Part shown: positions 1 to 64,000 of the stretch, in pieces
How the letters are laid out: each line of letters opens with the position of its first letter
Numbering within the stretch: position 1 is the stretch's first letter
Notes under the pieces: generated by a model
Database searches by the model: none
What the model was told of the DNA's origin: nothing
Seen by the model: only the letters and a program-made list of their open reading frames with translations
Position numbers and translations under genes: made by a program
DNA from: Corynebacterium lizhenjunii
Lineage (GTDB): Bacteria > Actinomycetota > Actinomycetes > Mycobacteriales > Mycobacteriaceae
Direction of reading: 5' to 3'
Assembly (NCBI RefSeq): GCF_011038655.2
Contig: NZ_CP064954.1
Span: 620,001 to 684,000 of the forward strand
Length of the DNA stretch: 64,000 nucleotides

Positions 1-1
1 C

Positions 2-172
2 AACTCCATCATTGCCTCTGGCGCGCACATCGGTGCCAACGCCCACATTGAGAACTGTGTGGTGGGCGAGGGTGCGACCATCGGCGCGCGTTGTGAGCTG
101 CAGTCCGGCATGCGCGTCTTCCCTGGGGTCAACATCCCGGACGCTGGCATTCGTTTTAGCTCCGACGCCTAG
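2..172 (+). CDS. C-terminus of a sugar-phosphate nucleotidyltransferase (ManC/RmlA2-like), partial
   Basis: The window opens inside this gene; only the last 56 codons are present, ending in TAG. The visible protein is a run of hexapeptide repeats of the left-handed beta-helix type (IIASGAHIGANAHIENCVVG, then VGEGATIGARC), followed by a short tail (IRFSSDA). That fold caps the nucleotidyltransferase domain of mannose-1-phosphate guanylyltransferases and glucose-1-phosphate thymidylyl/adenylyltransferases. In Mycobacterium the gene upstream of whiB2/manB is of this type (Rv3264c) and feeds GDP-mannose to cell-envelope mannosylation, so ManC is the likeliest identity. The catalytic half lies outside the window, so substrate cannot be decided here. 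Confidence 0.65.
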   Translation, partial: NSIIASGAHIGANAHIENCVVGEGATIGARCELQSGMRVFPGVNIPDAGIRFSSDA

Positions 173-184
173 CTTGCCGATGCC
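171..184 (+). repeat. Intergenic copy of the AGCTTGCCGATGCC word
   Basis: The word starts on the last two bases of the preceding stop codon (TAG, 170-172). The same 14 bases recur at 18598, 18613, 26743 and 32326. The core TGCCGATGCC is found in 23 places in the window; see the findings. Confidence 0.8.
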
Positions 185-434
185 GCCACGCTCCCTCCTT
201 GTGAACTGCTCACCGCGGCACCACTATATCTAGTACCCCCGTCGTTTACCCCCTGGGCGGTTTTATCGGTGCAGATGTGACTGGTGTGAAAAACGAGCAG
301 GCAATTGTGGGTTGCGGCTAAAAAAGATCCGCCTGGAGCTTGACGATATTTAGTAGCGCCGGTTAAATCTCTTGTGTGTAAGACGGGGCGCGGCCCCGCG
401 AGTCAAGTGTAACTACGGAGAAAGGACAACAGGC

Positions 435-734
435 GTGGACGACATGGCTAATAACGCCAATCTCCGTGGCGGGGGTTCCGCGGCCTTGTCCCTGGATGAG
501 CTCTTTGGGGCAGTAGAGCAAGAGTGGCAAGATCAGGCACTCTGTGCGCAGACCGATCCGGAGGCCTTTTTCCCGGAAAAAGGCGGCTCTACCCGCGAAG
601 CGAAGCGAATTTGCCAGGCCTGCGCCGTGCGTGATGAGTGCCTGGAGTATGCCCTGGAGCATGATGAGCGCTTCGGGATCTGGGGCGGTCTTTCCGACCG
701 TGAGCGCCGCCGCCTCAAGCGTCAAATCGGCTAA
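435..734 (+). CDS. whiB2: WhiB2-type iron-sulfur transcription regulator
   Basis: A 99-residue Wbl protein. Four cysteines in the family arrangement (LC, then ICQAC, then EC) bind a [4Fe-4S] cluster. They are followed by the G[I/V]WGG turn (GIWGGLSDRERR) and a basic C-terminal tail that contacts DNA or sigma factor. Its place just upstream of DUF3499 and manB matches whiB2 of Mycobacterium (WhcD in Corynebacterium), which controls septation. I chose GTG at 435: GGAGAAAGG at 418-426 is at a good distance from it, whereas the in-frame ATG at 444 is too far from that Shine-Dalgarno. A GC-rich palindrome (GGGGCGCGGCCCCG) lies upstream near 384-397. The 260-bp leader suggests extensive transcriptional control. 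Confidence 0.9.
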   Translation: MDDMANNANLRGGGSAALSLDELFGAVEQEWQDQALCAQTDPEAFFPEKGGSTREAKRICQACAVRDECLEYALEHDERFGIWGGLSDRERRRLKRQIG

Positions 735-740
735 ACCTGC

Positions 741-772
741 CTACCAGTCAAAGCGGGAGTCTATCGTTTGGG
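741..772. repeat. Left 32-bp direct repeat (putative att site)
   Basis: Identical over 32 bases to 1557-1588. It lies 6 bp after the whiB2 stop codon. Read on the minus strand it still encodes QTIDSRFDW and a stop, now detached from its gene. Confidence 0.9.
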
Positions 773-871
773 AGGACTTCGCCCTCAGGCACCGCGGGAA
801 GCGGGTAGGATGAAGCTTCAGATATGGCCTTCGTGCCATTGGGACATCTGGAGTATTTAAAGGAAAGCGTG

Positions 872-1531
872 ATGTCTGATGACTTTGAAGCATCCGATCG
901 CTCAAAAGAAGCGGAAAGTAATCGCCCGTTCCACTCGGGGAAGGGTAATCTACGAGGCGGAAATAGTACGCCCGGAGCAGATTCTCAACGAAGCCTGGGG
1001 GCAAGTGGGACACGAGATGAGGAAGGCGATCAATCAGCTAACCTAAGGCCCGACTGGGCAATTGAAGGAGAGTTGATGGATACAGACGAGGCTCGTCAGT
1101 TCCTCGGCGAGCTGCGTCAAATATCTGCAGAGATGCATTCGGGTCCGATCCCGTCTGCGCGGGAAATGGAGCGATACGAGCGCTCAGTTCCCGGCATTTC
1201 GAGGGATATAATCCGGATGGCTCAAGATGCGGTTGATGCAGCCAATGACGTCACTCGGGCTAATGCAGAAGTTGCGCGCGCTACCGCAGACTCTATTCGT
1301 GCATCATCAACACTCGCGCTCAATCAGCAGCGCGATTTAAGGTGGATATGCTGGGCAATCCTTGTGATTTCTGTGGCATTTGCAGTGGCTGGAATTGCCG
1401 TTCCTGCGGTAGTTGGAACGGTCTTATTCGTCGCGGGTTATGGGGCAATGTTTTTCCAGCCGCGGATGGTTGAGCTATTCAATCCTGAAAGCCGTGCGAG
1501 GAACTCGAAAGCTGACGGCCCTGCGGAGTAG
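872..1531 (+). CDS. DUF2335-like membrane protein carried by the insertion
   Basis: A 219-residue protein. The first ~80 residues are polar and look disordered. Residues ~95-125 hold the segment HSGPIPSAREMERYERSVPG, which resembles the short conserved motif of DUF2335 proteins (P-P-x-x-x-x-x-Y-x-x-x-x-P-G). An alpha-helical, Ala-rich stretch follows, then two close hydrophobic segments at ~160-200. DUF2335 proteins are small predicted membrane proteins often found in phage and mobile regions; their role is unknown to me. I chose ATG 872 because AAAGGAAAG sits at 860-868; an upstream in-frame start at 824 has no such site. Base composition is clearly more AT-rich than the flanking genes, supporting transfer. 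An accessory or defence role is only a guess from its setting. Confidence 0.7.
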   Translation: MSDDFEASDRSKEAESNRPFHSGKGNLRGGNSTPGADSQRSLGASGTRDEEGDQSANLRPDWAIEGELMDTDEARQFLGELRQISAEMHSGPIPSAREMERYERSVPGISRDIIRMAQDAVDAANDVTRANAEVARATADSIRASSTLALNQQRDLRWICWAILVISVAFAVAGIAVPAVVGTVLFVAGYGAMFFQPRMVELFNPESRARNSKADGPAE

Positions 1532-1556
1532 GTGAAAGTCTAGGCGCGGTCCTTGT

Positions 1557-1588
1557 CTACCAGTCAAAGCGGGAGTCTATCGTTTGGG
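1557..1588. repeat. Right 32-bp direct repeat (putative att site) at a gene 3' end
   Basis: Same 32 bases as 741-772. It coincides with the final codons and stop of the minus-strand metallopeptidase-family gene. Confidence 0.9.
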
Positions 1589-2015
1589 GCTCAACGTTGA
1601 GGTAGACCGCAACCAGGGCAATTAACACGGTGCTGATGAGCTCGGCGCGCTCAGTGTGGGTCACGCAGCGCTGCTCAATAGGCATGCGAAAGAGCACCAT
1701 GCGGGCGCGGGTGGGCTGTCCCTGGGCGTCCACGCCGGCGGGCAGCAGGCGGCCGAGGGGGACGGGTCCGTCGGCCACGATTTCATCGGGAAGCACAGTC
1801 ATATCTGCGCGCAGACGCATGCGCGGGACGGTATCTACGGCCACGTCTAAGCCAGCGAGCTCGTTGATGAAAGCATTGTGGATGGGGGCGTAGGCTTCGA
1901 GGACGGCGGCATCAAAAAGCTGCGCCCGGGAGCGGTAACGGGGAGTCTGCGGTGCCACTAGGGGACCGCGCGCGCCCCGGCCGTGGCGATTGCGGGCGGG
2001 GCGGATGTGAGTCAT
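1557..2015 (-). CDS. Metallopeptidase-family (Zincin_1-like) protein, Rv3259 type
   Basis: A 152-residue protein with the actinobacterial family pattern RNRHGRGARGPLVAPQTP at the N-terminus, then LEAYAPIHNAFINELAGLDV, then VPLGRLLPAGVD and QPTRARMVLFR. The family is annotated as zincin-like metallopeptidase, but I see no HExxH motif in this copy; the equivalent C-terminal segment reads AVYLNVEPQTIDS. Protease activity is therefore doubtful. The position between whiB2 and the divergent DUF3499 gene matches Rv3259 in Mycobacterium. ATG 2015 has a minus-strand TAAGAT box 7 bp in front and no Shine-Dalgarno, so it is probably leaderless. Its last 32 bases served as the insertion site described above. 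Confidence 0.75.
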   Translation of the reverse strand: MTHIRPARNRHGRGARGPLVAPQTPRYRSRAQLFDAAVLEAYAPIHNAFINELAGLDVAVDTVPRMRLRADMTVLPDEIVADGPVPLGRLLPAGVDAQGQPTRARMVLFRMPIEQRCVTHTERAELISTVLIALVAVYLNVEPQTIDSRFDW

Positions 2016-2120
2016 GCATGCAATCTTAAGACCGGGACGCGCCCGGCGGGGCTACACCACGCCGCGCCGCGCGAAGTACTTGACCCGCGGGCCAGGACAG
2101 AAGGGCTAGACTCTAGCAGC

Positions 2121-2576
2121 GTGACTGATCAACGGCAATGCTCCCGCCCCGGCTGCCGCCGCCCGGCTGTAGCCACGCTGACCTACGCGTATGCGGAACA
2201 AACCGCAGTGGTCGGCCCCTTGGCACAGGAGAAGGACCCGCATAGCTGGGACTTGTGTGAACATCACTCGTCGCGGATTACCGCTCCGCACGGCTGGGAG
2301 ATGGTGCGCGTGGATCACATTGAACTCGACGAAGATGACGATGACCTGCTGGGCCTGGCCGAGCTGGTGGGCGCAGGGGAGCGCGTGACGGAGAATCTGG
2401 GCGCTGACGGGGATCCCATCGAATACAGCCCCACCTTCGATGGGGCGGACCCGCAGAACTCTAACCACCCGGTGTTTCGTATGCGGCGGGTGGCCGACGT
2501 GCGGGCGGCGCGGCGTTCCCACCTGTCGGTGGTGCCAGATGAGGCAAGCGCTCATGGCGAGGATCCGCAAGATTAG
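2121..2576 (+). CDS. DUF3499 family protein
   Basis: A 151-residue protein, probably zinc-binding at its N-terminus: CSRPGCRRPA, then WDLCEHH, give a C-x4-C ... C-x2-H pattern. The middle is acidic (ELDEDDDD). DUF3499 is an actinobacterial family of unknown function found next to manB (Rv3258c in M. tuberculosis), as here. I start at GTG 2121 because the first recognisable family residues (VTDQRQCSRPGC) begin there and a TAGACT -10 box lies at 2107-2112, 8 bp upstream, with no Shine-Dalgarno. The reading frame stays open upstream to 1983, but that part has no family match that I recognise. Confidence 0.8.
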   Translation: MTDQRQCSRPGCRRPAVATLTYAYAEQTAVVGPLAQEKDPHSWDLCEHHSSRITAPHGWEMVRVDHIELDEDDDDLLGLAELVGAGERVTENLGADGDPIEYSPTFDGADPQNSNHPVFRMRRVADVRAARRSHLSVVPDEASAHGEDPQD

Positions 2577-2608
2577 ACGCGGCTGCGACCTTGCTAGGCT
2601 TAATAGCC

Positions 2609-3976
2609 ATGCGTACTCGTGAACAGCTGGATGCTGTAATTAAGGCCTATGACGTTCGTGGTGTAGTTGGCGAAGATATTGACGCGGCGTTTGTGCGGGA
2701 TACCGGCGCCGCGTTTGCGCACATTCTGCGCGGCGAAGGCGAGTCCACCGTGGCCGTAGGCTACGACATGCGCCCGTCTTCGCCGGAGTTGTCGCAGGCC
2801 TTTGCAGAAGGCGTGAACTCGCAGGGCCTGGACGTGATTATGGTGGGCCTGGCTTCTACCGATGAGCTCTATTTTGCCGCCGGCCAGCTGGGGTGCGCAG
2901 GCGCCATGTTTACCGCTTCTCACAATCCGGCGAAGTACAACGGCATCAAGCTGTGTCGCGCGGGGGCGGTGCCGGTAGGTCAGGCCACGGGCCTGGACGC
3001 CATTAAAGACATGCTGGTCGCGGGCGTGCCGGAGTGGGATGGCGCGCAGGGCAGTGTTGCCCAGCGCGACGTGCTGGAAGATTACGCCAAGTTCTTGCGT
3101 TCCTTGGTGCTGCTGGAGGACTCGCGCCCGCTGACTGTGTCTGTCGATGCCGCCAATGGCATGGGTGGCCACACCGTCCCCGCCGTCTTTGCGGGGTTGC
3201 CCTTCGATGTGCGGGAGCTGTACTTCGAGCTCGATGGCACCTTCCCCAACCATGAGGCCAACCCGCTGGACCCGAAGAACCTGGTGGACTTGCAGAAGTT
3301 CACCGTGGAGCAAGGGGCTGATATTGGCCTGGCGTTTGACGGGGACGCGGACCGCTGCTTTGTGGTAGATGAGCTGGGCCAGCCGGTTTCGCCTTCCGCC
3401 ATTTGTGCACTGGTGGCGCAGCGTTACCTGGAGAAGTTCCCGGGTGCGACCGTCATCCACAACTTGATTACCTCCAAAACGGTTCCGGAGTTGATTGCAG
3501 AAAACGGTGGCAAGCCGGTGCGCACCCGCGTGGGCCACTCCTTTATCAAGGCGCAGATGGCTGCAGAAAACGCTGTCTTCGGTGGCGAGCACTCCGCTCA
3601 CTACTACTTCCAGGAATTCTGGAATGCAGATTCCGGCATGTTGGCTGCCATGCACGTCTTGGCCGCGCTGGGTGAGTCTGACCAGCCGCTGAGCAAACTG
3701 ATGGCCCAGTACTCCCGCTATGAGGCATCCGGGGAAATCAACTCCACCGTTGCTGACCAGCAAGCCACCACCCAGGCGGTGCTCGACGCCTTTGCCCAGC
3801 GCACCGAGTCTGTGGACGAACTCGACGGTGTCACTGTACAGCTCGCGGGAACCAAGGCCTGGTTTAACGTGCGGGCTTCCAATACAGAGCCGCTGTTGCG
3901 TCTCAACGTCGAGGCCCCCACCAAGGCCGAGGTGGACGAACTCGTCGCCGAGATTCTGGGGATCATCCGGGCCTAG
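2609..3976 (+). CDS. manB: Phosphomannomutase/phosphoglucomutase
   Basis: A 455-residue enzyme of the alpha-D-phosphohexomutase family, converting mannose-6-phosphate to mannose-1-phosphate for GDP-mannose synthesis. The phosphoserine loop TASHNP (residues ~109-114), the metal loop DGDADR (~250) and the phosphate-binding C-terminal segment RASNTEPLLR are all visible. With manA at 11.2 kb and the nucleotidyltransferase at the window start it supplies precursors for lipomannan, phosphatidylinositol mannosides and glycoproteins. ATG 2609 follows a TAGGCT box (2595-2600) by 8 bp without a Shine-Dalgarno, so a leaderless start is likely. In Mycobacterium manB is followed directly by the tobH-like gene and manA; here the sulfite cluster separates them. 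Confidence 0.92.
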   Translation: MRTREQLDAVIKAYDVRGVVGEDIDAAFVRDTGAAFAHILRGEGESTVAVGYDMRPSSPELSQAFAEGVNSQGLDVIMVGLASTDELYFAAGQLGCAGAMFTASHNPAKYNGIKLCRAGAVPVGQATGLDAIKDMLVAGVPEWDGAQGSVAQRDVLEDYAKFLRSLVLLEDSRPLTVSVDAANGMGGHTVPAVFAGLPFDVRELYFELDGTFPNHEANPLDPKNLVDLQKFTVEQGADIGLAFDGDADRCFVVDELGQPVSPSAICALVAQRYLEKFPGATVIHNLITSKTVPELIAENGGKPVRTRVGHSFIKAQMAAENAVFGGEHSAHYYFQEFWNADSGMLAAMHVLAALGESDQPLSKLMAQYSRYEASGEINSTVADQQATTQAVLDAFAQRTESVDELDGVTVQLAGTKAWFNVRASNTEPLLRLNVEAPTKAEVDELVAEILGIIRA

Positions 3977-4150
3977 CCTCGGCGACGTCTAGCCGCGTCG
4001 CAGCTTAGCTCCGGCTCGTGCCTTCGCACTAGCGACGCTTAGCCTCGGCGGTGCCTAGGCTGCCTGTGGGGTTTGCGCTAGCGGTGCCCTAGCCCAGCGG
4101 CGGCGGGGCTGGATGGGCCACGAAGAAAGGCGCTAGCGGGTGGGGGAGGG

Positions 4151-4160
4151 GGCATCGGCA
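4151..4160 (-). repeat. Intergenic copy of TGCCGATGCC (reverse orientation)
   Basis: GGGGGCATCGGCAGACTGGG in the 216-bp spacer between the convergent manB and fpr genes. The rest of this spacer holds short CTAGCnnCG-like iterations and no gene that I can see. Confidence 0.75.
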
Positions 4161-4192
4161 GACTGGGCCTGGTTGATTGGAGCCTGGTTGGT

Positions 4193-5545
4193 TTAGGCCT
4201 GGCCGCGGGAGTGGGTGACCATTTCCTCCCATTCAACGTACTTCTTGCGCTCACGGCCCTCGGCCTCGCCTAGGGCGCGCTCAGCGGCATCGAGGTTCTT
4301 CCAGCTCTCCCAGGTCAGGTACTCGTGGCCTTTGGCCTCCAACAACTCAGTGATGTCCGCATCGGTGGAGTGGGTCAGCTTGCCAGCCTCGTAGTCCTCC
4401 ACCAGCATGCCGATGGTCTCCGTCGCATCCGACTTGGTGTTGCCAATCAGGCCCACGGGGCCTCGCTTAATCCAGCCCGTGGCGTAGAGGCCCGGAACAA
4501 TCTCGCCATCCAGGCCGACAACGTGGCCGCCGTCGTTGTTGATAACGTCCTTGGCGGCGTTGAAGGGCACGCCCTCGACGGCATCGGAACGGTAGCCCAC
4601 CGCAAGGTAGACGGCCTGGACGGGCCACTCGGTGAACTTGCCAGTGCCGCGAACACTGCCGTCGCCGGTCAGCTCCGTGCGCTCCGTCTTGATGCCCGTG
4701 ACCTTGCCGTTTTCGCCCAGAATCTCCACTGGCTGCTCGAAGAGATGGATTTGCAGAGTGTGCGGGGCGTCCTTGGGCTCGCGGATGGCGTACTGCTCCA
4801 GAATCTGGCAGACCTGGTCTTGGGACTTGGAGGCGGCGCGGGCTTCCAAGGAGGCCTCGTCGTAGTCGATGTCCTCCGGGTCAACCACCACGTTGATGGT
4901 GTCAGAGTGGTCCAGCTCCTTGAGCTCCAGCGGGGTGAACTTGGCTTGGGCGGGGCCGCGGCGGCCGAAGACGCGCACGGTTTCGGCTTGGCTCTTGGCC
5001 AGAGACTCGTAGACATTATCCGGGATTTCGGTGACCTTGAGTTCGTCGCCGGTCTTGGCCAGAATGCGAGCGACGTCTAGGCCCACGTTGCCCACGCCCA
5101 CCACGGCGACCTCGCGGGCGGAGAGATCCCAGTTGCGCTCGAAGCGGGGGTTGCCGTCGTAGAAGCCCACAAACTCGCCGGCGCCGTGAACGCCTTCTAG
5201 ATCTGCGCCGGGGATGTCCATGGTGCGGTCGCCCACGGCACCGGTGGCGAAGATGATGGCGTCGTAGTGCTCCTGGAGCTGCTCCACGGTCAGGTCGCGG
5301 CCGATGTGGATGTTGGACAGCAGGCGGATCTGCGGGGTTTCAAGCACGCGGTGCAGGGAGTTGATAATGCCCTTGATGCGCGGGTGGTCCGGGGCTACGC
5401 CGTAGCGGATGAGGCCGAAGGGGGCGGGCATCTGCTCAATTAGGTCAATTGCGACGTTGCCGCCCAGCTTCTTTACCAGGATGTCGGAGGCGTAAATGCC
5501 AGCTGGACCTGCGCCGATGACGGCGACGCGCAAAGGGGAAGTCAT
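4193..5545 (-). CDS. fprA: FprA-type ferredoxin/flavodoxin NADP+ reductase
   Basis: A 450-residue FAD- and NADPH-binding reductase. The FAD-binding GxGxxG motif VAVIGAGPAGIYAS is at the N-terminus, the NADPH motif VAVVGVGNVGLDVAR is at ~155-170, and GLIRYGVAPDH and a late ATGWIKRGPVGLIGN segment are typical of the FprA/adrenodoxin-reductase family. It lies divergently from sir, and in C. glutamicum the homologue (fpr2) belongs to the same sulfur-assimilation cluster. The inferred role is to move electrons from NADPH to the sulfite reductase through a ferredoxin-like carrier. ATG 5545 was chosen because the FAD motif begins a few residues later; AGAGAG lies in front. The alternative start at 5596 adds 17 unconserved residues. 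Confidence 0.88.
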   Translation of the reverse strand: MTSPLRVAVIGAGPAGIYASDILVKKLGGNVAIDLIEQMPAPFGLIRYGVAPDHPRIKGIINSLHRVLETPQIRLLSNIHIGRDLTVEQLQEHYDAIIFATGAVGDRTMDIPGADLEGVHGAGEFVGFYDGNPRFERNWDLSAREVAVVGVGNVGLDVARILAKTGDELKVTEIPDNVYESLAKSQAETVRVFGRRGPAQAKFTPLELKELDHSDTINVVVDPEDIDYDEASLEARAASKSQDQVCQILEQYAIREPKDAPHTLQIHLFEQPVEILGENGKVTGIKTERTELTGDGSVRGTGKFTEWPVQAVYLAVGYRSDAVEGVPFNAAKDVINNDGGHVVGLDGEIVPGLYATGWIKRGPVGLIGNTKSDATETIGMLVEDYEAGKLTHSTDADITELLEAKGHEYLTWESWKNLDAAERALGEAEGRERKKYVEWEEMVTHSRGQA

Positions 5546-5671
5546 ACAAGCTCTCTTTTCCGTTGGGGGAGGTTGGTATATCAGCCCTTCATTCAACTCA
5601 TTTTTGACTGGCCCGGCAAGTCCACTATTTTCATTCGCTGCAAAGTGCCAGGTAGTGGGGTATGAATTTTA

Positions 5672-5687
5672 AAGACAGAGCGGTCTA
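5672..5687. promoter_or_regulatory. Likely McbR operator between fpr and sir
   Basis: The sequence AAGAC-N6-GTCTA matches the published corynebacterial McbR consensus TAGAC-N6-GTCTA in nine of ten fixed positions. McbR represses sulfur and methionine metabolism genes, including this cluster, in C. glutamicum. The site lies in the 262-bp divergent region, where it could serve both fpr and sir. Identification is by motif only. Confidence 0.65.
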
Positions 5688-5732
5688 GATTGTATGAACT
5701 TAGCGGTATGGCTAGCGTGATGGAACAACAGG

Positions 5733-5788
5733 CAACGATTAACCAGCATCCATTACCCAGCAACGATTACCCAGCAACGATTAACCAG
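5733..5788 (+). repeat. Four tandem 14-bp units upstream of sir
   Basis: Units are CAACGATTAACCAG (5733), a diverged CATCCATTACCCAG (5747), CAACGATTACCCAG (5761) and CAACGATTAACCAG (5775). They fill the leader between the probable promoter and the AAAGGAAG Shine-Dalgarno at 5789-5796. Confidence 0.85.
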
Positions 5789-5807
5789 CAAAGGAAGCGC
5801 CACCCCC

Positions 5808-7490
5808 ATGACTGCGACCACCACCCGTGCTAGCCGTACTCCTCGCGCCAAGAAGCCTGAAGGCCAATGGAAAGTCGACGGCACTACGCCGTTGAATGCC
5901 GACGAGGAGATCAAGCAGCAAGACGGCGGACTCTCCGCCCGTCAACGAGTCATTGATATCTATTCGAAGCAGGGCTTTTCTTCCATCCCGCCGGAGGATC
6001 TGGCGCCGCGCTTTAAGTGGCTCGGCCTCTACACCCAGCGCAAGCAGAACCTGGGCGGGGAGCTCACCGCGCAGCTGTCTAACCCGGAGCTGCAGGATGA
6101 GTACTTCATGATGCGCGTGCGCTTCGACGGCGGCCGCGCCACCCCGGAGCAGCTGCGCGTGGTGGGCGAAATCTCTCGCGACTATGCTCGCTCTACCGCG
6201 GACTTCACGGACCGGCAAAATATCCAGCTGCACTGGATTCGCATCGAAGACGTGCCCACTATTTGGGAAAAGCTCAACGCGGTGGGCCTGGATACCATGA
6301 TGGGCTGCGGTGACGTGCCGCGCGTTATTCTGGGCTCGCCGGTGGCGGGTGTGGCCAAGGATGAGATTATCGACGCCACCCCGGCCATCGAGGAAATTGT
6401 GCGCGACTACCTGCCGCGCGAGGATATCCATAATCTTCCCCGCAAGTTTAAGTCCGCGATTTCTGGCAACGTCCGCCAGGACGTGACCCACGAAATCCAG
6501 GATGTGTCCTTTGTGGGCACCACCCACCCGGAGTTGGGCGCGGGTTTTGACTGCTTTGTAGGCGGCGGGTTGTCCACTAACCCCATGCTGGCGCGTTCCT
6601 TGGGTGTCTTTGTTCCCCTGGAGCGCGTGGCGGAAGTCTGGTACGGCGTGGTGCAAATCTTCCGCGATTACGGCTACCGTCGGCTGCGCAACCGCGCCCG
6701 CCTGAAGTTCCTGGTGGCCGAGTGGGGTGCAGAAAAGTTCTTGCAGGTCCTTGAAGACGAGTACCTCGATGCCCCGTTAGTTCGCAACGCCCCTGTCCAA
6801 CCACATCTGGGCAATCGTGACCACGTTGGTGTCCACGAGCAGCAAGACGGCCGCTTCTACGTGGGCGTTAAGCCCACGGTGGGCCACGCCACGGGTGAAC
6901 AACTCATTGAGATCGCCCAGGTAGCCCAGGACTTTGGCATCCAGCGCATCCGAACCACGCCCATGAAGGAATTGCTCTTCCTGGACGTGGAGGAAGCCGA
7001 TGTCGCCCCGCTGCAAGCTGCGCTCGAGCGCACTGGGCTGTATGCGAACCCTTCGGAGTTCCGCCGCGGCATCATCTCCTGTACCGGCCTGGAATTTTGC
7101 AAGCTGGCCCACGCCACCACCAAGTCCCGTGCCATCGAGTTGGTCGATGACGTCGAAGAAGCCCTCGGCGACCTCGACGTGCCCATCTCTATCTCCCTTA
7201 ACGGCTGCCCCAACGCGTGCGCCCGCTCGCAGGTCTCCGACATCGGCTTCAAGGGCCAGACGGTCACCGACGCCGACGGCAACCGCGTGGAGGGTTTCCA
7301 GGTCCACCTGGGCGGTGCGCTGGGCTTGGGTGAGGAAGCTTTCGGCCGCAAGCTGCGCGGCCACAAGGTTCTCGCCTCTGAGGTCAGCGACTACGTCATC
7401 CGCGTGGTGGGCAACTTCCAGCAAGACCGCCAGCCGGGCGAGTCCTTCCAGCAGTGGGCCGTGCGCGCCGACGAGGAGTTGTTGCAGTAA
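5808..7490 (+). CDS. sir: Ferredoxin-dependent assimilatory sulfite reductase
   Basis: A 560-residue siroheme/[4Fe-4S] reductase that makes sulfide from sulfite with six electrons. Cluster ligands are visible as CTGLEFC and NGCPNAC (residues ~425-475). Two nitrite/sulfite reductase ferredoxin-like half-domains are recognisable (FTDRQNIQLHWI near the N-terminus and TTPMKELLFLDV in the second half), with FKSAISG in the first siroheme-binding lobe. The gene is called cysI in C. glutamicum. It overlaps cysX by one base (TAATG) and begins an operon with the siroheme and transport genes downstream. ATG 5808 follows AAAGGAAG at 5789. A possible McbR operator and a 14-bp tandem repeat lie upstream. 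Confidence 0.93.
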   Translation: MTATTTRASRTPRAKKPEGQWKVDGTTPLNADEEIKQQDGGLSARQRVIDIYSKQGFSSIPPEDLAPRFKWLGLYTQRKQNLGGELTAQLSNPELQDEYFMMRVRFDGGRATPEQLRVVGEISRDYARSTADFTDRQNIQLHWIRIEDVPTIWEKLNAVGLDTMMGCGDVPRVILGSPVAGVAKDEIIDATPAIEEIVRDYLPREDIHNLPRKFKSAISGNVRQDVTHEIQDVSFVGTTHPELGAGFDCFVGGGLSTNPMLARSLGVFVPLERVAEVWYGVVQIFRDYGYRRLRNRARLKFLVAEWGAEKFLQVLEDEYLDAPLVRNAPVQPHLGNRDHVGVHEQQDGRFYVGVKPTVGHATGEQLIEIAQVAQDFGIQRIRTTPMKELLFLDVEEADVAPLQAALERTGLYANPSEFRRGIISCTGLEFCKLAHATTKSRAIELVDDVEEALGDLDVPISISLNGCPNACARSQVSDIGFKGQTVTDADGNRVEGFQVHLGGALGLGEEAFGRKLRGHKVLASEVSDYVIRVVGNFQQDRQPGESFQQWAVRADEELLQ

Positions 7491-7738
7491 TGGAATTTCG
7501 CCGCGAACCCAATCCCAATCGCAATCACCCCACTCATTGCCCCTATTGCGCCTCGACCGCGCTGTTTCCGGACACGGAGGGCGACTTCGCCTGGAATTGC
7601 CGCGAGTGCTTGCGGGTGTTTTCGGTGCTCTTCCACGGCCAAAATGCTGCCCCCGCTCCGGCGGCACCGGCCCCGTCGTCGGCCCAGGCGCTGGCGGATT
7701 CTCTGCGCCGCCGCGGCCACACCCCGGGAGGTAACTGA
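7490..7738 (+). CDS. cysX: CysX-like small Cys-rich protein
   Basis: An 82-residue protein with two CxxC pairs, HCPYCAS and NCRECLR, spaced by ~18 residues, like a zinc ribbon or small iron-sulfur protein. In C. glutamicum the gene after cysI is cysX, thought to be a ferredoxin-like electron carrier between Fpr2 and sulfite reductase; the same position here supports that name. The C-terminal half is Ala/Pro-rich and not informative. Start ATG 7490 overlaps the sir stop codon, indicating translational coupling. Whether the four cysteines bind a cluster or zinc cannot be told from sequence. Confidence 0.75.
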   Translation: MEFRREPNPNRNHPTHCPYCASTALFPDTEGDFAWNCRECLRVFSVLFHGQNAAPAPAAPAPSSAQALADSLRRRGHTPGGN

Positions 7739-7739
7739 G

Positions 7740-8402
7740 ATGACTGTGCTTATTTTGCTCTCCCATGGCTCGCGCCACCCGGGTGCGGCGCCTGGCATTG
7801 ACCGCCTGGCCGATGCCGTGGCCTCCCTGACCGGGCTGCCCACCGTGCCAGCCCACCTGGAGCTGTGTTCACCTTCGCTTGCCGATGCCGCCCGCGCCAT
7901 CGCCGTGGACTACCCCCAGGAAAGCGAGGTGCTGGTGGTGCCGTTGCTGTTTACCCAAGGTTTCCACGCCCGCTGGGACGTTCCTGCCCAGGTTGCAGCT
8001 GCCTCCGAGGCTTCCGGGTTGAACCTGCGGGTAACTCGCGGGCTGGGCACTGGCCCGGATATGGCACAGGTGCTTGCAGAAAGAGTCACTGACCCGCGGG
8101 CTCATCTGGTGGTCTATGCAGTGGGCTCAACTGATCGAATGCCGAACACCGAGGTCGAGCGGCTGGCTGTTCGCCTAGCGGACATCACCGGTCAATCCAC
8201 CTCGGTGGCCTTCGCTACTCGCGGTGGGGTGAATGCTATCGCCCGGCAACGCGAGGTGTATCCCCACCTGGAAATCCTCCCGCTGTTTGTTACCCAGGGC
8301 CTGCTCCTGGACGCAGTGGGGGAGGACCTGCAACCCCTTCAAGAGGCTCTGGCGCCGCTGATTGCGCGCCGGGTCCGAGCTTATTCGAAAGTTGGTGTCT
8401 AA
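7740..8402 (+). CDS. Sirohydrochlorin ferrochelatase (SirB/CysY-like)
   Basis: A 220-residue CbiX/SirB-type chelatase that would insert iron into sirohydrochlorin to form siroheme for the sulfite reductase. The N-terminal LILLSHGSRHPGA holds the catalytic histidine; VLVVPLLFTQGFHARWDVP carries the second conserved histidine-containing segment. The second half repeats the fold (THLVVYAVGSTD-like). It starts one base after the cysX stop and overlaps the next gene by TAATG, so it is in the sir operon. In C. glutamicum the corresponding gene is cysY. Confidence 0.82.
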   Translation: MTVLILLSHGSRHPGAAPGIDRLADAVASLTGLPTVPAHLELCSPSLADAARAIAVDYPQESEVLVVPLLFTQGFHARWDVPAQVAAASEASGLNLRVTRGLGTGPDMAQVLAERVTDPRAHLVVYAVGSTDRMPNTEVERLAVRLADITGQSTSVAFATRGGVNAIARQREVYPHLEILPLFVTQGLLLDAVGEDLQPLQEALAPLIARRVRAYSKVGV

Positions 8403-9406
8403 TGCGTGCACTTATTCTTATTGCCCTGGCCGGGTTTGCGGCCCAATTGGTCGATGGCGGCATCGGCATGGGCTTTGGTGTTACCTCAACGACTATTTTG
8501 CTGCTGGCCGGTTTGGGCCCCGCCCAAGCTTCTGCGGTGGTCCACACCGCTGAGCTGGGTACGACCTTCGCCTCCGGCATATCTCACTGGCGCTTTGGCA
8601 ACGTGCACTGGCCTACCGTGCTCGCTTTGGGCGTGCCAGGCGGTATTGCGGCCTGCGCGGGTGCGCTGCTGCTCTCGAGCATCTCGCTGGAGGCCGCTAC
8701 CCCGTGGACCTCGGCCATCCTCACAGTCATCGGCGTGAGCCTGGTGTGGCGCTTCTCCCGCGGCCGTACCCGCCGCGCTGTATCCACTAAACACCACTCC
8801 CGGGGATTCCTGGTGGGCCTGGGCCTAGTGGGCGGATTTGTCGATGCCTCCGGTGGCGGCGGCTGGGGCCCGGTGTCTACCTCCACCCTGATGGCGGTAG
8901 GGCGCGAGCAGCCGCGCCGCATTGTCGGTACGGTCAACACCGCGGAGTTCCTGGTGACCTTCGGCGCCACCGCGGGATTTGTGGTGGGCCTGTGGGAAGA
9001 GCTCGTTGCCCACGCTGCTGCGGTGGGTGCGCTGCTTGTCGGCGGCGTGTTGGCGGCCCCGGTGGCAGCCTGGCTGGTTTCCCGCGTCAACCCGGTTGCC
9101 TTGGGCGGCCTGGTGGGCACTGCCATCGTGGTGCTCAACCTGCCCAAGATTATCGATGTCCCCGCCTGGGCCCAGTTGATTATCGCCATCATCGGTGTCA
9201 CCGCCACCATCACTGGCGTGCGCCGCTACCGCCGCGCCCTGGCTGCTGACCAAGCTGCCGATGCCGCCGCAGCGAACGAGCAGGCTGCCGGCGACGTCGC
9301 CCACAACGCAAAGACCACCCCGGCGGAAGCCGAGCTGGAGGAGGACGCAGAGCTGGCACAGGGGGCATCGGCAAACTCGCCCGAGCTGGCATACCGCTCC
9401 AGCTAG
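8402..9406 (+). CDS. cysZ: TSUP (TauE/SafE, DUF81) transporter, CysZ-like
   Basis: A 334-residue polytopic membrane protein of the TSUP family. It begins with the family motif GFAAQLVDGGIGMGFG and repeats it in the second half (GLVGGFVDASGGGGWGPV). About eight hydrophobic segments are seen before an Ala/Glu-rich cytoplasmic tail of ~60 residues. C. glutamicum CysZ, at the same operon position, takes up sulfate; with no sulfate-reducing genes here, sulfite, thiosulfate or a sulfonate is as plausible. The tail contains two copies of the TGCCGATGCC word (9256 forward, 9364 reverse). Start overlaps the chelatase stop. Confidence 0.8.
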   Translation: MRALILIALAGFAAQLVDGGIGMGFGVTSTTILLLAGLGPAQASAVVHTAELGTTFASGISHWRFGNVHWPTVLALGVPGGIAACAGALLLSSISLEAATPWTSAILTVIGVSLVWRFSRGRTRRAVSTKHHSRGFLVGLGLVGGFVDASGGGGWGPVSTSTLMAVGREQPRRIVGTVNTAEFLVTFGATAGFVVGLWEELVAHAAAVGALLVGGVLAAPVAAWLVSRVNPVALGGLVGTAIVVLNLPKIIDVPAWAQLIIAIIGVTATITGVRRYRRALAADQAADAAAANEQAAGDVAHNAKTTPAEAELEEDAELAQGASANSPELAYRSS

Positions 9407-10137
9407 CCCTCCTGCAAGCCCGCCACCTGGCCAATAACATAGACCGCCGGCGGGGCAATACCCTGCGCCGCGATGTCTGCGCCCAAGCGCCCCAACGTGG
9501 TGCGCAGGCGCCGCTCGCCGCGCAGGGTTCCTTCTTGAATAAGAGCCACCGGGGTCTCCGCAGCCAACCCGCCGTCGATGAGCGCCTGCGCAATCGCGCC
9601 GGCGTTTTTTACCCCCATAATCACACTCAGTGTCGCCCCGCTGGCCGCCAGCGCCGACCAATCCACCAGACTGCGCGGATGCCCCGGCGGCAGATGCCCG
9701 GAGACCACCGTGAAGGCGTGCACCATCCCGCGCTGAGTAATCGGAGTGCCCGCCAACCCCGGCACCGCCACCGCGGAGGTCACCCCCGGCACCACCGTGC
9801 ACGCCACTCCCGCAGCCGCCAACGCCTGGACCTCCTCAAAGCCGCGACCAAAGACGAACGGATCGCCGCCTTTGAGCCGCACCACCCGCCGGCCGGCGCG
9901 CGCGTGCTCGATGAGCAGCGCGTTGATCTTTTCCTGCGAAATCGACGCGGTGTAGGGCAGCTTAGAGACGTCAATGACCAGCTTGTCGCTGGTGTCCAGG
10001 AACTGCTCCAGCTGCGCGGCGGGGCCCAGGTGGTCAGCCAAAATCACGTCCGCGGCCTCCAAGGCGCGCAGGCCACGCACGGTGATGAGGTCCCAGGCTC
10101 CTGGGCCACCTCCTACCAAAGTCACAGGATAATTCAT
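9403..10137 (-). CDS. cobA: Uroporphyrinogen-III C-methyltransferase (SUMT)
   Basis: A 244-residue single-domain SAM methyltransferase that turns uroporphyrinogen III into precorrin-2. Family motifs are present: VTLVGGGPGAWDLITVRG at the N-terminus, VRLKGGDPFVFGRG, VVPGVTSA and TPITQRGM. It lies convergent with cysZ, overlapping by 4 bp, and completes the siroheme supply for sulfite reductase except for the NAD-dependent dehydrogenase, which I do not see. ATG 10137 has a minus-strand TATACT box 8 bp upstream (10151-10146) and no Shine-Dalgarno, so it is probably leaderless. Confidence 0.9.
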   Translation of the reverse strand: MNYPVTLVGGGPGAWDLITVRGLRALEAADVILADHLGPAAQLEQFLDTSDKLVIDVSKLPYTASISQEKINALLIEHARAGRRVVRLKGGDPFVFGRGFEEVQALAAAGVACTVVPGVTSAVAVPGLAGTPITQRGMVHAFTVVSGHLPPGHPRSLVDWSALAASGATLSVIMGVKNAGAIAQALIDGGLAAETPVALIQEGTLRGERRLRTTLGRLGADIAAQGIAPPAVYVIGQVAGLQEG

Positions 10138-10145
10138 AGCGGATC

Positions 10146-10154
10146 AGTATAGGG
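10146..10154. promoter_or_regulatory. Overlapping back-to-back -10 boxes for cobA and the tobH-like gene
   Basis: AGTATAGGG reads TATACT on the minus strand (10151-10146), 8 bp before the cobA ATG. It reads TATAGG on the plus strand (10149-10154), 9 bp before the ATG at 10164. The whole divergent spacer is only 26 bp. Confidence 0.5.
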
Positions 10155-10163
10155 TGGTTGAAC

Positions 10164-11195
10164 ATGAGCACCGATTCTGAGCCCGACTACTGGTCTGGGC
10201 AGCAGCACTACGACGCGGAGATGGTCCGCTTTTTTGATGTCGCGCATGAAGGCGCGCAGGTGCGGGCCGTGGCCGCTGCCGTCCCGGCGTTGGAGGCGGC
10301 GCTCTATGGCTCTACGCCGCGCGCCATCGTGGTGTTGCCCACGGACCATGTGGCGCGGGTGTGCGCACAGTTTGTGGCGCGCACGTTTGCCGCTGTGCCG
10401 CTGGTGGTTGCAGATGAGCTGCCGACTTTCGTTGGTGCCTTGGATGTTGTGGTGGTGCTGGGCGAGCGCGCTGAGTGCGACCAGACCAGCCAGGCTCTGC
10501 TGACGGCAGCTAGGCGCGGTGCGCAATGCGTGGCCGTGGTGCCCGGCGTTGGGCCCCTGCTTGCCGATGCCACCTCGTGTGCCACCATCATCGGGGCCCT
10601 GCCAACCGCTACGGCGGGTTCCCCTGCGCGCTATATCAGCGCCTTGGAGGCTATTTGCTCAGCTGCCTCCCAGCCTGCGGCGGTGACGCAAGCGTACCTG
10701 GCGGGTCTTGCCTCGGAACTGGATGCGGAGGTCGAGGCCCTGGGCCCGGACCGTGACGTTAGCGTCAATCCGGCCCGGCAGTTGCGCGACTTTGCGGAGG
10801 ACTGCCTGGTCTTTCATACCGGCGCCCCGCTGGCCGAGGTCGCCGCGGCGCTTTTTGCCCGCGCCGGCCTGGGCGCTGGAGTAGTAGAGCCGGAGGATGT
10901 GCCGCAGATTCGCGCGCGCTACCCGCAGGCGCAGCCGGATCCTTTCTATGATCCCTTCCTGGATGGCCCCGGCTCCGGGCCGGACGCTGACTTTGGGTGG
11001 ACCGTGTTTAGGGCTAGCCCAAAGGTGATTGTCTGGGCTGGGGCTGTTGCCCAGGAGCAAGCCCCAGGAGACGATGGCCAGACTCTAATCCTGTCGGCCG
11101 CTAGTGACACCGCCCACCCCTTGCAGTTGATTACGCGCGCTTTTGCCGCTGCAGCGCTGGATGCTTCCCCGGATACTGCACCGGATGCCGCCTAG
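10164..11195 (+). CDS. TobH-like/SIS-type phosphosugar isomerase-like protein (Rv3256c type)
   Basis: A 343-residue protein. The N-terminal part resembles a SIS fold (AIVVLPTDHVARVCAQFVART, then LDVVVVLGERAECD), and the gene sits immediately before manA, as Rv3256c does in Mycobacterium, where the product is annotated as a conserved or TobH protein. A role in sugar-phosphate handling near mannose metabolism is an inference from context only. ATG 10164 was preferred over the in-frame TTG 10158 because the TATAGG box leaves a normal 9-bp gap to it. A short stretch at 10562 encodes LADA with the TGCCGATGCC word. Confidence 0.65.
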   Translation: MSTDSEPDYWSGQQHYDAEMVRFFDVAHEGAQVRAVAAAVPALEAALYGSTPRAIVVLPTDHVARVCAQFVARTFAAVPLVVADELPTFVGALDVVVVLGERAECDQTSQALLTAARRGAQCVAVVPGVGPLLADATSCATIIGALPTATAGSPARYISALEAICSAASQPAAVTQAYLAGLASELDAEVEALGPDRDVSVNPARQLRDFAEDCLVFHTGAPLAEVAAALFARAGLGAGVVEPEDVPQIRARYPQAQPDPFYDPFLDGPGSGPDADFGWTVFRASPKVIVWAGAVAQEQAPGDDGQTLILSAASDTAHPLQLITRAFAAAALDASPDTAPDAA

Positions 11196-11213
11196 GTTAT
11201 CCGCCCCACCTGA

Positions 11214-11239
11214 CACATATTTTATGCACATATTTTATG
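11214..11239 (+). repeat. Tandem duplication of CACATATTTTATG before manA
   Basis: Two perfect 13-bp copies (11214-11226, 11227-11239). The second copy supplies an in-frame ATG at 11237, but it directly abuts the AGGAG Shine-Dalgarno and is probably a decoy. Confidence 0.85.
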
Positions 11240-11254
11240 AAGGAGTTCCCTGTC

Positions 11255-12445
11255 ATGGACCAGCTTGTCCCTGCCGTGCGCCATTACTCTTGGGGGTCGC
11301 GCAGCCTGATCCCACAGCTGCTGGGTCAGCCGGAGTCCAGCCAACCGGTGGCAGAGCTGTGGTATGGCGCCCACCCGGCGGCGCCTTCGCAGTTGGGTGG
11401 CCAGCGCGATGCCCACGGCGCAAGCATGGGCCTGGATGCCTACCTGCAGCAGCACCCGCAGCAGCTGGGCCCGCACGCGGAGACTGGTTTGCCGTTTTTG
11501 CTCAAGCTCTTGGCAGCCGATGAGGTCCTCTCTTTACAGGCCCACCCTTCCATGGAACAGGCCCGGGAGGGCTTCGCGCGCGAAAACTCCCTGGGAATTG
11601 ACTTGGATGCCGCCTCCCGCAATTACAAGGACGCTTCCCATAAGCCGGAGTTGATCGTTGCGCTGACGCCTTTCTACGCGATGGCGGGCTTCCGGCCGCT
11701 TGCGCAGACCTTGGAGCTTTTTGCGGCATTGGGCTCCCCGGAGCTGGACCGCTACCTTGGGATGGTCAGCACCGATGATGAGGAAGCCAGCCTGCAGGCG
11801 TTGTTTACTACTTGGATTACCATTCCGGCCGCTGCCCGCCGGGAGCTTATCTCCTCCGTGGTGGACGCAGCACCGCGTGTGCCCAGCGGCTGGATGTCGC
11901 AGGTGATGGATACCGTGCTGGAGATTCACCAGCAGTACCCGGGGGACATTGGCGTGCTGGGGGCGTTGCTGCTCAACCATGTGCAGTTGCAGCCTGGCGA
12001 GGCCGTTTTCTTGGCCGCCGGCCAGCTCCATGCTTACGTGCGGGGCCTGGGCGTGGAGGTCATGGCGAATTCGGACAATGTGTTGCGCGGTGGCCTGACG
12101 TCGAAGAACGTGGATGTCCCCGAGTTGGTGAAGGTCCTGTCCTTCGGCGCGCTGGCGCAGCCGCAGGTCCACGCTCAGCAGACTGCCGGTACCCCCGCCG
12201 GCGTCGAAGCGTGGGAATACCAGGTTCCGGTGGAGGAGTTCAACGTCACCCGCTACGAGTGCAGCCCCGGGGCCCAAGGCGATCTGCTCGCTACTGGCCC
12301 AGCGATTGCGCTGTGCACTTCCGGCGAGCTTCAGATTGGCCAGCTGCGCCTCAACCCTGGCGATGCCGCCTGGATTCCCGCCGATACCCCCGCCCCGCAC
12401 CTCAGCACCCCCAGCGGCGCCCAATTTTTCCTGGCCTACGCGTAG
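11255..12445 (+). CDS. manA: Mannose-6-phosphate isomerase, class I
   Basis: A 396-residue type I phosphomannose isomerase linking fructose-6-phosphate to mannose-6-phosphate. Zinc-binding and active-site segments are visible: AELWYGAHP, LLAADEVLSLQAHPSMEQA, and GEAVFLAAGQLHAYVRGLGVEVMANSDNVLRGG in two parts. ATG 11255 follows AAGGAG (11240-11245) at 9 bp; the in-frame ATG at 11237 lies upstream of that site and is not favoured. It follows the tobH-like gene by 59 bp on the same strand and is likely expressed with it. Length is normal for the family. Confidence 0.93.
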   Translation: MDQLVPAVRHYSWGSRSLIPQLLGQPESSQPVAELWYGAHPAAPSQLGGQRDAHGASMGLDAYLQQHPQQLGPHAETGLPFLLKLLAADEVLSLQAHPSMEQAREGFARENSLGIDLDAASRNYKDASHKPELIVALTPFYAMAGFRPLAQTLELFAALGSPELDRYLGMVSTDDEEASLQALFTTWITIPAAARRELISSVVDAAPRVPSGWMSQVMDTVLEIHQQYPGDIGVLGALLLNHVQLQPGEAVFLAAGQLHAYVRGLGVEVMANSDNVLRGGLTSKNVDVPELVKVLSFGALAQPQVHAQQTAGTPAGVEAWEYQVPVEEFNVTRYECSPGAQGDLLATGPAIALCTSGELQIGQLRLNPGDAAWIPADTPAPHLSTPSGAQFFLAYA

Positions 12446-12642
12446 CCCCGCTTCCACGGCGGGAACCGGCCCCTCCTCGCTGAGCTCTGGGCCCCGACTC
12501 TCCGCCGCGCAGCGACGTCGTTACCGCGCCCGAAAGGGCCTATGCACGCACGTCTAGCCCCTTCCGCGCGCTTTTTGTCGTCGCGGTTGGGGCTGTGTGC
12601 TTTCCGATGCCGCCGCATCCCTTCTGGCTGGTCTGCTGGCGG

Positions 12643-13749
12643 CTAGCCTTCCGGTGGGGAGTTGGTGGGTGGGTAGGTGGTGGGTGTGGCTGATGGTGGT
12701 GTGGGCGCGGGCCGGGTTTGTATTGGTGGTGCGCCACCGGGTGCTTGCCACCCAACCCCGGTACCCATGCGTACCATCCGACCCCGGGCTATCGGGATAC
12801 CGTCTGGCGGGTGGTCTTCATTGGCACCGTTATGGTGCGGACACAATGGGGTGAGGTTTGACATGTTGGTCTGGCCACCCCGGTTCCAAGGGTGGATGTG
12901 GTGAATCTGGCACTTATCAAACGGCAAGTGACAGTCTATCCAGGAGCATTCCGCACCCTCGGCAAGTAGCAATAAGCGTTGCTTAGAGTTAGCGCTACGC
13001 GAATAACGGTACAAATCCAGAGGACCATGCTCACGCGATAGCGCTGCGATAAACCCGTAGTCCAGGCACAGTCGTTCCAGGAGGTCTTTACCGGTGAGGA
13101 TGGCGCCGTTGGAGGCGCGGACGCGGATATCGGCATCGGTGGGGTAGCGGCCGGGGTTGTGCATCCGGTCGACGAACTCACAAATCTGATCCAGGTAGAT
13201 AGGGATGATCGGGATGTAGCGTTGTTTGCCAGCGCCCCCGCCCCTGAAGGCTGCCAGGAAGCTTTCTACTTGATCTTGAGGGTCAACCACAGCGTGGACA
13301 TCCATAATGTCCACAGACTTGCCCGTGGCTTTGAGCGTGGCCAGCCCATTAGCGTGATGGGTAAGGCTTACGCCTTCTTTAACCTCACGCGGCTTGGCAA
13401 GTTTCTTTAACTGCTCTCGCGCAACGGCCTCAATCTGTGCGGCAGGCGTCTTGCACAGTTTGACGCGCAGTTTCCATTTGCCGAGTTTGTCGGCAACTCG
13501 CTTGGTTTTGGACTCGATGAAGTCTAAGGCTTCAGCGGAATGGCCTTGGGTGCGGGCAGCGGTTAGGGCTTTGTATTGCAAGCCGGTAAACGAGGTCTGT
13601 CCGTAGTAGGTGTTATACAGCGTGACGTACTTGCGTGCGACAAACGGGCACAGCCCATTTGCGGTGAGGTCTTCGACGCTGTGGCCGGCGAAACCAGCTA
13701 GTGCGTCGATGACGGGGCCTTGGCCCGCAAGTAGTGTCTCGAAGTTCAT
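12643..13749 (-). CDS. HNH endonuclease of the DUF222/13E12-like type
   Basis: A 368-residue protein with an alpha-helical N-terminal part and a C-terminal HNH nuclease. CSWIDCHLPFDKCQIHHIHP followed by WNRGGQTNMSNLTPLCPHHN contains the H-H, N and H residues with CxxC-like zinc ligands. A Pro/Thr-rich tail of ~45 residues ends the protein and looks unstructured. Such HNH proteins are multicopy in corynebacteria and mycobacteria, with unknown physiological role. ATG 13749 is preceded by GGTGG; an alternative GTG at 13767 adds six residues. The codon use in the middle (AT-richer) differs from adjacent manA, hinting at acquisition. The repeats at 13.9-14.2 kb lie directly upstream. Confidence 0.8.
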   Translation of the reverse strand: MNFETLLAGQGPVIDALAGFAGHSVEDLTANGLCPFVARKYVTLYNTYYGQTSFTGLQYKALTAARTQGHSAEALDFIESKTKRVADKLGKWKLRVKLCKTPAAQIEAVAREQLKKLAKPREVKEGVSLTHHANGLATLKATGKSVDIMDVHAVVDPQDQVESFLAAFRGGGAGKQRYIPIIPIYLDQICEFVDRMHNPGRYPTDADIRVRASNGAILTGKDLLERLCLDYGFIAALSREHGPLDLYRYSRSANSKQRLLLLAEGAECSWIDCHLPFDKCQIHHIHPWNRGGQTNMSNLTPLCPHHNGANEDHPPDGIPIARGRMVRMGTGVGWQAPGGAPPIQTRPAPTPPSATPTTYPPTNSPPEG

Positions 13750-14234
13750 GCCACCGAGAATAAACACTATTGCGTGGCGTTCGCAAGGGTTATCGGAAAA
13801 TTGTCCACTCGAGTGTGCAATGAGGGTAAACTTTGGGACGATCTACCGATGGTAATGGGGGCACCCACACGGGGGTAGCTCGATTGTGGCGCATAAACGG
13901 GATTGCGGTCAGGATGTCGGCGCCCGGGTCGCGGAAACGGACCGCGTGGGGCCGCCCGGCGGTGAGAGTTGGCGGGCAGCATGCGGGTCACGTGTAGGCG
14001 GCAGGCGGTAGCGAGGGGAGTCGCGCTGTCGGTGTCAGGTCGCGGAAGTGGGCCACGCGTAGACGACAGGCGGTAGCGGTGGCAGTCGGGGTGTCGGCAG
14101 CCGGCGGTAGCGATGGCAGCCAGGATGTTGGCACCCGGGCCGTGGAGACGGGGCACGCATGGGCCGCTAGGCAACCAGTCTTGGCAAGCCGGACCTGGGC
14201 CGGCAGGCGGCGGGGTGTAGTCGATGTGGGAACG
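13750..14234. repeat. Noncoding block with decayed long repeats
   Basis: No convincing gene is seen in these ~485 bp. From ~13910 to 14200 related segments recur: AGGATGTCGGCGCCCGGGTC near 13911 and AGGATGTTGGCACCCGGGCC near 14122, each followed by GTGGAGACGG/GCGGAAACGG-like text. GGCAGGCGGTAGCG occurs near 13997 and in a close variant near 14067. The pattern is two or three diverged copies of a ~110-bp unit. The HNH promoter should lie at the left end of the block. Confidence 0.5.
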
Positions 14235-15071
14235 TCAGGGGGCGGGTTCGGGCTCAGTGGGGTCTGGCTCGATGGTGGTGGCCAGCGTAGAGGTGGTGGA
14301 TTCTTGGTCGTCTTGGGAGCCGTCGGATTCCAGGAGTGGAGTGTCGCTTTCCTCTTCGGTTGGCTCGGCTGGGACCGTGGGTTCGGAGGTGGTACTCGGT
14401 CCTGTGGTTGAAGGTTCCTCCGTGGTAGGACCGGTTGAGGAACCTTGGGTGCTTCCGGGAGTCGACGCGGAGCTGGTATCGGGTTCGGTGGTGGCGTCTG
14501 GGCGCTGGGGGCGCGTGGTGTCCGGGGGAGTCTCAGCAGAAGTCTTAGTGCCGGGGGCAGGACGTTCGGGTTGGCCTGGAGTAGGTGATTCTGGTCGAGG
14601 ACCGGTCTGCCCTGGGCGCTGCGGTGCTTGTGGTGCTTGCGGGGAGCCGGGGGTATTGGCGGGGCCGGCAGCAGCGGTAGGGGCGTTGGCGGCGGTTGCG
14701 GGGGCATCGGCAGACACGGCATCCTCGCGCGAGCCGGAGATGTTGGGTGGGCGGTAGAACGTGGTGGGCTGGGAGTCCGCCTTGGTGGTATTGAACGCCG
14801 CGTTGGGAGGCAAGAAAGGATCATCGCTTGCCAGAGCCACCGTGCGTCCGGACTTGGGGGAGTCTGTGTCCTCGGTGGGGCGCACGAAGTCACCAACGGA
14901 GGCCGGCCGGGAGGTGGTGTGGGTGACAACTACGCCATGAGCTTGATTCGTGGCACTATCAGAAGTGGAAGAACCCGGCGTGCCCAGGCGCCACACCCCA
15001 GTGCCAACGGCACATGCAACGAGCACGCCAACGGCGATGAAGATAAGCACACGACGCGTATCTGCTTTCAC
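14235..15071 (-). CDS. Membrane-anchored Pro/Thr/Ser-rich protein
   Basis: A 278-residue protein: a short basic start (VKADTRR), one hydrophobic segment (VLIFIAVGVLVACAVGTGVW), then ~230 residues rich in Pro, Thr, Ser, Gln and Glu, ending PEPAP. This is the layout of a type II-anchored protein or uncleaved-signal protein with a long disordered stalk facing the wall. No enzymatic domain is visible. GTG 15071 is supported by GGAAGG eight bases upstream; the frame is open 36 codons further up but lacks a ribosome site. It carries one TGCCGATGCC copy (14703 on the plus strand) encoding SADAPA. Function unknown. Confidence 0.6.
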   Translation of the reverse strand: MKADTRRVLIFIAVGVLVACAVGTGVWRLGTPGSSTSDSATNQAHGVVVTHTTSRPASVGDFVRPTEDTDSPKSGRTVALASDDPFLPPNAAFNTTKADSQPTTFYRPPNISGSREDAVSADAPATAANAPTAAAGPANTPGSPQAPQAPQRPGQTGPRPESPTPGQPERPAPGTKTSAETPPDTTRPQRPDATTEPDTSSASTPGSTQGSSTGPTTEEPSTTGPSTTSEPTVPAEPTEEESDTPLLESDGSQDDQESTTSTLATTIEPDPTEPEPAP

Positions 15072-15172
15072 CGGGGTTTCCTTCCGAAACTGCAGCTGTG
15101 GTAACAAGTTGGTAACAACACTACCATGCTTCACAAACATGGCATCCCTACAAGCATCAAGGAGTACAAGGC

Positions 15173-15523
15173 ATGACAACGTGGGACCGGGAAGTGTTCG
15201 GCTCTGAGGTCAACGGCGATTTTTTAGATGAGTTGCTCAGCCTGGAAGACGAAGACGTGGTAGAGACCGTCCGTGACGTCATTGTGGCAGCCGTGAGCGG
15301 GCAGGCTTCTGAGGCGGAAGAAGAAAACGCGTTGGCTGCCGCCACCATCGCGGCACTGTGGGCGGGAGCACCGTTTAGCGCCAGCGACATTGTCCGGGCG
15401 TATCCATTCATTCGGGACCTGGCGGGTTCAGGGGATGAGGAACTCAATGAGCAGGCCGCGGAGATTTTGCAACGGGTGGAAGAAGACCATGATGTCGATG
15501 CCTACATCGAGGCGCTGAGCTAA
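15173..15523 (+). CDS. DUF4259-like protein
   Basis: A 116-residue acidic protein beginning MTTWDREVFGSEVNGDFLDEL, like the DUF4259 family start (xTWgxgxFxnDxAxDfxDEL). It is rich in Glu and Ala, with helices predicted by eye throughout and no membrane segment. The gene is followed by tmk after 10 bp (AAGGAG between them), so the two are probably co-transcribed. The role of the family is not known to me. ATG 15173 follows AAGGAGTACAAGGC at a suitable distance. Confidence 0.65.
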   Translation: MTTWDREVFGSEVNGDFLDELLSLEDEDVVETVRDVIVAAVSGQASEAEEENALAAATIAALWAGAPFSASDIVRAYPFIRDLAGSGDEELNEQAAEILQRVEEDHDVDAYIEALS

Positions 15524-15533
15524 GGAGTTCGAC

Positions 15534-16172
15534 GTGATTATTGCGGTTGAGGGCATAGACGGCGCCGGCAAAAACACGCTGGTGGGGCGGTTACGGGCGG
15601 AATTGGATGTGCCGGTGCGGGTGTTGGCTTTCCCGCGTTATGCAGATTCGGTTCATGCCCAGCTGGCGCAGGCGGCGCTGTTTGGAAAGATGGGGGACCT
15701 CATTGACTCTGTCCACGGCATGGCCACGCTGTTTGCACTCGACCGCTTTGGGGCGCGCGAGGAGCTGTGCTTTGCGGACGAGGAGGTGCTGCTCTGTGAC
15801 CGCTATGTGGCCTCTAATGCGGCGTATTCCGCAGCGCGGCTGGGGGATGATTCCGTTTGTGATTGGGTAGCGGACCTGGAGTTTTCTACTCTGGGCCTGC
15901 CCCGGCCGGACCTGCAGATCTTCTTGGACACCGCCGTGGATCTGGCTGGCCAACGCGCCAGCCAGCGTGCGGTCGAAGATGCTACGCGTAAGAAGGACGA
16001 GTACGAAAAGAACGCCTCCTTGCAGGCTGATACCGCTGCGGCCTACCGGCGCTTGGCCGCACGCGAGTGGGGCGGCCAGTGGATAGTGTCCGCGGATGTG
16101 GATAGGATTACCCGTGATGTAGTGGCACTAGTGGCGCAAAGGACTGCGCCGCCGCACGCGGCGCAGTCTTAG
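15534..16172 (+). CDS. tmk: dTMP kinase
   Basis: A 212-residue thymidylate kinase phosphorylating dTMP to dTDP. The P-loop is GIDGAGKNT (residues ~7-15); the usual residue after Lys is Thr or Ser, so Asn is a small departure. The DRY-type motif CDRYVASNAAYSAA and the substrate-binding FPRYADS are present. It lies directly upstream of mtrA, the order found in other actinobacteria. GTG 15534 follows AAGGAG at 15523-15528. Its last codons form a GC-rich hairpin, and its reading frame is the same as that of mtrA with no stop in between except its own TAG. Confidence 0.9.
   Translation: MIIAVEGIDGAGKNTLVGRLRAELDVPVRVLAFPRYADSVHAQLAQAALFGKMGDLIDSVHGMATLFALDRFGAREELCFADEEVLLCDRYVASNAAYSAARLGDDSVCDWVADLEFSTLGLPRPDLQIFLDTAVDLAGQRASQRAVEDATRKKDEYEKNASLQADTAAAYRRLAAREWGGQWIVSADVDRITRDVVALVAQRTAPPHAAQS
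16142..16168 (+). terminator. 11-bp hairpin at the end of tmk
   Basis: GACTGCGCCGC and GCGGCGCAGTC are perfect complements separated by 5 bases. The hairpin lies inside the final tmk codons, just before its TAG, and has only TT after it. It may attenuate transcription into mtrA rather than end it fully. Confidence 0.5.
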
Positions 16173-16199
16173 GGAACTGGTGCTTCGGTAGCAGGCACC

Positions 16200-16274
16200 C
16201 AAAGTACCGGCACTCAAAGTACCGGCACTCAAAGTACCGGCACCGAAAGCACTGGCGCCCAAAATTCAGGCCGC
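16200..16274 (+). repeat. 15-bp tandem repeat between tmk and mtrA
   Basis: CAAAGTACCGGCACT at 16200 and 16215, with CAAAGTACCGGCACC at 16230, then two diverged units to 16274 and further remnants to ~16307. In the mtrA frame the units read Q-S-T-G-T and no stop interrupts them. Confidence 0.9.
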
Positions 16275-16346
16275 CCAAGGTATCCGGTGCTCACAGTACC
16301 GGCGCCTGAGGAGCCGGAGGAAAGAACCCGTGGAAGGAGCAGGGCA

Positions 16347-17039
16347 ATGGCCCCGAAGATTCTAGTAGTGGACGATGATCCAGCGATCTCGGAGATGCTG
16401 ACCATTGTCCTGGAAGCGGAGGGCATGGAGCCCATCCCAGTCACTGATGGTGCCCAGGCGGTGCCGGAGTTTGAGGCTCACCAGCCGGACCTGGTGCTGC
16501 TGGACTTGATGCTGCCGGGCATGAATGGTGTGGACATTTGCCGCGCTATTCGCCGCGATTCGGCGGTGCCCATCGTCATGCTCACCGCAAAGACGGACAC
16601 CGTGGATGTGGTGTTGGGGTTGGAGTCGGGGGCGGATGATTACATCACCAAGCCCTTCAAGCCTAAGGAGCTGGTGGCGCGTATTCGTGCCCGCCTGCGC
16701 CGCACGGATGCCGCGGCCCAGGAAGTCCTGGAGGTAGGCGATTTGCTTATCGATGTCCCGGAGCACACGGTCACCCGCGTGGGCGGGGAGGAGATTTCCC
16801 TGACTCCGCTGGAGTTTGATCTGCTGCTGGAGATGGCGCGCCGGCCCGGCCAGGTCCATACCCGTGAGGAGCTGTTGGAGTCTGTGTGGGGCTACCGCCA
16901 CGCGTCGGATACCCGCTTGGTTAATGTCCACGTGCAGCGTCTGCGCGCCAAGATTGAACATGATCCGGAGGACCCGCAGATTGTGCTGACCGTGCGTGGC
17001 GTGGGCTATAAGACCGGCAAGATCGAGGCAGGGGAGTAG
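16347..17039 (+). CDS. mtrA: MtrA response regulator
   Basis: A 230-residue OmpR/PhoB-type regulator. In the receiver domain are the acidic pocket VDDDP, phospho-acceptor Asp53 (LLDLMLPG), Thr80 and Lys102 (ITKPF). A winged-helix DNA-binding domain occupies residues ~130-228 (LTPLEFDLLLEMARRPGQV and RLRAKIE). MtrA with MtrB controls cell-wall hydrolases, osmoprotection and division genes in corynebacteria. ATG 16347 follows AAGGAG (16334-16339). The upstream frame is open back to the tmk stop codon through the pentapeptide-encoding tandem repeat, but no good start is seen there. Confidence 0.95.
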   Translation: MAPKILVVDDDPAISEMLTIVLEAEGMEPIPVTDGAQAVPEFEAHQPDLVLLDLMLPGMNGVDICRAIRRDSAVPIVMLTAKTDTVDVVLGLESGADDYITKPFKPKELVARIRARLRRTDAAAQEVLEVGDLLIDVPEHTVTRVGGEEISLTPLEFDLLLEMARRPGQVHTREELLESVWGYRHASDTRLVNVHVQRLRAKIEHDPEDPQIVLTVRGVGYKTGKIEAGE

Positions 17040-17069
17040 CTCATTTCGGAGCGCATTAGGCAGCTGCGG

Positions 17070-18773
17070 GTGCAGTTTACGGAGGCGTGGCGCACGTCTT
17101 TGCAGCTGCGGTTTATTGGGATGATTTTGGCCGCCTCCTCCGTGGTGATGATCATTTTGGCCTATGTGTTGGTCTCGGTGCTCACCCAGCAGTTGGTGGA
17201 CCAGAAGCTCAACGCGGCGGAGCAGGAGATTGATCGCGCGCGTTTGACGGTGGAGCAGCAGATTTCTGCGACGGGTTCTGCTAATTCGCTGCAGGTGCGG
17301 CTGAACTCGGCCCGTGCGTCGCTGACGCAGCTTTCGGCGGAGGGGGACTCCCACGCAGCGTTTGAGCCGGTGTTGGCGGTGGAGAACGCGGATGGGACGG
17401 TGACTACCTCCCCGGAGGGCTATCGCATTCCGGATAATTTGCGCCAGCTGGTTAGCCAGGACCAGATTTCTTATCAATTCGCCACCATTGAGCAGCCTTC
17501 GGGCGGGGCGTATAACGCCTTGGTTATGGGTACGCCTACGAATGCGGATATTCCGGGCGTGCAGGTTTACCTGGTGTTGTCGATGGAGGCCGAGGAAGCC
17601 ACCATGGCGCTTATGCGTGGGTTGCTTTCTGCCGCTGGCGTGGTGGTGGTGGTGCTGCTGGTGGGTATTGCGTGGTTGGCTACCCAGCAGGTGACGGCCC
17701 CTATCCGTTCGGCATCGCGTATTGCTCAGCGTTTGGCTGCGGGCCATTTGCGCGAGCGCATGGTGGTTGATGGTGAAGACGAGATGGGCCGGCTGGCCGC
17801 GTCCTTCAATGACATGGCCGAAAAGCTCTCCAAGCAGATTACCCAGCTGGAGGAGTACGGTAATTTGCAGCGCCAATTTACCTCTGATGTGTCGCATGAG
17901 TTGCGCACTCCGCTGACCACGGTGCGCATGGCTGCGGATTTGATTGCTGCGGATCCGGATTCCTTGGAGCCGCATACTCGCCGCGCCACGGAGCTGATGG
18001 TGCGCGAGCTGGACCGCTTTGAGGAGCTGTTGGCGGACTTGTTGGAGATTTCGCGCCATGATGCTGGCGTGGCGGATCTTTCTGCGGTGAGTCTGGATGT
18101 GCGTAGCTGTGTGGATGCCGCTTGGGAGCAGACCCAGCATCTGGCGGAGGAGTTGGGTGTGGAGGTTCGTTTCCATCTGCCGGAGCAGCCGGTGATGGTG
18201 GAGGGGGATTCCCGGCGCATCGAGCGCGTCTTGCGCAACTTGATCGCGAACGCCATTGATCACAGTGAGGGCAAGCCGGTGGATGTGGAGGTCGCCCAGA
18301 CTGCCGACGCCGTGGGCATCGCCGTGACCGATCATGGCGTGGGTCTTAAGGATGGGCAGGAGGAGCTGGTCTTTAACCGTTTTTGGCGTGCCGATGCCTC
18401 CCGCGTGCGCCACTCCGGCGGTACCGGCTTGGGCTTGGCCATTGCCCGCGAGGATGCCGTGCTCCACGGTGGCACCCTGGATGCCACCGGTGTCTTCGGC
18501 GTCGGCTCCCGCTTCCGCTTTATCCTCCCGCGTGAGCCCCTGGCAGACATTGCTGCGGACCCGATTGCTCTGGAATTGCCCCATGGGGACGCCACCCAGC
18601 TTGCCGATGCCCAGCTTGCCGATGCCCCCACTCCCGATACCTTTGCGGCCAGCCCGGCGGGTTCCTCCCCGCAGGTGCTCCCGGAGGAGCCGGGGGCTAT
18701 GCGCCGTCCGGATTCCTTGCGGGAGCAAAGCCAGCACCGGCGCGCACAGATAGGAGACGACGACCATGCCTAA
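17070..18773 (+). CDS. mtrB: MtrB sensor histidine kinase
   Basis: A 567-residue membrane kinase: first membrane helix at ~15-37 (FIGMILAASSVVMIILAYVL), an extracytoplasmic sensor of ~150 residues, a second helix (LLSAAGVVVVVLLVGIAWLA), a HAMP domain, the phospho-acceptor motif DVSHELRTPLTT, and an ATPase domain with N-box (NLIANAIDHS) and GGTGLGLAIA. It phosphorylates MtrA. The start is uncertain: GTG 17070 has no close Shine-Dalgarno, and the frame remains open up to 17043. The tail includes two adjoining TGCCGATGCC copies (18602, 18617) encoding LADAQLADA. The gene overlaps lpqB by 8 bp. Confidence 0.92.
   Translation: MQFTEAWRTSLQLRFIGMILAASSVVMIILAYVLVSVLTQQLVDQKLNAAEQEIDRARLTVEQQISATGSANSLQVRLNSARASLTQLSAEGDSHAAFEPVLAVENADGTVTTSPEGYRIPDNLRQLVSQDQISYQFATIEQPSGGAYNALVMGTPTNADIPGVQVYLVLSMEAEEATMALMRGLLSAAGVVVVVLLVGIAWLATQQVTAPIRSASRIAQRLAAGHLRERMVVDGEDEMGRLAASFNDMAEKLSKQITQLEEYGNLQRQFTSDVSHELRTPLTTVRMAADLIAADPDSLEPHTRRATELMVRELDRFEELLADLLEISRHDAGVADLSAVSLDVRSCVDAAWEQTQHLAEELGVEVRFHLPEQPVMVEGDSRRIERVLRNLIANAIDHSEGKPVDVEVAQTADAVGIAVTDHGVGLKDGQEELVFNRFWRADASRVRHSGGTGLGLAIAREDAVLHGGTLDATGVFGVGSRFRFILPREPLADIAADPIALELPHGDATQLADAQLADAPTPDTFAASPAGSSPQVLPEEPGAMRRPDSLREQSQHRRAQIGDDDHA
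18598..18626 (+). repeat. Tandem pair of AGCTTGCCGATGCC words at the mtrB 3' end
   Basis: Copies at 18598-18611 and 18613-18626, separated by one C. They fall in the non-conserved tail of MtrB, downstream of the ATPase domain. Confidence 0.85.
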
Positions 18774-20487
18774 GTATTCTTCCCGGCGGCTGCGCCGGAT
18801 CGTGGCGTTGTTGGCTTTGCCTGCAGTTGTGGCGGCGGGGTGTTCGACGTTGCCGTCTAATACCTCGCCCCAGGTGTTGCGCAGCTATGACCCTGCCCCG
18901 CAGGTCCAGCCGATGGTGGGACCGCAAGATGGGCAAGAGCCCGACTTATTGGTGCGGGATTTCTACAGGGCATCGGCGTTGCCCAGCGGGGATTATGCTG
19001 CCGCGCGGGCTTTCTTGACACCGGAGGCTGCACGGGAATGGGACCCAGAGGCAGAGATTCTTTTGGTGGATGCCATTGATTTGACCACGCGAGGCTCCGC
19101 TAGTTCCGGGGATGCCCGCACCTTGGAGGTGCGCGGCAACGTCATTGGCACGCTGGAAGAAGGTGGCAGTTACATCACCCAGAACGGCGGCTATGAGGCG
19201 AGCATCGAGCTGGCTAAGGTTGATGGCCAGTGGCGCATTAAGGACTTGCCCGCAGGGGTGGTCATCGAACGCAATGAGTTGCGTAACCAGTACCAGCCGG
19301 AAAACCTGTACTTCTATGCGGGTTCAGGCCAGGCGCTGATTGCAGACCGCCGTTGGGTCTTTGCAGGCAAGGACACCCTAGATACCGAATTGATTACCTT
19401 GTTGATGGAGGGCCCCGCCCCTTCGCTAGAGCCTGCCATTCGCACGGTGCTTCCCCCCGGGGCAGTCTTTGCGGGTGTCGAAGATGGCGCGTATCGCTTC
19501 AATGGACTGGCCGGGATGAACGAGGAAGACCGCATGCGCTTTGCCGCGCAGTTGGTGTGGACCTTGACCACTGCGGGGGTGCCCGCGCCTTATGAGGCCA
19601 TTGCGGATGGTTCCCCGCTGCTTCCGGAGTTAGAGGAGATGACCCCGGATGATTTCGCGGATTACAACCCCCGGGCATCGACCAATACTGTTCCGGGCCT
19701 CTTTGCCCTGAACAAGGGCAATGTTCTGCGGGTCACGGGCACCCATGTGGAGCCGATTTCCGGCCCCCTGGGCGATGGCGGCAACGTGGAGTCCGCAGAG
19801 ATTTCCGCCGTAGACAAGGTCGCCGCGGTGCGTAGCACGGGGGAGCGCTCCCGGCTGTATTTGGGAGATCTCAGCGGTACCCCAGTCCAGGCCATAGAGG
19901 CCAAGACGCTTTCCCGGCCCACCTTTGAACGCGGTGGGGAAGCCGTGTGGACCGTGGTTGACGGGCAAAAGGTCAATCGCTACGTGCGCTCGGCAACGTC
20001 CGGGCAGGTGGTGGAGACCGAAGTGGATACCAGTGCTTTGGAGAATCTCTCCGGAGAGATTTCTGTTCTGCGGCTATCTGTCGACGGCGCGCGCGTAGCC
20101 ATGATCATCGACGGCAAAATCTACACCGGCGTCAACGTGCGGGAGGACAACGGCAGTCGCCGCGTAGTCAGCGTGCGCGAGATTGCTAGCGAGTTAGGCG
20201 GCATGGCCTTGTCCCTGGACTGGCAGCCGGACGGCTCCTTGGTGGTGGGCACCTCAAGCCCGGATTCGCCGGTGTGGCGCGTGGAGCAGGATGGATCCTC
20301 GCTGACCACCTTGCCCTCTGGAAATATCACGGCGCCCGTGGTCTCGATTGCGGCCAACCAGTCCACAATCTTTGCCACCGATGCCCACGCCACCCTCCAG
20401 CTGTCTTCTACCGATGCCACCTCGTCGTTTTGGCGGGAGGTCCCCGGTCTGCAGGGCATGCGATCCGCACCTATAGTGGCAAATTAG
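18766..20487 (+). CDS. lpqB: LpqB lipoprotein, accessory to MtrAB
   Basis: A 573-residue lipoprotein: basic start, hydrophobic core and lipobox VAAGC give lipid attachment at Cys ~26. A GerMN-like domain follows at ~190-300 (ALITLLMEGPAPSLEPAIRTVLP-like region) and a C-terminal beta-propeller. In actinobacteria LpqB binds the MtrB sensor domain and modulates its phosphorylation, and it is always encoded next to mtrB. The start overlaps the mtrB end by 8 bp, indicating coupling. Length is normal for the family. Confidence 0.92.
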   Translation: MPKYSSRRLRRIVALLALPAVVAAGCSTLPSNTSPQVLRSYDPAPQVQPMVGPQDGQEPDLLVRDFYRASALPSGDYAAARAFLTPEAAREWDPEAEILLVDAIDLTTRGSASSGDARTLEVRGNVIGTLEEGGSYITQNGGYEASIELAKVDGQWRIKDLPAGVVIERNELRNQYQPENLYFYAGSGQALIADRRWVFAGKDTLDTELITLLMEGPAPSLEPAIRTVLPPGAVFAGVEDGAYRFNGLAGMNEEDRMRFAAQLVWTLTTAGVPAPYEAIADGSPLLPELEEMTPDDFADYNPRASTNTVPGLFALNKGNVLRVTGTHVEPISGPLGDGGNVESAEISAVDKVAAVRSTGERSRLYLGDLSGTPVQAIEAKTLSRPTFERGGEAVWTVVDGQKVNRYVRSATSGQVVETEVDTSALENLSGEISVLRLSVDGARVAMIIDGKIYTGVNVREDNGSRRVVSVREIASELGGMALSLDWQPDGSLVVGTSSPDSPVWRVEQDGSSLTTLPSGNITAPVVSIAANQSTIFATDAHATLQLSSTDATSSFWREVPGLQGMRSAPIVAN

Positions 20488-20512
20488 AACCGAGGAGGGG
20501 GTATCGGCAAGC

Positions 20513-21187
20513 ATGGTGGATTGGGCAAACCTACTGCGCGGCGCGGGAGAGCTGCTGCTGCCGGTATCCTGCGCGGGCTGCCGCGCGCCGGGGCAGGTGC
20601 TGTGCGCGCGGTGCCAAGAGCGATTGCGTGCGGTGCCGCAGCCGATTGCGCGCCGCAGCCGGGACATCGGCATGCCGGTGTGGGGGCTGGGGCCTTATGA
20701 TGCCGTGCGCCGCAGTCTGGTCATTGCCATGAAGGAATACAACAACCTGCCCGTGCGCGCGCATATAGGTGCGGTGTTGGCCGCGGCGGTGAGTTACCTG
20801 CAGGCGCGCGGGGAATTGCCTTATCACCTGGTGTTGGTTCCGGCGCCCACGCGGCGGCGCTCGGCGCGCCAGCGCGGCGGGGACCCGGTGCTGCATTGGT
20901 GCCAACACGCGGCGGCTTTATTGGAGCAAGTGGAGGTGGCCGCGTTGCTGGAGCTGCAGCACGGGGTCGCGGACCAATCGGAGCTGGGGGCGGAACAGCG
21001 CTGGTTCAATATGCGCGGAGCGGTGCGGCTGCGCGGCGGTGCACAATCTTTAGAGCCGTGGCGGGGCCGTCAGCTGGTGTTGGTGGATGACGTGGTTACT
21101 TCCGGGGCTACGCTGGCGGCTTCTGCCCGGTGTTTGCGCGGAGCGGGGGGATTGGTGCGAGCTGGGATTACTCTGGCCGATGCCTAG
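20513..21187 (+). CDS. ComF family phosphoribosyltransferase-like protein
   Basis: A 224-residue ComF-type protein: an N-terminal zinc-ribbon-like region (CAGCRAPGQVLCARCQERL) and a C-terminal PRTase motif VLVDDVVTSGATL. ComF proteins are linked to DNA uptake in transformable bacteria and to DNA repair elsewhere; in corynebacteria the gene commonly sits between lpqB and hpf, as here. ATG 20513 is 14 bp after AGGAGG (20493-20498). That over-long spacing is filled by GGGGGTATCGGCAAG, a one-mismatch version of the dispersed repeat word. GTG 20516 is an alternative start. Confidence 0.82.
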   Translation: MVDWANLLRGAGELLLPVSCAGCRAPGQVLCARCQERLRAVPQPIARRSRDIGMPVWGLGPYDAVRRSLVIAMKEYNNLPVRAHIGAVLAAAVSYLQARGELPYHLVLVPAPTRRRSARQRGGDPVLHWCQHAAALLEQVEVAALLELQHGVADQSELGAEQRWFNMRGAVRLRGGAQSLEPWRGRQLVLVDDVVTSGATLAASARCLRGAGGLVRAGITLADA

Positions 21188-21253
21188 AGGGTGGGGGTAG
21201 GAAGCCGTAACAGCGGTCAATACGTTATAACCACTGCTACACTGGTGGATGTC

Positions 21254-21294
21254 ACACTGCGATGTTGTTCAACTGCGATGTTGTTCAGCAGTGT
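21254..21294 (+). repeat. Perfect 16-bp tandem duplication inside a hairpin, hpf leader
   Basis: ACTGCGATGTTGTTCA occurs twice without a gap (21256-21271, 21272-21287). The pair is bracketed by ACACTGC (21254) and GCAGTGT (21288-21294), which can pair. It lies ~40 bp before the hpf start. Confidence 0.85.
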
Positions 21295-21332
21295 CAGATA
21301 TGTTTGTCCTCAGTCTATAAGGGAGGAAGTCA

Positions 21333-21989
21333 ATGACCAACCAACCGGTCGAATCCAATGCACAGGTGACCATCACCGGCCGTAACGTCGAGGTCCCGGA
21401 GCACTTCGCACAACGGGTCAAGAGCAAGCTAGCAAAAATTGAGCGTCTTGACCCCACCTTGACCTTCTTCCATGTTGAGCTCAAGCATGAGCCCAACCCA
21501 CGCCGCGACGCTCAGGCAGAGCGCATCCAGATTACCGCCACCGGAAAGGGTCACCTGGCCCGCGCGGAAGCTAAGGAAGATTCCTTCTACGCTGCACTGG
21601 AAACCGCCCTGGCCAAGATGGAGCGCTCCCTGCGCAAGGTCAAGGTCCGCCGGGAAAACGTCAAGTCTGGGCACCGTGCGCAGAAGGGCACCGGGGAACT
21701 GGCCGCAGAGCTCGTGGCTGAGCAGGAGGCTGCCGCCGCCGCTGCCAAGGAGGACCGCTACGTTGATCCTTACGCAGAGACCATTGAGGAGCAGCGCCCG
21801 GGCCAGGTGGTGCGCACCAAGGTCCACGCCGCTATTCCGATGACGGTGGATGAGGCCTTGAGTGAGATGGAGCTGGTGGGGCATGACTTCTACCTCTTTA
21901 TTGATGAGGCCACTGGCCGCCCATCCGTGGTCTACCGCCGTCACGCGTATGACTACGGCATTATCTCCCTGAGCGAGGACGCGCAGTAG
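21333..21989 (+). CDS. hpf: Long-form ribosome hibernation promoting factor
   Basis: A 218-residue protein of the long HPF type. The N-terminal S30AE domain (VTITGRNVEVPEHFAQRVKSKL ... ALAKMERSL) covers ~10-105 and binds the 30S decoding site. The C-terminal dimerisation domain PMTVDEALSEMELVGHDFYLF covers ~160-215 and drives 100S ribosome formation. A charged linker rich in Ala/Glu joins them. It precedes secA as in other actinobacteria. ATG 21333 follows GGGAGGAAG. A strong hairpin terminator ends the unit at 22017. Confidence 0.93.
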   Translation: MTNQPVESNAQVTITGRNVEVPEHFAQRVKSKLAKIERLDPTLTFFHVELKHEPNPRRDAQAERIQITATGKGHLARAEAKEDSFYAALETALAKMERSLRKVKVRRENVKSGHRAQKGTGELAAELVAEQEAAAAAAKEDRYVDPYAETIEEQRPGQVVRTKVHAAIPMTVDEALSEMELVGHDFYLFIDEATGRPSVVYRRHAYDYGIISLSEDAQ

Positions 21990-22016
21990 CGCGACCCCAC
22001 CAGGTGGATTCTTCTC

Positions 22017-22060
22017 CCGCCACCGCCCCCAACGCTATGTTGGGAAGGCGGTGGCGGCTT
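22017..22060 (+). terminator. Strong hairpin terminator after hpf
   Basis: CCGCCACCGCC (22017-22027) pairs with GGCGGTGGCGG (22047-22057), and inside it CCCAAC pairs with GTTGGG around a 5-base loop. CTTTGTG follows. Confidence 0.85.
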
Positions 22061-22134
22061 TGTGTCAGGGCGGTCTTGTAGTGAGCCACGCATTGTGTAC
22101 TGAGGGAAGTGCTGTGTCGCGCGAAGCTTGGGGT

Positions 22135-22175
22135 GGCGTGAAGCTTGGCTCGGCGTGAAGCTCGGCGTGAAGCTG
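22135..22175 (+). repeat. Imperfect tandem GGCGTGAAGCT units upstream of secA
   Basis: GGCGTGAAGCT starts at 22135, 22152 and 22164, giving 17- and 12-bp periods, with a weaker copy at 22119. They lie in the hpf-secA spacer, before the -10 box. Confidence 0.75.
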
Positions 22176-22223
22176 AGAAGGAACTTAAACCACCAGCTAT
22201 AGGGAAGCTGAAGGGCGGGCGCG

Positions 22224-22229
22224 TATAAT
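22224..22229 (+). promoter_or_regulatory. -10 box (TATAAT) of secA
   Basis: A perfect TATAAT in a GC-rich setting, about 45 bp before the secA start. No clear -35 hexamer is seen. Confidence 0.65.
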
Positions 22230-22273
22230 CGCCCGGAGTTGATAATTTAGCCGCGACAAGAAGGAACATTTAC

Positions 22274-24865
<2,592 letters not shown>

Positions 24866-24938
24866 CCTGACCAAGCAGGGGCTTATCCTCTACCACCCCT
24901 GGGTCCACTGAAGTGTGTGGGCCGGGCCCGCAAGCTGC

Positions 24939-25481
24939 TCAAAGCAGCCGGAAGCTGCGCACCACGCCATTGCGGTAGAGACCGGTGAAGGCGTGGTGGT
25001 GCGGTCCAATGACGGCACTGCCGTGAAATTCTCCGCTGAGCTGGGCGTGCAGGCTGATGAGCTCAAAGCGCCAGACCGCTGTGGTGCCCCGGTTGCGCCG
25101 CCACGCGCCCAAATGGAGGGAGACTGAAAGGTGGAAGCGCGGGGAGCGCAGATGGTGTACCGGCCTGCGTCCGGCGGCCACTTCGAGGACGAAGTTGATG
25201 GGGTCTAGCAGCTCGGTGTGGAGGGCTTCGGTGAGTTCGCCATCGGTGCGCTCATAGCGCACGGGGTCTGGCGGGCGCAGTACTTTCAGGTGCGCATAAC
25301 CGGGGATAGGTGTATACAGGCTGGCTGTGGAGACCCTAGCGGTGTGCACCCTTGGTGGGATCGTAGTCCCTGCAGCAGCCTCTACCGTGGACGGTGCTGC
25401 GGCTGCTTCTGGGGCAGCCCCCACCGCAGACAGCACGGTGGCCTGTACAGAGGCGGTAGGGGTGGCATCGTCAAGCAACAT
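24939..25481 (-). CDS. DUF6459-like conserved actinobacterial protein
   Basis: A 180-residue protein. After an Ala-rich, low-complexity N-terminal half comes a conserved region containing NFVLEVAAGRRPVHHLRSP and LHLGAWRR, with the pattern (V-L-E-V-x-A-G-x-R-P-x-x-x-L) that I associate with the DUF6459 family. That family is often encoded close to secA in actinobacteria; its function is unknown. ATG 25481 follows GGAGG at 5 bp on the minus strand; an ORF extension to 25538 lacks a site. It converges with secA across a 73-bp gap with a weak CAGGGG/CCCCTG hairpin at 24876-24901. Confidence 0.6.
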   Translation of the reverse strand: MLLDDATPTASVQATVLSAVGAAPEAAAAPSTVEAAAGTTIPPRVHTARVSTASLYTPIPGYAHLKVLRPPDPVRYERTDGELTEALHTELLDPINFVLEVAAGRRPVHHLRSPRFHLSVSLHLGAWRRNRGTTAVWRFELISLHAQLSGEFHGSAVIGPHHHAFTGLYRNGVVRSFRLL

Positions 25482-25710
25482 GTGCTCCTCCCAAGCGCGC
25501 ACAACCGCAACGGGCCTTGGCGGCAAGCACGGCAGCACAGCCAGGCCTTGGGGCGCGCGCAGATAAGTGGGGGAGGAATCCGCGAAAGCGTTGCCGCCAT
25601 TATGTCACACGTTCGCCGCCAGTGCGCAAACCTGGCCAACAAGCAGGCATTCTGGTAGTTGGCTGTGTGCGAGCTGTCAGGGGAGGGCGCGCGGGGGAGG
25701 ACTAATTGGT

Positions 25711-25716
25711 TATACT
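25711..25716 (+). promoter_or_regulatory. Possible -10 box (TATACT) for the HAD gene
   Basis: TATACT about 100 bp before the start at 25816, without a clear -35. The 100-bp leader contains CCAAATTTGG (25755-25764) and two CTAGGGCCAA words. Confidence 0.4.
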
Positions 25717-25815
25717 GCCGTGTAGTTATCAGCGCTAGTGCCACATTGCTAGGGCCAAATTTGGGCCGAACGAGCGCTAGGGCCAAGCAATAGGATAAAG
25801 GAGAAAGGACTTCCC

Positions 25816-26226
25816 ATGCGGGGATTGATCGTTGATTACGCAGGTGTGCTCGACGGGGCGGAAGAGGACGTCAAGCGCTGGACGGCGTTGCTGGGAGCTA
25901 TAAAGGCTAATGGCGTAGCTACGGCGATTTTGTCTAATGATCCGGGTGGGGCAGGCGCGGAGCACATCCGCGAGTGGGAATACCGCGGTGTGGTGGATGC
26001 TGTGGTGCTCTCCGGAGAAGTTGGCGCCGAAAAGCCGCAGCGCGCGGCATTTCAGGCGGCCGCAGATGCGCTGGATTTGCCCATGAATGACTGTGTGATG
26101 GTAGACGATAACATCGAAAATGTCCGCGGCGCGGTGGACAATGGTCTGGTGGGAATGCTCTACACGGTCTTCGATCGCACCTCGGTGGAGGTCCAGGCCG
26201 TGTTCGACATTGAGGGTGAGTTCTAA
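25816..26226 (+). CDS. HAD-superfamily hydrolase, small
   Basis: A 136-residue HAD-like protein. Motif I is degenerate: GLIVDYAGVLDG has D-Y-A where DxD is expected (the second Asp is missing). Motif II (ILSND), motif III Lys (GAEKPQRAAF) and motif IV (CVMVDDNIENV) are in place. Loss of the second Asp may weaken catalysis. It overlaps the DUF6912 gene (TAATG), so the two form an operon; the substrate is unknown. ATG 25816 follows AAAGGAGAAAGG. The protein is short for HAD-IA enzymes because it has almost no cap domain. Confidence 0.75.
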   Translation: MRGLIVDYAGVLDGAEEDVKRWTALLGAIKANGVATAILSNDPGGAGAEHIREWEYRGVVDAVVLSGEVGAEKPQRAAFQAAADALDLPMNDCVMVDDNIENVRGAVDNGLVGMLYTVFDRTSVEVQAVFDIEGEF

Positions 26227-26744
26227 TGGCCGCCAAGGAGCGCGTCTACATTCCGGCTACCTTTGGCATGTTGGTGGAGTTGCAGGAGACCGGGGCGCTT
26301 TCCGCGCGCAGTGGTTGGGGCTTTGCGCTGACTCCGGCGCTCAAGGAGTTCTATACGCAAGGCGATGAGGAGGAGATGGCCTACTCCGCGTTCCAGGAGG
26401 CGGCCGCCAGCTCCTTGCGCCTGCTGGCTATTGGTGATGAAGACACCTTCCCGCACCGGCGCGTAGTTGTCTCGGTGGATTTGCCTGCGCAACAGGTGAC
26501 TCCGCGCCCGGAGCTGGGGGAGGCCGTGGTGGCCCTCGAGCCCGCGCAGTTTGGGGTGGAAGCGCTGGCGTGCATTCACGTCGATATTGAGGAGTCAGAG
26601 GCTGCGACGGCCAAGGCTATCGAGTCTATCGATGCCGCCGATTTAGGCGATGAGGATGCCGAGCTGCAGGTAGGTGACGCCCTGGATAACTTCATGGCCT
26701 ACTACGCCCCGCATGAGTTGCCGTTTCTGGTGGAATTGCTCTAG
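26226..26744 (+). CDS. DUF6912 family protein
   Basis: A 172-residue soluble protein starting MAAKERVYIPATFGMLVELQ, the form seen in the DUF6912 family (xRVYVPxTxxxLxxL). It is rich in Glu and Ala, with VVVSVDLP and CIHVDIEESEA strands. Function is unknown. Its start codon overlaps the stop of the HAD gene. A copy of the AGCTTGCCGATGCC word begins at its stop codon (26743). Confidence 0.7.
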   Translation: MAAKERVYIPATFGMLVELQETGALSARSGWGFALTPALKEFYTQGDEEEMAYSAFQEAAASSLRLLAIGDEDTFPHRRVVVSVDLPAQQVTPRPELGEAVVALEPAQFGVEALACIHVDIEESEAATAKAIESIDAADLGDEDAELQVGDALDNFMAYYAPHELPFLVELL

Positions 26745-26756
26745 CTTGCCGATGCC
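26743..26756 (+). repeat. Intergenic copy of AGCTTGCCGATGCC
   Basis: Begins within the stop codon of the DUF6912 gene, in the same manner as the copy at 171. A weak CCCACCC/GGGTGGG hairpin (26765-26791) follows. Confidence 0.8.
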
Positions 26757-26869
26757 CCCTGCACCCCACCCGTGTGCCGGGGTAGGGTGGGCCGATGGGT
26801 GTGAAGGGGGTAGCTGTCGGGCGGTGTCCTTGCTAGGGTTAGTGAGGATGTTTTAAAGAAAGGACCCGC

Positions 26870-27469
26870 ATGTACCGTTCTAAGTTTGTGGCCTCTGTTG
26901 TGTGCGTGGCAGTTGTCTCTTCCGCAGTGGTGGCCCCGGCTCAGGCCTTGGAGACCTCGCTGTCTTCGACTCAGTGCACGGTGGAGCTCACTGATAGTGA
27001 GAAAGAAACCCGCGACAAGGCTTACAAGCCTGAGAAAGTCAAGGAGCACGATCCACTGCCGTTGAAGATCAAGATCAAGGACGCCAATGAAGCACTCGAG
27101 AAGCACGAAGCGGATTTGGTGCAGTTGGACTTTGAGAAGTCGCTCGCAGACTCGGATGTGTTCTCTGATGATGCCAAGGTGAAGGAGAATGCCCAGGCCA
27201 TCATTGCCGGTGTGGAGGCCGTGTACAAGCTGTCCCCGAAGTACAAGAAAGCCTTGAAGGCCTGCGCGCAGTCCAAGACCTATAACTCGGCTAAGGACAA
27301 GGACTTCGCGTCCACGGATTCCCACAACACCTCTTCGCAGATGAACCAGGCTACCGCGAACATTCTCTACGGTTTGTTGACCACTGCGGGTCTGACCGTG
27401 CTGGCTGCCTTCCTGCTCAACGGTCCTGGGGTGCAGGGCTTGTTGAAGAACTTCAAGCTGCCGTTCTAA
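26870..27469 (+). CDS. Exported protein with signal peptide and C-terminal membrane helix
   Basis: A 199-residue protein. A Sec signal peptide ends near APAQA-LE (residues ~27-28). The mature part is highly charged and Lys/Asp-rich (VKEHDPLPLKIKIKDANEALEKHEADL) with two Cys. Near the C-terminus a hydrophobic segment (NILYGLLTTAGLTVLAAFLL) could anchor it in the membrane, leaving a short tail KNFKLPF. I recognise no family; the layout is seen in Corynebacterium-specific surface proteins. AAAGAAAGG precedes ATG 26870. Its stop codon sits in a short tandem duplication shared with the convergent rsgA end. Confidence 0.65.
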   Translation: MYRSKFVASVVCVAVVSSAVVAPAQALETSLSSTQCTVELTDSEKETRDKAYKPEKVKEHDPLPLKIKIKDANEALEKHEADLVQLDFEKSLADSDVFSDDAKVKENAQAIIAGVEAVYKLSPKYKKALKACAQSKTYNSAKDKDFASTDSHNTSSQMNQATANILYGLLTTAGLTVLAAFLLNGPGVQGLLKNFKLPF

Positions 27470-27493
27470 TTCTCCCTAGGTTCTAATTCTCCC
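27463..27493. repeat. 17-bp-period duplication across two convergent stop codons
   Basis: GTTCTAATTCTCCC occurs at 27463-27476 and again at 27480-27493. The first copy holds the stop of the exported protein (+), the second the stop of rsgA (-). Confidence 0.85.
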
Positions 27494-28499
27494 AATCCAC
27501 GTTGGTGCGCAGGGCCGCGAGCAGGCCACGCACCGCGTGCGCGCGGCGTGCCGTGGCGGTGCCCGGCTCCACGTTGTCCAGCCCGCATTCGGGGTCCGCG
27601 GGCGGACCGGCGTGGGTGCAGCCCCGTGGGCATTCCTGCGTGGCGGAGGCTAAGTCCTCGAAGACCCCAATGACGGTATCGGGATCCACGTGGGCCAAGC
27701 CGAAGGAGCGGATGCCGGGGGTGTCGATGAGCCACCCGGCGGCATCGGGAAGCTGCAGCGCCACTGACTGGGTGGAGGTGTGCCGGCCTTTACCAATGGC
27801 AGACACCGCCCCGGTCTCCCGGTGCGCATCCGGCACCAGGCGGTTGACCAGCGTGGACTTTCCCACCCCGGAGTGGCCGATGAGCGCGGTAATCTGGCCG
27901 TTTATCACTGCACGGACCGCGTCCAGACTATCGTCCACCCCGGCCTCCACCACGGTGACATCCAGGTCCGCGAACTCCGCAGCGAACGTGCTCGGGTTCC
28001 CCAAATCAGTCTTGGTCAGGCACACGATGGGGTGGAGGTTGCCCACGAAGGCGGCGATGAGCGCGCGCTCGACAAATCCGGCGCGCGGCGGAGGATCGGC
28101 TACGGCAGAAACAATCAGCAGCTGGTCCGCGTTGGCCACTACTATGCGCTCGTAGGGGTCCGTGTCATCGGCGGTGCGGCGCAGAACAGAGGTGCGTTCG
28201 GCCAGTTTGACTATCCGCGTGAGGGTGTCCGGCCTGCCGGAGGTATCGCCCACCACGCCTACGCGGTCGCCCACCTCGATGGCGGTGCGGCCGAGCTCAC
28301 GGGCGCGCATGGCAACGACTACGGGGCCATCGTCGAGGGCTACGCCCCAGCGGCCACGGTCTTTAGTGATCACCATGCCGAATTTCGCATCCCGGTGTTG
28401 TGGCCGGTCCTTGGTGCGCGGGCGGGAGCGCTTTCCGGGCCGCACCCGGACATCGGACTCATCCCATTGTTGGGCCGAGCGCGCGCGGTAGCTAGCCAT
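27483..28499 (-). CDS. rsgA: Ribosome small-subunit-dependent GTPase A
   Basis: A 338-residue circularly permuted GTPase acting in 30S maturation. An OB-fold region (~35-115) is followed by G4 (CLTKTDL), G1 (GHSGVGKST), the switch region RHTST, G3 (IDTPGIRSF) and the C-terminal zinc knuckle (CPRGCTH ... C). The order G4-G1-G3 confirms permutation. ATG 28499 overlaps the aroA stop by 8 bp, giving an aroA-rsgA operon, the common order in actinobacteria. The 38-codon upstream extension of the frame lies within aroA and is not used. Confidence 0.93.
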
Positions 28500-29838
28500 T
28501 GCGGCCGTCCTCCGGTTGGCCAGCGTTGGTGGCGGCATCGGCAGCCTCGGCGGTACCGGTGCCACCAGCGGCATCGGCGGCACCTCCCAGCATGCGTGCC
28601 CACATGCGCTCAAAACCCGGCAGGGTCTTAGCCGTGGTGGTGATGTCCTCTACTACCACGCCTGGCACCCGCAGCCCAATAATGGCCCCGGCGGTGGCCA
28701 TGCGGTGGTCTGCATAGGAGCGCCACTGTCCGCCGTGGAGGCGGGCGGGATGAATCTCGAGGCCGTCGTCGAGCTCCACCACGTTGCCGCCCAGATTATT
28801 AATCTCGGTGGCCAGTGCAGCTAGCCGGTCGGTCTCATGTCCGCGCAGGTGGGCTATGCCGTGCAGGCGCGAGGGGGTATCGGCCAGTGCGCACAGGGCA
28901 GCCACGGTGGGGGTGAGCTCCCCAATCGCGCTCATATCCTTGTCGATGCCATGCAAACTCCCACCGCGCGGGTGCGCAGCCTTAACAAAGCCCGGCTCTT
29001 GGGTGACGGTAACCCCCATGTCAATGAGGATCTGCCGGATGGCATCGCCCGGCTGCGTGGTCTGCGCCGGCCAGTCTTTGATGGTCACCGAACCCCCGGC
29101 TACCGCTGCGGCGGCCAGGAACGGGGTGGCATTGGACAGATCCGGCTCGATTGCCCAGGTGCGCCCCGCAATCGGGCCTGGTGCTACGGTCCACGTGTGG
29201 TGTTCTTGGTGGACACGCACCCCGGCTTGGCGCAGCATGTCACACGTCATTTCAATGTGCGGCAGCGACGGCAGCGTCCCGCCTTCGTGGCGCACCGTAA
29301 TGCCCTCGCGGTAGCGCGCGCCGGAAAGCAGTAGGCCGGAGACAAACTGGGAGGACGCGGAGGCATCGATAGTCACCTGCCCTCCCGCCGGGACGTCTGC
29401 GGAGCGCAAGGTAAACGGTAGGCTATCGCCTTCGACCTCCACGCCGAGGTCGCGTAGTGCCTGCAAAATGGTGCCCATGGGCCGCGACCGTGCTTGCGGG
29501 TCCCCGTCGACAAACACCTCGCCAGAAGCCAGTGCAGCCAACGGCGGCAGGAAGCGCATGACGGTTCCCGCTAGCCCGCAATCAATGCGCCCGCCGTGCA
29601 GCGGCCCGGGGGTGACGTGGAGGTCCCCGTCACGGGCCTCCACCCCCACACCCATGGTGCGCAGCGCCTGCGCCATCAAGTCCGTATCGCGCGAAACCAG
29701 CGGAGCCCGCAGCACCGAGGGGCCATCTGCCAACGCGGCCAAAATCAGCGCGCGGTTGGTAATCGACTTCGACCCCGGTACCAACAATTGGTGGAACAGC
29801 GGGGCGTGGGCTACAGGTGCTGGCCAGAAATGCGACAT
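28492..29838 (-). CDS. aroA: 3-phosphoshikimate 1-carboxyvinyltransferase (EPSP synthase)
   Basis: A 448-residue EPSP synthase of the shikimate pathway. Substrate-binding motifs are [14 protein letters not shown] (near the N-terminus), [12 protein letters not shown], and late [12 protein letters not shown] and [13 protein letters not shown]. The C-terminal tail is unconserved and Ala/Gly-rich; it holds a TGCCGATGCC copy (28534) and a near copy (28570). ATG 29838 is preceded by a minus-strand TATGAT box (29851-29846) with 7 bp between and no Shine-Dalgarno, so a leaderless start is likely. Confidence 0.93.
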
Positions 29839-29863
29839 GGGTACCATCATAGAGATAGCGCGG

Positions 29864-29869
29864 CATAAT
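29864..29869 (+). promoter_or_regulatory. -10 box (CATAAT) for the SRAP gene
   Basis: Six bases separate it from the ATG at 29876, which has only AAGGG directly before it; a leaderless or near-leaderless transcript is implied. Confidence 0.5.
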
Positions 29870-29875
29870 GAAGGG

Positions 29876-30637
29876 ATGTGCGGAAGATTCGTTCTTTTTA
29901 GTACCCAGCCTGAGCCTGGCAGTGCCGCCGATGCCGCCGATGCCGCCGATGCCGCTTATGTCCCCGGTACTCCCGATGCTGCCGTCCCCGGCGCTTCCCA
30001 TGTTGCCGCCGTCCTCGGCACCATCCCCCTGCTCGAAGCAGTGGGGCAGTGGGAGGGCGTGCACACAGTGGTGGCCCCGGCAGGTCTGCCTCCGGCACGG
30101 TATAACATCGCGCCGACTACCACCATTGCCATTGTGCGGCTCAATGCTGGGCAGGCCACCGTGGAGCCGGCGCGGTGGGGGTTGATCCCGCACTGGAAGA
30201 AAGATCTGGACGGCCCACCGCTGTTTAACGCGCGAGCAGAAACCGTAGCCACCAAGCCCTCCTTCCGGCAGGCCTATGCGCGCAACCGGTGCATTATCCC
30301 CCTGGACGGCTACTACGAATGGCACGATGACGGCAGCGGCAAGAAGCCGCACTACGTCACCGATAGCACCGGTGGGCTCCTGTGGGCCGCCGGACTGTGG
30401 TCTACGGGCCAGGACATACTCTCTGCCACCATGGTCACCACCGCTGCCACGCCGGCCATGGAGTGGCTGCACGGACGCCTGCCCAAGTTTTTGCGTCCGG
30501 AGGAGCTGCGCCCCTGGCTTGCGGGGGAGGACCTCCTTGATCCCAGCGGGGTAGATACCCTCCAGGCGCGGCTGGCCGATACAGCCGTGGGGAATGTGCG
30601 CAATGATTTCCCGGAGCTCATTGCACCCCAGCCTTAA
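29876..30637 (+). CDS. SRAP-domain protein (YedK/HMCES type) with an expanded loop
   Basis: A 253-residue SRAP protein that would crosslink to abasic sites in single-stranded DNA through Cys2 (MCGRFVLF). Other active-site elements are present: [19 protein letters not shown] and the late HGRLP histidine. Between residues ~12 and ~52 is a low-complexity insert, [18 protein letters not shown] then [10 protein letters not shown], encoded by GCCGATGCC units repeated in tandem; the rest is typical in length. ATG 29876 places Cys at position 2, which the mechanism requires, so that start is firm although the frame is open further upstream. It is divergent from aroA with a 37-bp gap. Confidence 0.88.
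29921..29958 (+). repeat. GCCGATGCC microsatellite within the SRAP gene
   Basis: GCCGATGCC occurs three times in overlapping 9-bp steps and encodes A-D-A repeats. It is the same core word as the dispersed repeat, here expanded in tandem. Confidence 0.85.
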
Positions 30638-30701
30638 TACGGCTCCCAGCGCATACTGTGTAGTTTGCGGCGCCCCAGCTCACGACGCCTGGCCTGTGGG
30701 C

Positions 30702-31205
30702 CTAGTCCGCCACCACGTCCGCGAAGGTCACCTCGAGGACCTGCGGGAGCAACTGCGGGTCCATCTCAATATCCAGCCCGCGCTTGCCGCCGGAGAAAAA
30801 CACGCTGTCGCACAGCAAAGCGGACTCATCCCACACGGTGGGCAGGGGCTGCTTGTGGCCGAGCGGGGAGATGCCGCCGGGGACATAGCCGGAGGATTTG
30901 GCGGCATCGGCAGACTCTGCCATGCACACCTTAGCCACGCCGTGCGCGGCGGCGGCCTTCTTCAGACTGAGCTGGTGCGTCATGGGCACCACGCACACCG
31001 CCAGGGCGCGGCGCGGGCCTTTACCGGCGGTCAAGTCGATGACCAGGGTCTTAAACACGCGCTCGGGCTCCACGCCCAGGGCGGCGACTGCGTGCTGACC
31101 AAAATTATCCTGCCCGGAGGCAAAGGTGTGGACGGTGTGGGCAATGCCGGCCTGCTCCAGGATTTTGAGCGCTGGGGTAGCAGCGCGCGGGGATTTCTTC
31201 GCCAT
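30702..31205 (-). CDS. ybaK: YbaK/EbsC-type aminoacyl-tRNA deacylase
   Basis: A 167-residue YbaK protein that hydrolyses Cys-tRNA(Pro). Recognisable segments are RVFKTLVIDL with the catalytic lysine, VVPMTHQLSLKKAA and YVPGGISPLGHKQPLPTV, where GGxxPxG is the family signature. ATG 31205 has a minus-strand TAGACT box (31218-31213) at 7 bp and no Shine-Dalgarno. A TGCCGATGCC copy falls in ESADAAKSS (30903 on the plus strand). It is divergent from sigH. Confidence 0.88.
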   Translation of the reverse strand: MAKKSPRAATPALKILEQAGIAHTVHTFASGQDNFGQHAVAALGVEPERVFKTLVIDLTAGKGPRRALAVCVVPMTHQLSLKKAAAAHGVAKVCMAESADAAKSSGYVPGGISPLGHKQPLPTVWDESALLCDSVFFSGGKRGLDIEMDPQLLPQVLEVTFADVVAD

Positions 31206-31389
31206 GACAGCGAGTCTAGGCCATTGCTAGCCAGCGCCCGCCTTCGCCGCAAACCCGGCACCGACTCCGTGCGCGCGGGGCCGGTAGAGTAGAAGCAACG
31301 TCTGCCGCTGGCCGGCCGGAGTTCTGCTCCCGGCGCCGCGGCAGGAAATGAGTAGCTAATAACGCACACATAAGGAGGAGCACCCGTTC

Positions 31390-32028
31390 GTGGCTATCGA
31401 CACTTCCGCAGGTACTTCCGCTGACACTTTGCCATCTGCGCAGTCCACCCCGGACTTTGCGGCCCAAGCCATGCCCCTGCTGGACCAGCTCTACGGCGGG
31501 GCGCTGCGCATGACGCGCAACCCCCAGGACGCGGAGGACCTGGTGCAGGAGACCTACCTGAAGGCATTTAATTCCTTTGATTCCTTCACCCAGGGCACCA
31601 ACCTCAAGGCGTGGATGTACCGGATTATGACCAACACGTACATCAACTCTTATCGCAAGGCAAAGCGGCGCCCCTTCGAGTCTTCCGCGGATGAGCTGAC
31701 GGATTCCCAGCTCTACACCACGGCGGGCCATGATTCCACGGGTTTGGCATCTGCGGAGGTAGAAGCCCTGCGCGGCATGCCGGACGGGGCGATTTCGGAG
31801 GCCATGAATGATCTTCCAGAGGACTACCGCATGGTGGTCTACTACTCCGACGTGGTGGGTTTGGCCTACAAGGAGATTGCAGAGATCATGGGCACGCCCC
31901 TGGGCACCGTGATGAGCCGGTTGCACCGGGGAAGAAAACTCCTCCGCAAGGCGTTGAAGGACGTGGCTAAAGAACAAGGCATAGGGTTGGACCACCCTGA
32001 CATGAACCCGGATGTGGAGGAGAAGTAG
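31390..32028 (+). CDS. sigH: ECF sigma factor SigH
   Basis: A 212-residue ECF sigma factor: region 2 ([24 protein letters not shown] and [15 protein letters not shown]), a short linker, then region 4 ([44 protein letters not shown]). SigH governs thiol-oxidative and heat stress in corynebacteria. It is followed without a gap by rshA, the standard arrangement. GTG 31390 follows AAGGAGG (31372-31378). A possible TAGAGT -10 box lies at 31285-31290. I found no clear GGAA-N17-GTT autoregulatory promoter in the upstream 180 bp. Confidence 0.94.
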
Positions 32029-32304
32029 ATGGAAACTGCCCACGGAAAAAACTGCGGTGCGTGTACCTCCCCAGAAGTCCAGGCATTGTTTTGTGAGCTC
32101 CTGGACCAGCGCACCAGCTACGCCCGCGCCCTGGAAATTCGCGAGCACATTGCGCAGTGCGATGAGTGCCAGCGGCGGTTGGAATCAGAAGAGGTTGTCC
32201 GCGCTATGGTGCGCACGTGTTGCGGCAAGTCGCAGGCCCCGCAGGAGTTGCGCCAGCGTATCAGCGTGCAGATTACCCGCACCGAAATTCAGTGGCGCCA
32301 GTAG
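32029..32304 (+). CDS. rshA: Anti-sigma factor RshA
   Basis: A 91-residue zinc-containing anti-sigma factor. The ZAS signature H-x3-C-x2-C is visible as HIAQCDEC (residues ~40-47), with additional cysteines at CGACTS and RTCCGK. Under disulfide stress these oxidise, zinc is released and SigH is freed. The ATG directly follows the sigH TAG. In C. glutamicum the next gene is whcE; here that neighbour is displaced by the lipoprotein operon on the opposite strand. Confidence 0.92.
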   Translation: METAHGKNCGACTSPEVQALFCELLDQRTSYARALEIREHIAQCDECQRRLESEEVVRAMVRTCCGKSQAPQELRQRISVQITRTEIQWRQ

Positions 32305-32325
32305 GTGGGCTGGGTCAGGGCTTTG

Positions 32326-32339
32326 AGCTTGCCGATGCC
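32326..32339 (+). repeat. Intergenic copy of AGCTTGCCGATGCC
   Basis: Lies in the 55-bp gap between the convergent rshA and lipoprotein genes. Confidence 0.8.
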
Positions 32340-32359
32340 GTGCTTGCTGGTGCCTCGGT

Positions 32360-32953
32360 CTAGTCGCCCGTGCAGTTTGCCGGACGGAATTCTGACTCCA
32401 TGTGCTTGAACTCCTCCACCGTTAGTTCCCGCAGCTCCAACTGCGGCGGCCTGCCGGGGTCTTCAGGGTAGGGCACCGGGTTGTAGTAGAGCTTGCCAGG
32501 GGCGTGGTGTTGGTAAGCGGCGAGGGAGACCCCGGAAACCCAAGGAACCTTATGGCGGCTGTTCGGTCCCTCTGGGTTGGTGATGGGGGTGACGTAGATT
32601 CCCATCCAGGGGTCTTCCATCACGGGGTCGATGACTGGTGGTTCGTGATGAGAAGGGTACGGTAAGGACACGGTGAAGTAGCCTGTTTGTGGTGGGTCTA
32701 TGGGCAGGATCTGGACGGGTTCGGGGCCTTCGTGGTTAATCCATGGAATGCTTAATTCGAGTGCTTCAATTTCCATATCGCATGCGATGATGTGGACGCG
32801 CATGTTGCCGTCATCATCTAGTGACATGGCTATATCGCCCGCCATGCCTGTGTATAGCGAGGCGCCGAGCATGGGCAAGGCGCCACAACCGGTAGCTATG
32901 GCCACAGTGAGGGCGGCTGCGCCCGCGGCTAGTGTTAGTCGTATTTTTTTCAT
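32360..32953 (-). CDS. Lipoprotein paralogue 4 of the array (most diverged)
   Basis: A 197-residue predicted lipoprotein: signal peptide with lipobox IATGC (Cys ~23). The mature part shares the array's plan: DIAMSLDDDGNMRVHIIACDMEIEALELSIP, then TGYFTVSLPYP, and an end EEFKHMESEFRPANC. It is the most diverged of the four, with fewer identities and a different middle (PWMGIYVTPITNPEGP). AAGGAG precedes ATG 32953, and 10 bp separate it from the stop of the previous gene, so it is last in the operon. I recognise no named domain. Confidence 0.75.
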   Translation of the reverse strand: MKKIRLTLAAGAAALTVAIATGCGALPMLGASLYTGMAGDIAMSLDDDGNMRVHIIACDMEIEALELSIPWINHEGPEPVQILPIDPPQTGYFTVSLPYPSHHEPPVIDPVMEDPWMGIYVTPITNPEGPNSRHKVPWVSGVSLAAYQHHAPGKLYYNPVPYPEDPGRPPQLELRELTVEEFKHMESEFRPANCTGD

Positions 32954-32963
32954 GGGGTTCTCC

Positions 32964-33575
32964 TTAGTCGGCGACGCAGTCAGGGCCGCGATGGGCAGGA
33001 TTGGGGACATGTTTGAAGTCTTCTACTGTGGTGGTGTTCCAAAGTAGGACGCTCGCTCCCTCGTTTAGTTCTTTCAGGCTCAGACCGGCGTTATAGGACT
33101 GATAGAGAACGGTTCCGCGAGGATAAGACTCTAGTTTTTGAAGGGTCACCCCGTCGATGGATGCGAAACCTGGCGGGTATTTCTCCGTGCCGTCATCATG
33201 GATATAGGGATATACCCAGAACATGCGGTCTGGTTCGTTCATGATGGTGTTGATGACGTCTGGGTCATTGCCGGTGGGGTAGGTCAGGGGTACCTCGATG
33301 TAGCCGTACTGTGGGGTGTCTAGGCGGACAGATTCTTGTTTGTGTGCTGCTTCGGGATAGTCACCGAGAATGGATACACTGACCTCCTGCAGCGGTGCGT
33401 AGCAGGCCATGACGTGGATGGTGATTATGCCGTCTTCGCTGAGTGAAATTGCAGCTTCACCAGCGGAGGACAGATTGGCCATTTCGTCCCAACCGGAGAG
33501 GTCAATGCACCCGGAGGTCAGCCCCATGGCGAGGAGCACGGCGCTGATGGTGGCGAGGTTTCGGATTCGAGGCAT
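32964..33575 (-). CDS. Lipoprotein paralogue 3 of the array
   Basis: A 203-residue predicted lipoprotein starting MPRIRNLATISAVLLAMG with lipobox LTSGC. The mature protein opens IDLSGWDEMANLSSAGEAA, followed by ISLSEDGIITIHVMAC, YGYIEVPLTYPTGNDPDVIN and the end EDFKHVPNPAHRGPDCVAD. Two mature cysteines (MAC and DCV) are shared by all four copies and could form a disulfide. It begins 10 bp after the preceding gene's stop. No catalytic motif is evident; surface binding or a scavenging role is possible but unproven. Confidence 0.78.
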   Translation of the reverse strand: MPRIRNLATISAVLLAMGLTSGCIDLSGWDEMANLSSAGEAAISLSEDGIITIHVMACYAPLQEVSVSILGDYPEAAHKQESVRLDTPQYGYIEVPLTYPTGNDPDVINTIMNEPDRMFWVYPYIHDDGTEKYPPGFASIDGVTLQKLESYPRGTVLYQSYNAGLSLKELNEGASVLLWNTTTVEDFKHVPNPAHRGPDCVAD

Positions 33576-33585
33576 GGTGTGTTCC

Positions 33586-34194
33586 TTAGTCGGCGACGCA
33601 ATCGGGCTCACGGTGGTGACTTGGGATATGCTTGAATTCTTCGGAGGTGGTGGAGTTCCAGAGCAGAGGATCCTTCCCGTTCACGAAATCCTCGTCCGTT
33701 AAGTGCTCGTCCCAGGTCTGGTGGAGAATAGTGCCGGGTGGATGGGAGCGTAATCCCCGCAGCGTTACTCCGCTGATTGACGGGAAATGCGGGGGATATT
33801 TCTGCGTACCATCATCGTAGATGTATGGCTCGATCCAGAACGGGCGGTCTGGTTCGTTCATGATGGTGTTGATGACGTCCGGGTCATTGCTGGTGGGGTA
33901 GGTCAGGGGTACTTCGATGTAGCCGTACTGTGGGCTGTCGAGCCGAACGGTCTCTTTTTTGCGTGGGGCTTCTGGGTAGTCCCCGCGAATGGATACGTTG
34001 ATCTCTTGTAGAGGGGCTTTGCAGGCGATGACATGCATGACGATGGTGCCGTCTTCGCTGAGCGAGATTGCGGTATCCCCTGCGGAGGATAAATTAGCCA
34101 TTTCGTCCCAGCCGGAAAGGTCTATGCACCCGGAGGTCGGACCCAAGGCGAGGAGCAAGGTGCTGATAGCGGTGAGGTTTCGGATTCGAGGCAT
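33586..34194 (-). CDS. Lipoprotein paralogue 2 of the array
   Basis: A 202-residue predicted lipoprotein, MPRIRNLTAISTLLLALG with lipobox PTSGC. Except for scattered changes it matches paralogue 3 from the start to NTIMNEPDR, and paralogue 1 at the end (HIPSHHREPDCVA). That mosaic pattern suggests recombination or gene conversion between copies. The DNA shared with neighbours includes long blocks around TTCATGATGGTGTTGATGAC. Nine bases separate it from paralogue 1. Confidence 0.78.
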   Translation of the reverse strand: MPRIRNLTAISTLLLALGPTSGCIDLSGWDEMANLSSAGDTAISLSEDGTIVMHVIACKAPLQEINVSIRGDYPEAPRKKETVRLDSPQYGYIEVPLTYPTSNDPDVINTIMNEPDRPFWIEPYIYDDGTQKYPPHFPSISGVTLRGLRSHPPGTILHQTWDEHLTDEDFVNGKDPLLWNSTTSEEFKHIPSHHREPDCVAD

Positions 34195-34203
34195 GGGACA
34201 TCC

Positions 34204-34812
34204 TTAGTTCGCAACGCAATCGGGCTCACGGTGGTGACTTGGGATGTGTTTGAAGTTCTCCACAGTGGTGGGCACCAGTCGTAGGGAGTTCGTGCCGGCT
34301 CTTTCTTCTTCTCTAGTTTGCTCGAGGTTGATGGTTTGGTAGAGGACGGTACCGCGAGGATACGATTCCAACATGTGCAGCGTCACTCCGTCTAGCTCCG
34401 GAAAATGGGGAGGATATTTTTCCGTCCCATCATGGTAGGCGTATGGATAAGCCCAGAACATGCGGTCTGGCTCATTCATAATGGTGTTGATGACGTCTGG
34501 GTCATTGTTGGTGGGGTAGGCCAGCGGAACTTCAATGTAGCCGTACTGTGGGCTGTCGAGCCGGATGAATTCTTCTTTGTATGGGGCTTCTGGGTAGTCA
34601 CCACGGGTGAATACTTTAATTCTTTCCAGTGGGGCTTTGCAGGCGATGACGTGCATGACGATGGTGCCGTCTTCGCTCAATGAGATCGCAGCATCGCCCG
34701 CGGAGGACAAGTGGGCCATTTCGTCCCATCCGGACAGATCGATGCAACCGTACAGGCAAAACAATGCTCCAAAGCTTGTGCCGATGGTGAGCGAGGATCG
34801 AAGTGAAAACAT
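34204..34812 (-). CDS. Lipoprotein paralogue 1 of the array
   Basis: A 202-residue predicted lipoprotein with its own signal peptide (MFSLRSSLTIGTSFGALFCLYGC). The mature part is close to paralogue 2: IDLSGWDEMAHLSSAGDAA, ISLSEDGTIVMHVIACKAPLE, YGYIEVPLAYPTNNDPD, and the end HIPSHHREPDCVAN. I start at ATG 34812, because signal peptide and lipobox then have normal length; the frame runs 10 codons further up. It follows the small exported protein by 30 bp. Confidence 0.76.
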   Translation of the reverse strand: MFSLRSSLTIGTSFGALFCLYGCIDLSGWDEMAHLSSAGDAAISLSEDGTIVMHVIACKAPLERIKVFTRGDYPEAPYKEEFIRLDSPQYGYIEVPLAYPTNNDPDVINTIMNEPDRMFWAYPYAYHDGTEKYPPHFPELDGVTLHMLESYPRGTVLYQTINLEQTREEERAGTNSLRLVPTTVENFKHIPSHHREPDCVAN

Positions 34813-34842
34813 GATGAATCCTAACGTGGCTCCCCGGTCCAA

Positions 34843-35070
34843 TTACTCGTAGTTTTCTGCGCCGTTTGGGGTACGCATGCCCCATTCGGCAAAGGGGCCT
34901 TCGATGGTGCCGGAGGGTGTCTCGGTGGAGGAAGGGGACTCGGGGGTGGAAGGGGTGGTATCGGGAGGTGGGGCATCGGCAAGTTCTTGCGCGGTGGCAG
35001 GCTGTGTAAAGGAGCTAAATAGCAGTGCGGTGCAGATGAGGGAGAGCCAGCGGGGAGAGTGGGGCTTCAT
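34843..35070 (-). CDS. Small exported Pro/Thr/Ser-rich protein, first gene of the lipoprotein operon
   Basis: A 75-residue protein: a signal peptide (WLSLICTALLFSSFTQPATAQ, split site probably after ATA or AQ), then a short mature part rich in Pro, Thr and Ser, ending FAEWGMRTPNGAENYE. AAGGAG precedes ATG 35070. It leads five genes transcribed leftward with gaps of 9-30 bp, so it is probably the operon's first gene. A TGCCGATGCC copy encodes LADAPP just after the signal peptide (34972 on the plus strand). Function unknown. Confidence 0.65.
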   Translation of the reverse strand: MKPHSPRWLSLICTALLFSSFTQPATAQELADAPPPDTTPSTPESPSSTETPSGTIEGPFAEWGMRTPNGAENYE

Positions 35071-35195
35071 GGGAACTCCTTGAGTGGAGGTGAGGATAGT
35101 GACATTGTGAGTACTTACGATATATCCTGACTGGGGATTTCGCAGTAGAATCGGGAAAAAATTTTCCTGAAGGTAAGTTAAAGCAGGTCACGGGT

Positions 35196-35218
35196 ACATC
35201 CATGTGGCACATGGACGT
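35196..35218. promoter_or_regulatory. 23-bp near-perfect palindrome upstream of the lipoprotein operon
   Basis: CCATGTG-G-CACATGG at its centre, extended to 11-bp arms with one mismatched pair (ACATCCATGTG / CACATGGACGT). It lies ~125 bp before the first operon gene and ~110 bp from the tRNA. It has the look of a dimeric repressor's operator, owner unknown. Confidence 0.5.
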
Positions 35219-35326
35219 GGCGTCAAGGGTGGATTGGATAGCGCGGGTTATGCGTGAGGGTGCGGGGATGTCCCCCGGGGAGGCGCGCAAGGCCCAGCAA
35301 GGCGGGGCGCTGGAGGGGAGGATTTG

Positions 35327-35399
35327 TGGAGCATAGGAGAATCGAACTCCTGACCTTCTGCTTGCGGAGCAGACGCTCTACCAATTGAGCTAATGCCCC
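35327..35399 (-). tRNA. tRNA-Ala (anticodon CGC)
   Basis: A complete 73-nt cloverleaf on the minus strand. The acceptor stem GGGGCAT pairs with ATGCTCC, the D arm is GCTC/GAGC, the anticodon stem TCTGC/GCAGA closes the loop TCCGCAA, and the T arm is AGGAG-TTCGATT-CTCCT. Loop positions give anticodon CGC (Ala, GCG codons). Position 33 is C instead of the near-universal U. CCA is not encoded (A73 is followed by CAA). Confidence 0.9.
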
Positions 35400-35461
35400 A
35401 GTGGTTGCCACCATACTCCTGGCAATAAAGCGCAGCAAATTGTGATGGCGGCAAGGCAAAG

Positions 35462-35494
35462 GCAGGGCCCGACCAGTTGAAGATCGGGCCCTGC
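35462..35494 (-). terminator. Hairpin terminator after bL37
   Basis: GCAGGGCCCGA (35462-35472) and TCGGGCCCTGC (35484-35494) pair perfectly over 11 bp with an 11-base loop. On the minus strand CTTTGCC follows. Confidence 0.75.
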
Positions 35495-35505
35495 AGTGCT
35501 GCTAA

Positions 35506-35580
35506 TTAAGCGTTAGGACGCTTGCCGTGGTTTGCACCCTTCTTACGGCGGTCCTTGCGCTTACGACCACGCTTCGACAT
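35506..35580 (-). CDS. Ribosomal protein bL37 (24 residues)
   Basis: A 24-residue, extremely basic peptide: MSKRGRKRKDRRKK followed by GANHGKRPNA. It matches the small actinobacterial 50S protein bL37, first seen in the M. smegmatis ribosome structure, notably the ANHGKRPN ending. AAGGAGG lies 7 bases before the ATG, the stop is TAA, and a terminator hairpin follows closely. The gene is short enough to be missed by usual length cut-offs. Confidence 0.88.
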   Translation of the reverse strand: MSKRGRKRKDRRKKGANHGKRPNA

Positions 35581-35664
35581 GAGCGGCCTCCTTGCTTGAT
35601 GGTCAGTGGATAAGGTCCTACCCACTGTAGTGCGTGAACTGCGCCGGTGGGAAATTGGGAGGAA

Positions 35665-35925
35665 TTATACGGTAACGCGAGCGCGGCCACGGCCGCGGTT
35701 GCGGCGACGCTTGAGTGCGCGGCGCTCTTCCTCAGACAAACCGCCCCACACGCCGGCGTCCTGGCCGGATTCAAGAGCCCAGTTCAGGCAAGCGGTTGCC
35801 ACCGGGCAACGGTTGCAGACCAGCTTGGCCTTAGCAATCTGCGTGAGCGCAGGGCCGGAATTGCCAACCGGGAAGAATAGCTCGGGGTCTTCATCGCGGC
35901 ATACTGCCTTATGACGCCAATCCAT
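35665..35925 (-). CDS. whiB1: WhiB1-type regulator (WhcE)
   Basis: An 86-residue Wbl protein. Cysteines are at AVCRDEDPELFFP, KLVCNRCPVATAC, giving C...C-x2-C-x5-C for a [4Fe-4S] cluster, then GVWGGLSEEERRALKRR and a basic Arg/Gly tail. In C. glutamicum the corresponding gene, whcE, follows sigH-rshA and takes part in the thiol/heat stress response with SigH. Here it lies 3.4 kb from rshA, separated by the lipoprotein operon, the tRNA and bL37. ATG 35925 follows AGGAGAG. Confidence 0.9.
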   Translation of the reverse strand: MDWRHKAVCRDEDPELFFPVGNSGPALTQIAKAKLVCNRCPVATACLNWALESGQDAGVWGGLSEEERRALKRRRNRGRGRARVTV

Positions 35926-36446
35926 AAGTTAACTCTCCTAACAAATCGTGACAGCACGTGACTGTGGCGCACTGGCGTGGGGCCAGTGGGCCTGGGTTAT
36001 AGATAGGTGCGGGCTGCCGGCTGGCGGGCAGTGGAGCCTGGAGGGGAATCCAGCTGCGTCGCCGCCACCGTGCTAGGGACCGCGAGGTACTAGCCTGCGG
36101 CGGTGCCGCGGGCGAGGACCTCTGTGTAAAGAGCTAGCGGACTAGCTCAATGGGGGATACCTGAGAATGTTCCCACGTTTAGAGGCCCTTGGCTAGGGTT
36201 CGGGGGTAAAATGTGAGTAACTTCACTGGAACCGGCGGCTGTTGTGGGCGGTGTTTCCGGGTGACAATTCTGGATAAGGGTACCCTAAAATTCTTCTACC
36301 AGCGGGTTTAGAAATCGGTCATTGAGTAGGGTGAGGGCGGTAACGTCAAATCTGCAGTTGTCTGCTCTTGCCCCCGCTGGATACTCTGCTGGATACTCTC
36401 CGCGCCTGGTCTGGGCAAGGGCCTGGGGGAGCACTAAGCTAACGGT
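35926..36446. other. 521-bp noncoding region between whiB1 and a membrane protein gene
   Basis: No gene is supported. The left part should hold the whiB1 promoter; TATAAC occurs on the minus strand near 35997-36002. An imperfect long inverted repeat (GCCGCCACCGTGCTAG near 36061 against CTAGCCTGCGGCGGTG near 36090) could form a structured RNA. A perfect 12-bp tandem duplication is at 36376-36399, and a -10 box at 36435-36440. Confidence 0.5.
36376..36399 (+). repeat. Tandem duplication of GCTGGATACTCT
   Basis: Two perfect adjacent 12-bp copies, 47 bp before the next gene start. Confidence 0.9.
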
Positions 36447-36923
36447 GTGAAAAACAAGTCTGGACAAGTTTCCCCTGCCGGGGTAAGCGAACCGAAGTTG
36501 GGTTCTGCGGCCTCCGCGCCGGCCCCGGTGCGACTAGCGGCAGTCATTGCCATAGTGCAATCGCTAGCGGTCATCGGGTTTGGCTGCTTCCTTATCTACC
36601 GCGACATTACCCACGCGAGCAATGACTCCATGGTCTACGAAGGCAGCGCACCCGCGCGAGTGGGCACCGGCACGGCGGTGTTCCTGTTCATCTGCTTTGG
36701 ATTCGTTATTGCTGGCACGTTTGCCATGCTCAAGGGCAAGCGCTGGGGCCGCGGGGCCATCGTGCTGATGGAGTTTATCCTGGCTGCATGCTCATTCCAG
36801 ATGATGTCGGCGGGTGCCGTAGCACTCGGGGTTGCCACACTGGCCAGCGCCCTGGTAGCGCTGTTTTTGCTGATGTTTGTTCCGGCATCCACGCAGTGGG
36901 CCGCAGCGCACTATGGAGGCTAG
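36447..36923 (+). CDS. Small integral membrane protein, unknown
   Basis: A 158-residue protein. A polar ~28-residue N-terminus is followed by four hydrophobic segments (VRLAAVIAIVQSLAVIGFGCFLIY; TAVFLFICFGFVIAGTFAML; GAIVLMEFILAACSFQMM; LGVATLASALVALFLLMFV), ending with a short cytoplasmic tail. This fits small actinobacterial four-helix membrane proteins of unknown role. GTG 36447 is preceded at 6 bp by TAAGCT (36435-36440) with no Shine-Dalgarno, suggesting a leaderless transcript. It converges with the beta-propeller gene with a 4-bp overlap. Confidence 0.7.
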   Translation: MKNKSGQVSPAGVSEPKLGSAASAPAPVRLAAVIAIVQSLAVIGFGCFLIYRDITHASNDSMVYEGSAPARVGTGTAVFLFICFGFVIAGTFAMLKGKRWGRGAIVLMEFILAACSFQMMSAGAVALGVATLASALVALFLLMFVPASTQWAAAHYGG

Positions 36924-38158
36924 CTAGCACTTAAGACCACCAGTTCGTTGCCGCGGGCTTCGACAATACTGGTGCCGGCCATGGCCAGATAAACCGGGCC
37001 GGTGTAGCCCTGGCGATCCACGGGGATGGTGCGCTCAATATCGCCGGTGGACCAGTCGATGACGGCAATGCCGTCGCGGGTGGGAGCTAGCAGGCGCTCG
37101 CCTACGGCTACGCCGGTGCCAATGGCTTGCTCAATGGTGCGCTCGACAGATAGGCGGGTGGGGGAGAGCAAGTGCAGGCGCTCCCCGTCGAACCACGTCA
37201 TGTGGTGTGGCAGATCTGCAGTGGCGGGAACAAAGGGGCTGGCCGGGTGCTCAGCGGCAGGAGAGGCCGGCACATTGGAGGCTGCAAGTTCTGCGCCTGT
37301 TTTGCTGAAGGAACGGATTTGTGGTTGGGGGCCAGGGACGTAGACAGCAGCGGCTTCCTGGCCAATCGCCACTAGGCGCACGCCGGGGCTAGAAATCTCT
37401 ACATCGGCATCGACTTCAGGGGCACGGGAGTCCTCCGGGGTGGCATCGAGCAGTCGCAGCCACGTGGTTTGGTCGTCGCCGTCGCAGGTTTCCGTAATCG
37501 CGAAGGTCTCCTTTCGAGTCAGCGCTGAGCCCAGCACACAGTCCTCATGGGGCTGTTTATTAGGCTCTTGTTTCGCCTCCACAAAGCCGTATTCGACGGT
37601 ACGCACCAGATCGGAGCGCCACAGCTCTGCACGCTCAGCAGAGACGGTGCCTATACGATCATTTGAGCTAATCGCACTGACTTCGGCGGAATTAATGGCA
37701 CTGCGCGTGTGGGCGTACTGGCCCGTTTGGGCATCAATAGCCACAACATCACCACAGCCCACCCCGGTGCGATACGTTGCCACCACCCGGCCCCAGGCAA
37801 CGCCCAGGGAGCACAAGGGGGCATCGGAACGCTCGTAGTGCCAGGCGCGGGTGCCGTCGGGGTGTATAGCACTCACGGTGTCGCCATCGGAGGTGATGAG
37901 CAAGCCGTGAGCCACCACGGGGCGCACCACGCCGGGGAGCGGTTGGTTAGGCAGGGAAAGCGTGGGGGTCAAGGCGTTTGGGGCTTGTGCAAGCACCTGG
38001 ACCTCATCACTGGTGGGAAGGTGTTCCTGGACTAAGTCCGCAGCGTGGATATTGGCGGTGAGTACCGCGCCGCCAACTGCTACGGCGCACACCACGCTCA
38101 CCGCGCCCACTGCTAGCCAGTGCTTGCGGCCGGTGGCCAAAATTGGGGCCCGGCTCAC
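36920..38158 (-). CDS. Membrane-anchored beta-propeller (PQQ-like) protein, Rv3212 type
   Basis: A 412-residue protein with one N-terminal membrane helix (WLAVGAVSVVCAVAVGGAVLTA) and a long extracytoplasmic part composed of repeated WD/PQQ-like blades (GDTVSAIHPDGTRAWHYE; GDVVAIDAQTGQYAHTR; DGIAVIDWSTGDIERTIP). Homologues follow the DEAD-box helicase in other actinobacteria (Rv3212 beside Rv3211), as here, where the start overlaps the helicase stop by 4 bp. The role is unknown. The blades suggest a protein- or ligand-binding scaffold rather than a quinoprotein enzyme. Confidence 0.75.
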   Translation of the reverse strand: MSRAPILATGRKHWLAVGAVSVVCAVAVGGAVLTANIHAADLVQEHLPTSDEVQVLAQAPNALTPTLSLPNQPLPGVVRPVVAHGLLITSDGDTVSAIHPDGTRAWHYERSDAPLCSLGVAWGRVVATYRTGVGCGDVVAIDAQTGQYAHTRSAINSAEVSAISSNDRIGTVSAERAELWRSDLVRTVEYGFVEAKQEPNKQPHEDCVLGSALTRKETFAITETCDGDDQTTWLRLLDATPEDSRAPEVDADVEISSPGVRLVAIGQEAAAVYVPGPQPQIRSFSKTGAELAASNVPASPAAEHPASPFVPATADLPHHMTWFDGERLHLLSPTRLSVERTIEQAIGTGVAVGERLLAPTRDGIAVIDWSTGDIERTIPVDRQGYTGPVYLAMAGTSIVEARGNELVVLSAS

Positions 38159-39522
38159 CGGCGCCGGCCCCGGGAATTGGAGCCGGAACGGGTGCCTGCA
38201 CGCCGCGGCGCTGGACGTCGCGGCACACTGTGCTGAGCTTGTCCGCCGCGCGAGCGGGACCCAGAGCCGCGGGCAGGTTTAGCCCCGATGGCAGCGGTGG
38301 GCGGGCCGACGGTCTCGGGGGCATCGGCAGGGAAGTCGAGGGCAGCGGCAAGCTCAGGGCTGGTGCTAAACCACTGGGGCGGCACGGGCAGGTCCAGACC
38401 GTGCTCATCATTGATAATCTGCCATTTGGGCAGCTCATCATAGCCCACCAGCGTCACCGCCGTTCCACTATGTCCGGCGCGCCCGGTGCGCCCAATGCGG
38501 TGGATAAACGTCTGGGGATCATCGGGAACCTGGTAGTTGAACACGTGCGTGACATCGTCAATGTCAATCCCGCGCGCGGCAACGTCCGTTGCCACCAGTA
38601 GGTCAACGACACCGCTGCGGAAGGCATCCAGAGACTTCTCCCGGTCGGCTTGATCCAAATCCCCGTGGACGGCCCCCACCCGGAAACCCCGCTGCGCCAA
38701 GTCTTGGGCCAACATGGCCGCAGAGCGCTTGGTGCGGGCAAAGATAATGGTCTTACCCCGGTTCGGGGCCTGCAAGGCGCGGGAAAGGATGGCCTCCTTA
38801 TCCAGACGGTGGGCCTGGAAGGTGACCTTCTTGATGGCCTCGTGCGTGGGGGCTGCATCCACCTCTTCTGCGCGCACATGCACCGGTTTGTCCATAAAAT
38901 TCCGGGCCAGCGCCACAATGGGCCCCGGCATGGTGGCTGAAAACAGCATGGTTTGGTGCGGGGAGGCCTCGATGGCCTTGAGGAGTTTTTCAATGTCCGG
39001 CAAAAAGCCCAAATCCAACATCTCATCGGCTTCGTCCAGGACTAGTACCGCGACATTTTCTAAGTTCAATTCGCGCTGGCGGTGGAGATCTATCAGACGC
39101 CCCGGCGTGCCCACCACCACGTCCACGCCCTGGTGGAGCTGGGAGATTTGTCGCGCCATATCGTGCCCACCGCACAAAGTAGCCACCCGCACCGGCAGGT
39201 AGCGCGCGGCTAGGTCCAAATCCTTGCTCACCTGCACGGCCAGCTCGCGGGTGGGAACTATCACCAGGGCGCGCGGGGTGCCGTCGAGTTCGGCTACGTC
39301 GGCATCATCAAAAATGCGGTCCAGCAGCGGCACGCCGAATCCATAAGTCTTTCCCATACCGGTGCGGGCTTGGCCAATCAGGTCGTGACCCGCCAGAGCA
39401 ATGGGGAGGGTGAGCTCCTGGATGGAAAAGGTGTGGACAATGTCGCGCTCGCGTAGGGCGTCGACAATCTCGGCGGCGACACCCAAAGCGGCGAACGTGG
39501 GCTGCTGGTTATTTTGCGTCAC
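38155..39522 (-). CDS. DEAD-box RNA helicase (RhlE/DeaD-like)
   Basis: A 455-residue RNA helicase. Q-motif FSIQELTLPIALAGHD, Walker A ARTGMGKTYGF, motif II LVLDEADEM, SAT (FSATMP), and motif VI HRIGRTGRAGH are present. One change is notable: the usual Q-motif ending and AxxGxGKT are A-R-T-G-M-G-K-T. The C-terminal tail is Arg/Gly/Ser-rich, typical for RNA binding, and holds a TGCCGATGCC copy (38320 on the plus strand) encoding PADAPE. GTG 39522 is the start; AGGGG precedes it. Confidence 0.9.
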   Translation of the reverse strand: MTQNNQQPTFAALGVAAEIVDALRERDIVHTFSIQELTLPIALAGHDLIGQARTGMGKTYGFGVPLLDRIFDDADVAELDGTPRALVIVPTRELAVQVSKDLDLAARYLPVRVATLCGGHDMARQISQLHQGVDVVVGTPGRLIDLHRQRELNLENVAVLVLDEADEMLDLGFLPDIEKLLKAIEASPHQTMLFSATMPGPIVALARNFMDKPVHVRAEEVDAAPTHEAIKKVTFQAHRLDKEAILSRALQAPNRGKTIIFARTKRSAAMLAQDLAQRGFRVGAVHGDLDQADREKSLDAFRSGVVDLLVATDVAARGIDIDDVTHVFNYQVPDDPQTFIHRIGRTGRAGHSGTAVTLVGYDELPKWQIINDEHGLDLPVPPQWFSTSPELAAALDFPADAPETVGPPTAAIGAKPARGSGSRSRGGQAQHSVPRRPAPRRAGTRSGSNSRGRRR

Positions 39523-39623
39523 CCCTAGATACTAACCCCCGGCCGGGACCGATGGCGAACGTTGGTCAGCCGGGCTTAGCCCCGCTGTGGGCTGGGCGGT
39601 AGCCGGGGCGGGCCGGACGTGCC

Positions 39624-39629
39624 TACAAT
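39624..39629 (+). promoter_or_regulatory. -10 box (TACAAT) upstream of the DUF3107 gene
   Basis: About 90 bp before the start at 39720. The leader includes GCTAGCAG twice with a 12-bp period (39682, 39694). Confidence 0.4.
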
Positions 39630-39719
39630 GAGGGGCACGCTGAGCACAGGGTGCTCGTTTGCTGTTACAGCTCGATTAAGCGCTAGCAGGTGTGCTAGCA
39701 GAAAGGCCATTGAGAACAC

Positions 39720-39944
39720 ATGGATATTCGCATCGGTTTCGCTGACACTGCCCGGGAGCTCACCTTGCGTGCTACGGGAACTCAGGAGGAACTGACCCGC
39801 ACCATTAACGCCGCTGTAGACCAAGGCACCACCTTGGAATTGGAAGATGACAAGGGGCAGAAGTATCTGATTCGCACCGACCGGGTGGTGTATGTGGCCG
39901 TGGGCCCAGCTAAGGCCCGTACCGTTGGTTTCGCTGGCGCCTAG
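39720..39944 (+). CDS. DUF3107 family protein
   Basis: A 74-residue protein, MDIRIGFADTARELTLRATG then EDDKGQKYLIRTDRVVYVAVG, matching the DUF3107 pattern (xVKIGIxxxxRElxxes ... ixtxkIAYVEIG). Family members are small actinobacterial proteins next to DEAD-helicase or TetR genes (Rv3208A type), with no known function. AGAAAGG precedes the start. The next gene begins 21 bp later on the same strand but has its own -10 box. Confidence 0.8.
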   Translation: MDIRIGFADTARELTLRATGTQEELTRTINAAVDQGTTLELEDDKGQKYLIRTDRVVYVAVGPAKARTVGFAGA

Positions 39945-39965
39945 AGACGCCTAAACTAACTGCAC

Positions 39966-40976
39966 ATGAGCACCGATCCCTCCACCACCCCGGGAACTGG
40001 GGGCCTGAGCCAGGCAATAGTCCGTTTTGCTCACCGTTATGGGTGGTGGCGGGTAATTGCCATCCCCGTCATGGTGGTTATTACTGTCTGGGTCTGCGTG
40101 GATATTGCTCGCGGAGGGGATGCAGGTGCGTCCCAGGCTGGCCAGTCCCAGGGGCAGCACTCGGAGCAGGAGCTTGCTGATTCCCCCTCGTCCCACCCCG
40201 GTGCCCACGGTGCTGATGGTGCCCATCCCGACTTACCGGTGGGCCCAGATCCGGCCAGCATGGAGGCTGTGGCGCTGGCTAAGGATGCCCTGCCGCCCGG
40301 TGGCCCCATTGCGGAGCGCGGCGAAGGAACGTACCGGGAAGTTGGGGTAGCGGGGGCATCGGCAGGCAAAGCTGGCGCTGATGTTCCGGCAGGCGTAACC
40401 CAACGAACAGTGCGCTACGCCATCGAGGTAGAAAACGGGGTAGATACCCGGGCTTATGGTGGGGATGACGCCTTTGCCACCATGGTGGATGCCACCCTGA
40501 TGGACCCGCGCGGGTGGACTAATGATCCGGCCTTTCGCTTTGAGCACGTGGCGGTGGGCGATAAACCAGATACGATTATCCGTCTGACCTCCCTGGGAAC
40601 CACGGTCGAGCTGTGCGGCGCGCAGTTAGAGACGGAGACTTCTTGCCATACGACTATCACGGGGCCATCGACGGTGGTGGTCAATGAGGCCCGCTGGGTG
40701 CGGGGCGCGCAGCCCTTTGAGGGTGATTTGGGGCGTTACCGGCAGTACCTGATTAATCACGAGTTTGGGCACGCCATTGGGTACGCCGCACACCAACCGT
40801 GCGGGGCGCAGGGGGCGCTGGCGCCGGTGATGATGCAGCAGACGCTGAGCATGAACAATGCAGAGCTCTATGCCAAGGATCCGGAGGAAGTTTATCCGGA
40901 TAATGACCTGACCTGTAAGCCGAACCCGTGGCCGTATCCACGTCCAGACAGTACTGACCCCCATAATCCGCGCTAG
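39966..40976 (+). CDS. DUF3152 putative extracytoplasmic metalloprotease
   Basis: A 336-residue protein: one membrane helix near the N-terminus (VIAIPVMVVITVWVCVDIA), a disordered linker, and a C-terminal DUF3152 domain (from ~135: VRYAIEVENGVD). The zinc-protease signature NHEFGHAIGYAAH gives HExxHxxGxxH. Four cysteines (ELCGAQLETETSC, QPCG, LTCK) may form disulfides outside the cell. ATG 39966 has a TAAACT box (39952-39957) 8 bp upstream, so the transcript may be leaderless. The linker includes a reverse TGCCGATGCC copy (40355), read as GASAGK. Confidence 0.85.
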   Translation: MSTDPSTTPGTGGLSQAIVRFAHRYGWWRVIAIPVMVVITVWVCVDIARGGDAGASQAGQSQGQHSEQELADSPSSHPGAHGADGAHPDLPVGPDPASMEAVALAKDALPPGGPIAERGEGTYREVGVAGASAGKAGADVPAGVTQRTVRYAIEVENGVDTRAYGGDDAFATMVDATLMDPRGWTNDPAFRFEHVAVGDKPDTIIRLTSLGTTVELCGAQLETETSCHTTITGPSTVVVNEARWVRGAQPFEGDLGRYRQYLINHEFGHAIGYAAHQPCGAQGALAPVMMQQTLSMNNAELYAKDPEEVYPDNDLTCKPNPWPYPRPDSTDPHNPR

Positions 40977-41005
40977 GAGTTCGCGCGTAGCAGGAAGGAG
41001 TGCCC

Positions 41006-41785
41006 ATGGCGCAACCAGATGAGATAGTTTTACATGCATTTCGGGCAGCGCCCACGGGCGCTACCCCGGCGCAACATGTGGGCTATGCCTGGGACCATGG
41101 CTGGCTTATTGGTGGGGTGGTCTACTCCCCGGCGGCAAGTTATGCCAGCTGGTCGGCTAAGGTACGCGAGAAGCTGCACGTGGTGGGGGCGCGCGTAGCC
41201 CGCCCGGTGGTAGCGACCAACGGCAGGCATACGGTGGCCGGATGGAAGGCCACCACGTTTGTGCCGGGGAGCCTGTCGCGCCGGGTGGATGAAACCGCGC
41301 AGCTGGCCTTGCGGGTAGAAGAAGGTTTGGCGCAGCTGGCTGGCGTGGATATTCTGTCCGGCCGGGATGATGTTTTTGCCGCGGCGGAGAGGGCAGCCTG
41401 GGAAGAGACCGGAGAGTGCTATTCGCCGTTGGACCCGGATAATCCGCTGGTAGTGGGGCACGCGGACTTGCTGGCCTGCACTATTTATGACGGTGTGAAC
41501 CCGCCCACGATTGTAGACATGGTGCCTACTGCGGCGGCGCGTCCGCGCGGGTATAGTGCCGCGCTGGTGGTGGTGGACGGGTTGATTAACGAGCTGGTAG
41601 ATCCGGGTATTTGTGATCGCTTTGGGTACTTGACGGATTTTGATCAGCTGTTGTTGCGGGCGGTGGCTTATCGCAGGCATGTCAATGACTTGCACCCGGC
41701 AGCCAAGGCGAACGTGCGTTCGGATATTGCGCGGGTAGAGGATATGCTTGTGTCCAGGGTGGCTGGCACACTAGAGCAACAATGA
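41006..41785 (+). CDS. TIGR02569-family conserved actinobacterial protein
   Basis: A 259-residue protein fitting the TIGR02569 family of high-GC Gram-positives (Rv3205c-like). Family-like segments are AWDHGWLIGGVVYSP, GRHTVAGWKATTFVPG, VVGHADLLACTIYDG and DRFGYLTDFDQLLLRAVAYRRH. The fold resembles aminoglycoside-phosphotransferase-like proteins but without their catalytic motif, so I do not assign an activity. ATG 41006 follows AAGGAG at 6 bp. The gene precedes adnA, as in Mycobacterium. Confidence 0.75.
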   Translation: MAQPDEIVLHAFRAAPTGATPAQHVGYAWDHGWLIGGVVYSPAASYASWSAKVREKLHVVGARVARPVVATNGRHTVAGWKATTFVPGSLSRRVDETAQLALRVEEGLAQLAGVDILSGRDDVFAAAERAAWEETGECYSPLDPDNPLVVGHADLLACTIYDGVNPPTIVDMVPTAAARPRGYSAALVVVDGLINELVDPGICDRFGYLTDFDQLLLRAVAYRRHVNDLHPAAKANVRSDIARVEDMLVSRVAGTLEQQ

Positions 41786-41847
41786 GATTGGACGTTAAGA
41801 CCGGATAGGAATACCGGACTTAAAGGTCGGAATTAAGGAGAGCCCCT

Positions 41848-44800
41848 ATGTCACCTTCTGCCCGCTCAGGCCCCTATGACCCGCATGGTGCGGTACGCAG
41901 CGGCGTGATTTTGCCACCCACCCCGCAGGTGCGCCTGGTAGCCCCGCAGGCCCTGGAGCAGCCGCGGCAATGGGAGCAGGACTTACCGCGCACGGGACGC
42001 TGGGTGGTAACCGGCGCGGCTGGCAGCGGGGTATCGAGTTTCTTGGTCGATACCGTGCTGGACAAGCTGCGCTCCGGGGCGGACCCTTCCGGAATTTTGG
42101 TGGTGGCGGCTTCCAAAGAGTCCGGCGCGCAATTGCGTCGGGAACTCAGCGGCCGACTAGACGATTATGCCGCGCAGACCACCATGGTGCGCTCTGTGCA
42201 CTCGCTGGCTTTTAGCCTGGTGCGCGCGCATGTGGATGAAGGGTTGCGGCTAATTACGGGCGCGGAACAGGATGTGGTTATTCGCCAGCTGTTGGCCGCC
42301 CATGCGGAAGCAGGCGGTGCCTATTGGCCGGAGCCGGTGCGCCCCGCACTCGAATTGGTTGGATTTGCCCGGCAGTTGCGTGATTTCTTGCTGCGCGCTG
42401 GGGAACGGGGGCTGGGCCCGGAAGACCTGGAGAGCTTGGGTGCCCGGCATCGGCAGACTATGTGGGAAGCCGCCGGGCAGTTCATGCGGGAGTATGAGCA
42501 GGTGATGTCGCTGTCGGGGCGGCGCTCCTTATCGGCTGCAGAAATTGTCTCGGTGGTGCGTGACCATCCGGAAATGACGCAGAACAGCCCCTGGCATACG
42601 GTGGTGGTAGATGACGCCCAATTGCTAGACCCCAACGCGGGGGAGTTGATTGCCCGGCTGTCGGAGACGGCGGAACTAACCATAATTGGCGGAGATCCGG
42701 ACCAGGCGGTGTTCGCGTTCCGGGGTGCGAACTCGCGCTTCCTCACCAGCTTTGCTGAACAACTTCCTGGCGTGCAGACCGTAGAGCTGACCACCCCGCG
42801 GCGCACCCCGGCCCCGGCGTGCGTGAGCATTGTAGATTCCGCGCGCACGGCCCAGGATGTGGTGGCAGATAGCGTGCGGCGGCGTCACCTGGAAGATGGC
42901 GTGCCGTGGTCGCAGATAGCCGTGGTGGTCCGCGGCGGCGGGGATATTAGCGCAGCACGGCGGGCACTGCTGGCGGCAGGAGTCCCGGTGCACATTCAAC
43001 CCACAGACGTGGTGCTGGGGGAACAACGCCTGGTAGCTTCCCTGCTGCAGGCCATCCATGCGCTTTATCACGAGCTCAGCACAGCGGAGCTGGAGGAATT
43101 GATTACCGGCCCCATTGGTGGGGCAGACCCGGTAACGCTGCGCCGCTTGATTCGCGGGCTGCGCCGCTGGCAACCCCAACAACGCGGTATGGATACGCTG
43201 CGTGAGGTCCTGGATGGGCCACTGCCAGACTTTGGCACGCTGCTCACAGGCCGCGAGCTTGCCATTTTGGAACGGGTGCGCACTGTACTGGATGCCGGGA
43301 GGGCGGTACGCGACGGCAGCGTGGAAGAAGTCCTGTGGGCAGTGTGGTCAGCAACCGGGCTAGCGGAGCGCCTGCAGGCTGCCGCCTTGCGCGGGGGCGC
43401 CACCGGTTCCCAGGCTGACCGAGATTTGGACGCCGTCATGGCACTCTTCGACGCCGCCGGTGACTTCGCGGAGCGCTACCCCCAATTGCCCATGGAGGCC
43501 TTCATAGAAGAAATCCTCTCCCAAGACCTGCCCACTGGTGTGCGTGACCGGCGGGTAGTAGCCCCGGAAGCGGTAGAAATCATCTCCGCGCACGGAGCGG
43601 TGGGCCGGGAGTGGGACACGGTCATTCTCACCGGCGCCCAGGAAGGCAGCTGGCCATCCTTGGGGGAGACCGGCTCGCTCTTTGGCCAAGAAGACCTCAT
43701 TGATCTGCTAGACCGCAGTATTGATCCGGACACTCACGTCTCACACCTAAGCGATCGCCTGGCGGAGGAACGCCGCCTGTTCCACGTAGCTACCACCCGA
43801 CACCGCAACCGGCTTCACATCGTGGCTGTGGATGCGCCTCAGGCGGAGGAAGTCTATGAACCCTCCCGCTTCATTGCGGAGTTCTGTGGCCGGGGTGTGG
43901 ATCTGCCCGCAACGCTGGCGCGCCGGGAGGCTGCTGCCGCCTTGCGCCGCAGCGCCTGGGCGCGCGAACTTGGCCTTGACGTTCCAGCGGTGATTTCTGC
44001 GCAGCGGCTCAATCACGAAGGTGAGTTGGACCCCCTGCAGGTGTCCGTGCTGTCGGTTCCCGCGTTTGTTGCACAGCTGCGCCGGGTGGTCAGTGATGTT
44101 AGTGCCGATGGCGTTCAGCGCGAGCAGGCGGCCCGCCAGCTGGCACGTTTGGCCCAGGCCGGGGTGCCGGGTGCCCACCCCGCGCAGTGGTGGGCGCTGA
44201 CGGTCAGCACGGGTGGTGAGGCCGGGGCGGAAGCTTCTGCTGAGTCTGCCGATGTCCCCGTGGCCGACCCCGCAGAGCCGGGCACCGTGCGTTTACCCAG
44301 CGTGTCGCCCTCTAAGGTAGAAAAGCTGCTCAAGTGCCCCTTGCAGGCGGTGCTGGGGGATATTGACTCCGAAGAAGCCACTCCCTTGGCAGCCGTGCGC
44401 GGTACTGTGGCCCACGCATACCTAGAAGCACTGGGCCGCGGCGTCGACCCGGAGTTGGCAGAAGAATTAAGCCGCCACACCATGAAGGAGCTGCTAGACG
44501 TCCCCGCGTGGAAGCGCGATTATGAGCTGTCGCAGTGGGATAACCTTGTGGAACGTACCCGGCAGTGGGTGGCGGCCACCCGCGGTGTCTATGAGCTGGT
44601 GGGCGTGGAGGTGCCGGTGGACGTTACGGTGGCCCCTGGCGTGAAGGTCTTTGGCTATATTGACCGCTTGGAGCGGGAGCGCGGCTCTGAGAACGGTGCC
44701 TTAGTGGTGGTGGACCTTAAAACAGGCGCTAGTGTTCCCAGTGCCCAAAGCGTGCAAGAAAACCCCCAGATGGCCGCCTATCAATTGGCGGTGCGCGGCG

Positions 44801-45105
44801 GCAAGCTGCGGGTTGGTGCTGATAGCGCCCGGGTGATTACTGCCCCTGCTGGACAGACGGGGGAGGAGTTTGGCTCAGCGGTAATGGTTTACCCAGCAGC
44901 AGACCGCCAGGGTATTGCCCAGGGAGAGCAAGCCCCGTGGCCGGAGGACGAACTTGCGGAGTTTGCGGGGCAGTTGCCGGGTTTGGTGCATGAACTGCAA
45001 GCCGCGCATATTACCGCGCGGGAGAATCCTGATTGTCAGCGCTGCCGGATTTCTACCGTGTGCCCCGTTCGCCCCGAGGGAAGGATGACTACCGATGTCT
45101 CTTAA
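41848..45105 (+). CDS. adnA: AdnA: helicase-nuclease subunit with vestigial motor
   Basis: A 1085-residue UvrD-like helicase/RecB-like nuclease, first subunit of AdnAB, which resects double-strand breaks in mycobacteria. The N-terminal ATPase looks inactive: Walker A reads GAAGSGVSS, without lysine, and motif II reads VDDAQ rather than DExQ. The later helicase motifs remain (GGDPDQAVFAFRG; SAHGAVGREWDTVIL). The C-terminal nuclease has GTVAHAYLEALGRG, VVDLKTG and QMAAYQLA, and cysteines KCPLQ and CQRCRISTVC for an iron-sulfur cluster. It overlaps adnB by 11 bp. GGAG before ATG 41848 supports the start. Confidence 0.9.
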   Translation: MSPSARSGPYDPHGAVRSGVILPPTPQVRLVAPQALEQPRQWEQDLPRTGRWVVTGAAGSGVSSFLVDTVLDKLRSGADPSGILVVAASKESGAQLRRELSGRLDDYAAQTTMVRSVHSLAFSLVRAHVDEGLRLITGAEQDVVIRQLLAAHAEAGGAYWPEPVRPALELVGFARQLRDFLLRAGERGLGPEDLESLGARHRQTMWEAAGQFMREYEQVMSLSGRRSLSAAEIVSVVRDHPEMTQNSPWHTVVVDDAQLLDPNAGELIARLSETAELTIIGGDPDQAVFAFRGANSRFLTSFAEQLPGVQTVELTTPRRTPAPACVSIVDSARTAQDVVADSVRRRHLEDGVPWSQIAVVVRGGGDISAARRALLAAGVPVHIQPTDVVLGEQRLVASLLQAIHALYHELSTAELEELITGPIGGADPVTLRRLIRGLRRWQPQQRGMDTLREVLDGPLPDFGTLLTGRELAILERVRTVLDAGRAVRDGSVEEVLWAVWSATGLAERLQAAALRGGATGSQADRDLDAVMALFDAAGDFAERYPQLPMEAFIEEILSQDLPTGVRDRRVVAPEAVEIISAHGAVGREWDTVILTGAQEGSWPSLGETGSLFGQEDLIDLLDRSIDPDTHVSHLSDRLAEERRLFHVATTRHRNRLHIVAVDAPQAEEVYEPSRFIAEFCGRGVDLPATLARREAAAALRRSAWARELGLDVPAVISAQRLNHEGELDPLQVSVLSVPAFVAQLRRVVSDVSADGVQREQAARQLARLAQAGVPGAHPAQWWALTVSTGGEAGAEASAESADVPVADPAEPGTVRLPSVSPSKVEKLLKCPLQAVLGDIDSEEATPLAAVRGTVAHAYLEALGRGVDPELAEELSRHTMKELLDVPAWKRDYELSQWDNLVERTRQWVAATRGVYELVGVEVPVDVTVAPGVKVFGYIDRLERERGSENGALVVVDLKTGASVPSAQSVQENPQMAAYQLAVRGGKLRVGADSARVITAPAGQTGEEFGSAVMVYPAADRQGIAQGEQAPWPEDELAEFAGQLPGLVHELQAAHITARENPDCQRCRISTVCPVRPEGRMTTDVS

Positions 45106-48100
45106 TCACTCACAGCAACCGGCTACTCCTGGCGAATTGAGCCCGGAGGCCTTGGCCCAGGCGCTGGGCAAGCCGTTCCCACCTACCTGCGAACAGGCAC
45201 GGGTGATTAGCGGTGGGCTAGAGCCTACGCTGGTGGTGGCAGGCGCCGGTGCAGGCAAGACGGAGACCATGGCCTCCCGGGTGGTGTACCTGGTGGCCAA
45301 TGGCCAAGTGCGCCCGGAGGAAGTCTTGGGCCTGACGTTTACCCGCAAGGCGGCCCGGCAGCTTGAACAACGCATCCGCTCGCAGCTCTACGCCTTGCGC
45401 GACAGCGGGGTTTTAGATCCCGACTCCCCGGCTGCCCGGTCGTTGGAGAACATTTCGGTCAAGGTGATGACGTATGACTCCTACGCGGGAGAATTGGTGC
45501 GGGAGTACGGCCTCCTAGTTCCCGTTGAGCCAGATTCGCGGGTGATTACTGCCGCGGAGCATTACGCGCTGGCGCATGAGGTGGTGAGCCAATGGGAAGG
45601 CGAGCTTATTGCTAAGGAGACGGTGGACACGGTGGTCCAGCGTCTGCTGAGCCTGTCAGATTCCTTGGATTCTGTCCTGAGTAATCCGCAAGACGTCGTG
45701 GAGCATGAGCGGGACTTCCGCATGGAGGTAGCTAATCTGGAGAAATCCCCCCGGACGAAAGGGGAGTACTCCAAGGACTTAGAAAAGTACCTCTACACCC
45801 AGCGGCTGCGCGTGCAGTATCTGCCGCTAGTGGCGGCCTTTAAGGAATACAAGAAGCAGCTGCGGGTAACCACCTTCGGGGAGCAAATGGCGGCAGCGGC
45901 CCAGGTGGCTTCCCAGCATCCGGTGGTCGGCCGCCAGCAGCGGGCACGCTACCGCGCAGTGTTGTTGGACGAGTATCAAGACACCTCGCATGCCCAGAGG
46001 GTTTTGCTGCGAGAGCTCTTTGGCAAGCAGCACTATCCAGAATTATCCGTTACTGCGGTGGGGGATCCCATGCAGGCCATCTATGGCTGGCGTGGGGCAA
46101 CGGTAGAAAACCTCGCGGCGTTTGTGGAGGATTTTCCCACGGCGGCTGGGCCTGCTCCGAAGAAGCAGCTAACTACCTCGTGGCGCAACCCGGAGCGGGT
46201 GCTGAAGATGGCTAATGCCGTGGCTACTGATGTCTTTGGTGAGGCAAACCGTCCGGTGGAGGAATTGAAACCGCGCAAGGATGCTCCGGCCGGCGACATT
46301 CAGTTAGGGTATTTTGCTACCGGGGCACAGGAATCTGCGTTCGTAGCGCAGCACCTGCGCGAGCTCTACCTTAAAGAAGAAGCCACGGCGCAGGCAGAGG
46401 GCCGTGCGCTGAAGTTTTCCGCCGCCGTGTTGGTGCGCACTAATGCGCATGCACGTGAATTTGCTGCTGCGTTGACTCACTACGGGGTGCCTAATGAGAT
46501 TGCGGGGCTTGACGGTTTGCTGTGGCAACCGGAAGTCCAAGACTTGATTGCCCTGGCCACGCTGCTAGTGCGCCCGCAAGAACCCGCCGCAGCGCTGCGC
46601 GTGCTGGCCGGTCCTCTGGTGGGGCTGGGGGTAGCAGATTTAAAGGCCTTGTTGGCGCGCGCGAAGAATCTGGCCGGGGCGCAGGCACAGCGCGTGGCGT
46701 GGGAGCCGGGTAAGGACCCGGTGGAGCATCTGCGGGAGCAACTAGCAGCGGTAACTCTCGAAGGCCCGGATCAGGTTCCGGGGTTGGGGGACGCTGTGGC
46801 AGACCTGGCTGAAAAGGAACGCTATAGCCCGGAGGGCTTGAAGCGGATTGAGTCCTTGGCCGCGCGTTTGCGCCACCTGCGCACCTACTCGTTGGGTAAA
46901 TCCATCGAAGACGTTTTTGCAGACATTGAGGCGCAGTTTATGGTGCGCACAGAGGTCCTCGCCCGCGGTGATGGTGCTGGCACGGCGCACCTGGACCGCT
47001 TTGCAGAAGAAGTTGCCAACTTCCCCGGGCACAACCTGGGTGCGTTTGTGGACTTTGTGGAGCTAGCCCGGGAGCAAGAGCGCGGTTTGAAGATGGGCGA
47101 GGTTCCCGCCCGCGCGGATCGCGTACAGATTATGACGGTGCATAAGGCCAAGGGCTTGGAGTTTGAGCATGTGTGCGTGGTGCGTGCAGATTCCTCCACG
47201 TATAAGGCGCAGGCGAATACCTTCTTAACCAATGTGGACAAGGTCCCCGGCGACGATGATGTGATTGATGCCGGGGATGCCACCCACAGGGGCGAGTTTG
47301 ATAAGGCGTGCAAGGAGTTCCTGGCAGCCGATGCCCAGGCTGAGGCCGAGGAAGCGGCGCGCCTGTTCTATGTGGCCATTACTCGTACAGAAACCACGCT
47401 AACCATCACCGGATCTGGCACCAATCGAGGCCGCGGCAAGAACAAGAAGGGGCCCTATTTCTACTTGGAGCACTTACGCGCGAAATACCCGGATGCCGTG
47501 GTGCACTGGGAGGTCCCCGAAGAGCCGGTAGAGGAAGACGCTGTCTTTATTGGGGGCGGCGTGGGCACCTTCCCAGCGCTGCCGCAGCGCCCGGACGCGC
47601 AGGCAGGTGCTGCCCAAGTCCAGACAGCCTTGTCTCAGCTGCCGCCACTGCGCGCGGGAGAGGTTTTCTCCCAGTGGGAACAAGAGGCCACCGCGCTCAT
47701 TGAGGAATACGCGGCTTTGCAGGCCCCGCAGGTGGACGTGGAGCTTCCCCGGGAGCTCACGGCATCGGACATGGTTGCGTTGCGCACGGACGCCGTGGAG
47801 TTTGCCCGCCGGCAACGTCGACCGGTGCCGTTCAAGCCCAATGCCTACGCCAAGCGCGGCACAGCATTCCATGCATGGTTGGAGCAGCGCTTTGGCGCCG
47901 CGGCACTGTTGGGTGAAGATGAGCTTCCCGGCAGCGGCGAGCCTCTCCCAGAGGCCACGCTGGAGGAGTTGAAGGCCCGCTTCCTGGATTCGCCGTGGGC
48001 GCAGCGCACCCCGCATGCGGTAGAGACTCCCTTCGAGATCACCCTCGGTGGAGTGGTGGTGCGTGGACGCATGGACGCGGTATTCGAGGAAGCGGATGGC

Positions 48101-48352
48101 AGCTGGCTGGTGGTGGACTGGAAGACCGGCCGGAAGCCTGCACCGAAGGATCTGGCTGCAGCGCAGATCCAATTAGCGGTCTACGCCCAGGCCTGGAAGC
48201 GGGTACAACAGCGCCTTCACCCGGAGGGGCAGCCACCACGGGTGCGCGCGGCTTTCCACTATGTGATGAGTAATGAGACTTATGAGCCGGAGCACCTGCC
48301 AGATGGTGCAGAATTGGCCGCACTGGTGGCGCAAGTGCCGCTGGCGGACTAA
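45095..48352 (+). CDS. adnB: AdnB: ATP-dependent helicase-nuclease subunit
   Basis: A 1085-residue UvrD-type motor with nuclease domain. All motor motifs are intact: AGAGAGKTETM (Walker A), LLDEYQDTS (motif II), VGDPMQAIYGWRGA (III), MTVHKAKGLEFEHV (V) and RLFYVAITRTE (VI). The C-terminal RecB-like nuclease shows GTAFHAWLEQRFG, LVVDWKTGRKP and QIQLAVYAQAW. It would drive AdnAB along DNA while AdnA supplies the second nuclease. ATG 45095 lies within the end of adnA, so synthesis is coupled. Confidence 0.92.
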   Translation: MSLNHSQQPATPGELSPEALAQALGKPFPPTCEQARVISGGLEPTLVVAGAGAGKTETMASRVVYLVANGQVRPEEVLGLTFTRKAARQLEQRIRSQLYALRDSGVLDPDSPAARSLENISVKVMTYDSYAGELVREYGLLVPVEPDSRVITAAEHYALAHEVVSQWEGELIAKETVDTVVQRLLSLSDSLDSVLSNPQDVVEHERDFRMEVANLEKSPRTKGEYSKDLEKYLYTQRLRVQYLPLVAAFKEYKKQLRVTTFGEQMAAAAQVASQHPVVGRQQRARYRAVLLDEYQDTSHAQRVLLRELFGKQHYPELSVTAVGDPMQAIYGWRGATVENLAAFVEDFPTAAGPAPKKQLTTSWRNPERVLKMANAVATDVFGEANRPVEELKPRKDAPAGDIQLGYFATGAQESAFVAQHLRELYLKEEATAQAEGRALKFSAAVLVRTNAHAREFAAALTHYGVPNEIAGLDGLLWQPEVQDLIALATLLVRPQEPAAALRVLAGPLVGLGVADLKALLARAKNLAGAQAQRVAWEPGKDPVEHLREQLAAVTLEGPDQVPGLGDAVADLAEKERYSPEGLKRIESLAARLRHLRTYSLGKSIEDVFADIEAQFMVRTEVLARGDGAGTAHLDRFAEEVANFPGHNLGAFVDFVELAREQERGLKMGEVPARADRVQIMTVHKAKGLEFEHVCVVRADSSTYKAQANTFLTNVDKVPGDDDVIDAGDATHRGEFDKACKEFLAADAQAEAEEAARLFYVAITRTETTLTITGSGTNRGRGKNKKGPYFYLEHLRAKYPDAVVHWEVPEEPVEEDAVFIGGGVGTFPALPQRPDAQAGAAQVQTALSQLPPLRAGEVFSQWEQEATALIEEYAALQAPQVDVELPRELTASDMVALRTDAVEFARRQRRPVPFKPNAYAKRGTAFHAWLEQRFGAAALLGEDELPGSGEPLPEATLEELKARFLDSPWAQRTPHAVETPFEITLGGVVVRGRMDAVFEEADGSWLVVDWKTGRKPAPKDLAAAQIQLAVYAQAWKRVQQRLHPEGQPPRVRAAFHYVMSNETYEPEHLPDGAELAALVAQVPLAD

Positions 48353-48453
48353 GGTAATGTGCTCCGTCACTAGGCGGCAGTGCGCGCACCGCAGCCAGTG
48401 GACAAACTCAAAGGTCGGATTGTCGGCTAGTCGATCGAAGGAAGGTGTGCGAC

Positions 48454-49590
48454 GTGCCGGTGAGCAAAGCACAGCGTATGAGCACGCGCCTGGCGCGCCA
48501 CATCAAGTCAAACGTAGATCTGGGCACACTGCCAGACCACGGTTTGCTCGATGTCATCACGGTCCCGCGCTATCACGGGGCCAGCCCGTGGAAGGCGTTG
48601 TTCACGCGGTTGTTCTGGGCGTTTATGCTGCTGGTGGGCGTTACCTTGGTGGTTTACTTCGACCGGGAGGGCTACTCGGAGGATCTGTCGCTGCTCGATG
48701 CCGCGTATTATGCCTCGGTCTCTCTGACTACGGTGGGCTATGGCGACATTGTGCCGGTTACCCCAGAGGCTCGCTTTGTCAACTTGATCGTAGTGACCCC
48801 GGCCCGTCTGATCTTCCTGGTGTTGTTGGTGGGCACGGCACTGTCTGTGCTGACGGAAAAGACCCGGAAGACTGTTGAAATTCAGCGTTGGAGGAAGAAC
48901 TTGAAGAACCACACCGTAGTCATTGGCTATGGCACCAAGGGCGCAGGTGCTGTGGCTGCGTTGCTGGCGGATGGGATTCCGGCCAACCAGATTGTGGTCA
49001 TTGATAATAACCGCTCGGCATTGGCGAATGCGGAGCATCACGGCTTGGTCACCATCTATGGCTCCGGCACTAAGCAAGATGTGCTCAAAATTGCCGGGGT
49101 GCAGCACGCCGGGTCCATTGTGGTCACGCCTTCGACGGATGACACCGCGGTGCTGTGCACGCTGTCGGTGCGTGAGCTGGCGCCGAAGGCTAACGTGGTG
49201 GCGTCAGTGCGCGAGTCTGAAAACCGCCATTTGTTGCTGCAGTCGGGTGCGGACAACGTGGTGACCTCGGCGGAGACCGCAGGCCGCATGCTGGGCTTGG
49301 CTACGGTGACGCCGAATGTGGTGGAAATGATGGAGGACTTGCTCTCCCCGAACGAGGGCTTTTCGGTTGCTGAGCGCCCCGTGCGCGAGTTTGAGGTGGG
49401 CTCCAACCCGCGTCACTTGGCCGATATTGTGCTGGCGGTGCTCCGCAACAATGAGGTCCACCGGGTAGATACGGTGGATGCCGCCGCGCTGAAGCCGGGG
49501 GATCGTTTGCTGTATATCAAGCATGATTTGCCGCCGGTGTCTGAGGCCATGGATAAGCGCCGCCGGGATGACGATGAGGATGATGACTAG
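48454..49590 (+). CDS. Potassium channel protein with RCK/TrkA-N domain
   Basis: A 378-residue channel subunit. Two membrane helices (LFWAFMLLVGVTLVVYF and FVNLIVVTPARLIFLVLLVGTAL) flank the pore loop with the selectivity filter TVGYGD. A cytoplasmic RCK domain follows: NHTVVIGYGTKGAGAVA binds NAD(H) or nucleotide. The extreme C-terminus is acidic (RRRDDDEDDD). Homologues lie between adnB and the Nudix gene in Mycobacterium (Rv3200c). I start at GTG 48454, 8 bp after GAAGGAAGG; GTG 48445 overlaps that site. The next gene overlaps its TAG by one base. Confidence 0.9.
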   Translation: MPVSKAQRMSTRLARHIKSNVDLGTLPDHGLLDVITVPRYHGASPWKALFTRLFWAFMLLVGVTLVVYFDREGYSEDLSLLDAAYYASVSLTTVGYGDIVPVTPEARFVNLIVVTPARLIFLVLLVGTALSVLTEKTRKTVEIQRWRKNLKNHTVVIGYGTKGAGAVAALLADGIPANQIVVIDNNRSALANAEHHGLVTIYGSGTKQDVLKIAGVQHAGSIVVTPSTDDTAVLCTLSVRELAPKANVVASVRESENRHLLLQSGADNVVTSAETAGRMLGLATVTPNVVEMMEDLLSPNEGFSVAERPVREFEVGSNPRHLADIVLAVLRNNEVHRVDTVDAAALKPGDRLLYIKHDLPPVSEAMDKRRRDDDEDDD

Positions 49591-50309
49591 TGTTTTTGGC
49601 AGTCACTGAATCCGGCCGGGTACAGGTGGATGCCGCTGGCCAGCCTGCCTGGCGTGCCACCGCGCCCGCCCAGGGGACGGGGCTGCGGGTCAAGGTGGCT
49701 CCAGGGCGCTGGGCTGTGGAGGTGGCGCAGGCCCCAGGCGAGTTTGTCGATGCCTCCTCGTCTCCCACCATTGCCGGTGACCGGTTGGCTGCCCGCGCAG
49801 TGGGGTTGCTGCGCAATCGCAGGCTTTCGCGCTTTCATCCCGAAACGGGTGAGGCTTTGGAGTATAGCCAGGGAAATATCGTGGGCCGCGCTAGCAATGG
49901 GCGGGAGATTTTTCCGCGTTTGGATCCGGCTGTGATTGGGGTGGTCACCCATGGTGAGCACATTTTGCTGGGGCGGCATAGCTTGCGCCCTGATTACTAC
50001 TCCTTGCCGGCCGGGTACGTCGATGTGGGGGAAACCCTAGAGCAGGCCTTTGCCCGTGAGGTGTGGGAGGAAACTGGGCGCCGGGTGGACTCTGTGCGCT
50101 ACTGGGGTTCGCAGCCGTGGCCCTCTAGTGGCTCGCTGATGCTGGGCATGTGGGCTACCACGCAAGATGTGGAGGCGGTAGGCGAGTGCGATGGGGAGCT
50201 GGCGCAGGTGCGCTGGGCTAGCAGGGAAGAAGTCCGTCACTTGCCGCTGGCGGCACCAGGGTCTATTGCGTACAGGATGATTATGGAGTGGTTGAGTAAT
50301 GACGCTTGA
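49590..50309 (+). CDS. nudC: NudC-like Nudix hydrolase lacking the zinc ribbon
   Basis: A 239-residue NudC-type hydrolase acting on NAD(H), and perhaps on NAD-capped RNA. The Nudix box is complete, GYVDVGETLEQAFAREVWEETG, as two adjoining pieces, and the NADH-specific array SQPWPSSGSLMLG is present. The four cysteines of the usual zinc ribbon before the Nudix domain are missing: the region RRLSRFHPETGEALEYSQG has none. The N-terminal domain is shortened. GTG 49590 overlaps the channel stop, and the gene overlaps uvrD2 by 11 bp. Confidence 0.85.
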   Translation: MFLAVTESGRVQVDAAGQPAWRATAPAQGTGLRVKVAPGRWAVEVAQAPGEFVDASSSPTIAGDRLAARAVGLLRNRRLSRFHPETGEALEYSQGNIVGRASNGREIFPRLDPAVIGVVTHGEHILLGRHSLRPDYYSLPAGYVDVGETLEQAFAREVWEETGRRVDSVRYWGSQPWPSSGSLMLGMWATTQDVEAVGECDGELAQVRWASREEVRHLPLAAPGSIAYRMIMEWLSNDA

Positions 50310-52386
50310 TTTGAGCATGTTGGATGCGGACCAGCGGGCAGCGGCTCAGGCCCCGCGGGGGCCGGTGTGCATTCTTGCGGGGGCGGGCACGGGTAAGACG
50401 CGAACGATTACCTACCGGATTGCCAATCTGGTGGACCAAGGCTTGGTCAGCCCGCAGCGGGTACTGGCGGTGACGTATACCAACAGGGCAGCGGGGGAGA
50501 TGCGGGATCGCTTGCACCATATGGGCATCGGCGGTGTACAGGCGCGAACGTTCCACTCTGCGGCGCTGCGGCAGCTGAAGTTCTTTTGGCCCCAGGTGGT
50601 GGGGGATTTGCCGTGGCGGCTGGAGACCAGGCGGTTTCCGCTGGTGGGGCGGGCGGTGCGCTCGGCAGGTTTGGATAACTCTACGGACATGGTGCGCGAT
50701 GTGCTGGCAGAGATTGACTGGGCCAAGTCCTACCTCCTTTCACCAGATGGCTACCCGGAGGCAGTGGAGAAGCGGGGGCGCAAGGCCCCGGCGGATCCGG
50801 CCAAGGTGGCCCGGGCTTACCGGCACTATGAGGAGATGAAGTCACAGCCGGAAGGGATGTTGCTGGACTTTTCAGACGTGCTCATCCATGTTGCTGGCGC
50901 TATTGAAAACTCTGCGGGTGTCGCAGACCAGTTCCGGGCGCAGTACCGGACGTTTGTGGTAGACGAGTACCAGGACGTTACCCCGCTGCAGCAGCGAGTG
51001 CTTAGTGCGTGGTTGGGGCAGCGCGATGATTTGACGGTGGTTGGGGACGCCAACCAGACCATTTATTCCTTTACTGGTGCTAGCCCGGACTTTCTGCTGG
51101 ACTTTAGCCGGACGTATCCTCAGGCCACGGTGGTCAAACTCCAGCGCGACTACCGCTCGACCCCGCAGATTACGGCGTTGGCTAATGAGGTCATTTCCCA
51201 AGCTGTAGGCCGCGCAGCCGGGACCCGCCTGGAGCTGGTGGGTATGCGGGAGAAAGGACCCGAGCCGCAATACCAGGCATATGACAGTGAACCGGCGGAA
51301 GCCCAGGCAGTGGCCGAGCAGATTCAGAAACTGTTGTCCCAGGGCGTGCGAGCTGCAGAGATAGCCATTTTGTACCGCACGAATGCGCAGTCGGTGGCGT
51401 TTGAAGAGGCCCTAAGTAACGCCGGGGTGGTTTACCAAGTTCGCGGTGGGGAAGGTTTCTTTGAGCGCACGGAGATCCGCCAGGGCGTGAGCGAGCTGGT
51501 CAAAGCCTCCCGGCGTACTGATCTTCCAGAAGACCCGGTGGCCATCGCACGTGCCGCCTTTGTGCCTTTGGGGCTAAGCTCCGAGGAACCGGATGGTGCG
51601 CAAGCGCGCGAGCGCTGGCAGTCGCTCAAGGCCTTGCTTGGCCTGGTGGAGCAGATTGTGGCAGATATCCCGGGGATCGATCTCCCCGGGGTGTGCGCAG
51701 AACTGGCGCTGCGCCAGGCCAATAAGCAGCCGCCCACGGTCGATGGCGTCACGCTGGCTTCCATGCACGCGGCCAAGGGCTTGGAATGGGACGCGGTGTT
51801 CTTGGTGGGCCTGCAGGAGGGTTCGGTGCCGATTTCTCACGCCATCCGCTCTGGTGAGGATGAGCAGATTGAAGAAGAACGCCGCCTGTTCTACGTGGGA
51901 GTAACCCGCGCCCGGGAGCACCTCTATTGCTCATGGACCCTGGCAAAGAACCCGGATTCTCACCCCAGCCGCAAACGCACCCGCTTCTTGGACGGCATAG
52001 TTCCAGACGTGGCCCCGGCGGCGGCAGGAGCGCGCATGCAGCGGGCGCGGCGCTGCCGGGTATGCCGCCTGCCCTTGGAAACTCCCCGGCAACGATCCTT
52101 GGGCAGGCACGAGGAGTGCGATGGCGGGATGAGCGAGGACATTTTTTCCGCACTACGCGTGTGGCGGTCTGAGCGCGCCCGCCATGACCAGGTCCCGCCG
52201 TACATCATCTTTACTGATGCCACTCTCATGGCCATTGCAGAGCAGCTGCCCCAAGACCAAGCGGAGCTGCTATCCATCAGCGGCATTGGCGAGGTCAAAC
52301 TAGCCAACTACGGTGCGGAAGTCCTGCAGGTCCTGGCGCAGTTCAGCGAGCATGCCACTGGCAGGGGCGAGTCACAGGGGCGTTAG
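50299..52386 (+). CDS. uvrD2: UvrD2 superfamily 1 DNA helicase
   Basis: A 695-residue 3'-5' helicase. Motifs are AGAGTGKTRTI (Walker A), VVDEYQDVTPLQ (motif II), VGDANQTIYSFTGA (III), SMHAAKGLEWDAVFL (V) and RLFYVGVTRARE (VI). A zinc-binding element near residue ~570 has CRVC followed by RHEEC; relative to the mycobacterial tetracysteine element one Cys is replaced by His. A C-terminal HRDC domain closes the protein (LLSISGIGEVKLANYGAEVLQV). UvrD2 is essential in mycobacteria. It overlaps nudC upstream and converges with the ThiF-like gene by 15 bp. Confidence 0.92.
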   Translation: MTLDLSMLDADQRAAAQAPRGPVCILAGAGTGKTRTITYRIANLVDQGLVSPQRVLAVTYTNRAAGEMRDRLHHMGIGGVQARTFHSAALRQLKFFWPQVVGDLPWRLETRRFPLVGRAVRSAGLDNSTDMVRDVLAEIDWAKSYLLSPDGYPEAVEKRGRKAPADPAKVARAYRHYEEMKSQPEGMLLDFSDVLIHVAGAIENSAGVADQFRAQYRTFVVDEYQDVTPLQQRVLSAWLGQRDDLTVVGDANQTIYSFTGASPDFLLDFSRTYPQATVVKLQRDYRSTPQITALANEVISQAVGRAAGTRLELVGMREKGPEPQYQAYDSEPAEAQAVAEQIQKLLSQGVRAAEIAILYRTNAQSVAFEEALSNAGVVYQVRGGEGFFERTEIRQGVSELVKASRRTDLPEDPVAIARAAFVPLGLSSEEPDGAQARERWQSLKALLGLVEQIVADIPGIDLPGVCAELALRQANKQPPTVDGVTLASMHAAKGLEWDAVFLVGLQEGSVPISHAIRSGEDEQIEEERRLFYVGVTRAREHLYCSWTLAKNPDSHPSRKRTRFLDGIVPDVAPAAAGARMQRARRCRVCRLPLETPRQRSLGRHEECDGGMSEDIFSALRVWRSERARHDQVPPYIIFTDATLMAIAEQLPQDQAELLSISGIGEVKLANYGAEVLQVLAQFSEHATGRGESQGR

Positions 52387-53238
52387 GTTGCCGGGGGCAT
52401 CGGCAGTGTCAGCATTAAAGCACGCAGGGCAGCGCGGGTGGGGGTCGAAGAAGTGCTGCTGAGTGCGCCCGTGAACGTCAACGTCATCGGTGCGCCCCGG
52501 ACTCCACAGCACCGGTAAGGCACCGGGAAGTGAGGGCCGACCCACCAGGGAGCGCACCGCGACCACGGTATGGGCAATCGCGGCTGCTCCCACGACTATG
52601 TCTGGCTCCGGGACAGGGCTTATCTGGTTGGTGACCTGGGCCCACAGGGGGTCTAATTCGGTGCGGTAGAGACCAAAACACAATGGGCAAGGGCCTTGTC
52701 CGTTGATGTGCGCCGGGCCCAGCAGCACCCGGGTGTCGAAGGCGGCGACCGGCAGCCAGGTGTGCGTGGTGCGGTGCAGCAAGGTGGATAGTTCTTCTAC
52801 CTCGCTCCATTGATCCACCACCACCACAGGAATCTGCTTGCGCGCCAGAGCTAAAAAGGGCTGGAGTTGCGTGCCTCTGCGCGGCTGGTGCACGAGAAAG
52901 TCATCTGCGCGCAATGCCCCGGCCAATAGAGACGCCAATGGGCTGGAGCCCACGAGGAAGATGTGATCTCTGGGGGTCACGGGGACCCACACCCCGAAGC
53001 GGACGAGCTCTTCAAATAAACTGTCAGCTGCGGCTTTGCTCAACCCGGCGGATTCCAGCGCGTGGCTAAACTCCTCGGCGCGCAGAGGACCCACCAAGCC
53101 CTGCAGAATCTGCGCCACCAGCGGGGCAGGGGTGATTTCAATGATGCCCGCCCGGGTAGCATCCACACCACATTGGAGTGCGTGGAAGTCGCGCGGGTAA
53201 AACCCGACCCCTGGTGCTTGGGTATAGAACTCTTCCAT
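52372..53238 (-). CDS. ThiF/cyclodehydratase-like protein (Rv3196 type)
   Basis: A 288-residue protein related to the E1-like/cyclodehydratase family of azole-peptide systems. Segments include HIFLVGSSPLASLLAGALR (nucleotide-binding-like), and two CxxC pairs, CPLCFGLYR and CPACFN, for structural zinc. No TOMM precursor peptide or YcaO partner is present nearby, and the gene is at the position of chromosomal Rv3196, so I read it as a housekeeping relative rather than a bacteriocin gene. ATG 53238 follows GGGAGG at 6 bp. The last codons contain the repeat word GGGGGCATCGGCA (52396), encoding TADAPG. Confidence 0.7.
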   Translation of the reverse strand: MEEFYTQAPGVGFYPRDFHALQCGVDATRAGIIEITPAPLVAQILQGLVGPLRAEEFSHALESAGLSKAAADSLFEELVRFGVWVPVTPRDHIFLVGSSPLASLLAGALRADDFLVHQPRRGTQLQPFLALARKQIPVVVVDQWSEVEELSTLLHRTTHTWLPVAAFDTRVLLGPAHINGQGPCPLCFGLYRTELDPLWAQVTNQISPVPEPDIVVGAAAIAHTVVAVRSLVGRPSLPGALPVLWSPGRTDDVDVHGRTQQHFFDPHPRCPACFNADTADAPGNLTPL

Positions 53239-53455
53239 GCGTGGCCTCCCCCGAAGAAGTGTGACTAAAGCGGCCAGCCCCGGCAATCCGGGGCCGCGAT
53301 ACCGCCGGTTGCTCCTATTTCAGCACAAGACAGGCGCGTTGTCACTCCTTTTTTAGCCCCAGTGGGGCTACCCGCTGCAGCTTGGCCTGCGTTATCATCC
53401 CGGAGGGCAGGGAGACTTGCTGCGGCCGGAGAGACTTGCTGCAGCGGGCAAGTGG

Positions 53456-54940
53456 TTAGTCCTGCTTATCGTTGGGGTCTGGGTCTTCGTCGTCTTCGTC
53501 CCGGCTATCGTCGGCAGTCTGAGCCTGGTCCTGTTCCTTGCTGGTGCCGTCTTGCTGGAGCAGCATCTGCTCGAGCTTGGCAAACTCCTCCTCGAAGTCA
53601 TCCGTGGGGGCATCATCAAGAAGGCTGTCAATGAAGGCGGCCGGATTATCTAGGTGCTCAGCAGTGGGCAGGAAGTCCGGGTGCTCCCAGACGCTATCGC
53701 GGCGGGTGGCACCCACCGCGTTGGTGGAGCGGCGCCACAGTTCGGCAGCTTGGCCAACCTGCGGAGCGGAGATTTCTACGCTAACCACTTGGGCTAGGGC
53801 GTGCTCGGCGGAACCACCGGAGGCGGTGCGCCGCGCCCAGGCAGCGGCCATCGTGGTAGTGGACGGTAGGCGCTGCGATAGTGCGTTGTAGACCACCACG
53901 TCCACCCACCCTTCCACCAGGGCTAGCAGAGTTTCTAGGCGAGCGGTGGCGGCAGCATTATTAGAAGAAATGCGGGGGGTCAAATCCATCCCCTGCAGCT
54001 TATTCAACGCTTCCTGGATAGCTGCTGGATCTCCAGACTGTAGGTCTAGCTCCCGGGCGGCTTCCTCAATATGGGAGGTATCAATGCTCACGCCCAGGGC
54101 GTATTCCTCCACGGAGGAGACAATCCGCTCTACCAGCCACGGCACCTGGCTAAACAACCGCTGCCGGGCCGCCTCCCGCGCAGCCACATAAACCAGCACT
54201 TCTTGTGCAGGAACGTCTAAGTCTTTGGCTATGGCGGTGATGTTGTGCGGCAGCAGCGCGGTGGTACCAGCAGGGGAGACTGGAAGGCCAAAGTCGGCGC
54301 CGGTAAGTGCCTGCTGTGCCAGGCGGGCAAGGGCGCCGCCTACCTGCATGCCGGTGTTCATCCCGGAGAACTGTTGCATCATCGACGACATCGGGCCCAT
54401 CATCTCCCGGGCCTCTTCCGGCAACGAGTCCAACTGGGCCTCGTTCAAATGTTGAGCCACGGGGGTGACCAGTCGCTGCCACTGGGGCAGCGTGGCCTCT
54501 AGCCAGTCAGCCGCATTCCACGCCTGAACCTCGGTAGAAGCTGCGGGCAACGAGGTAGCGTCATCCAACCACAGCTCCGCCAGACGCGTTGCCTCTTGTA
54601 CCGCGTTGCGGTCCGCAGGGCTGACAGCCCCGGCGTTGCCCAGCTGCTGCATGGCTATGCGCTTAGCCAGGTCAAAGTTCACCGGCCCTGCGTTTTCCGG
54701 CGAGTTCATGGAAGAGCCCATGCCGGAGAGCATTTGTCCGAATTGATTGAGGATATCGCCTAAGCCGCCAGGGCCGCCTTGCCCGGACCCAGACCCGGAT
54801 GCACCGGATCCCCCGGCGGGCCCGCCAATGTTAAACGCCCCAAAAGGCCCAAAGCCAAAGGCTCCAAAGGGGTTGTTATTGCGGCGGTCCTCGCCGTCAT
54901 CATCATTGTTGGGAAAGTTAAATCCGAATCCGTTGCTCAT
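53456..54940 (-). CDS. DUF2342 / zincin-like conserved protein
   Basis: A 494-residue protein. The first ~75 residues are Gly/Asn/Phe-rich and disordered. The DUF2342 core follows (WNAADWLEATLPQWQRLVTP; GGALARLAQQALTGADFGLP; LLPHNITAIAKDLDVPAQEVLVYVAAREAARQRLFSQVPW), and the tail is strongly acidic. The family is listed as zinc-dependent metalloprotease-like, yet the expected HE(A)xH equivalent reads REAARQRLF, which lacks histidines, so this protein is likely not a protease. It corresponds to Rv3195 in Mycobacterium and precedes the divergent Lon/PDZ gene. Confidence 0.82.
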   Translation of the reverse strand: MSNGFGFNFPNNDDDGEDRRNNNPFGAFGFGPFGAFNIGGPAGGSGASGSGSGQGGPGGLGDILNQFGQMLSGMGSSMNSPENAGPVNFDLAKRIAMQQLGNAGAVSPADRNAVQEATRLAELWLDDATSLPAASTEVQAWNAADWLEATLPQWQRLVTPVAQHLNEAQLDSLPEEAREMMGPMSSMMQQFSGMNTGMQVGGALARLAQQALTGADFGLPVSPAGTTALLPHNITAIAKDLDVPAQEVLVYVAAREAARQRLFSQVPWLVERIVSSVEEYALGVSIDTSHIEEAARELDLQSGDPAAIQEALNKLQGMDLTPRISSNNAAATARLETLLALVEGWVDVVVYNALSQRLPSTTTMAAAWARRTASGGSAEHALAQVVSVEISAPQVGQAAELWRRSTNAVGATRRDSVWEHPDFLPTAEHLDNPAAFIDSLLDDAPTDDFEEEFAKLEQMLLQQDGTSKEQDQAQTADDSRDEDDEDPDPNDKQD

Positions 54941-55034
54941 GCTTAACCAATGTACCTGGGCTCACGCCAGCCCAACCACCCTGTTTAGGCGCCAAGTGCA
55001 ACGCTGAAAGCGATCACGGGTAGGCTAGGCAACC

Positions 55035-56105
55035 GTGAATACAGCCCGCCACCGTCGCACGCGCACCCTGGCTTGGGGAGCGCTACCACTGCTCTTACTC
55101 ACCGCGGCGCTGTCTGTAGACCACATTCCGCTTGCCGATGTCCCTTTGACGGTGCCCTATGCCGCAGAAGGCCCTGGCCCCACGGTGGACACCTTGGGAG
55201 AGGTAGAGGGCATCCCAGTGGTTGACGTGCGCGCCCCGGAGGTTGACACCCCGGCTGGTCAATTGCGCATGACGACGGTCTCCGTGCGCACCAATATGAC
55301 CTTGCCGCAGCTTATCGGCCGCTGGCTGACTACGGATGACACCATTGTCCCTGCGGAGCAGATCTTCCCTAAAGGCGCGACCCGAGAAGAAATCGAAGAG
55401 GCCAACAAGGCGGCTTTTTCACAGTCAGAGTCAGCCGCAACAGTGGCCGCCATGGACTGGCTGCACCTTCCGGTCAAGACAGTTATCGCTGACGTCATCA
55501 AGGACTCCCCAGCCCAGGGGCATATCCGCCCAGACGATGTGTTGCTGCAAGTAGATGGCAAGCGCGTGGCCAAGCCGGGGCAAGCTCAAGAACTCATAGC
55601 GGCCCTCGCGCCGGGGGACCAGGTGGAGCTGCTGCTCGAGCGCGACGGCAAAGAGATCACCGTGCGCCCCACCCTTGGTGAAAACGAACACGACCCCGGA
55701 AAAGCGTTGCTGGGGGTCTATATGGCGGCCCACCCGGTGGATGACATTGAGGTTAGCTATAACCTCCAAGACGTCGGCGGACCTTCTGCGGGCATGATGT
55801 TTACCCTGGCTGTGATTGATAAGCTCACGCCGGGGGACCTTACTGGCGGCCACGTGGTGGCGGGCACCGGTACCATCGATCCGGACGGCACTGTGGGGCC
55901 CATCGGCGGCATTGTCCACAAGGCGCGCGCTGCTCGCGATGCCGGTACGGAGCTCTTTTTGAGCCCCAGCGACAATTGCGCGGAGGTGCTCAGCCGCGAC
56001 ACGGGCAACATGGTGGTTGCCGCAGTGGATACGCTGGATGATGCCGTCACGGCCATCGAGTCCTTTGCCAAAGGCGAAGAGGTACGCACCTGCGGCTCAG
56101 CCTAA
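55035..56105 (+). CDS. YlbL-type PDZ/Lon-like extracytoplasmic protease
   Basis: A 356-residue protease anchored by an N-terminal hydrophobic segment (LAWGALPLLLLTAALSV). A PDZ domain occupies ~150-225 (VIADSPAQGHI-like region, DVLLQVDGKRV). The Lon (S16) catalytic domain has nucleophile Ser in GGPSAGMMFTLAV and catalytic Lys in GGIVHKARAARDAG. The Ser-Lys dyad is intact. Homologues (Rv3194c) stand beside the UPF0182 gene. GTG 55035 has a TAGGCT box (55021-55026) 8 bp upstream, again leaderless-like. Confidence 0.9.
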   Translation: MNTARHRRTRTLAWGALPLLLLTAALSVDHIPLADVPLTVPYAAEGPGPTVDTLGEVEGIPVVDVRAPEVDTPAGQLRMTTVSVRTNMTLPQLIGRWLTTDDTIVPAEQIFPKGATREEIEEANKAAFSQSESAATVAAMDWLHLPVKTVIADVIKDSPAQGHIRPDDVLLQVDGKRVAKPGQAQELIAALAPGDQVELLLERDGKEITVRPTLGENEHDPGKALLGVYMAAHPVDDIEVSYNLQDVGGPSAGMMFTLAVIDKLTPGDLTGGHVVAGTGTIDPDGTVGPIGGIVHKARAARDAGTELFLSPSDNCAEVLSRDTGNMVVAAVDTLDDAVTAIESFAKGEEVRTCGSA

Positions 56106-56182
56106 ACTGCTCAGCCTAGACTTCCGCCAGCCCGGCAACTCCCTTCCAGGCCTGCGCACTCCCGCCAGGCCGGGAAGCGCTG

Positions 56183-56881
56183 CTAGGGCAGCAGCTCCAG
56201 CTCGGTAATCTTCGCCTTCGGGTCTTCTTGGTCCGTAGAGATCATCTGCTGCATCACCAAACCCTCGGTGTTATCCACCACGGTCAAAACGGCAGTGGTG
56301 CCCAAGGTAGACCAGCCCACCAGGCGGTCACCGTCGTTGTAGAGCAGCCGGGAAGAGCTTAGTTCTTCTAGCACCTGCGTGGACTGGGCGGCTTTGGACT
56401 CAGAGTCGAAGAACTGGAACTGGCCCACCTTGTGCCCGGAGCAGTTGTAGGAGCCCTTCAGCCCGGCAGAATCGCAGGAGCTGAACTTCTCAAACAAACT
56501 ACGCGGGGCCAGTGGGCTGAAGATTTCGTAGGCATCTGCCACGGACTCCGCCATGAACTCCCCGGGTGCTTCGCTGCTGCTTGCCTGCGCCGATGCCCCC
56601 TCAGACGTCTCTGCCGATGTCCCCGCCGCTGCCGGCTCGCTTTCGCTAGACGTAGCACTCGCGGAGCTTTCTGCGCTCGCACTCGTGGTGGCCTCAGTAG
56701 TAGAGGTCTGTGTGGCTGCCACGGTGGAGGTGGTGGTCACAGGCGCGGAAGAGGCGGTATCGGCAGACTCGGGCGCAGACTCGTCACTCCCGCAAGCAAC
56801 CAGACCAACTGTGGCCACAGCAACGGTAGCTAGTGCCACACCGTGGCGGGCAGTTTTGAAGCGATGGGCATGACGGCGCAC
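56183..56881 (-). CDS. Lipoprotein with Ser/Thr/Ala-rich stalk
   Basis: A 232-residue predicted lipoprotein: signal peptide VALATVAVATVGL with lipobox VACGS, then ~85 residues almost wholly Ser, Thr, Ala and Glu, then a folded domain (VADAYEIFSPLAPRSLFEKFSSCD ... CSGHKVGQFQFFDSE) with two cysteines. No named domain is recognised. GTG 56881 follows AGGAGG at 5 bp; the ORF continues 18 codons further without a better site. The stalk holds near copies of the repeat word at 56590 and 56611. Function unknown. Confidence 0.7.
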   Translation of the reverse strand: MRRHAHRFKTARHGVALATVAVATVGLVACGSDESAPESADTASSAPVTTTSTVAATQTSTTEATTSASAESSASATSSESEPAAAGTSAETSEGASAQASSSEAPGEFMAESVADAYEIFSPLAPRSLFEKFSSCDSAGLKGSYNCSGHKVGQFQFFDSESKAAQSTQVLEELSSSRLLYNDGDRLVGWSTLGTTAVLTVVDNTEGLVMQQMISTDQEDPKAKITELELLP

Positions 56882-56965
56882 GGGGCCTCCTGAAAAACTT
56901 GATAGCAAACTTTTTATGGCGCTCTTGTACCGCAATGTGAACGACGTTGCGCAACTGCTCCCAGT

Positions 56966-57514
56966 TTAAACCAGCTGGTCCGGATCCTGCTCAAGGCCAT
57001 AGCGCAGTGCTGCCAGCACCCCCGGCGCCACGCCAGGGCCGCCGCGCAATTCAATATCATCCTGAGCAAAGGGGCCGCGGGCCTCCAGTTCAGCCTCTGT
57101 GGGCCGCAACTGCAGCAAAGTCTGCTCCACGTCCTCTGGGCGCAATACGCCGCTAAAGAGCCGTGCCGGGCGGGGCTGCTGGGCCTCCGGACCAGTAGCG
57201 GAGGTATCCCGGAACAGGATTTCTTGGGCCAAGATGACCCCGGCTACCTGCGGCGGCCAGGCGAGGCGGGCCACATAGTCCGCCAGCTCCTCAGAACCGG
57301 GCTCCAGGTGCTCAGGAAGATTGTCTTGCACCACGAGGGACAAGGGGGCATCGGCAGACACAGCCTCTGGGTCCGGGAGGGAATCCAGCAGCAGCTCTGT
57401 GGGCACCAGCGCAAAAAGGGTAGGGGCGGCATCCCACCCTTCGGCGTGGACAAACTCCACAGCCTCGCGCATAGCGCGGTTTAAAGCAGGCTGGGTAAAG
57501 GCTGGGGAACTCAT
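56966..57514 (-). CDS. PPA1309-type conserved actinobacterial protein
   Basis: A 182-residue soluble protein. The pattern LNRAMREAVEFVHAEGWDAAPTLFALVPT at the N-terminus and ADYVARLAWPPQVAGVILAQEIL in the middle matches the actinobacterial family known as PPA1309 or Rv3192-adjacent. These genes are always divergent from the large UPF0182 membrane protein, as here. ATG 57514 follows AGGAGG at 3-4 bp. Function is not known. It includes one TGCCGATGCC copy (57347 on the plus strand) encoding SADAPL. Confidence 0.75.
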   Translation of the reverse strand: MSSPAFTQPALNRAMREAVEFVHAEGWDAAPTLFALVPTELLLDSLPDPEAVSADAPLSLVVQDNLPEHLEPGSEELADYVARLAWPPQVAGVILAQEILFRDTSATGPEAQQPRPARLFSGVLRPEDVEQTLLQLRPTEAELEARGPFAQDDIELRGGPGVAPGVLAALRYGLEQDPDQLV

Positions 57515-57611
57515 GGGCCTCCTCATGCGTTACAAAGAGTGGTACTTCCTGTCAGCGGGAAGTCTATATCGGATTAGTCCATCACATCACGAGCAACGAT
57601 TGGAGCTGGCG

Positions 57612-60600
57612 TTGGCCACAGGATATCCCCAACCCGCTGCCCCTTTGAAACGCCCCCCGCGGGCACTGAGCTGGGCCGTTACCCTCATTGCGGTTCTGCT
57701 TTTCCTCGGCCCCATGGCCGTGGGCTTTTATACGGACTGGAAGTGGTTCGGTGCAATTGACTATCGCGGGGTATTTACCACCGTCATCGTGGCCCGCATA
57801 GTTATCTTCCTCATCGGGGCGCTGCTGGGTGGGCTTATCACCTGGGCTGCCGCATTCTTTGTGTGGCGCGGCCGCCCAGAGGAGCTGGACATGGGCGCCC
57901 TAGACTCGCCCATTCACGCCTACCGCAGCGCGATTGAAAGGTCGGTGCGCTCCTTCCTGGCCTTCGTGCCGCTGCTGGTGGGCTTGGCCACCGGTTTCTT
58001 GATGCAGGTAAACTGGCGGGCTTTCTTGCTGTTTATTAACTCCCAGGAATTCGGCGTCCAGGACGCCCAATTTGGGCAGGACCTGGGCTTTTACGCGTTC
58101 CAGCTGCCCGTGTTCAAGCTACTGGTCTCCACCTTGTCGCTATTGGTGATGTTGGCGTTCTTGCTGGCGCTGGCCGGGCACTACATGCTGGGCGGGATTC
58201 GTATTGGTTCGCGTGCGGCCGGGGTGCGGGGGACAGTAACCCCAGCCGCTCGCATGCAGCTGGCGATCACCGGTGGCCTGTGGATGTTGCTGCAGGTAGC
58301 TGGCTATTGGCTGGAGCGCTATGAGCTGCTCTACAAGCAGAACTCCATCTTCACGGGTGCTTCCTACACGGATCTCAACGCCTACTTGCCTGCCAAGATT
58401 ATCCTTATGGTCATTGGCGTGGTGGTGGCCATTGCCTTCTTCATGGCGGTTGTGGTTAAGGACCTGCGTATCCCCGGCTTGGCCGTGGTGATGATGTTGG
58501 TGTCTTCCATCGTTATCGGTACGGCATGGCCGTTGCTGATGGAGCAGTTCTCCGTCAACCCCAACCGGCAGGCAAAGGAAGCGGAATCCATTGCGCGCAA
58601 CATTGACGCCACCCGCTACGCCTATGGTCTCAGTGATGACAAGGTCACCTTCGTAGAGAACTGGGGTGCCGGAGGCGCAAAGGACGCCGATGTGGCAGCC
58701 GATGTTGCCACGATTTCCAACCTGCGCCTGCTGGACCCGGACATTCTGGGGGAGACCTTCACGCAGATGCAGCAGCTGCGTAACTTCTATGGCTTCCCGG
58801 ACACGCTGGCCATGGACCGCTACGAAATCGACGGGGAGACCCGCGACTTCGTGGTGGCCGCCCGTGAGCTGGACCCGAATGCCCTCAGTGAGAACCAGCG
58901 TGACTGGATTAACCGCCACACGGTCTACACCCACGGCAACGGGTTTATTGCGGCAGAGGCCAATAAGGTCGATGAGGTTGCCCGTGACGCAGGTTCCACC
59001 CGCGGTGGCTACCCGGTCTTTACGGTCTCCGATCTGCAGACCCAGGCCGGCAAGACCGAAGGTGAAGGCGAGACCCAAGATGCCGAGGAGTCCCTGGGCA
59101 TCAAGGTGGAGCAGCCGCGCACTTATTATGGTCCGGTGATCGCCTCTTCGACCGATGGCCGCGACTACGCCATTGTGGGCAAGACCGGGGACCGCCCGGT
59201 GGAGTACGACACCGACCAGTCCACCTACACCTATGACGGTGAGGGCGGCGTGTCCATTGGCAACTATGTGGATCGCGCTGCCTACGCCCTGAAGTACCGG
59301 GAGATGAACTTCCTGCTGTCGGATCGCGTGGGATCGGAATCGAAGATCCTCTACGACCGCGACCCGCGCGAGCGCGTGGAGCAGGTGGCCCCGTGGCTGA
59401 CCACGGACTCCAAGACCTACCCGGCGGTAATCGATGGCCGCATCAAGTGGATCGTGGATGGCTACACCACGTTGTCTGCCCTGCCTTATGCGCAGCAGGC
59501 CCTCTTGCGGGAGACCACCCAGGACGCGCTGAACCCAGATGGCACCAACCAGCGCCTGTTCAATGACCGCGTGGGCTACATCCGCAATTCCGTGAAGGCG
59601 ACGGTGGACGCCTACGACGGCACTGTGACCCTCTACGAGTTCGATACGCAAGACCCGGTGCTCAAGGCATGGCAGGGCGTGTTCCCGGACGTGGTCAAGC
59701 CACGCTCTGAGATTTCTGAGGAACTGCACAGTCACCTGCGCTACCCGGAGGACATGTTCAAGGTCCAGCGCGACATGCTGGCTCGCTATCATGTCGATGA
59801 CCCGGGCGTGTTCTTTAACAATGACGCCTTCTGGTCCGTCCCGGAGGACCCCAACGCCAGGGAGGGCTCGCAGGCCCTCAACCAGCCGCCGTACTACGTC
59901 ATGGCTGCGGACCCGGAGACGGGGGAGCCTTCCTTCCAGCTGATTTCCACCTTCCGTGGTCTCAAGCGCGAGTATCTTTCCGCTCACATGTCGGTCTCTT
60001 CTGATCCGGAGACCTATGGCCAGATGACCGTCCGCGTGCTTCCAACCAACACCCAGACCCTGGGCCCGAAGCAGGCGCAGGATGCCATGATGTCTTCTGA
60101 CCAGGTCGCTCGCGACCGCTCTCTTTGGGAGTCCACCAACTTGCTGCAAAACGGCAATTTGTTGGCGCTGCCGGTAGGCGGCGGGGAGATTCTCTACTTG
60201 GAGCCGATTTACTCCAAGCGCAAGGGCCAGGAGTCTGCGTTCCCGAAGATGCTGCGCGTGCTGGTGTCCTACAAGGGCTCCATCGGCTATGCCCCAACCA
60301 TCTCGGAGGCTTTGGAGCAGGTGGGCATTGACCCGAAGGCAGCCCAGGATATTGAGGAAGTTTCTGGCGATGGTGCCAAGGCAGACTCTCAGTCTGCTGA
60401 TGCCGCTGCGTCCGCCGACTCCAAGGATGACGCCAAGCCTGCCGATGCCGCCCGGGATTCCCGTCCTGCCTCCGCTCCGGCGTCAACTGATGCGGGCCAG
60501 GCGATTAGCGCCATCAATGATGCACTCAAGGGTCTGGAAGATGCCCGCGATGGTTCCCATGAGGAGTACGGTCGCGCGCTCGATGCCTTGGACAAGGCCG

Positions 60601-60629
60601 TTGCCGAATACCAGCGCCTAAATAACTAG
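57612..60629 (+). CDS. UPF0182 large membrane protein
   Basis: A ~1005-residue protein of family UPF0182. Seven hydrophobic segments fill the first ~320 residues (e.g. VTLIAVLLFLGPMAVGF; IVIFLIGALLGGLITWAAAFF; ILMVIGVVVAIAFFMAVVV). A large extracytoplasmic domain follows, with NPNRQAKEAESIARNIDATR and RLFNDRVGYIRNSVKA as family landmarks, and the tail is Ala/Asp-rich. The start is taken at TTG 57612 (LATGYPQPAA) because GGAG lies 6 bp upstream and the first helix then begins at the usual distance; ATG 57525 in frame would overlap the neighbour's leader. The tail carries a TGCCGATGCC copy (60440). Function unknown. Confidence 0.85.
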   Translation: MATGYPQPAAPLKRPPRALSWAVTLIAVLLFLGPMAVGFYTDWKWFGAIDYRGVFTTVIVARIVIFLIGALLGGLITWAAAFFVWRGRPEELDMGALDSPIHAYRSAIERSVRSFLAFVPLLVGLATGFLMQVNWRAFLLFINSQEFGVQDAQFGQDLGFYAFQLPVFKLLVSTLSLLVMLAFLLALAGHYMLGGIRIGSRAAGVRGTVTPAARMQLAITGGLWMLLQVAGYWLERYELLYKQNSIFTGASYTDLNAYLPAKIILMVIGVVVAIAFFMAVVVKDLRIPGLAVVMMLVSSIVIGTAWPLLMEQFSVNPNRQAKEAESIARNIDATRYAYGLSDDKVTFVENWGAGGAKDADVAADVATISNLRLLDPDILGETFTQMQQLRNFYGFPDTLAMDRYEIDGETRDFVVAARELDPNALSENQRDWINRHTVYTHGNGFIAAEANKVDEVARDAGSTRGGYPVFTVSDLQTQAGKTEGEGETQDAEESLGIKVEQPRTYYGPVIASSTDGRDYAIVGKTGDRPVEYDTDQSTYTYDGEGGVSIGNYVDRAAYALKYREMNFLLSDRVGSESKILYDRDPRERVEQVAPWLTTDSKTYPAVIDGRIKWIVDGYTTLSALPYAQQALLRETTQDALNPDGTNQRLFNDRVGYIRNSVKATVDAYDGTVTLYEFDTQDPVLKAWQGVFPDVVKPRSEISEELHSHLRYPEDMFKVQRDMLARYHVDDPGVFFNNDAFWSVPEDPNAREGSQALNQPPYYVMAADPETGEPSFQLISTFRGLKREYLSAHMSVSSDPETYGQMTVRVLPTNTQTLGPKQAQDAMMSSDQVARDRSLWESTNLLQNGNLLALPVGGGEILYLEPIYSKRKGQESAFPKMLRVLVSYKGSIGYAPTISEALEQVGIDPKAAQDIEEVSGDGAKADSQSADAAASADSKDDAKPADAARDSRPASAPASTDAGQAISAINDALKGLEDARDGSHEEYGRALDALDKAVAEYQRLNN

Positions 60630-60655
60630 GCGGGCCTCACCCCGGCTTGCGATCC

Positions 60656-60683
60656 GGCCCTGCCCACCGGGCAGGGCCTTTCT
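60656..60683 (+). terminator. Intrinsic terminator after UPF0182
   Basis: GGCCCTGCCC and GGGCAGGGCC pair over 10 bp around ACC, followed by TTTCT. Confidence 0.9.
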
Positions 60684-60806
60684 CGTTGGCGACTAATGTT
60701 GCTGACCTGGCGATTTTGCTTCAGTTGTCGCGCTATGTATAGTTATACGAGTCGCCAGCAAGGCCGCAAGGGCTTGTGAAGCGTAGGATGATGGAAGTCA
60801 TCTCGA

Positions 60807-60883
60807 CGCGGGGTGGAGCAGCTCGGTAGCTCGCTGGGCTCATAACCCAGAGGTCGTAGGTTCGAATCCTGCCCCCGCTACCA
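60807..60883 (+). tRNA. Initiator tRNA-fMet (anticodon CAT)
   Basis: A 77-nt cloverleaf starting CGCGGGGTGGAGCAGC with CCA encoded. The anticodon loop is CTCATAA. Initiator features are seen: no Watson-Crick pair at 1-72 (C opposite T) and three G-C pairs in the anticodon stem (GGG/CCC). Confidence 0.95.
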
Positions 60884-60890
60884 ACTTCCA

Positions 60891-60930
60891 ACAGAACCCG
60901 GTTCTCTCCTAGGAAAGAACCGGGTTCTGT
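60891..60930 (+). terminator. Long hairpin after the initiator tRNA
   Basis: ACAGAACCCGGTTCT and AGAACCGGGTTCTGT pair perfectly over 15 bp with a 10-base loop. No U tract follows, so it may act in 3' processing or as a bidirectional barrier. Confidence 0.7.
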
Positions 60931-61011
60931 GCGTTACCACCCGTCGCGGTGTCCGGTCTCAAGGCCCCAAGGCCCCGAGAGTTATTCGGCCGGTAGACCG
61001 GTAGATCGGGG

Positions 61012-61848
61012 TTAAGAGGCCAAGAACTTGTGTGCCTCGGCGGCAAACTGCTCAGCGTTTTGGAAGATGGACCCATGTCCAGAGTCTGGGTAAATGACCA
61101 GGATGCTACCGGGTATCAGCTCGTGCATCCGGTGGGAGTTTTCTGTCGGAACCTGGAGGTCATTGTCACCGTTGACGATCAGGGTTGGGTGAGAAATGTG
61201 ACTGAGGTTGTCTTGGGGTTGTTGTGACCAGCGCTTGATAGCGCGAAGTTGGGTGATGAACTGTGATACCCGCATCGGGCGGTCAGCATGGGCGGGGTCA
61301 CGCTGAGCCATGCGGTCTAGTACCGCCTTTGCCGCGCGACCACCAGCGGGGTCATGGTTGTAGAAGATAAAACGCTTGGGGTCTACTCGGTGCAGGGCTG
61401 CTTTGGCCATGAACGTGAAGGTTTTACGAGTGACCTGGTCAAGACCGTGCCCGCCCCGGGGTCCCGTGCCCGCCAGGATCAGTCGGTGTACCAAGGCGGG
61501 GTCGGCGCGCACGATCTCCTGGGCGACCATTCCACCCATGGATAGCCCTAGTAGGTTGATTTTTGTGTGGCCAAGCTTGCGGATGATGGTGATCGCTTGG
61601 CGGGCCATGAGGGGGATGGTCGCCCCCACGGATCCTTCGCTGGCTCCAACGCCAGGCAGGTCGATGACGATCACGTGGTGGGTAGCAGCGAGCAGGTCCA
61701 TGAGTTTGGGGTCCCATTGGTCCAAGGTGGCGGCCAAGTGGGTAAGCATGACTAAAGGTGGGCCGGCATGTTCGGCGCCTAGTTCCCGGTAGGCAATGCG
61801 CTGACCGTCGACGGTGACAAAAGAATTCGGTAGTGCGATATAGGACAT
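61012..61848 (-). CDS. Alpha/beta hydrolase
   Basis: A 278-residue hydrolase. The nucleophile elbow is GLSMGG (residues ~100-105), the oxyanion segment is LTHLAATLDQWDPKL, the acid is likely in VNGDNDLQVP, and the histidine is in DSGHGSIF. The substrate is unknown; sequence style is near haloperoxidase-like or 3-oxoadipate enol-lactonase-like members. It is the last gene of a leftward operon behind an MDR reductase and an Rrf2 regulator, with 4 bp between it and the reductase. The start at ATG 61848 follows AAGGAAC; the frame runs seven codons further up. Confidence 0.8.
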   Translation of the reverse strand: MSYIALPNSFVTVDGQRIAYRELGAEHAGPPLVMLTHLAATLDQWDPKLMDLLAATHHVIVIDLPGVGASEGSVGATIPLMARQAITIIRKLGHTKINLLGLSMGGMVAQEIVRADPALVHRLILAGTGPRGGHGLDQVTRKTFTFMAKAALHRVDPKRFIFYNHDPAGGRAAKAVLDRMAQRDPAHADRPMRVSQFITQLRAIKRWSQQPQDNLSHISHPTLIVNGDNDLQVPTENSHRMHELIPGSILVIYPDSGHGSIFQNAEQFAAEAHKFLAS

Positions 61849-61852
61849 GGAC

Positions 61853-62863
61853 TTAGAGTTCCTTTGCAATGGTCAAGACGGTCTTGCCTTTGGAGCGGCC
61901 ATTGGCCACCTTGTCGAGGGCCTGGTTTACCTCGTCGAGGCTAAAGACGGCGTCGATGGCGGGGGTGATGCCGTCCTTAACCAGTAGGTCGGCAGCGTGC
62001 TGGAGTTGGGCACCGTTGGACTCAACAAAGAGGAAGTCGTACCTGACGTTGTGGCGGGCGGCTAAGCGGTCTAGCTTCCTACCGGCTAGGCTGAAGAGGA
62101 GTTGTTTGAACTTGGAAAGGCCCATGCGCTTGGCAAAGGCACCATTTGGCAAAGCACGTAGAGACACCATGTGACCACCGGGCTTTAGGATGCCCATCTG
62201 GCGCACTGTTTCCTCACCGCCCAGGCTGTCTAGGACATAGTCCACGCCGTGCAATAGCTCGGCGTAATCCTCGGTGCGGTAATCAAGGTAGCGATCAGCT
62301 CCAAGGGCCAATACGCGCTCCCGGTTGCTGGCAGAGCCATTGGTGATGACATTAAGCCCCTGGGCTTTAGCTAGCGGGATCGCCATAGCTCCTAGACCGC
62401 CACTGCCGCCGGAGATAAAAATCGTTTCCCCGGCAGCAGGTGCCATTAGCGCTAGGGACTGTACGGCAGTTAGTGCCGTAAGCGGTATGGCTGCGGCTTC
62501 GATGTCGCTGTAGCGGGCCGGAACCTTGGCTAATGCGTCGAGGTCGACTGCGATGTACTCAGCGAAGGCACCAATGCTATCTAGTGGTAGGCGGGCAAAT
62601 ACGCGCTCACCAACCTCGAATTGGGCAGACGGGGAATGTAGTTCCTCGATGGTGCCTACTACCTCATTACCGGCGATAAGGGGGAGTGAATATGGGGTGA
62701 TGAGTTTGACTTCGCCGCGAGAAATCATGTTGTCCAGTGGATTGACTCCAGCGGCGTGCACGCGCACCAGAGCCTGGCCAGGACCTGCAACCGGCTGGGG
62801 TGCCTCGCGCAGTGTCAGCTCGATGTTCTTCTTGTCGTATGCAAGTAATTGTGCAGATTTCAT
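61853..62863 (-). CDS. Zinc-independent MDR quinone oxidoreductase
   Basis: A 336-residue NADPH-dependent reductase of the medium-chain dehydrogenase superfamily, quinone-oxidoreductase branch. The N-terminal GroES-like domain has VHAAGVNPLDNMISRG, and the Rossmann fold has IFISGGSGGLGAMAIPLAK. The zinc ligands of alcohol dehydrogenases are absent. With an Rrf2 regulator upstream, a role in quinone, aldehyde or thiol-reactive stress is plausible. AAAGGA precedes ATG 62863. Confidence 0.85.
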   Translation of the reverse strand: MKSAQLLAYDKKNIELTLREAPQPVAGPGQALVRVHAAGVNPLDNMISRGEVKLITPYSLPLIAGNEVVGTIEELHSPSAQFEVGERVFARLPLDSIGAFAEYIAVDLDALAKVPARYSDIEAAAIPLTALTAVQSLALMAPAAGETIFISGGSGGLGAMAIPLAKAQGLNVITNGSASNRERVLALGADRYLDYRTEDYAELLHGVDYVLDSLGGEETVRQMGILKPGGHMVSLRALPNGAFAKRMGLSKFKQLLFSLAGRKLDRLAARHNVRYDFLFVESNGAQLQHAADLLVKDGITPAIDAVFSLDEVNQALDKVANGRSKGKTVLTIAKEL

Positions 62864-62924
62864 GGATATGTCCTTTCGATGGAGGGGACGGTGAGTAGTG
62901 GCCAGCGGGGCCTGGCCCTGGTGG

Positions 62925-63341
62925 TTAGCCGCGGGCGGCATCGTAAAGCTCAGCAATGAAGTCCCGGAGGGTTCGGCTTCCCAAAGCTTGCTCTAAGTCT
63001 TGTTCTATGCGGGTGAAGGTGGGGGCGAGGACCTGGCCGATGTGCTTTCCCACCGGACACTCGGGGTTTGGGTCGGTGTGTGCAGCAAAGAGCTGCTTGT
63101 CGGGGTAAACGGCTGAGTAGATGTCTGCCAAGGTGATGGCGGTGGTGGGTTTGAGCAGGATAAACCCTGCTTTTCCTTGTTGGCTGTCGATGAGTCTGGC
63201 TTGCTTGAGTAAGCCAGCCAGTTTGCGGGTGTGGCTGGCATTTGTCCCAATGCTGCTAGCTAGTGCCTGTGAACTGGCGACGCGGTCGGTCTCTGCGATA
63301 AAGACCAGCATGTGGATGGCTTGGGCGAACTTGGTGTCCAT
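62925..63341 (-). CDS. Rrf2-family transcription regulator
   Basis: A 138-residue Rrf2 regulator: winged helix at the N-terminus (FAQAIHMLVFIAETDRVASSQALASSIGTNASHTRKLAGLLKQA, in pieces) and a dimer helix at the end. Only one cysteine is seen, in NPECPVGKHIG, so it does not carry the three-Cys iron-sulfur site of IscR/NsrR. It resembles single-Cys members such as YwnA/HypR that sense electrophiles or hypochlorite. It is the first gene of the operon with the reductase and hydrolase, and a palindrome 11 bp upstream is its likely operator. Confidence 0.85.
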   Translation of the reverse strand: MDTKFAQAIHMLVFIAETDRVASSQALASSIGTNASHTRKLAGLLKQARLIDSQQGKAGFILLKPTTAITLADIYSAVYPDKQLFAAHTDPNPECPVGKHIGQVLAPTFTRIEQDLEQALGSRTLRDFIAELYDAARG

Positions 63342-63351
63342 GCAACTCCCT

Positions 63352-63376
63352 ACTTGTATCTACTCAAGGTACAAGT
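63352..63376. promoter_or_regulatory. Inverted repeat, probable Rrf2 operator
   Basis: ACTTGTA (63352-63358) and TACAAGT (63370-63376) are perfect 7-bp arms around 11 bases, directly upstream of the Rrf2 gene start. A second arm-like CTCAAGG lies inside. Confidence 0.65.
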
Positions 63377-63431
63377 GTAGCCGAAGGGCGCTCGAGAGAA
63401 AACTCAAGAGTAAAAAAGGAGTATGCCCGGT

Positions 63432-64000
63432 CTACCCCAGGAGGGTTATGGCATGCGTGATGAGGATTTTGGCAATCATGGCAGCGGGGTAGACCATGGC
63501 ATAGCCCAGGCTCACGCGCGGATCGGAATTGGTGCGGGTGTTGGCGAAGGCCAACACGGCCGGTTGGGTCTGGGCGCCGGCGAGCACCCCGGCGGTTTTG
63601 GTGGCACCCATGCGCAGCGCACGCCGCATGGTCACGGCAACCCCAACGGCCACGATGGTGGTCACAATTGCGCCCAGCAGCAGAATCTTCACCCAGGCCC
63701 CGCCGGTAAACGCCCCGGCGATCTGGCCACCGGCATTGGTCCCGGCCTGGGCGAGGAAAAGCAGCAGGCCGAACTCCGCCAGCACAGTATTAGCGGAATG
63801 CGGCAGGGCCGTTATCAACGAGCCCACGCGGCCCAGCCGGCCCATGACCAGTGCTACCAGCAGCACGCCTGCGGCGGCACCCAAAGTAAAGGAGCTGCCG
63901 CCGGGTAGGGGAACTGGCACATGGCCCAGGAAGTAGCCCAGAGCCAGGCCCAGGCCCAGACCGATGGGATTGATATCCGTTAGCCCCTTGGCGGAGTCCC
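63432..64000 (-). CDS. AspT/YidE-type transporter, C-terminal part (partial)
   Basis: The window ends inside this gene; 189 codons are visible. The sequence shows hydrophobic helices (GAAAGVLLVALVMGRLG; VLAEFGLLLFLAQAGTNAGG; ILLLGAIVTTIVAVGVAVTM) and the family pattern GVLAGAQTQPAVLAFAN, with DPRVSLGYAMVYPAAMIAKIL at the end. It fits the C-terminal domain of the aspartate:alanine exchanger family (AspT/YidE/YbjL). Any TrkA-C domains would lie in the missing N-terminal half. Substrate is not known. Confidence 0.75.
   Translation of the reverse strand, partial: DSAKGLTDINPIGLGLGLALGYFLGHVPVPLPGGSSFTLGAAAGVLLVALVMGRLGRVGSLITALPHSANTVLAEFGLLLFLAQAGTNAGGQIAGAFTGGAWVKILLLGAIVTTIVAVGVAVTMRRALRMGATKTAGVLAGAQTQPAVLAFANTRTNSDPRVSLGYAMVYPAAMIAKILITHAITLLG

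Follow-up and report, generated by a model that had tools for sequence, protein, structure and literature searches.

The 10-bp word TGCCGATGCC is scattered in hundreds of copies over this Corynebacterium genome, where it is probably the core of a signal for the uptake of self DNA that would have spread by molecular drive. Functionally, it is a candidate counterpart of the Neisseriaceae DUS and the Pasteurellaceae USS. In the window, the whole 64-kb stretch of DNA analysed here, we found 23 exact copies, 11 on the plus and 12 on the minus strand, each at the coordinate given in a preliminary description. That description had estimated that less than one copy would be expected by chance, and dinucleotide shuffles of the window (n = 100) gave a mean of 0.28 copies, with 2 as the largest number. 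The word is the top-ranking 10-mer of the window and also of an 864-kb genome sample, in which it occurs 326 times. The whole 2.6-Mb genome contains 990 copies, or 377 per Mb, divided 504 and 486 between the strands, compared with 7 and 3 for a control in which TGCCGATGCC was reversed without complementing. A short, non-palindromic word present far over expectation resembles known DUS- and USS-type words. The longer shared flanks noticed earlier are real: the consensus around the 326 sites reads (C)(C/T)(G)AGC(T/C)TGCCGATGCC(C/G)CC and weakens past approximately 17 positions. For the 14-mer AGCTTGCCGATGCC, the ratio of observed to simulated counts was 96, 66, 12.8 and 2.5 at zero, one, two and three mismatches, and its reversed control gave 1.0 at two and 0.96 at three, so the excess of near-matches scales with similarity, as it does for DUS- and USS-type words.

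TGCCGATGCC belongs, as one of several dialects, to a motif found across the genus. In the comparison with related species proposed in the preliminary description, 242 genomes from the genus were covered: 174 contain at least 100 copies of GCTTNNCGAYGCC (100–983), 12 contain 32–99 and 56 contain 31 or fewer. Outside the genus, 113 genomes from 30 other genera of the family carry 4–74 copies, and the outgroup genomes G103, G097, G083 and G036 have 52–74 compared with 15–22 for the reversed control. Two words are private to single genomes, CTTRTTGACG with 480 copies in G179 and no more than 70 in any of the other 241, and TRATGACGYCGCG with 390 copies in G309 and 0–13 in the other 241; both genomes belong to the 56 that are poor in GCTTNNCGAYGCC. 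None of six motif-poor genomes sampled yielded a clear substitute word. When 14 genomes were sampled with 20 synonymous shuffles each, the sense count of each word was clearly over expectation only in the genomes to which that word belongs. Such species-specific words, and the bipartite look of GCTTNNCGAYGCC, would suit the recognition site of a restriction-modification or other defence system that identifies its own DNA by marked self sites. However, restriction sites are normally avoided rather than enriched, and the graded near-matches suggest a tolerant reader, which makes a defence site quite improbable.

An alternative at the protein level is that the word merely reflects Ala-Asp-Ala linkers written in favoured codons. 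Consistent with this, 187 of 264 genic copies in the 864-kb sample read A-D-A, the A-D-A peptide is itself enriched (381 versus 233) and GCCGATGCC is used for 221 of the 381. Synonymous shuffling nevertheless yielded approximately 8 copies per orientation, compared with 189 observed in the sense orientation (8.4 by shuffling; maximum 19, n = 100) and 75 in the antisense orientation (8.4; maximum 14, n = 100), which rules out codon or peptide usage as the sole cause. The 62 copies in 119,889 bp of non-coding sequence, where 0.37 would be expected, also speak against a codon cause, as do the non-A-D-A peptides encoded by other dialects. As the peptide changes with the dialect (L-A-D-A; L-V/I-D-; D/N-D-A/V-A), it is the DNA, and not one peptide, that is kept. 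We attribute the bias towards sense copies (189 versus 75) to tolerated peptides; uptake does not need it. Counts are thus far from a codon-aware expectation, and copies are neither confined to A-D-A codons nor lacking between genes, which supports the earlier proposal that the word has a function as DNA and is not due to the protein alone, and leaves the linker explanation with a negligible probability. Although 264 of the 326 sampled copies (81%) lie within genes, density is higher outside genes (517 per Mb) than inside (354 per Mb), as for DUS- and USS-type words.

The copies in the window were placed relative to our own simple gene calls. Five copies are intergenic, at 175–184 (+), 4151–4160 (−, with convergent genes on either side), 26747–26756 (+, directly past the stop of gene 26226–26744), 32330–32339 (+) and 34972–34981 (−). 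Fourteen read A-D-A on the coding strand, in agreement with the earlier statement that this is the main reading within genes. On the plus strand, these are 7880–7889 (gene 7740–8402, LADA), 9256–9265 (gene 8402–9406, AADA), 10562–10571 (gene 10164–11195, LADA), three copies in gene 17070–18773 at 18389–18398 (RADA) and, 15 bp apart in its C-terminal tail, at 18602–18611 and 18617–18626 (both LADA), 24802–24811 in the last 21 residues of a SecA-like gene (22274–24865, SADA) and 60440–60449 in the C-terminal part of a UPF0182 gene (57714–60629, family scan on 57321–60629, PADA). On the minus strand, in genes of the same strand, they are 14703–14712 (gene 14235–15140, SADA), 28534–28543 (close to the end of gene 28492–29850, AADA), 30903–30912 (gene 30702–31205, SADA), 38320–38329 (C-terminal part of a helicase gene, 38155–39522, PADA), 52396–52405 (approximately ten residues from the end of gene 52372–53238, TADA) and 57347–57356 (gene 56966–57472, SADA). 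The remaining four, all on the minus strand, are antisense: 8459–8468 (GIG) and 9364–9373 (GASA, close to the gene's end) in gene 8402–9406, 40355–40364 (GASA) in gene 39966–40976, and 42446–42455 in a UvrD/PDDEXK gene (41905–45105, family scan on 41848–45105). The A-S-A cases described earlier at 9364 and 40355 are therefore both antisense. An Rfam scan of the window returned two tRNAs and otherwise nothing above the gathering score, and a promoter and terminator scan of 24000–43000 revealed nothing tied to TGCCGATGCC. Comparison with genome contigs gave ten loci from Arthrobacter and a single MAG of another actinobacterium, none of them close; among plasmids, the SecA-like protein matched Nocardia at 69% and Tsukamurella at 66%, and the transposase stretch had no match.

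Chi and KOPS are short words found chromosome-wide and oriented with replication. By contrast, TGCCGATGCC points one way relative to replication in 167 copies and the other way in 159 (nine blocks, 864 kb; our summation). The replichore check suggested in the preliminary description therefore gave no orientation bias, as expected of DUS- and USS-type words, and we rejected an oriented motif of the Chi or KOPS type. Among the functions which that description had listed, DNA uptake fits best; orientation-dependent signals are not supported by these counts, nor, where it could be examined, is a mini-repeat (see below). The word could instead be the binding site of an intracellular protein that organises, repairs or segregates DNA and whose specificity drifts between species, a class that covers nucleoid proteins, an SMC or ParB-like loader and KOPS- or Chi-like signals. 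Hundreds of chromosome-wide copies with tolerated near-matches would fit such a binder, as would the lower density between 868 kb and 1.4 Mb, where three blocks have 25, 37 and 23 copies per 100 kb, compared with 41–48 in the other five 100-kb blocks and approximately 36 in the window. A KOPS- or Chi-like signal, however, would show the replichore bias that is missing here, the copies are located where proteins tolerate them, and a core chromosome function is difficult to reconcile with words found in a single species and with a common word that is near background in 56 of the 242 genomes. We therefore consider an intracellular binder unlikely.

Known uptake sequences have been described as having no orientation bias, an excess in non-coding DNA, few inverted pairs and an origin by point mutation (PMC1939737; PMC7811141), a description that favours the uptake reading. 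They are also described as lying 35–65% within genes, a share that the 81% found here exceeds, and as evenly spaced (PMC1939737). TGCCGATGCC is not evenly spaced: close pairs (<100 bp) are in excess (6.9% versus 3.8%), with short tandem copies 15–18 bp apart, and spacing is otherwise random (CV 0.99 versus 1.02). Uptake bias does not require even spacing, so we do not count that trait among the defining ones.

To see how sites differ from their orthologues, we compared alignments around them. Of 159 aligned site–orthologue pairs, 29% had a gap no more than two residues away, compared with 9.5% of 795 pairs at control positions of the same genes, with 13.8% of each set falling outside the alignment and left uncounted, and with pairs that share one site not being independent. 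On average, then, the copies do avoid conserved sequence, as had been claimed. The two longest word-free stretches hold 36 genes, of which 10 were scanned; several are core enzymes. At the nucleotide level, in one 3.8-kb comEC locus compared among seven genomes, two sites differ from relatives without them by substitutions that leave the length unchanged, and the third, which lies amid indels, has a single mismatch in a relative. In this small sample the sites thus show the point-mutation origin of DUS- and USS-type words, although gaps still occur more often close to sites than at the controls. Those gaps, the many near-identical copies, the tandem copies and the excess of close pairs would be accounted for by a REP- or MITE-like unit, a mini-repeat that spreads or a derivative of a transposon, whose core measures 10–14 bp, an option raised in the preliminary description together with a call to align the flanks for signs of insertion. 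Yet the alignment is free of gaps close to 71% of the aligned sites, two comEC-locus sites differ by substitution, the flank consensus is not strong past its first 17 or so positions, near-matches are graded, and no inserted unit of constant length with its flanks was seen in this limited sample. Where it could be examined, the mini-repeat was not supported, and we regard it as highly improbable.

The host (G000) has a set of DNA-import genes that could serve an uptake signal. One locus (L078) carries three consecutive genes, comEA (SLBB and HHH_3 domains), comEC and a holA-like gene, and another (L017) encodes Ssd, TadA, TadB, TadC, Flp (DUF4244), TadE (Rv3655c type), an Rv3654c-type TadE-like protein and a helicase. 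ComEC is short (419 amino acids), scoring 58.6 against an NCBIfam full-length cut-off of 190, and ComEA scores 68 against a full-length cut-off of 152. Motif-poor genomes have such genes too, and the motif cannot be predicted from the import machinery. Of 30 genomes, 29 gave a comEC domain, motif-poor ones among them (the match in G409 is partial), so its presence is uninformative as a predictor; the only genome lacking it, G461 (90% complete), is rich in the motif, with 154 copies. tadA was present in 79 of 80 genomes. A strong TadA (E value of 5.3e-48 or better) was found in 36 of 36 motif-rich but only 10 of 44 motif-poor genomes searched, an association that may reflect phylogeny. Copy number was correlated with similarity to the host TadE, both across all 242 genomes (rho 0.53) and in the 92 more distant ones (rho 0.59), with no tree correction. 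This minor pilin looked promising overall as the reader of the word, but it failed among the 150 nearest genomes, as ranked by a SecA-like protein, in which the correlation was absent (rho 0.13, p 0.12). Seven motif-poor genomes among these 150 keep a strong TadE, and TadE is weak in some genomes rich in the motif, such as G375 (400 copies, E value 2e-4).

These data suggest a model in which cells make a Tad/Flp pilus, have ComEA and ComEC and would be competent. A DNA-binding part at the surface, perhaps a minor pilin, would prefer duplexes carrying approximately AGCTTGCCGATGCC(C/G)CC in either orientation, and fragments bearing the word would enter the cell and recombine at a higher rate. 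Any mutation that made a new copy or brought one closer to the consensus would be carried with them, and such changes would pile up where protein and regulation tolerate them, the footprint that we observe. Drift in receptor preference may then rewrite the word genome-wide, giving rise to the species dialects (GCTTNNCGATGCC, GCTTNNCGACGCC, GCTTRTTGACG and TRATGACGYCGCG), and may also explain its loss or replacement in some species. We found no report of natural competence, uptake or binding for Corynebacterium in the literature searched, and sequence-selective uptake is described for Pasteurellaceae and Neisseriaceae only (PMC7811141). It is possible, if somewhat short of probable, that the genus holds an independent third uptake-sequence system, a Gram-positive candidate outside the two described families. 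Transformation through a Tad/Flp pilus would then be gated by species-specific DNA passwords, rewritten as lineages diverge, across more than 240 species with a putative mycolate outer layer, about a quarter of which would have lost or replaced theirs. If so, a third family in another phylum, with 242 sampled species, would allow tests of how uptake specificity starts, drifts and vanishes. Natural competence would be predicted for the genus, and DNA in the right dialect would offer a handle for finding the receptor.

USS flanks are AT-rich, whereas those of the 326 sites here are C-rich. The USS of Pasteurellaceae otherwise resembles the word in its short core and point-mutation origin and is described as sparse in strongly constrained genes; it differs in that two types are named (PMC7811141), compared with several dialects here, and in its sequence, AAGTGCGGT (PMC5217627). 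Micrococcus luteus has comEA, comEC and tad genes with TadE-like proteins, as here, and its transformation uses the Flp-pilus genes together with comEA/EC; the main text of that paper contains neither 'uptake sequence' nor 'Corynebacterium' (PMC4322843). The DUS of Neisseriaceae is likewise a 10–12-bp word in huge excess with dialects within one family, but all of its dialects carry CTG at +6 to +8 (PMC3630211), which is absent from the consensus words of this genus and argues against descent from DUS. Neisseriaceae also belong to a different phylum, and the Tad/Flp locus with comEA/comEC sets the genus apart. The density of TGCCGATGCC is lower than that of DUS and USS, with 990 copies compared with approximately 1900–5900 for DUS.

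The preliminary description had counted 23 exact copies of the ten-letter word TGCCGATGCC in the window, and every copy was confirmed in its place; 100 dinucleotide shuffles gave a mean of 0.28 copies per window and a maximum of 2. The host genome (G000) is one contig of 2,607,882 bases, of which the window makes up bases 620001-684000, and it carries 504 and 486 copies on its two strands, compared with 7 and 3 for a control in which the letters were reversed but not complemented. To separate this excess from codon usage, we used a sample of 864 kb (the window and 40 stretches of 20 kb, approximately one third of G000), in which 752 genes were predicted with a simple codon-usage script. These genes contain 189 sense and 75 antisense copies, whereas shuffling synonymous codons within each gene predicted 8.4 of either (100 shuffles; maxima of 19 and 14). 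Non-coding DNA contains 62 copies in 119,889 bp versus 0.37 expected under an order-2 model, and the density per Mb is 517 outside genes and 354 inside. Thus, neither a count close to a codon-aware expectation nor presence only as Ala-Asp-Ala codons with no intergenic excess, the two outcomes that the preliminary description had set against a function at the DNA level, describes this word.

Across the 326 sites in the sample, the consensus was (C)(C/T)(G)AGC(T/C)TGCCGATGCC(C/G)CC, followed by C-rich sequence. A fuller form, the 14-mer AGCTTGCCGATGCC, was matched by 96, 133, 179 and 373 sequence windows at zero, one, two and three mismatches, respectively, whereas an order-3 simulation gave 1, 2, 14 and 151, so that the observed near-matches form a graded cloud; the reversed 14-mer fitted its own simulation (0, 0, 9 and 71 versus 0, 0, 9 and 74). 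When nine blocks were each assigned to a replichore by the sign of GC skew and the counts were summed, copies showed no orientation bias relative to replication (167 versus 159). Spacing was random, save for an excess of close pairs. Three blocks within 868 kb-1.4 Mb of G000 had 25, 37 and 23 copies per 100 kb; the other five 100-kb blocks had 41-48, and the window had 23 in 64 kb. The low-density blocks (868-1402 kb; 23-37 per 100 kb) surround the switch of GC skew. Separately, short tandem arrays with units of 14 bp (GCAACGATTAACCA) and 15 bp (GGCACCCAAAGTACC) lie between predicted genes of the window at 5732-5791 and 16194-16263, respectively.

We then compared 159 site-by-orthologue pairs (protein identity of at least 45%) with 795 control pairs. 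An alignment gap adjoined the site in 29% of aligned cases versus 9.5% at control positions, and flanking identity relative to the gene average was 0.91 at sites and 1.03 at controls; sites therefore favour tolerant stretches, although the majority lie away from indels. At nucleotide level, the comparison covered one locus, comEC, in seven related genomes. The first site there is intact in six, and the seventh differs by substitutions that leave the length unchanged and encode the same residues in the frame suggested by the word. The second is present in one genome, one base off in two and further off in the rest, again with length unchanged. At the third, which is surrounded by indels, five genomes retain the word, a sixth departs from it by one base and the seventh lacks it. 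The two longest stretches without a copy in the sampled DNA span 18.8 and 17.5 kb; ten of their 36 predicted genes were scanned, and several encode core enzymes (transketolase, phosphoglycerate kinase, UvrC, a fumarase-like lyase and exonuclease VII). In one of these stretches lies a gene for a DDE transposase, with a lower GC content of 0.52 (L041, 9011-10546).

Among 301 genomes of the family, G000 (990 copies), G189 (370) and G233 (330) were conspicuous for TGCCGATGCC, and among 242 genomes of the genus, probably Corynebacterium, its counts form a graded series from G409 (509), G189 (370) and G451 (350) downward. Word discovery in nine relatives, with 80-100 kb sampled from each, found related words, including CTTGACGATG in G389, GCTTGTCGATGC in G303 and G484, GCTTATCGATGC in G321 and TGCTTTTCGACG or TTTCGACGCCCC in G344; no clear word emerged from the G326 sample. 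In G409, other words ranked above the TGCCGATGCC family word, and a second abundant family, CGTGCTCGTGGC and CGTCCTCGT (up to 47 of a 9-mer per 100 kb; L081-L085), may reflect protein repeats or another dispersed word. The form common in the genus, GCTTNNCGAYGCC, occurs 100-983 times in 174 of the 242 genomes, 32-99 times in 12 and at most 31 times in 56, approximately evenly between strands, and the reversed control yields single-digit or low two-digit counts. Elsewhere in the family, its copy numbers were 4-74 across 113 genomes from 30 genera, mostly near the reversed control; four of these outgroup genomes (G103, G097, G083 and G036) exceed that control two- to fivefold.

Ten motif-poor genomes, those with few GCTTNNCGAYGCC copies, were sampled at 80-100 kb each (G138, G280, G254, G240, G408, G309, G323, G217, G412 and G179). 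New clear words were found in G179, GCTT(A/G)TTGACG, and G309, T(A/G)ATGACG(C/T)CGCG; G412 (GCTCGACGC) and G408 gave weak or unclear signals, and the samples of the remaining six yielded no clear substitute, although weak ones are possible, for example CTCGACGCC in G280 or TGGCGTCCA in G240. In the G240 sample (L133-L136), TGGCGTCCA has 14 copies in 80 kb versus 1.7 expected. CTTRTTGACG occurs 480 times in G179 and at most 70 times in each of the other 241 genus genomes, and TRATGACGYCGCG 390 times in G309 and 0-13 times in each of the others. Six motif-poor genomes (G335, G368, G369, G286, G450 and G452) hold 57-70 copies of CTTRTTGACG (reversed control, 7-14) and perhaps share a further related dialect. 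In 14 sampled genomes (20 synonymous shuffles each), the sense count of each word was clearly over expectation only in its own genomes, and the encoded peptides differ from word to word. G408 is enriched for TGCCGATGCC (130 genome-wide) yet has only 27 GCTTNNCGAYGCC; its sampled CCGATGCC sites (L137-L140) mostly lack the upstream GCTT, and CGTCGCCGTC and TCACCGTCGGTG are also repeated.

Known uptake sequences have no orientation bias, are in excess outside genes, form few inverted pairs, lie in reading frames in 35-65% of cases and are evenly spaced (PMC1939737); they arise by point mutation and are scarce in constrained genes (PMC7811141), and dialects exist within one family (PMC3630211). 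The present words resemble them in their lack of orientation bias, their excess in non-coding DNA, their graded near-matches, an origin by point mutation and the existence of dialects. They depart from them in genic share (81%; 264 of 326), in random spacing and in lower density. The CTG found in every Neisseriaceae DUS dialect is absent from our consensus. As no sequence is shared, the likeness we propose is one of working, not descent: by analogy, the words are a candidate uptake sequence. Biased uptake would spread the word through the genome, in a host that would be competent and possess a receptor for it; ComP is described as the DUS receptor (PMC3868556), and a USS receptor has been predicted (PMC12616744). 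Selective uptake is stated for only two families (PMC7811141). Among the matches listed from the open PMC library, neither an uptake sequence nor the present dispersed word was reported for Corynebacterium or other Actinobacteria; one paper on motif discovery describes, for three Corynebacterium genomes, patterns derived from CRISPRs (PMC5217627).

G000 encodes DNA-import machinery at two loci. At 1.875 Mb (L078), comEA (SLBB and helix-hairpin-helix), comEC and a holA-like gene lie side by side. The short ComEC (419 aa) clears the cut-offs of Pfam Competence and of the NCBIfam ComEC N-terminal model but scores too low for the full ComEC/Rec2 family; ComEA falls under the TIGR01259 cut-off but over that of its helix-hairpin-helix model. 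A Tad/Flp locus at 0.222-0.230 Mb (L017) encodes Ssd, TadA, TadB, TadC, a DUF4244 Flp pilin, TadE (Rv3655c type, with 40.5 bits against a cut-off of 40), a TadE-like protein of the Rv3654c type and the adjoining helicase; TadB and TadC, which matched no NCBIfam model, were named by position. The product of the Rv3654c-like gene (L017, 9833-10165) contains Q-L-A-D-A-A, a peptide like those that the word writes. In Micrococcus luteus, tad genes of this sort and comEA/comEC together serve natural transformation (PMC4322843).

comEC was present in 29 of 30 genomes and is thus uninformative on the motif; the exception, G461, is motif-rich (154 copies) and 90% complete, with no ComEC domain found. 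All of 20 related tad loci, from motif-rich and motif-poor genomes alike, contain TadA, TadB, TadC and Flp; 19 have the helicase, 14 the Rv3654c-like protein and 11 the small TadE. Uncorrected for phylogeny, TadA scored strongly in each of 36 motif-rich genomes and in 10 of 44 motif-poor ones. TadE was examined as a candidate receptor for the word: similarity to the TadE of G000, likewise uncorrected, correlated with copy number across the 242 genomes (rho 0.53) and among the 92 outside the 150 nearest by a SecA-like protein (rho 0.59). The median TadE -log10 E among those 92 was 20.6 in 37 motif-rich and 4.0 in 49 motif-poor genomes. The correlation was gone in the 150 nearest (rho 0.13, p 0.12), seven of which are motif-poor and retain strong TadE. 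In the window, at 41848-48352, two neighbouring proteins each carry UvrD-type helicase and PDDEXK nuclease domains, resembling the AdnAB repair pair of Actinobacteria.
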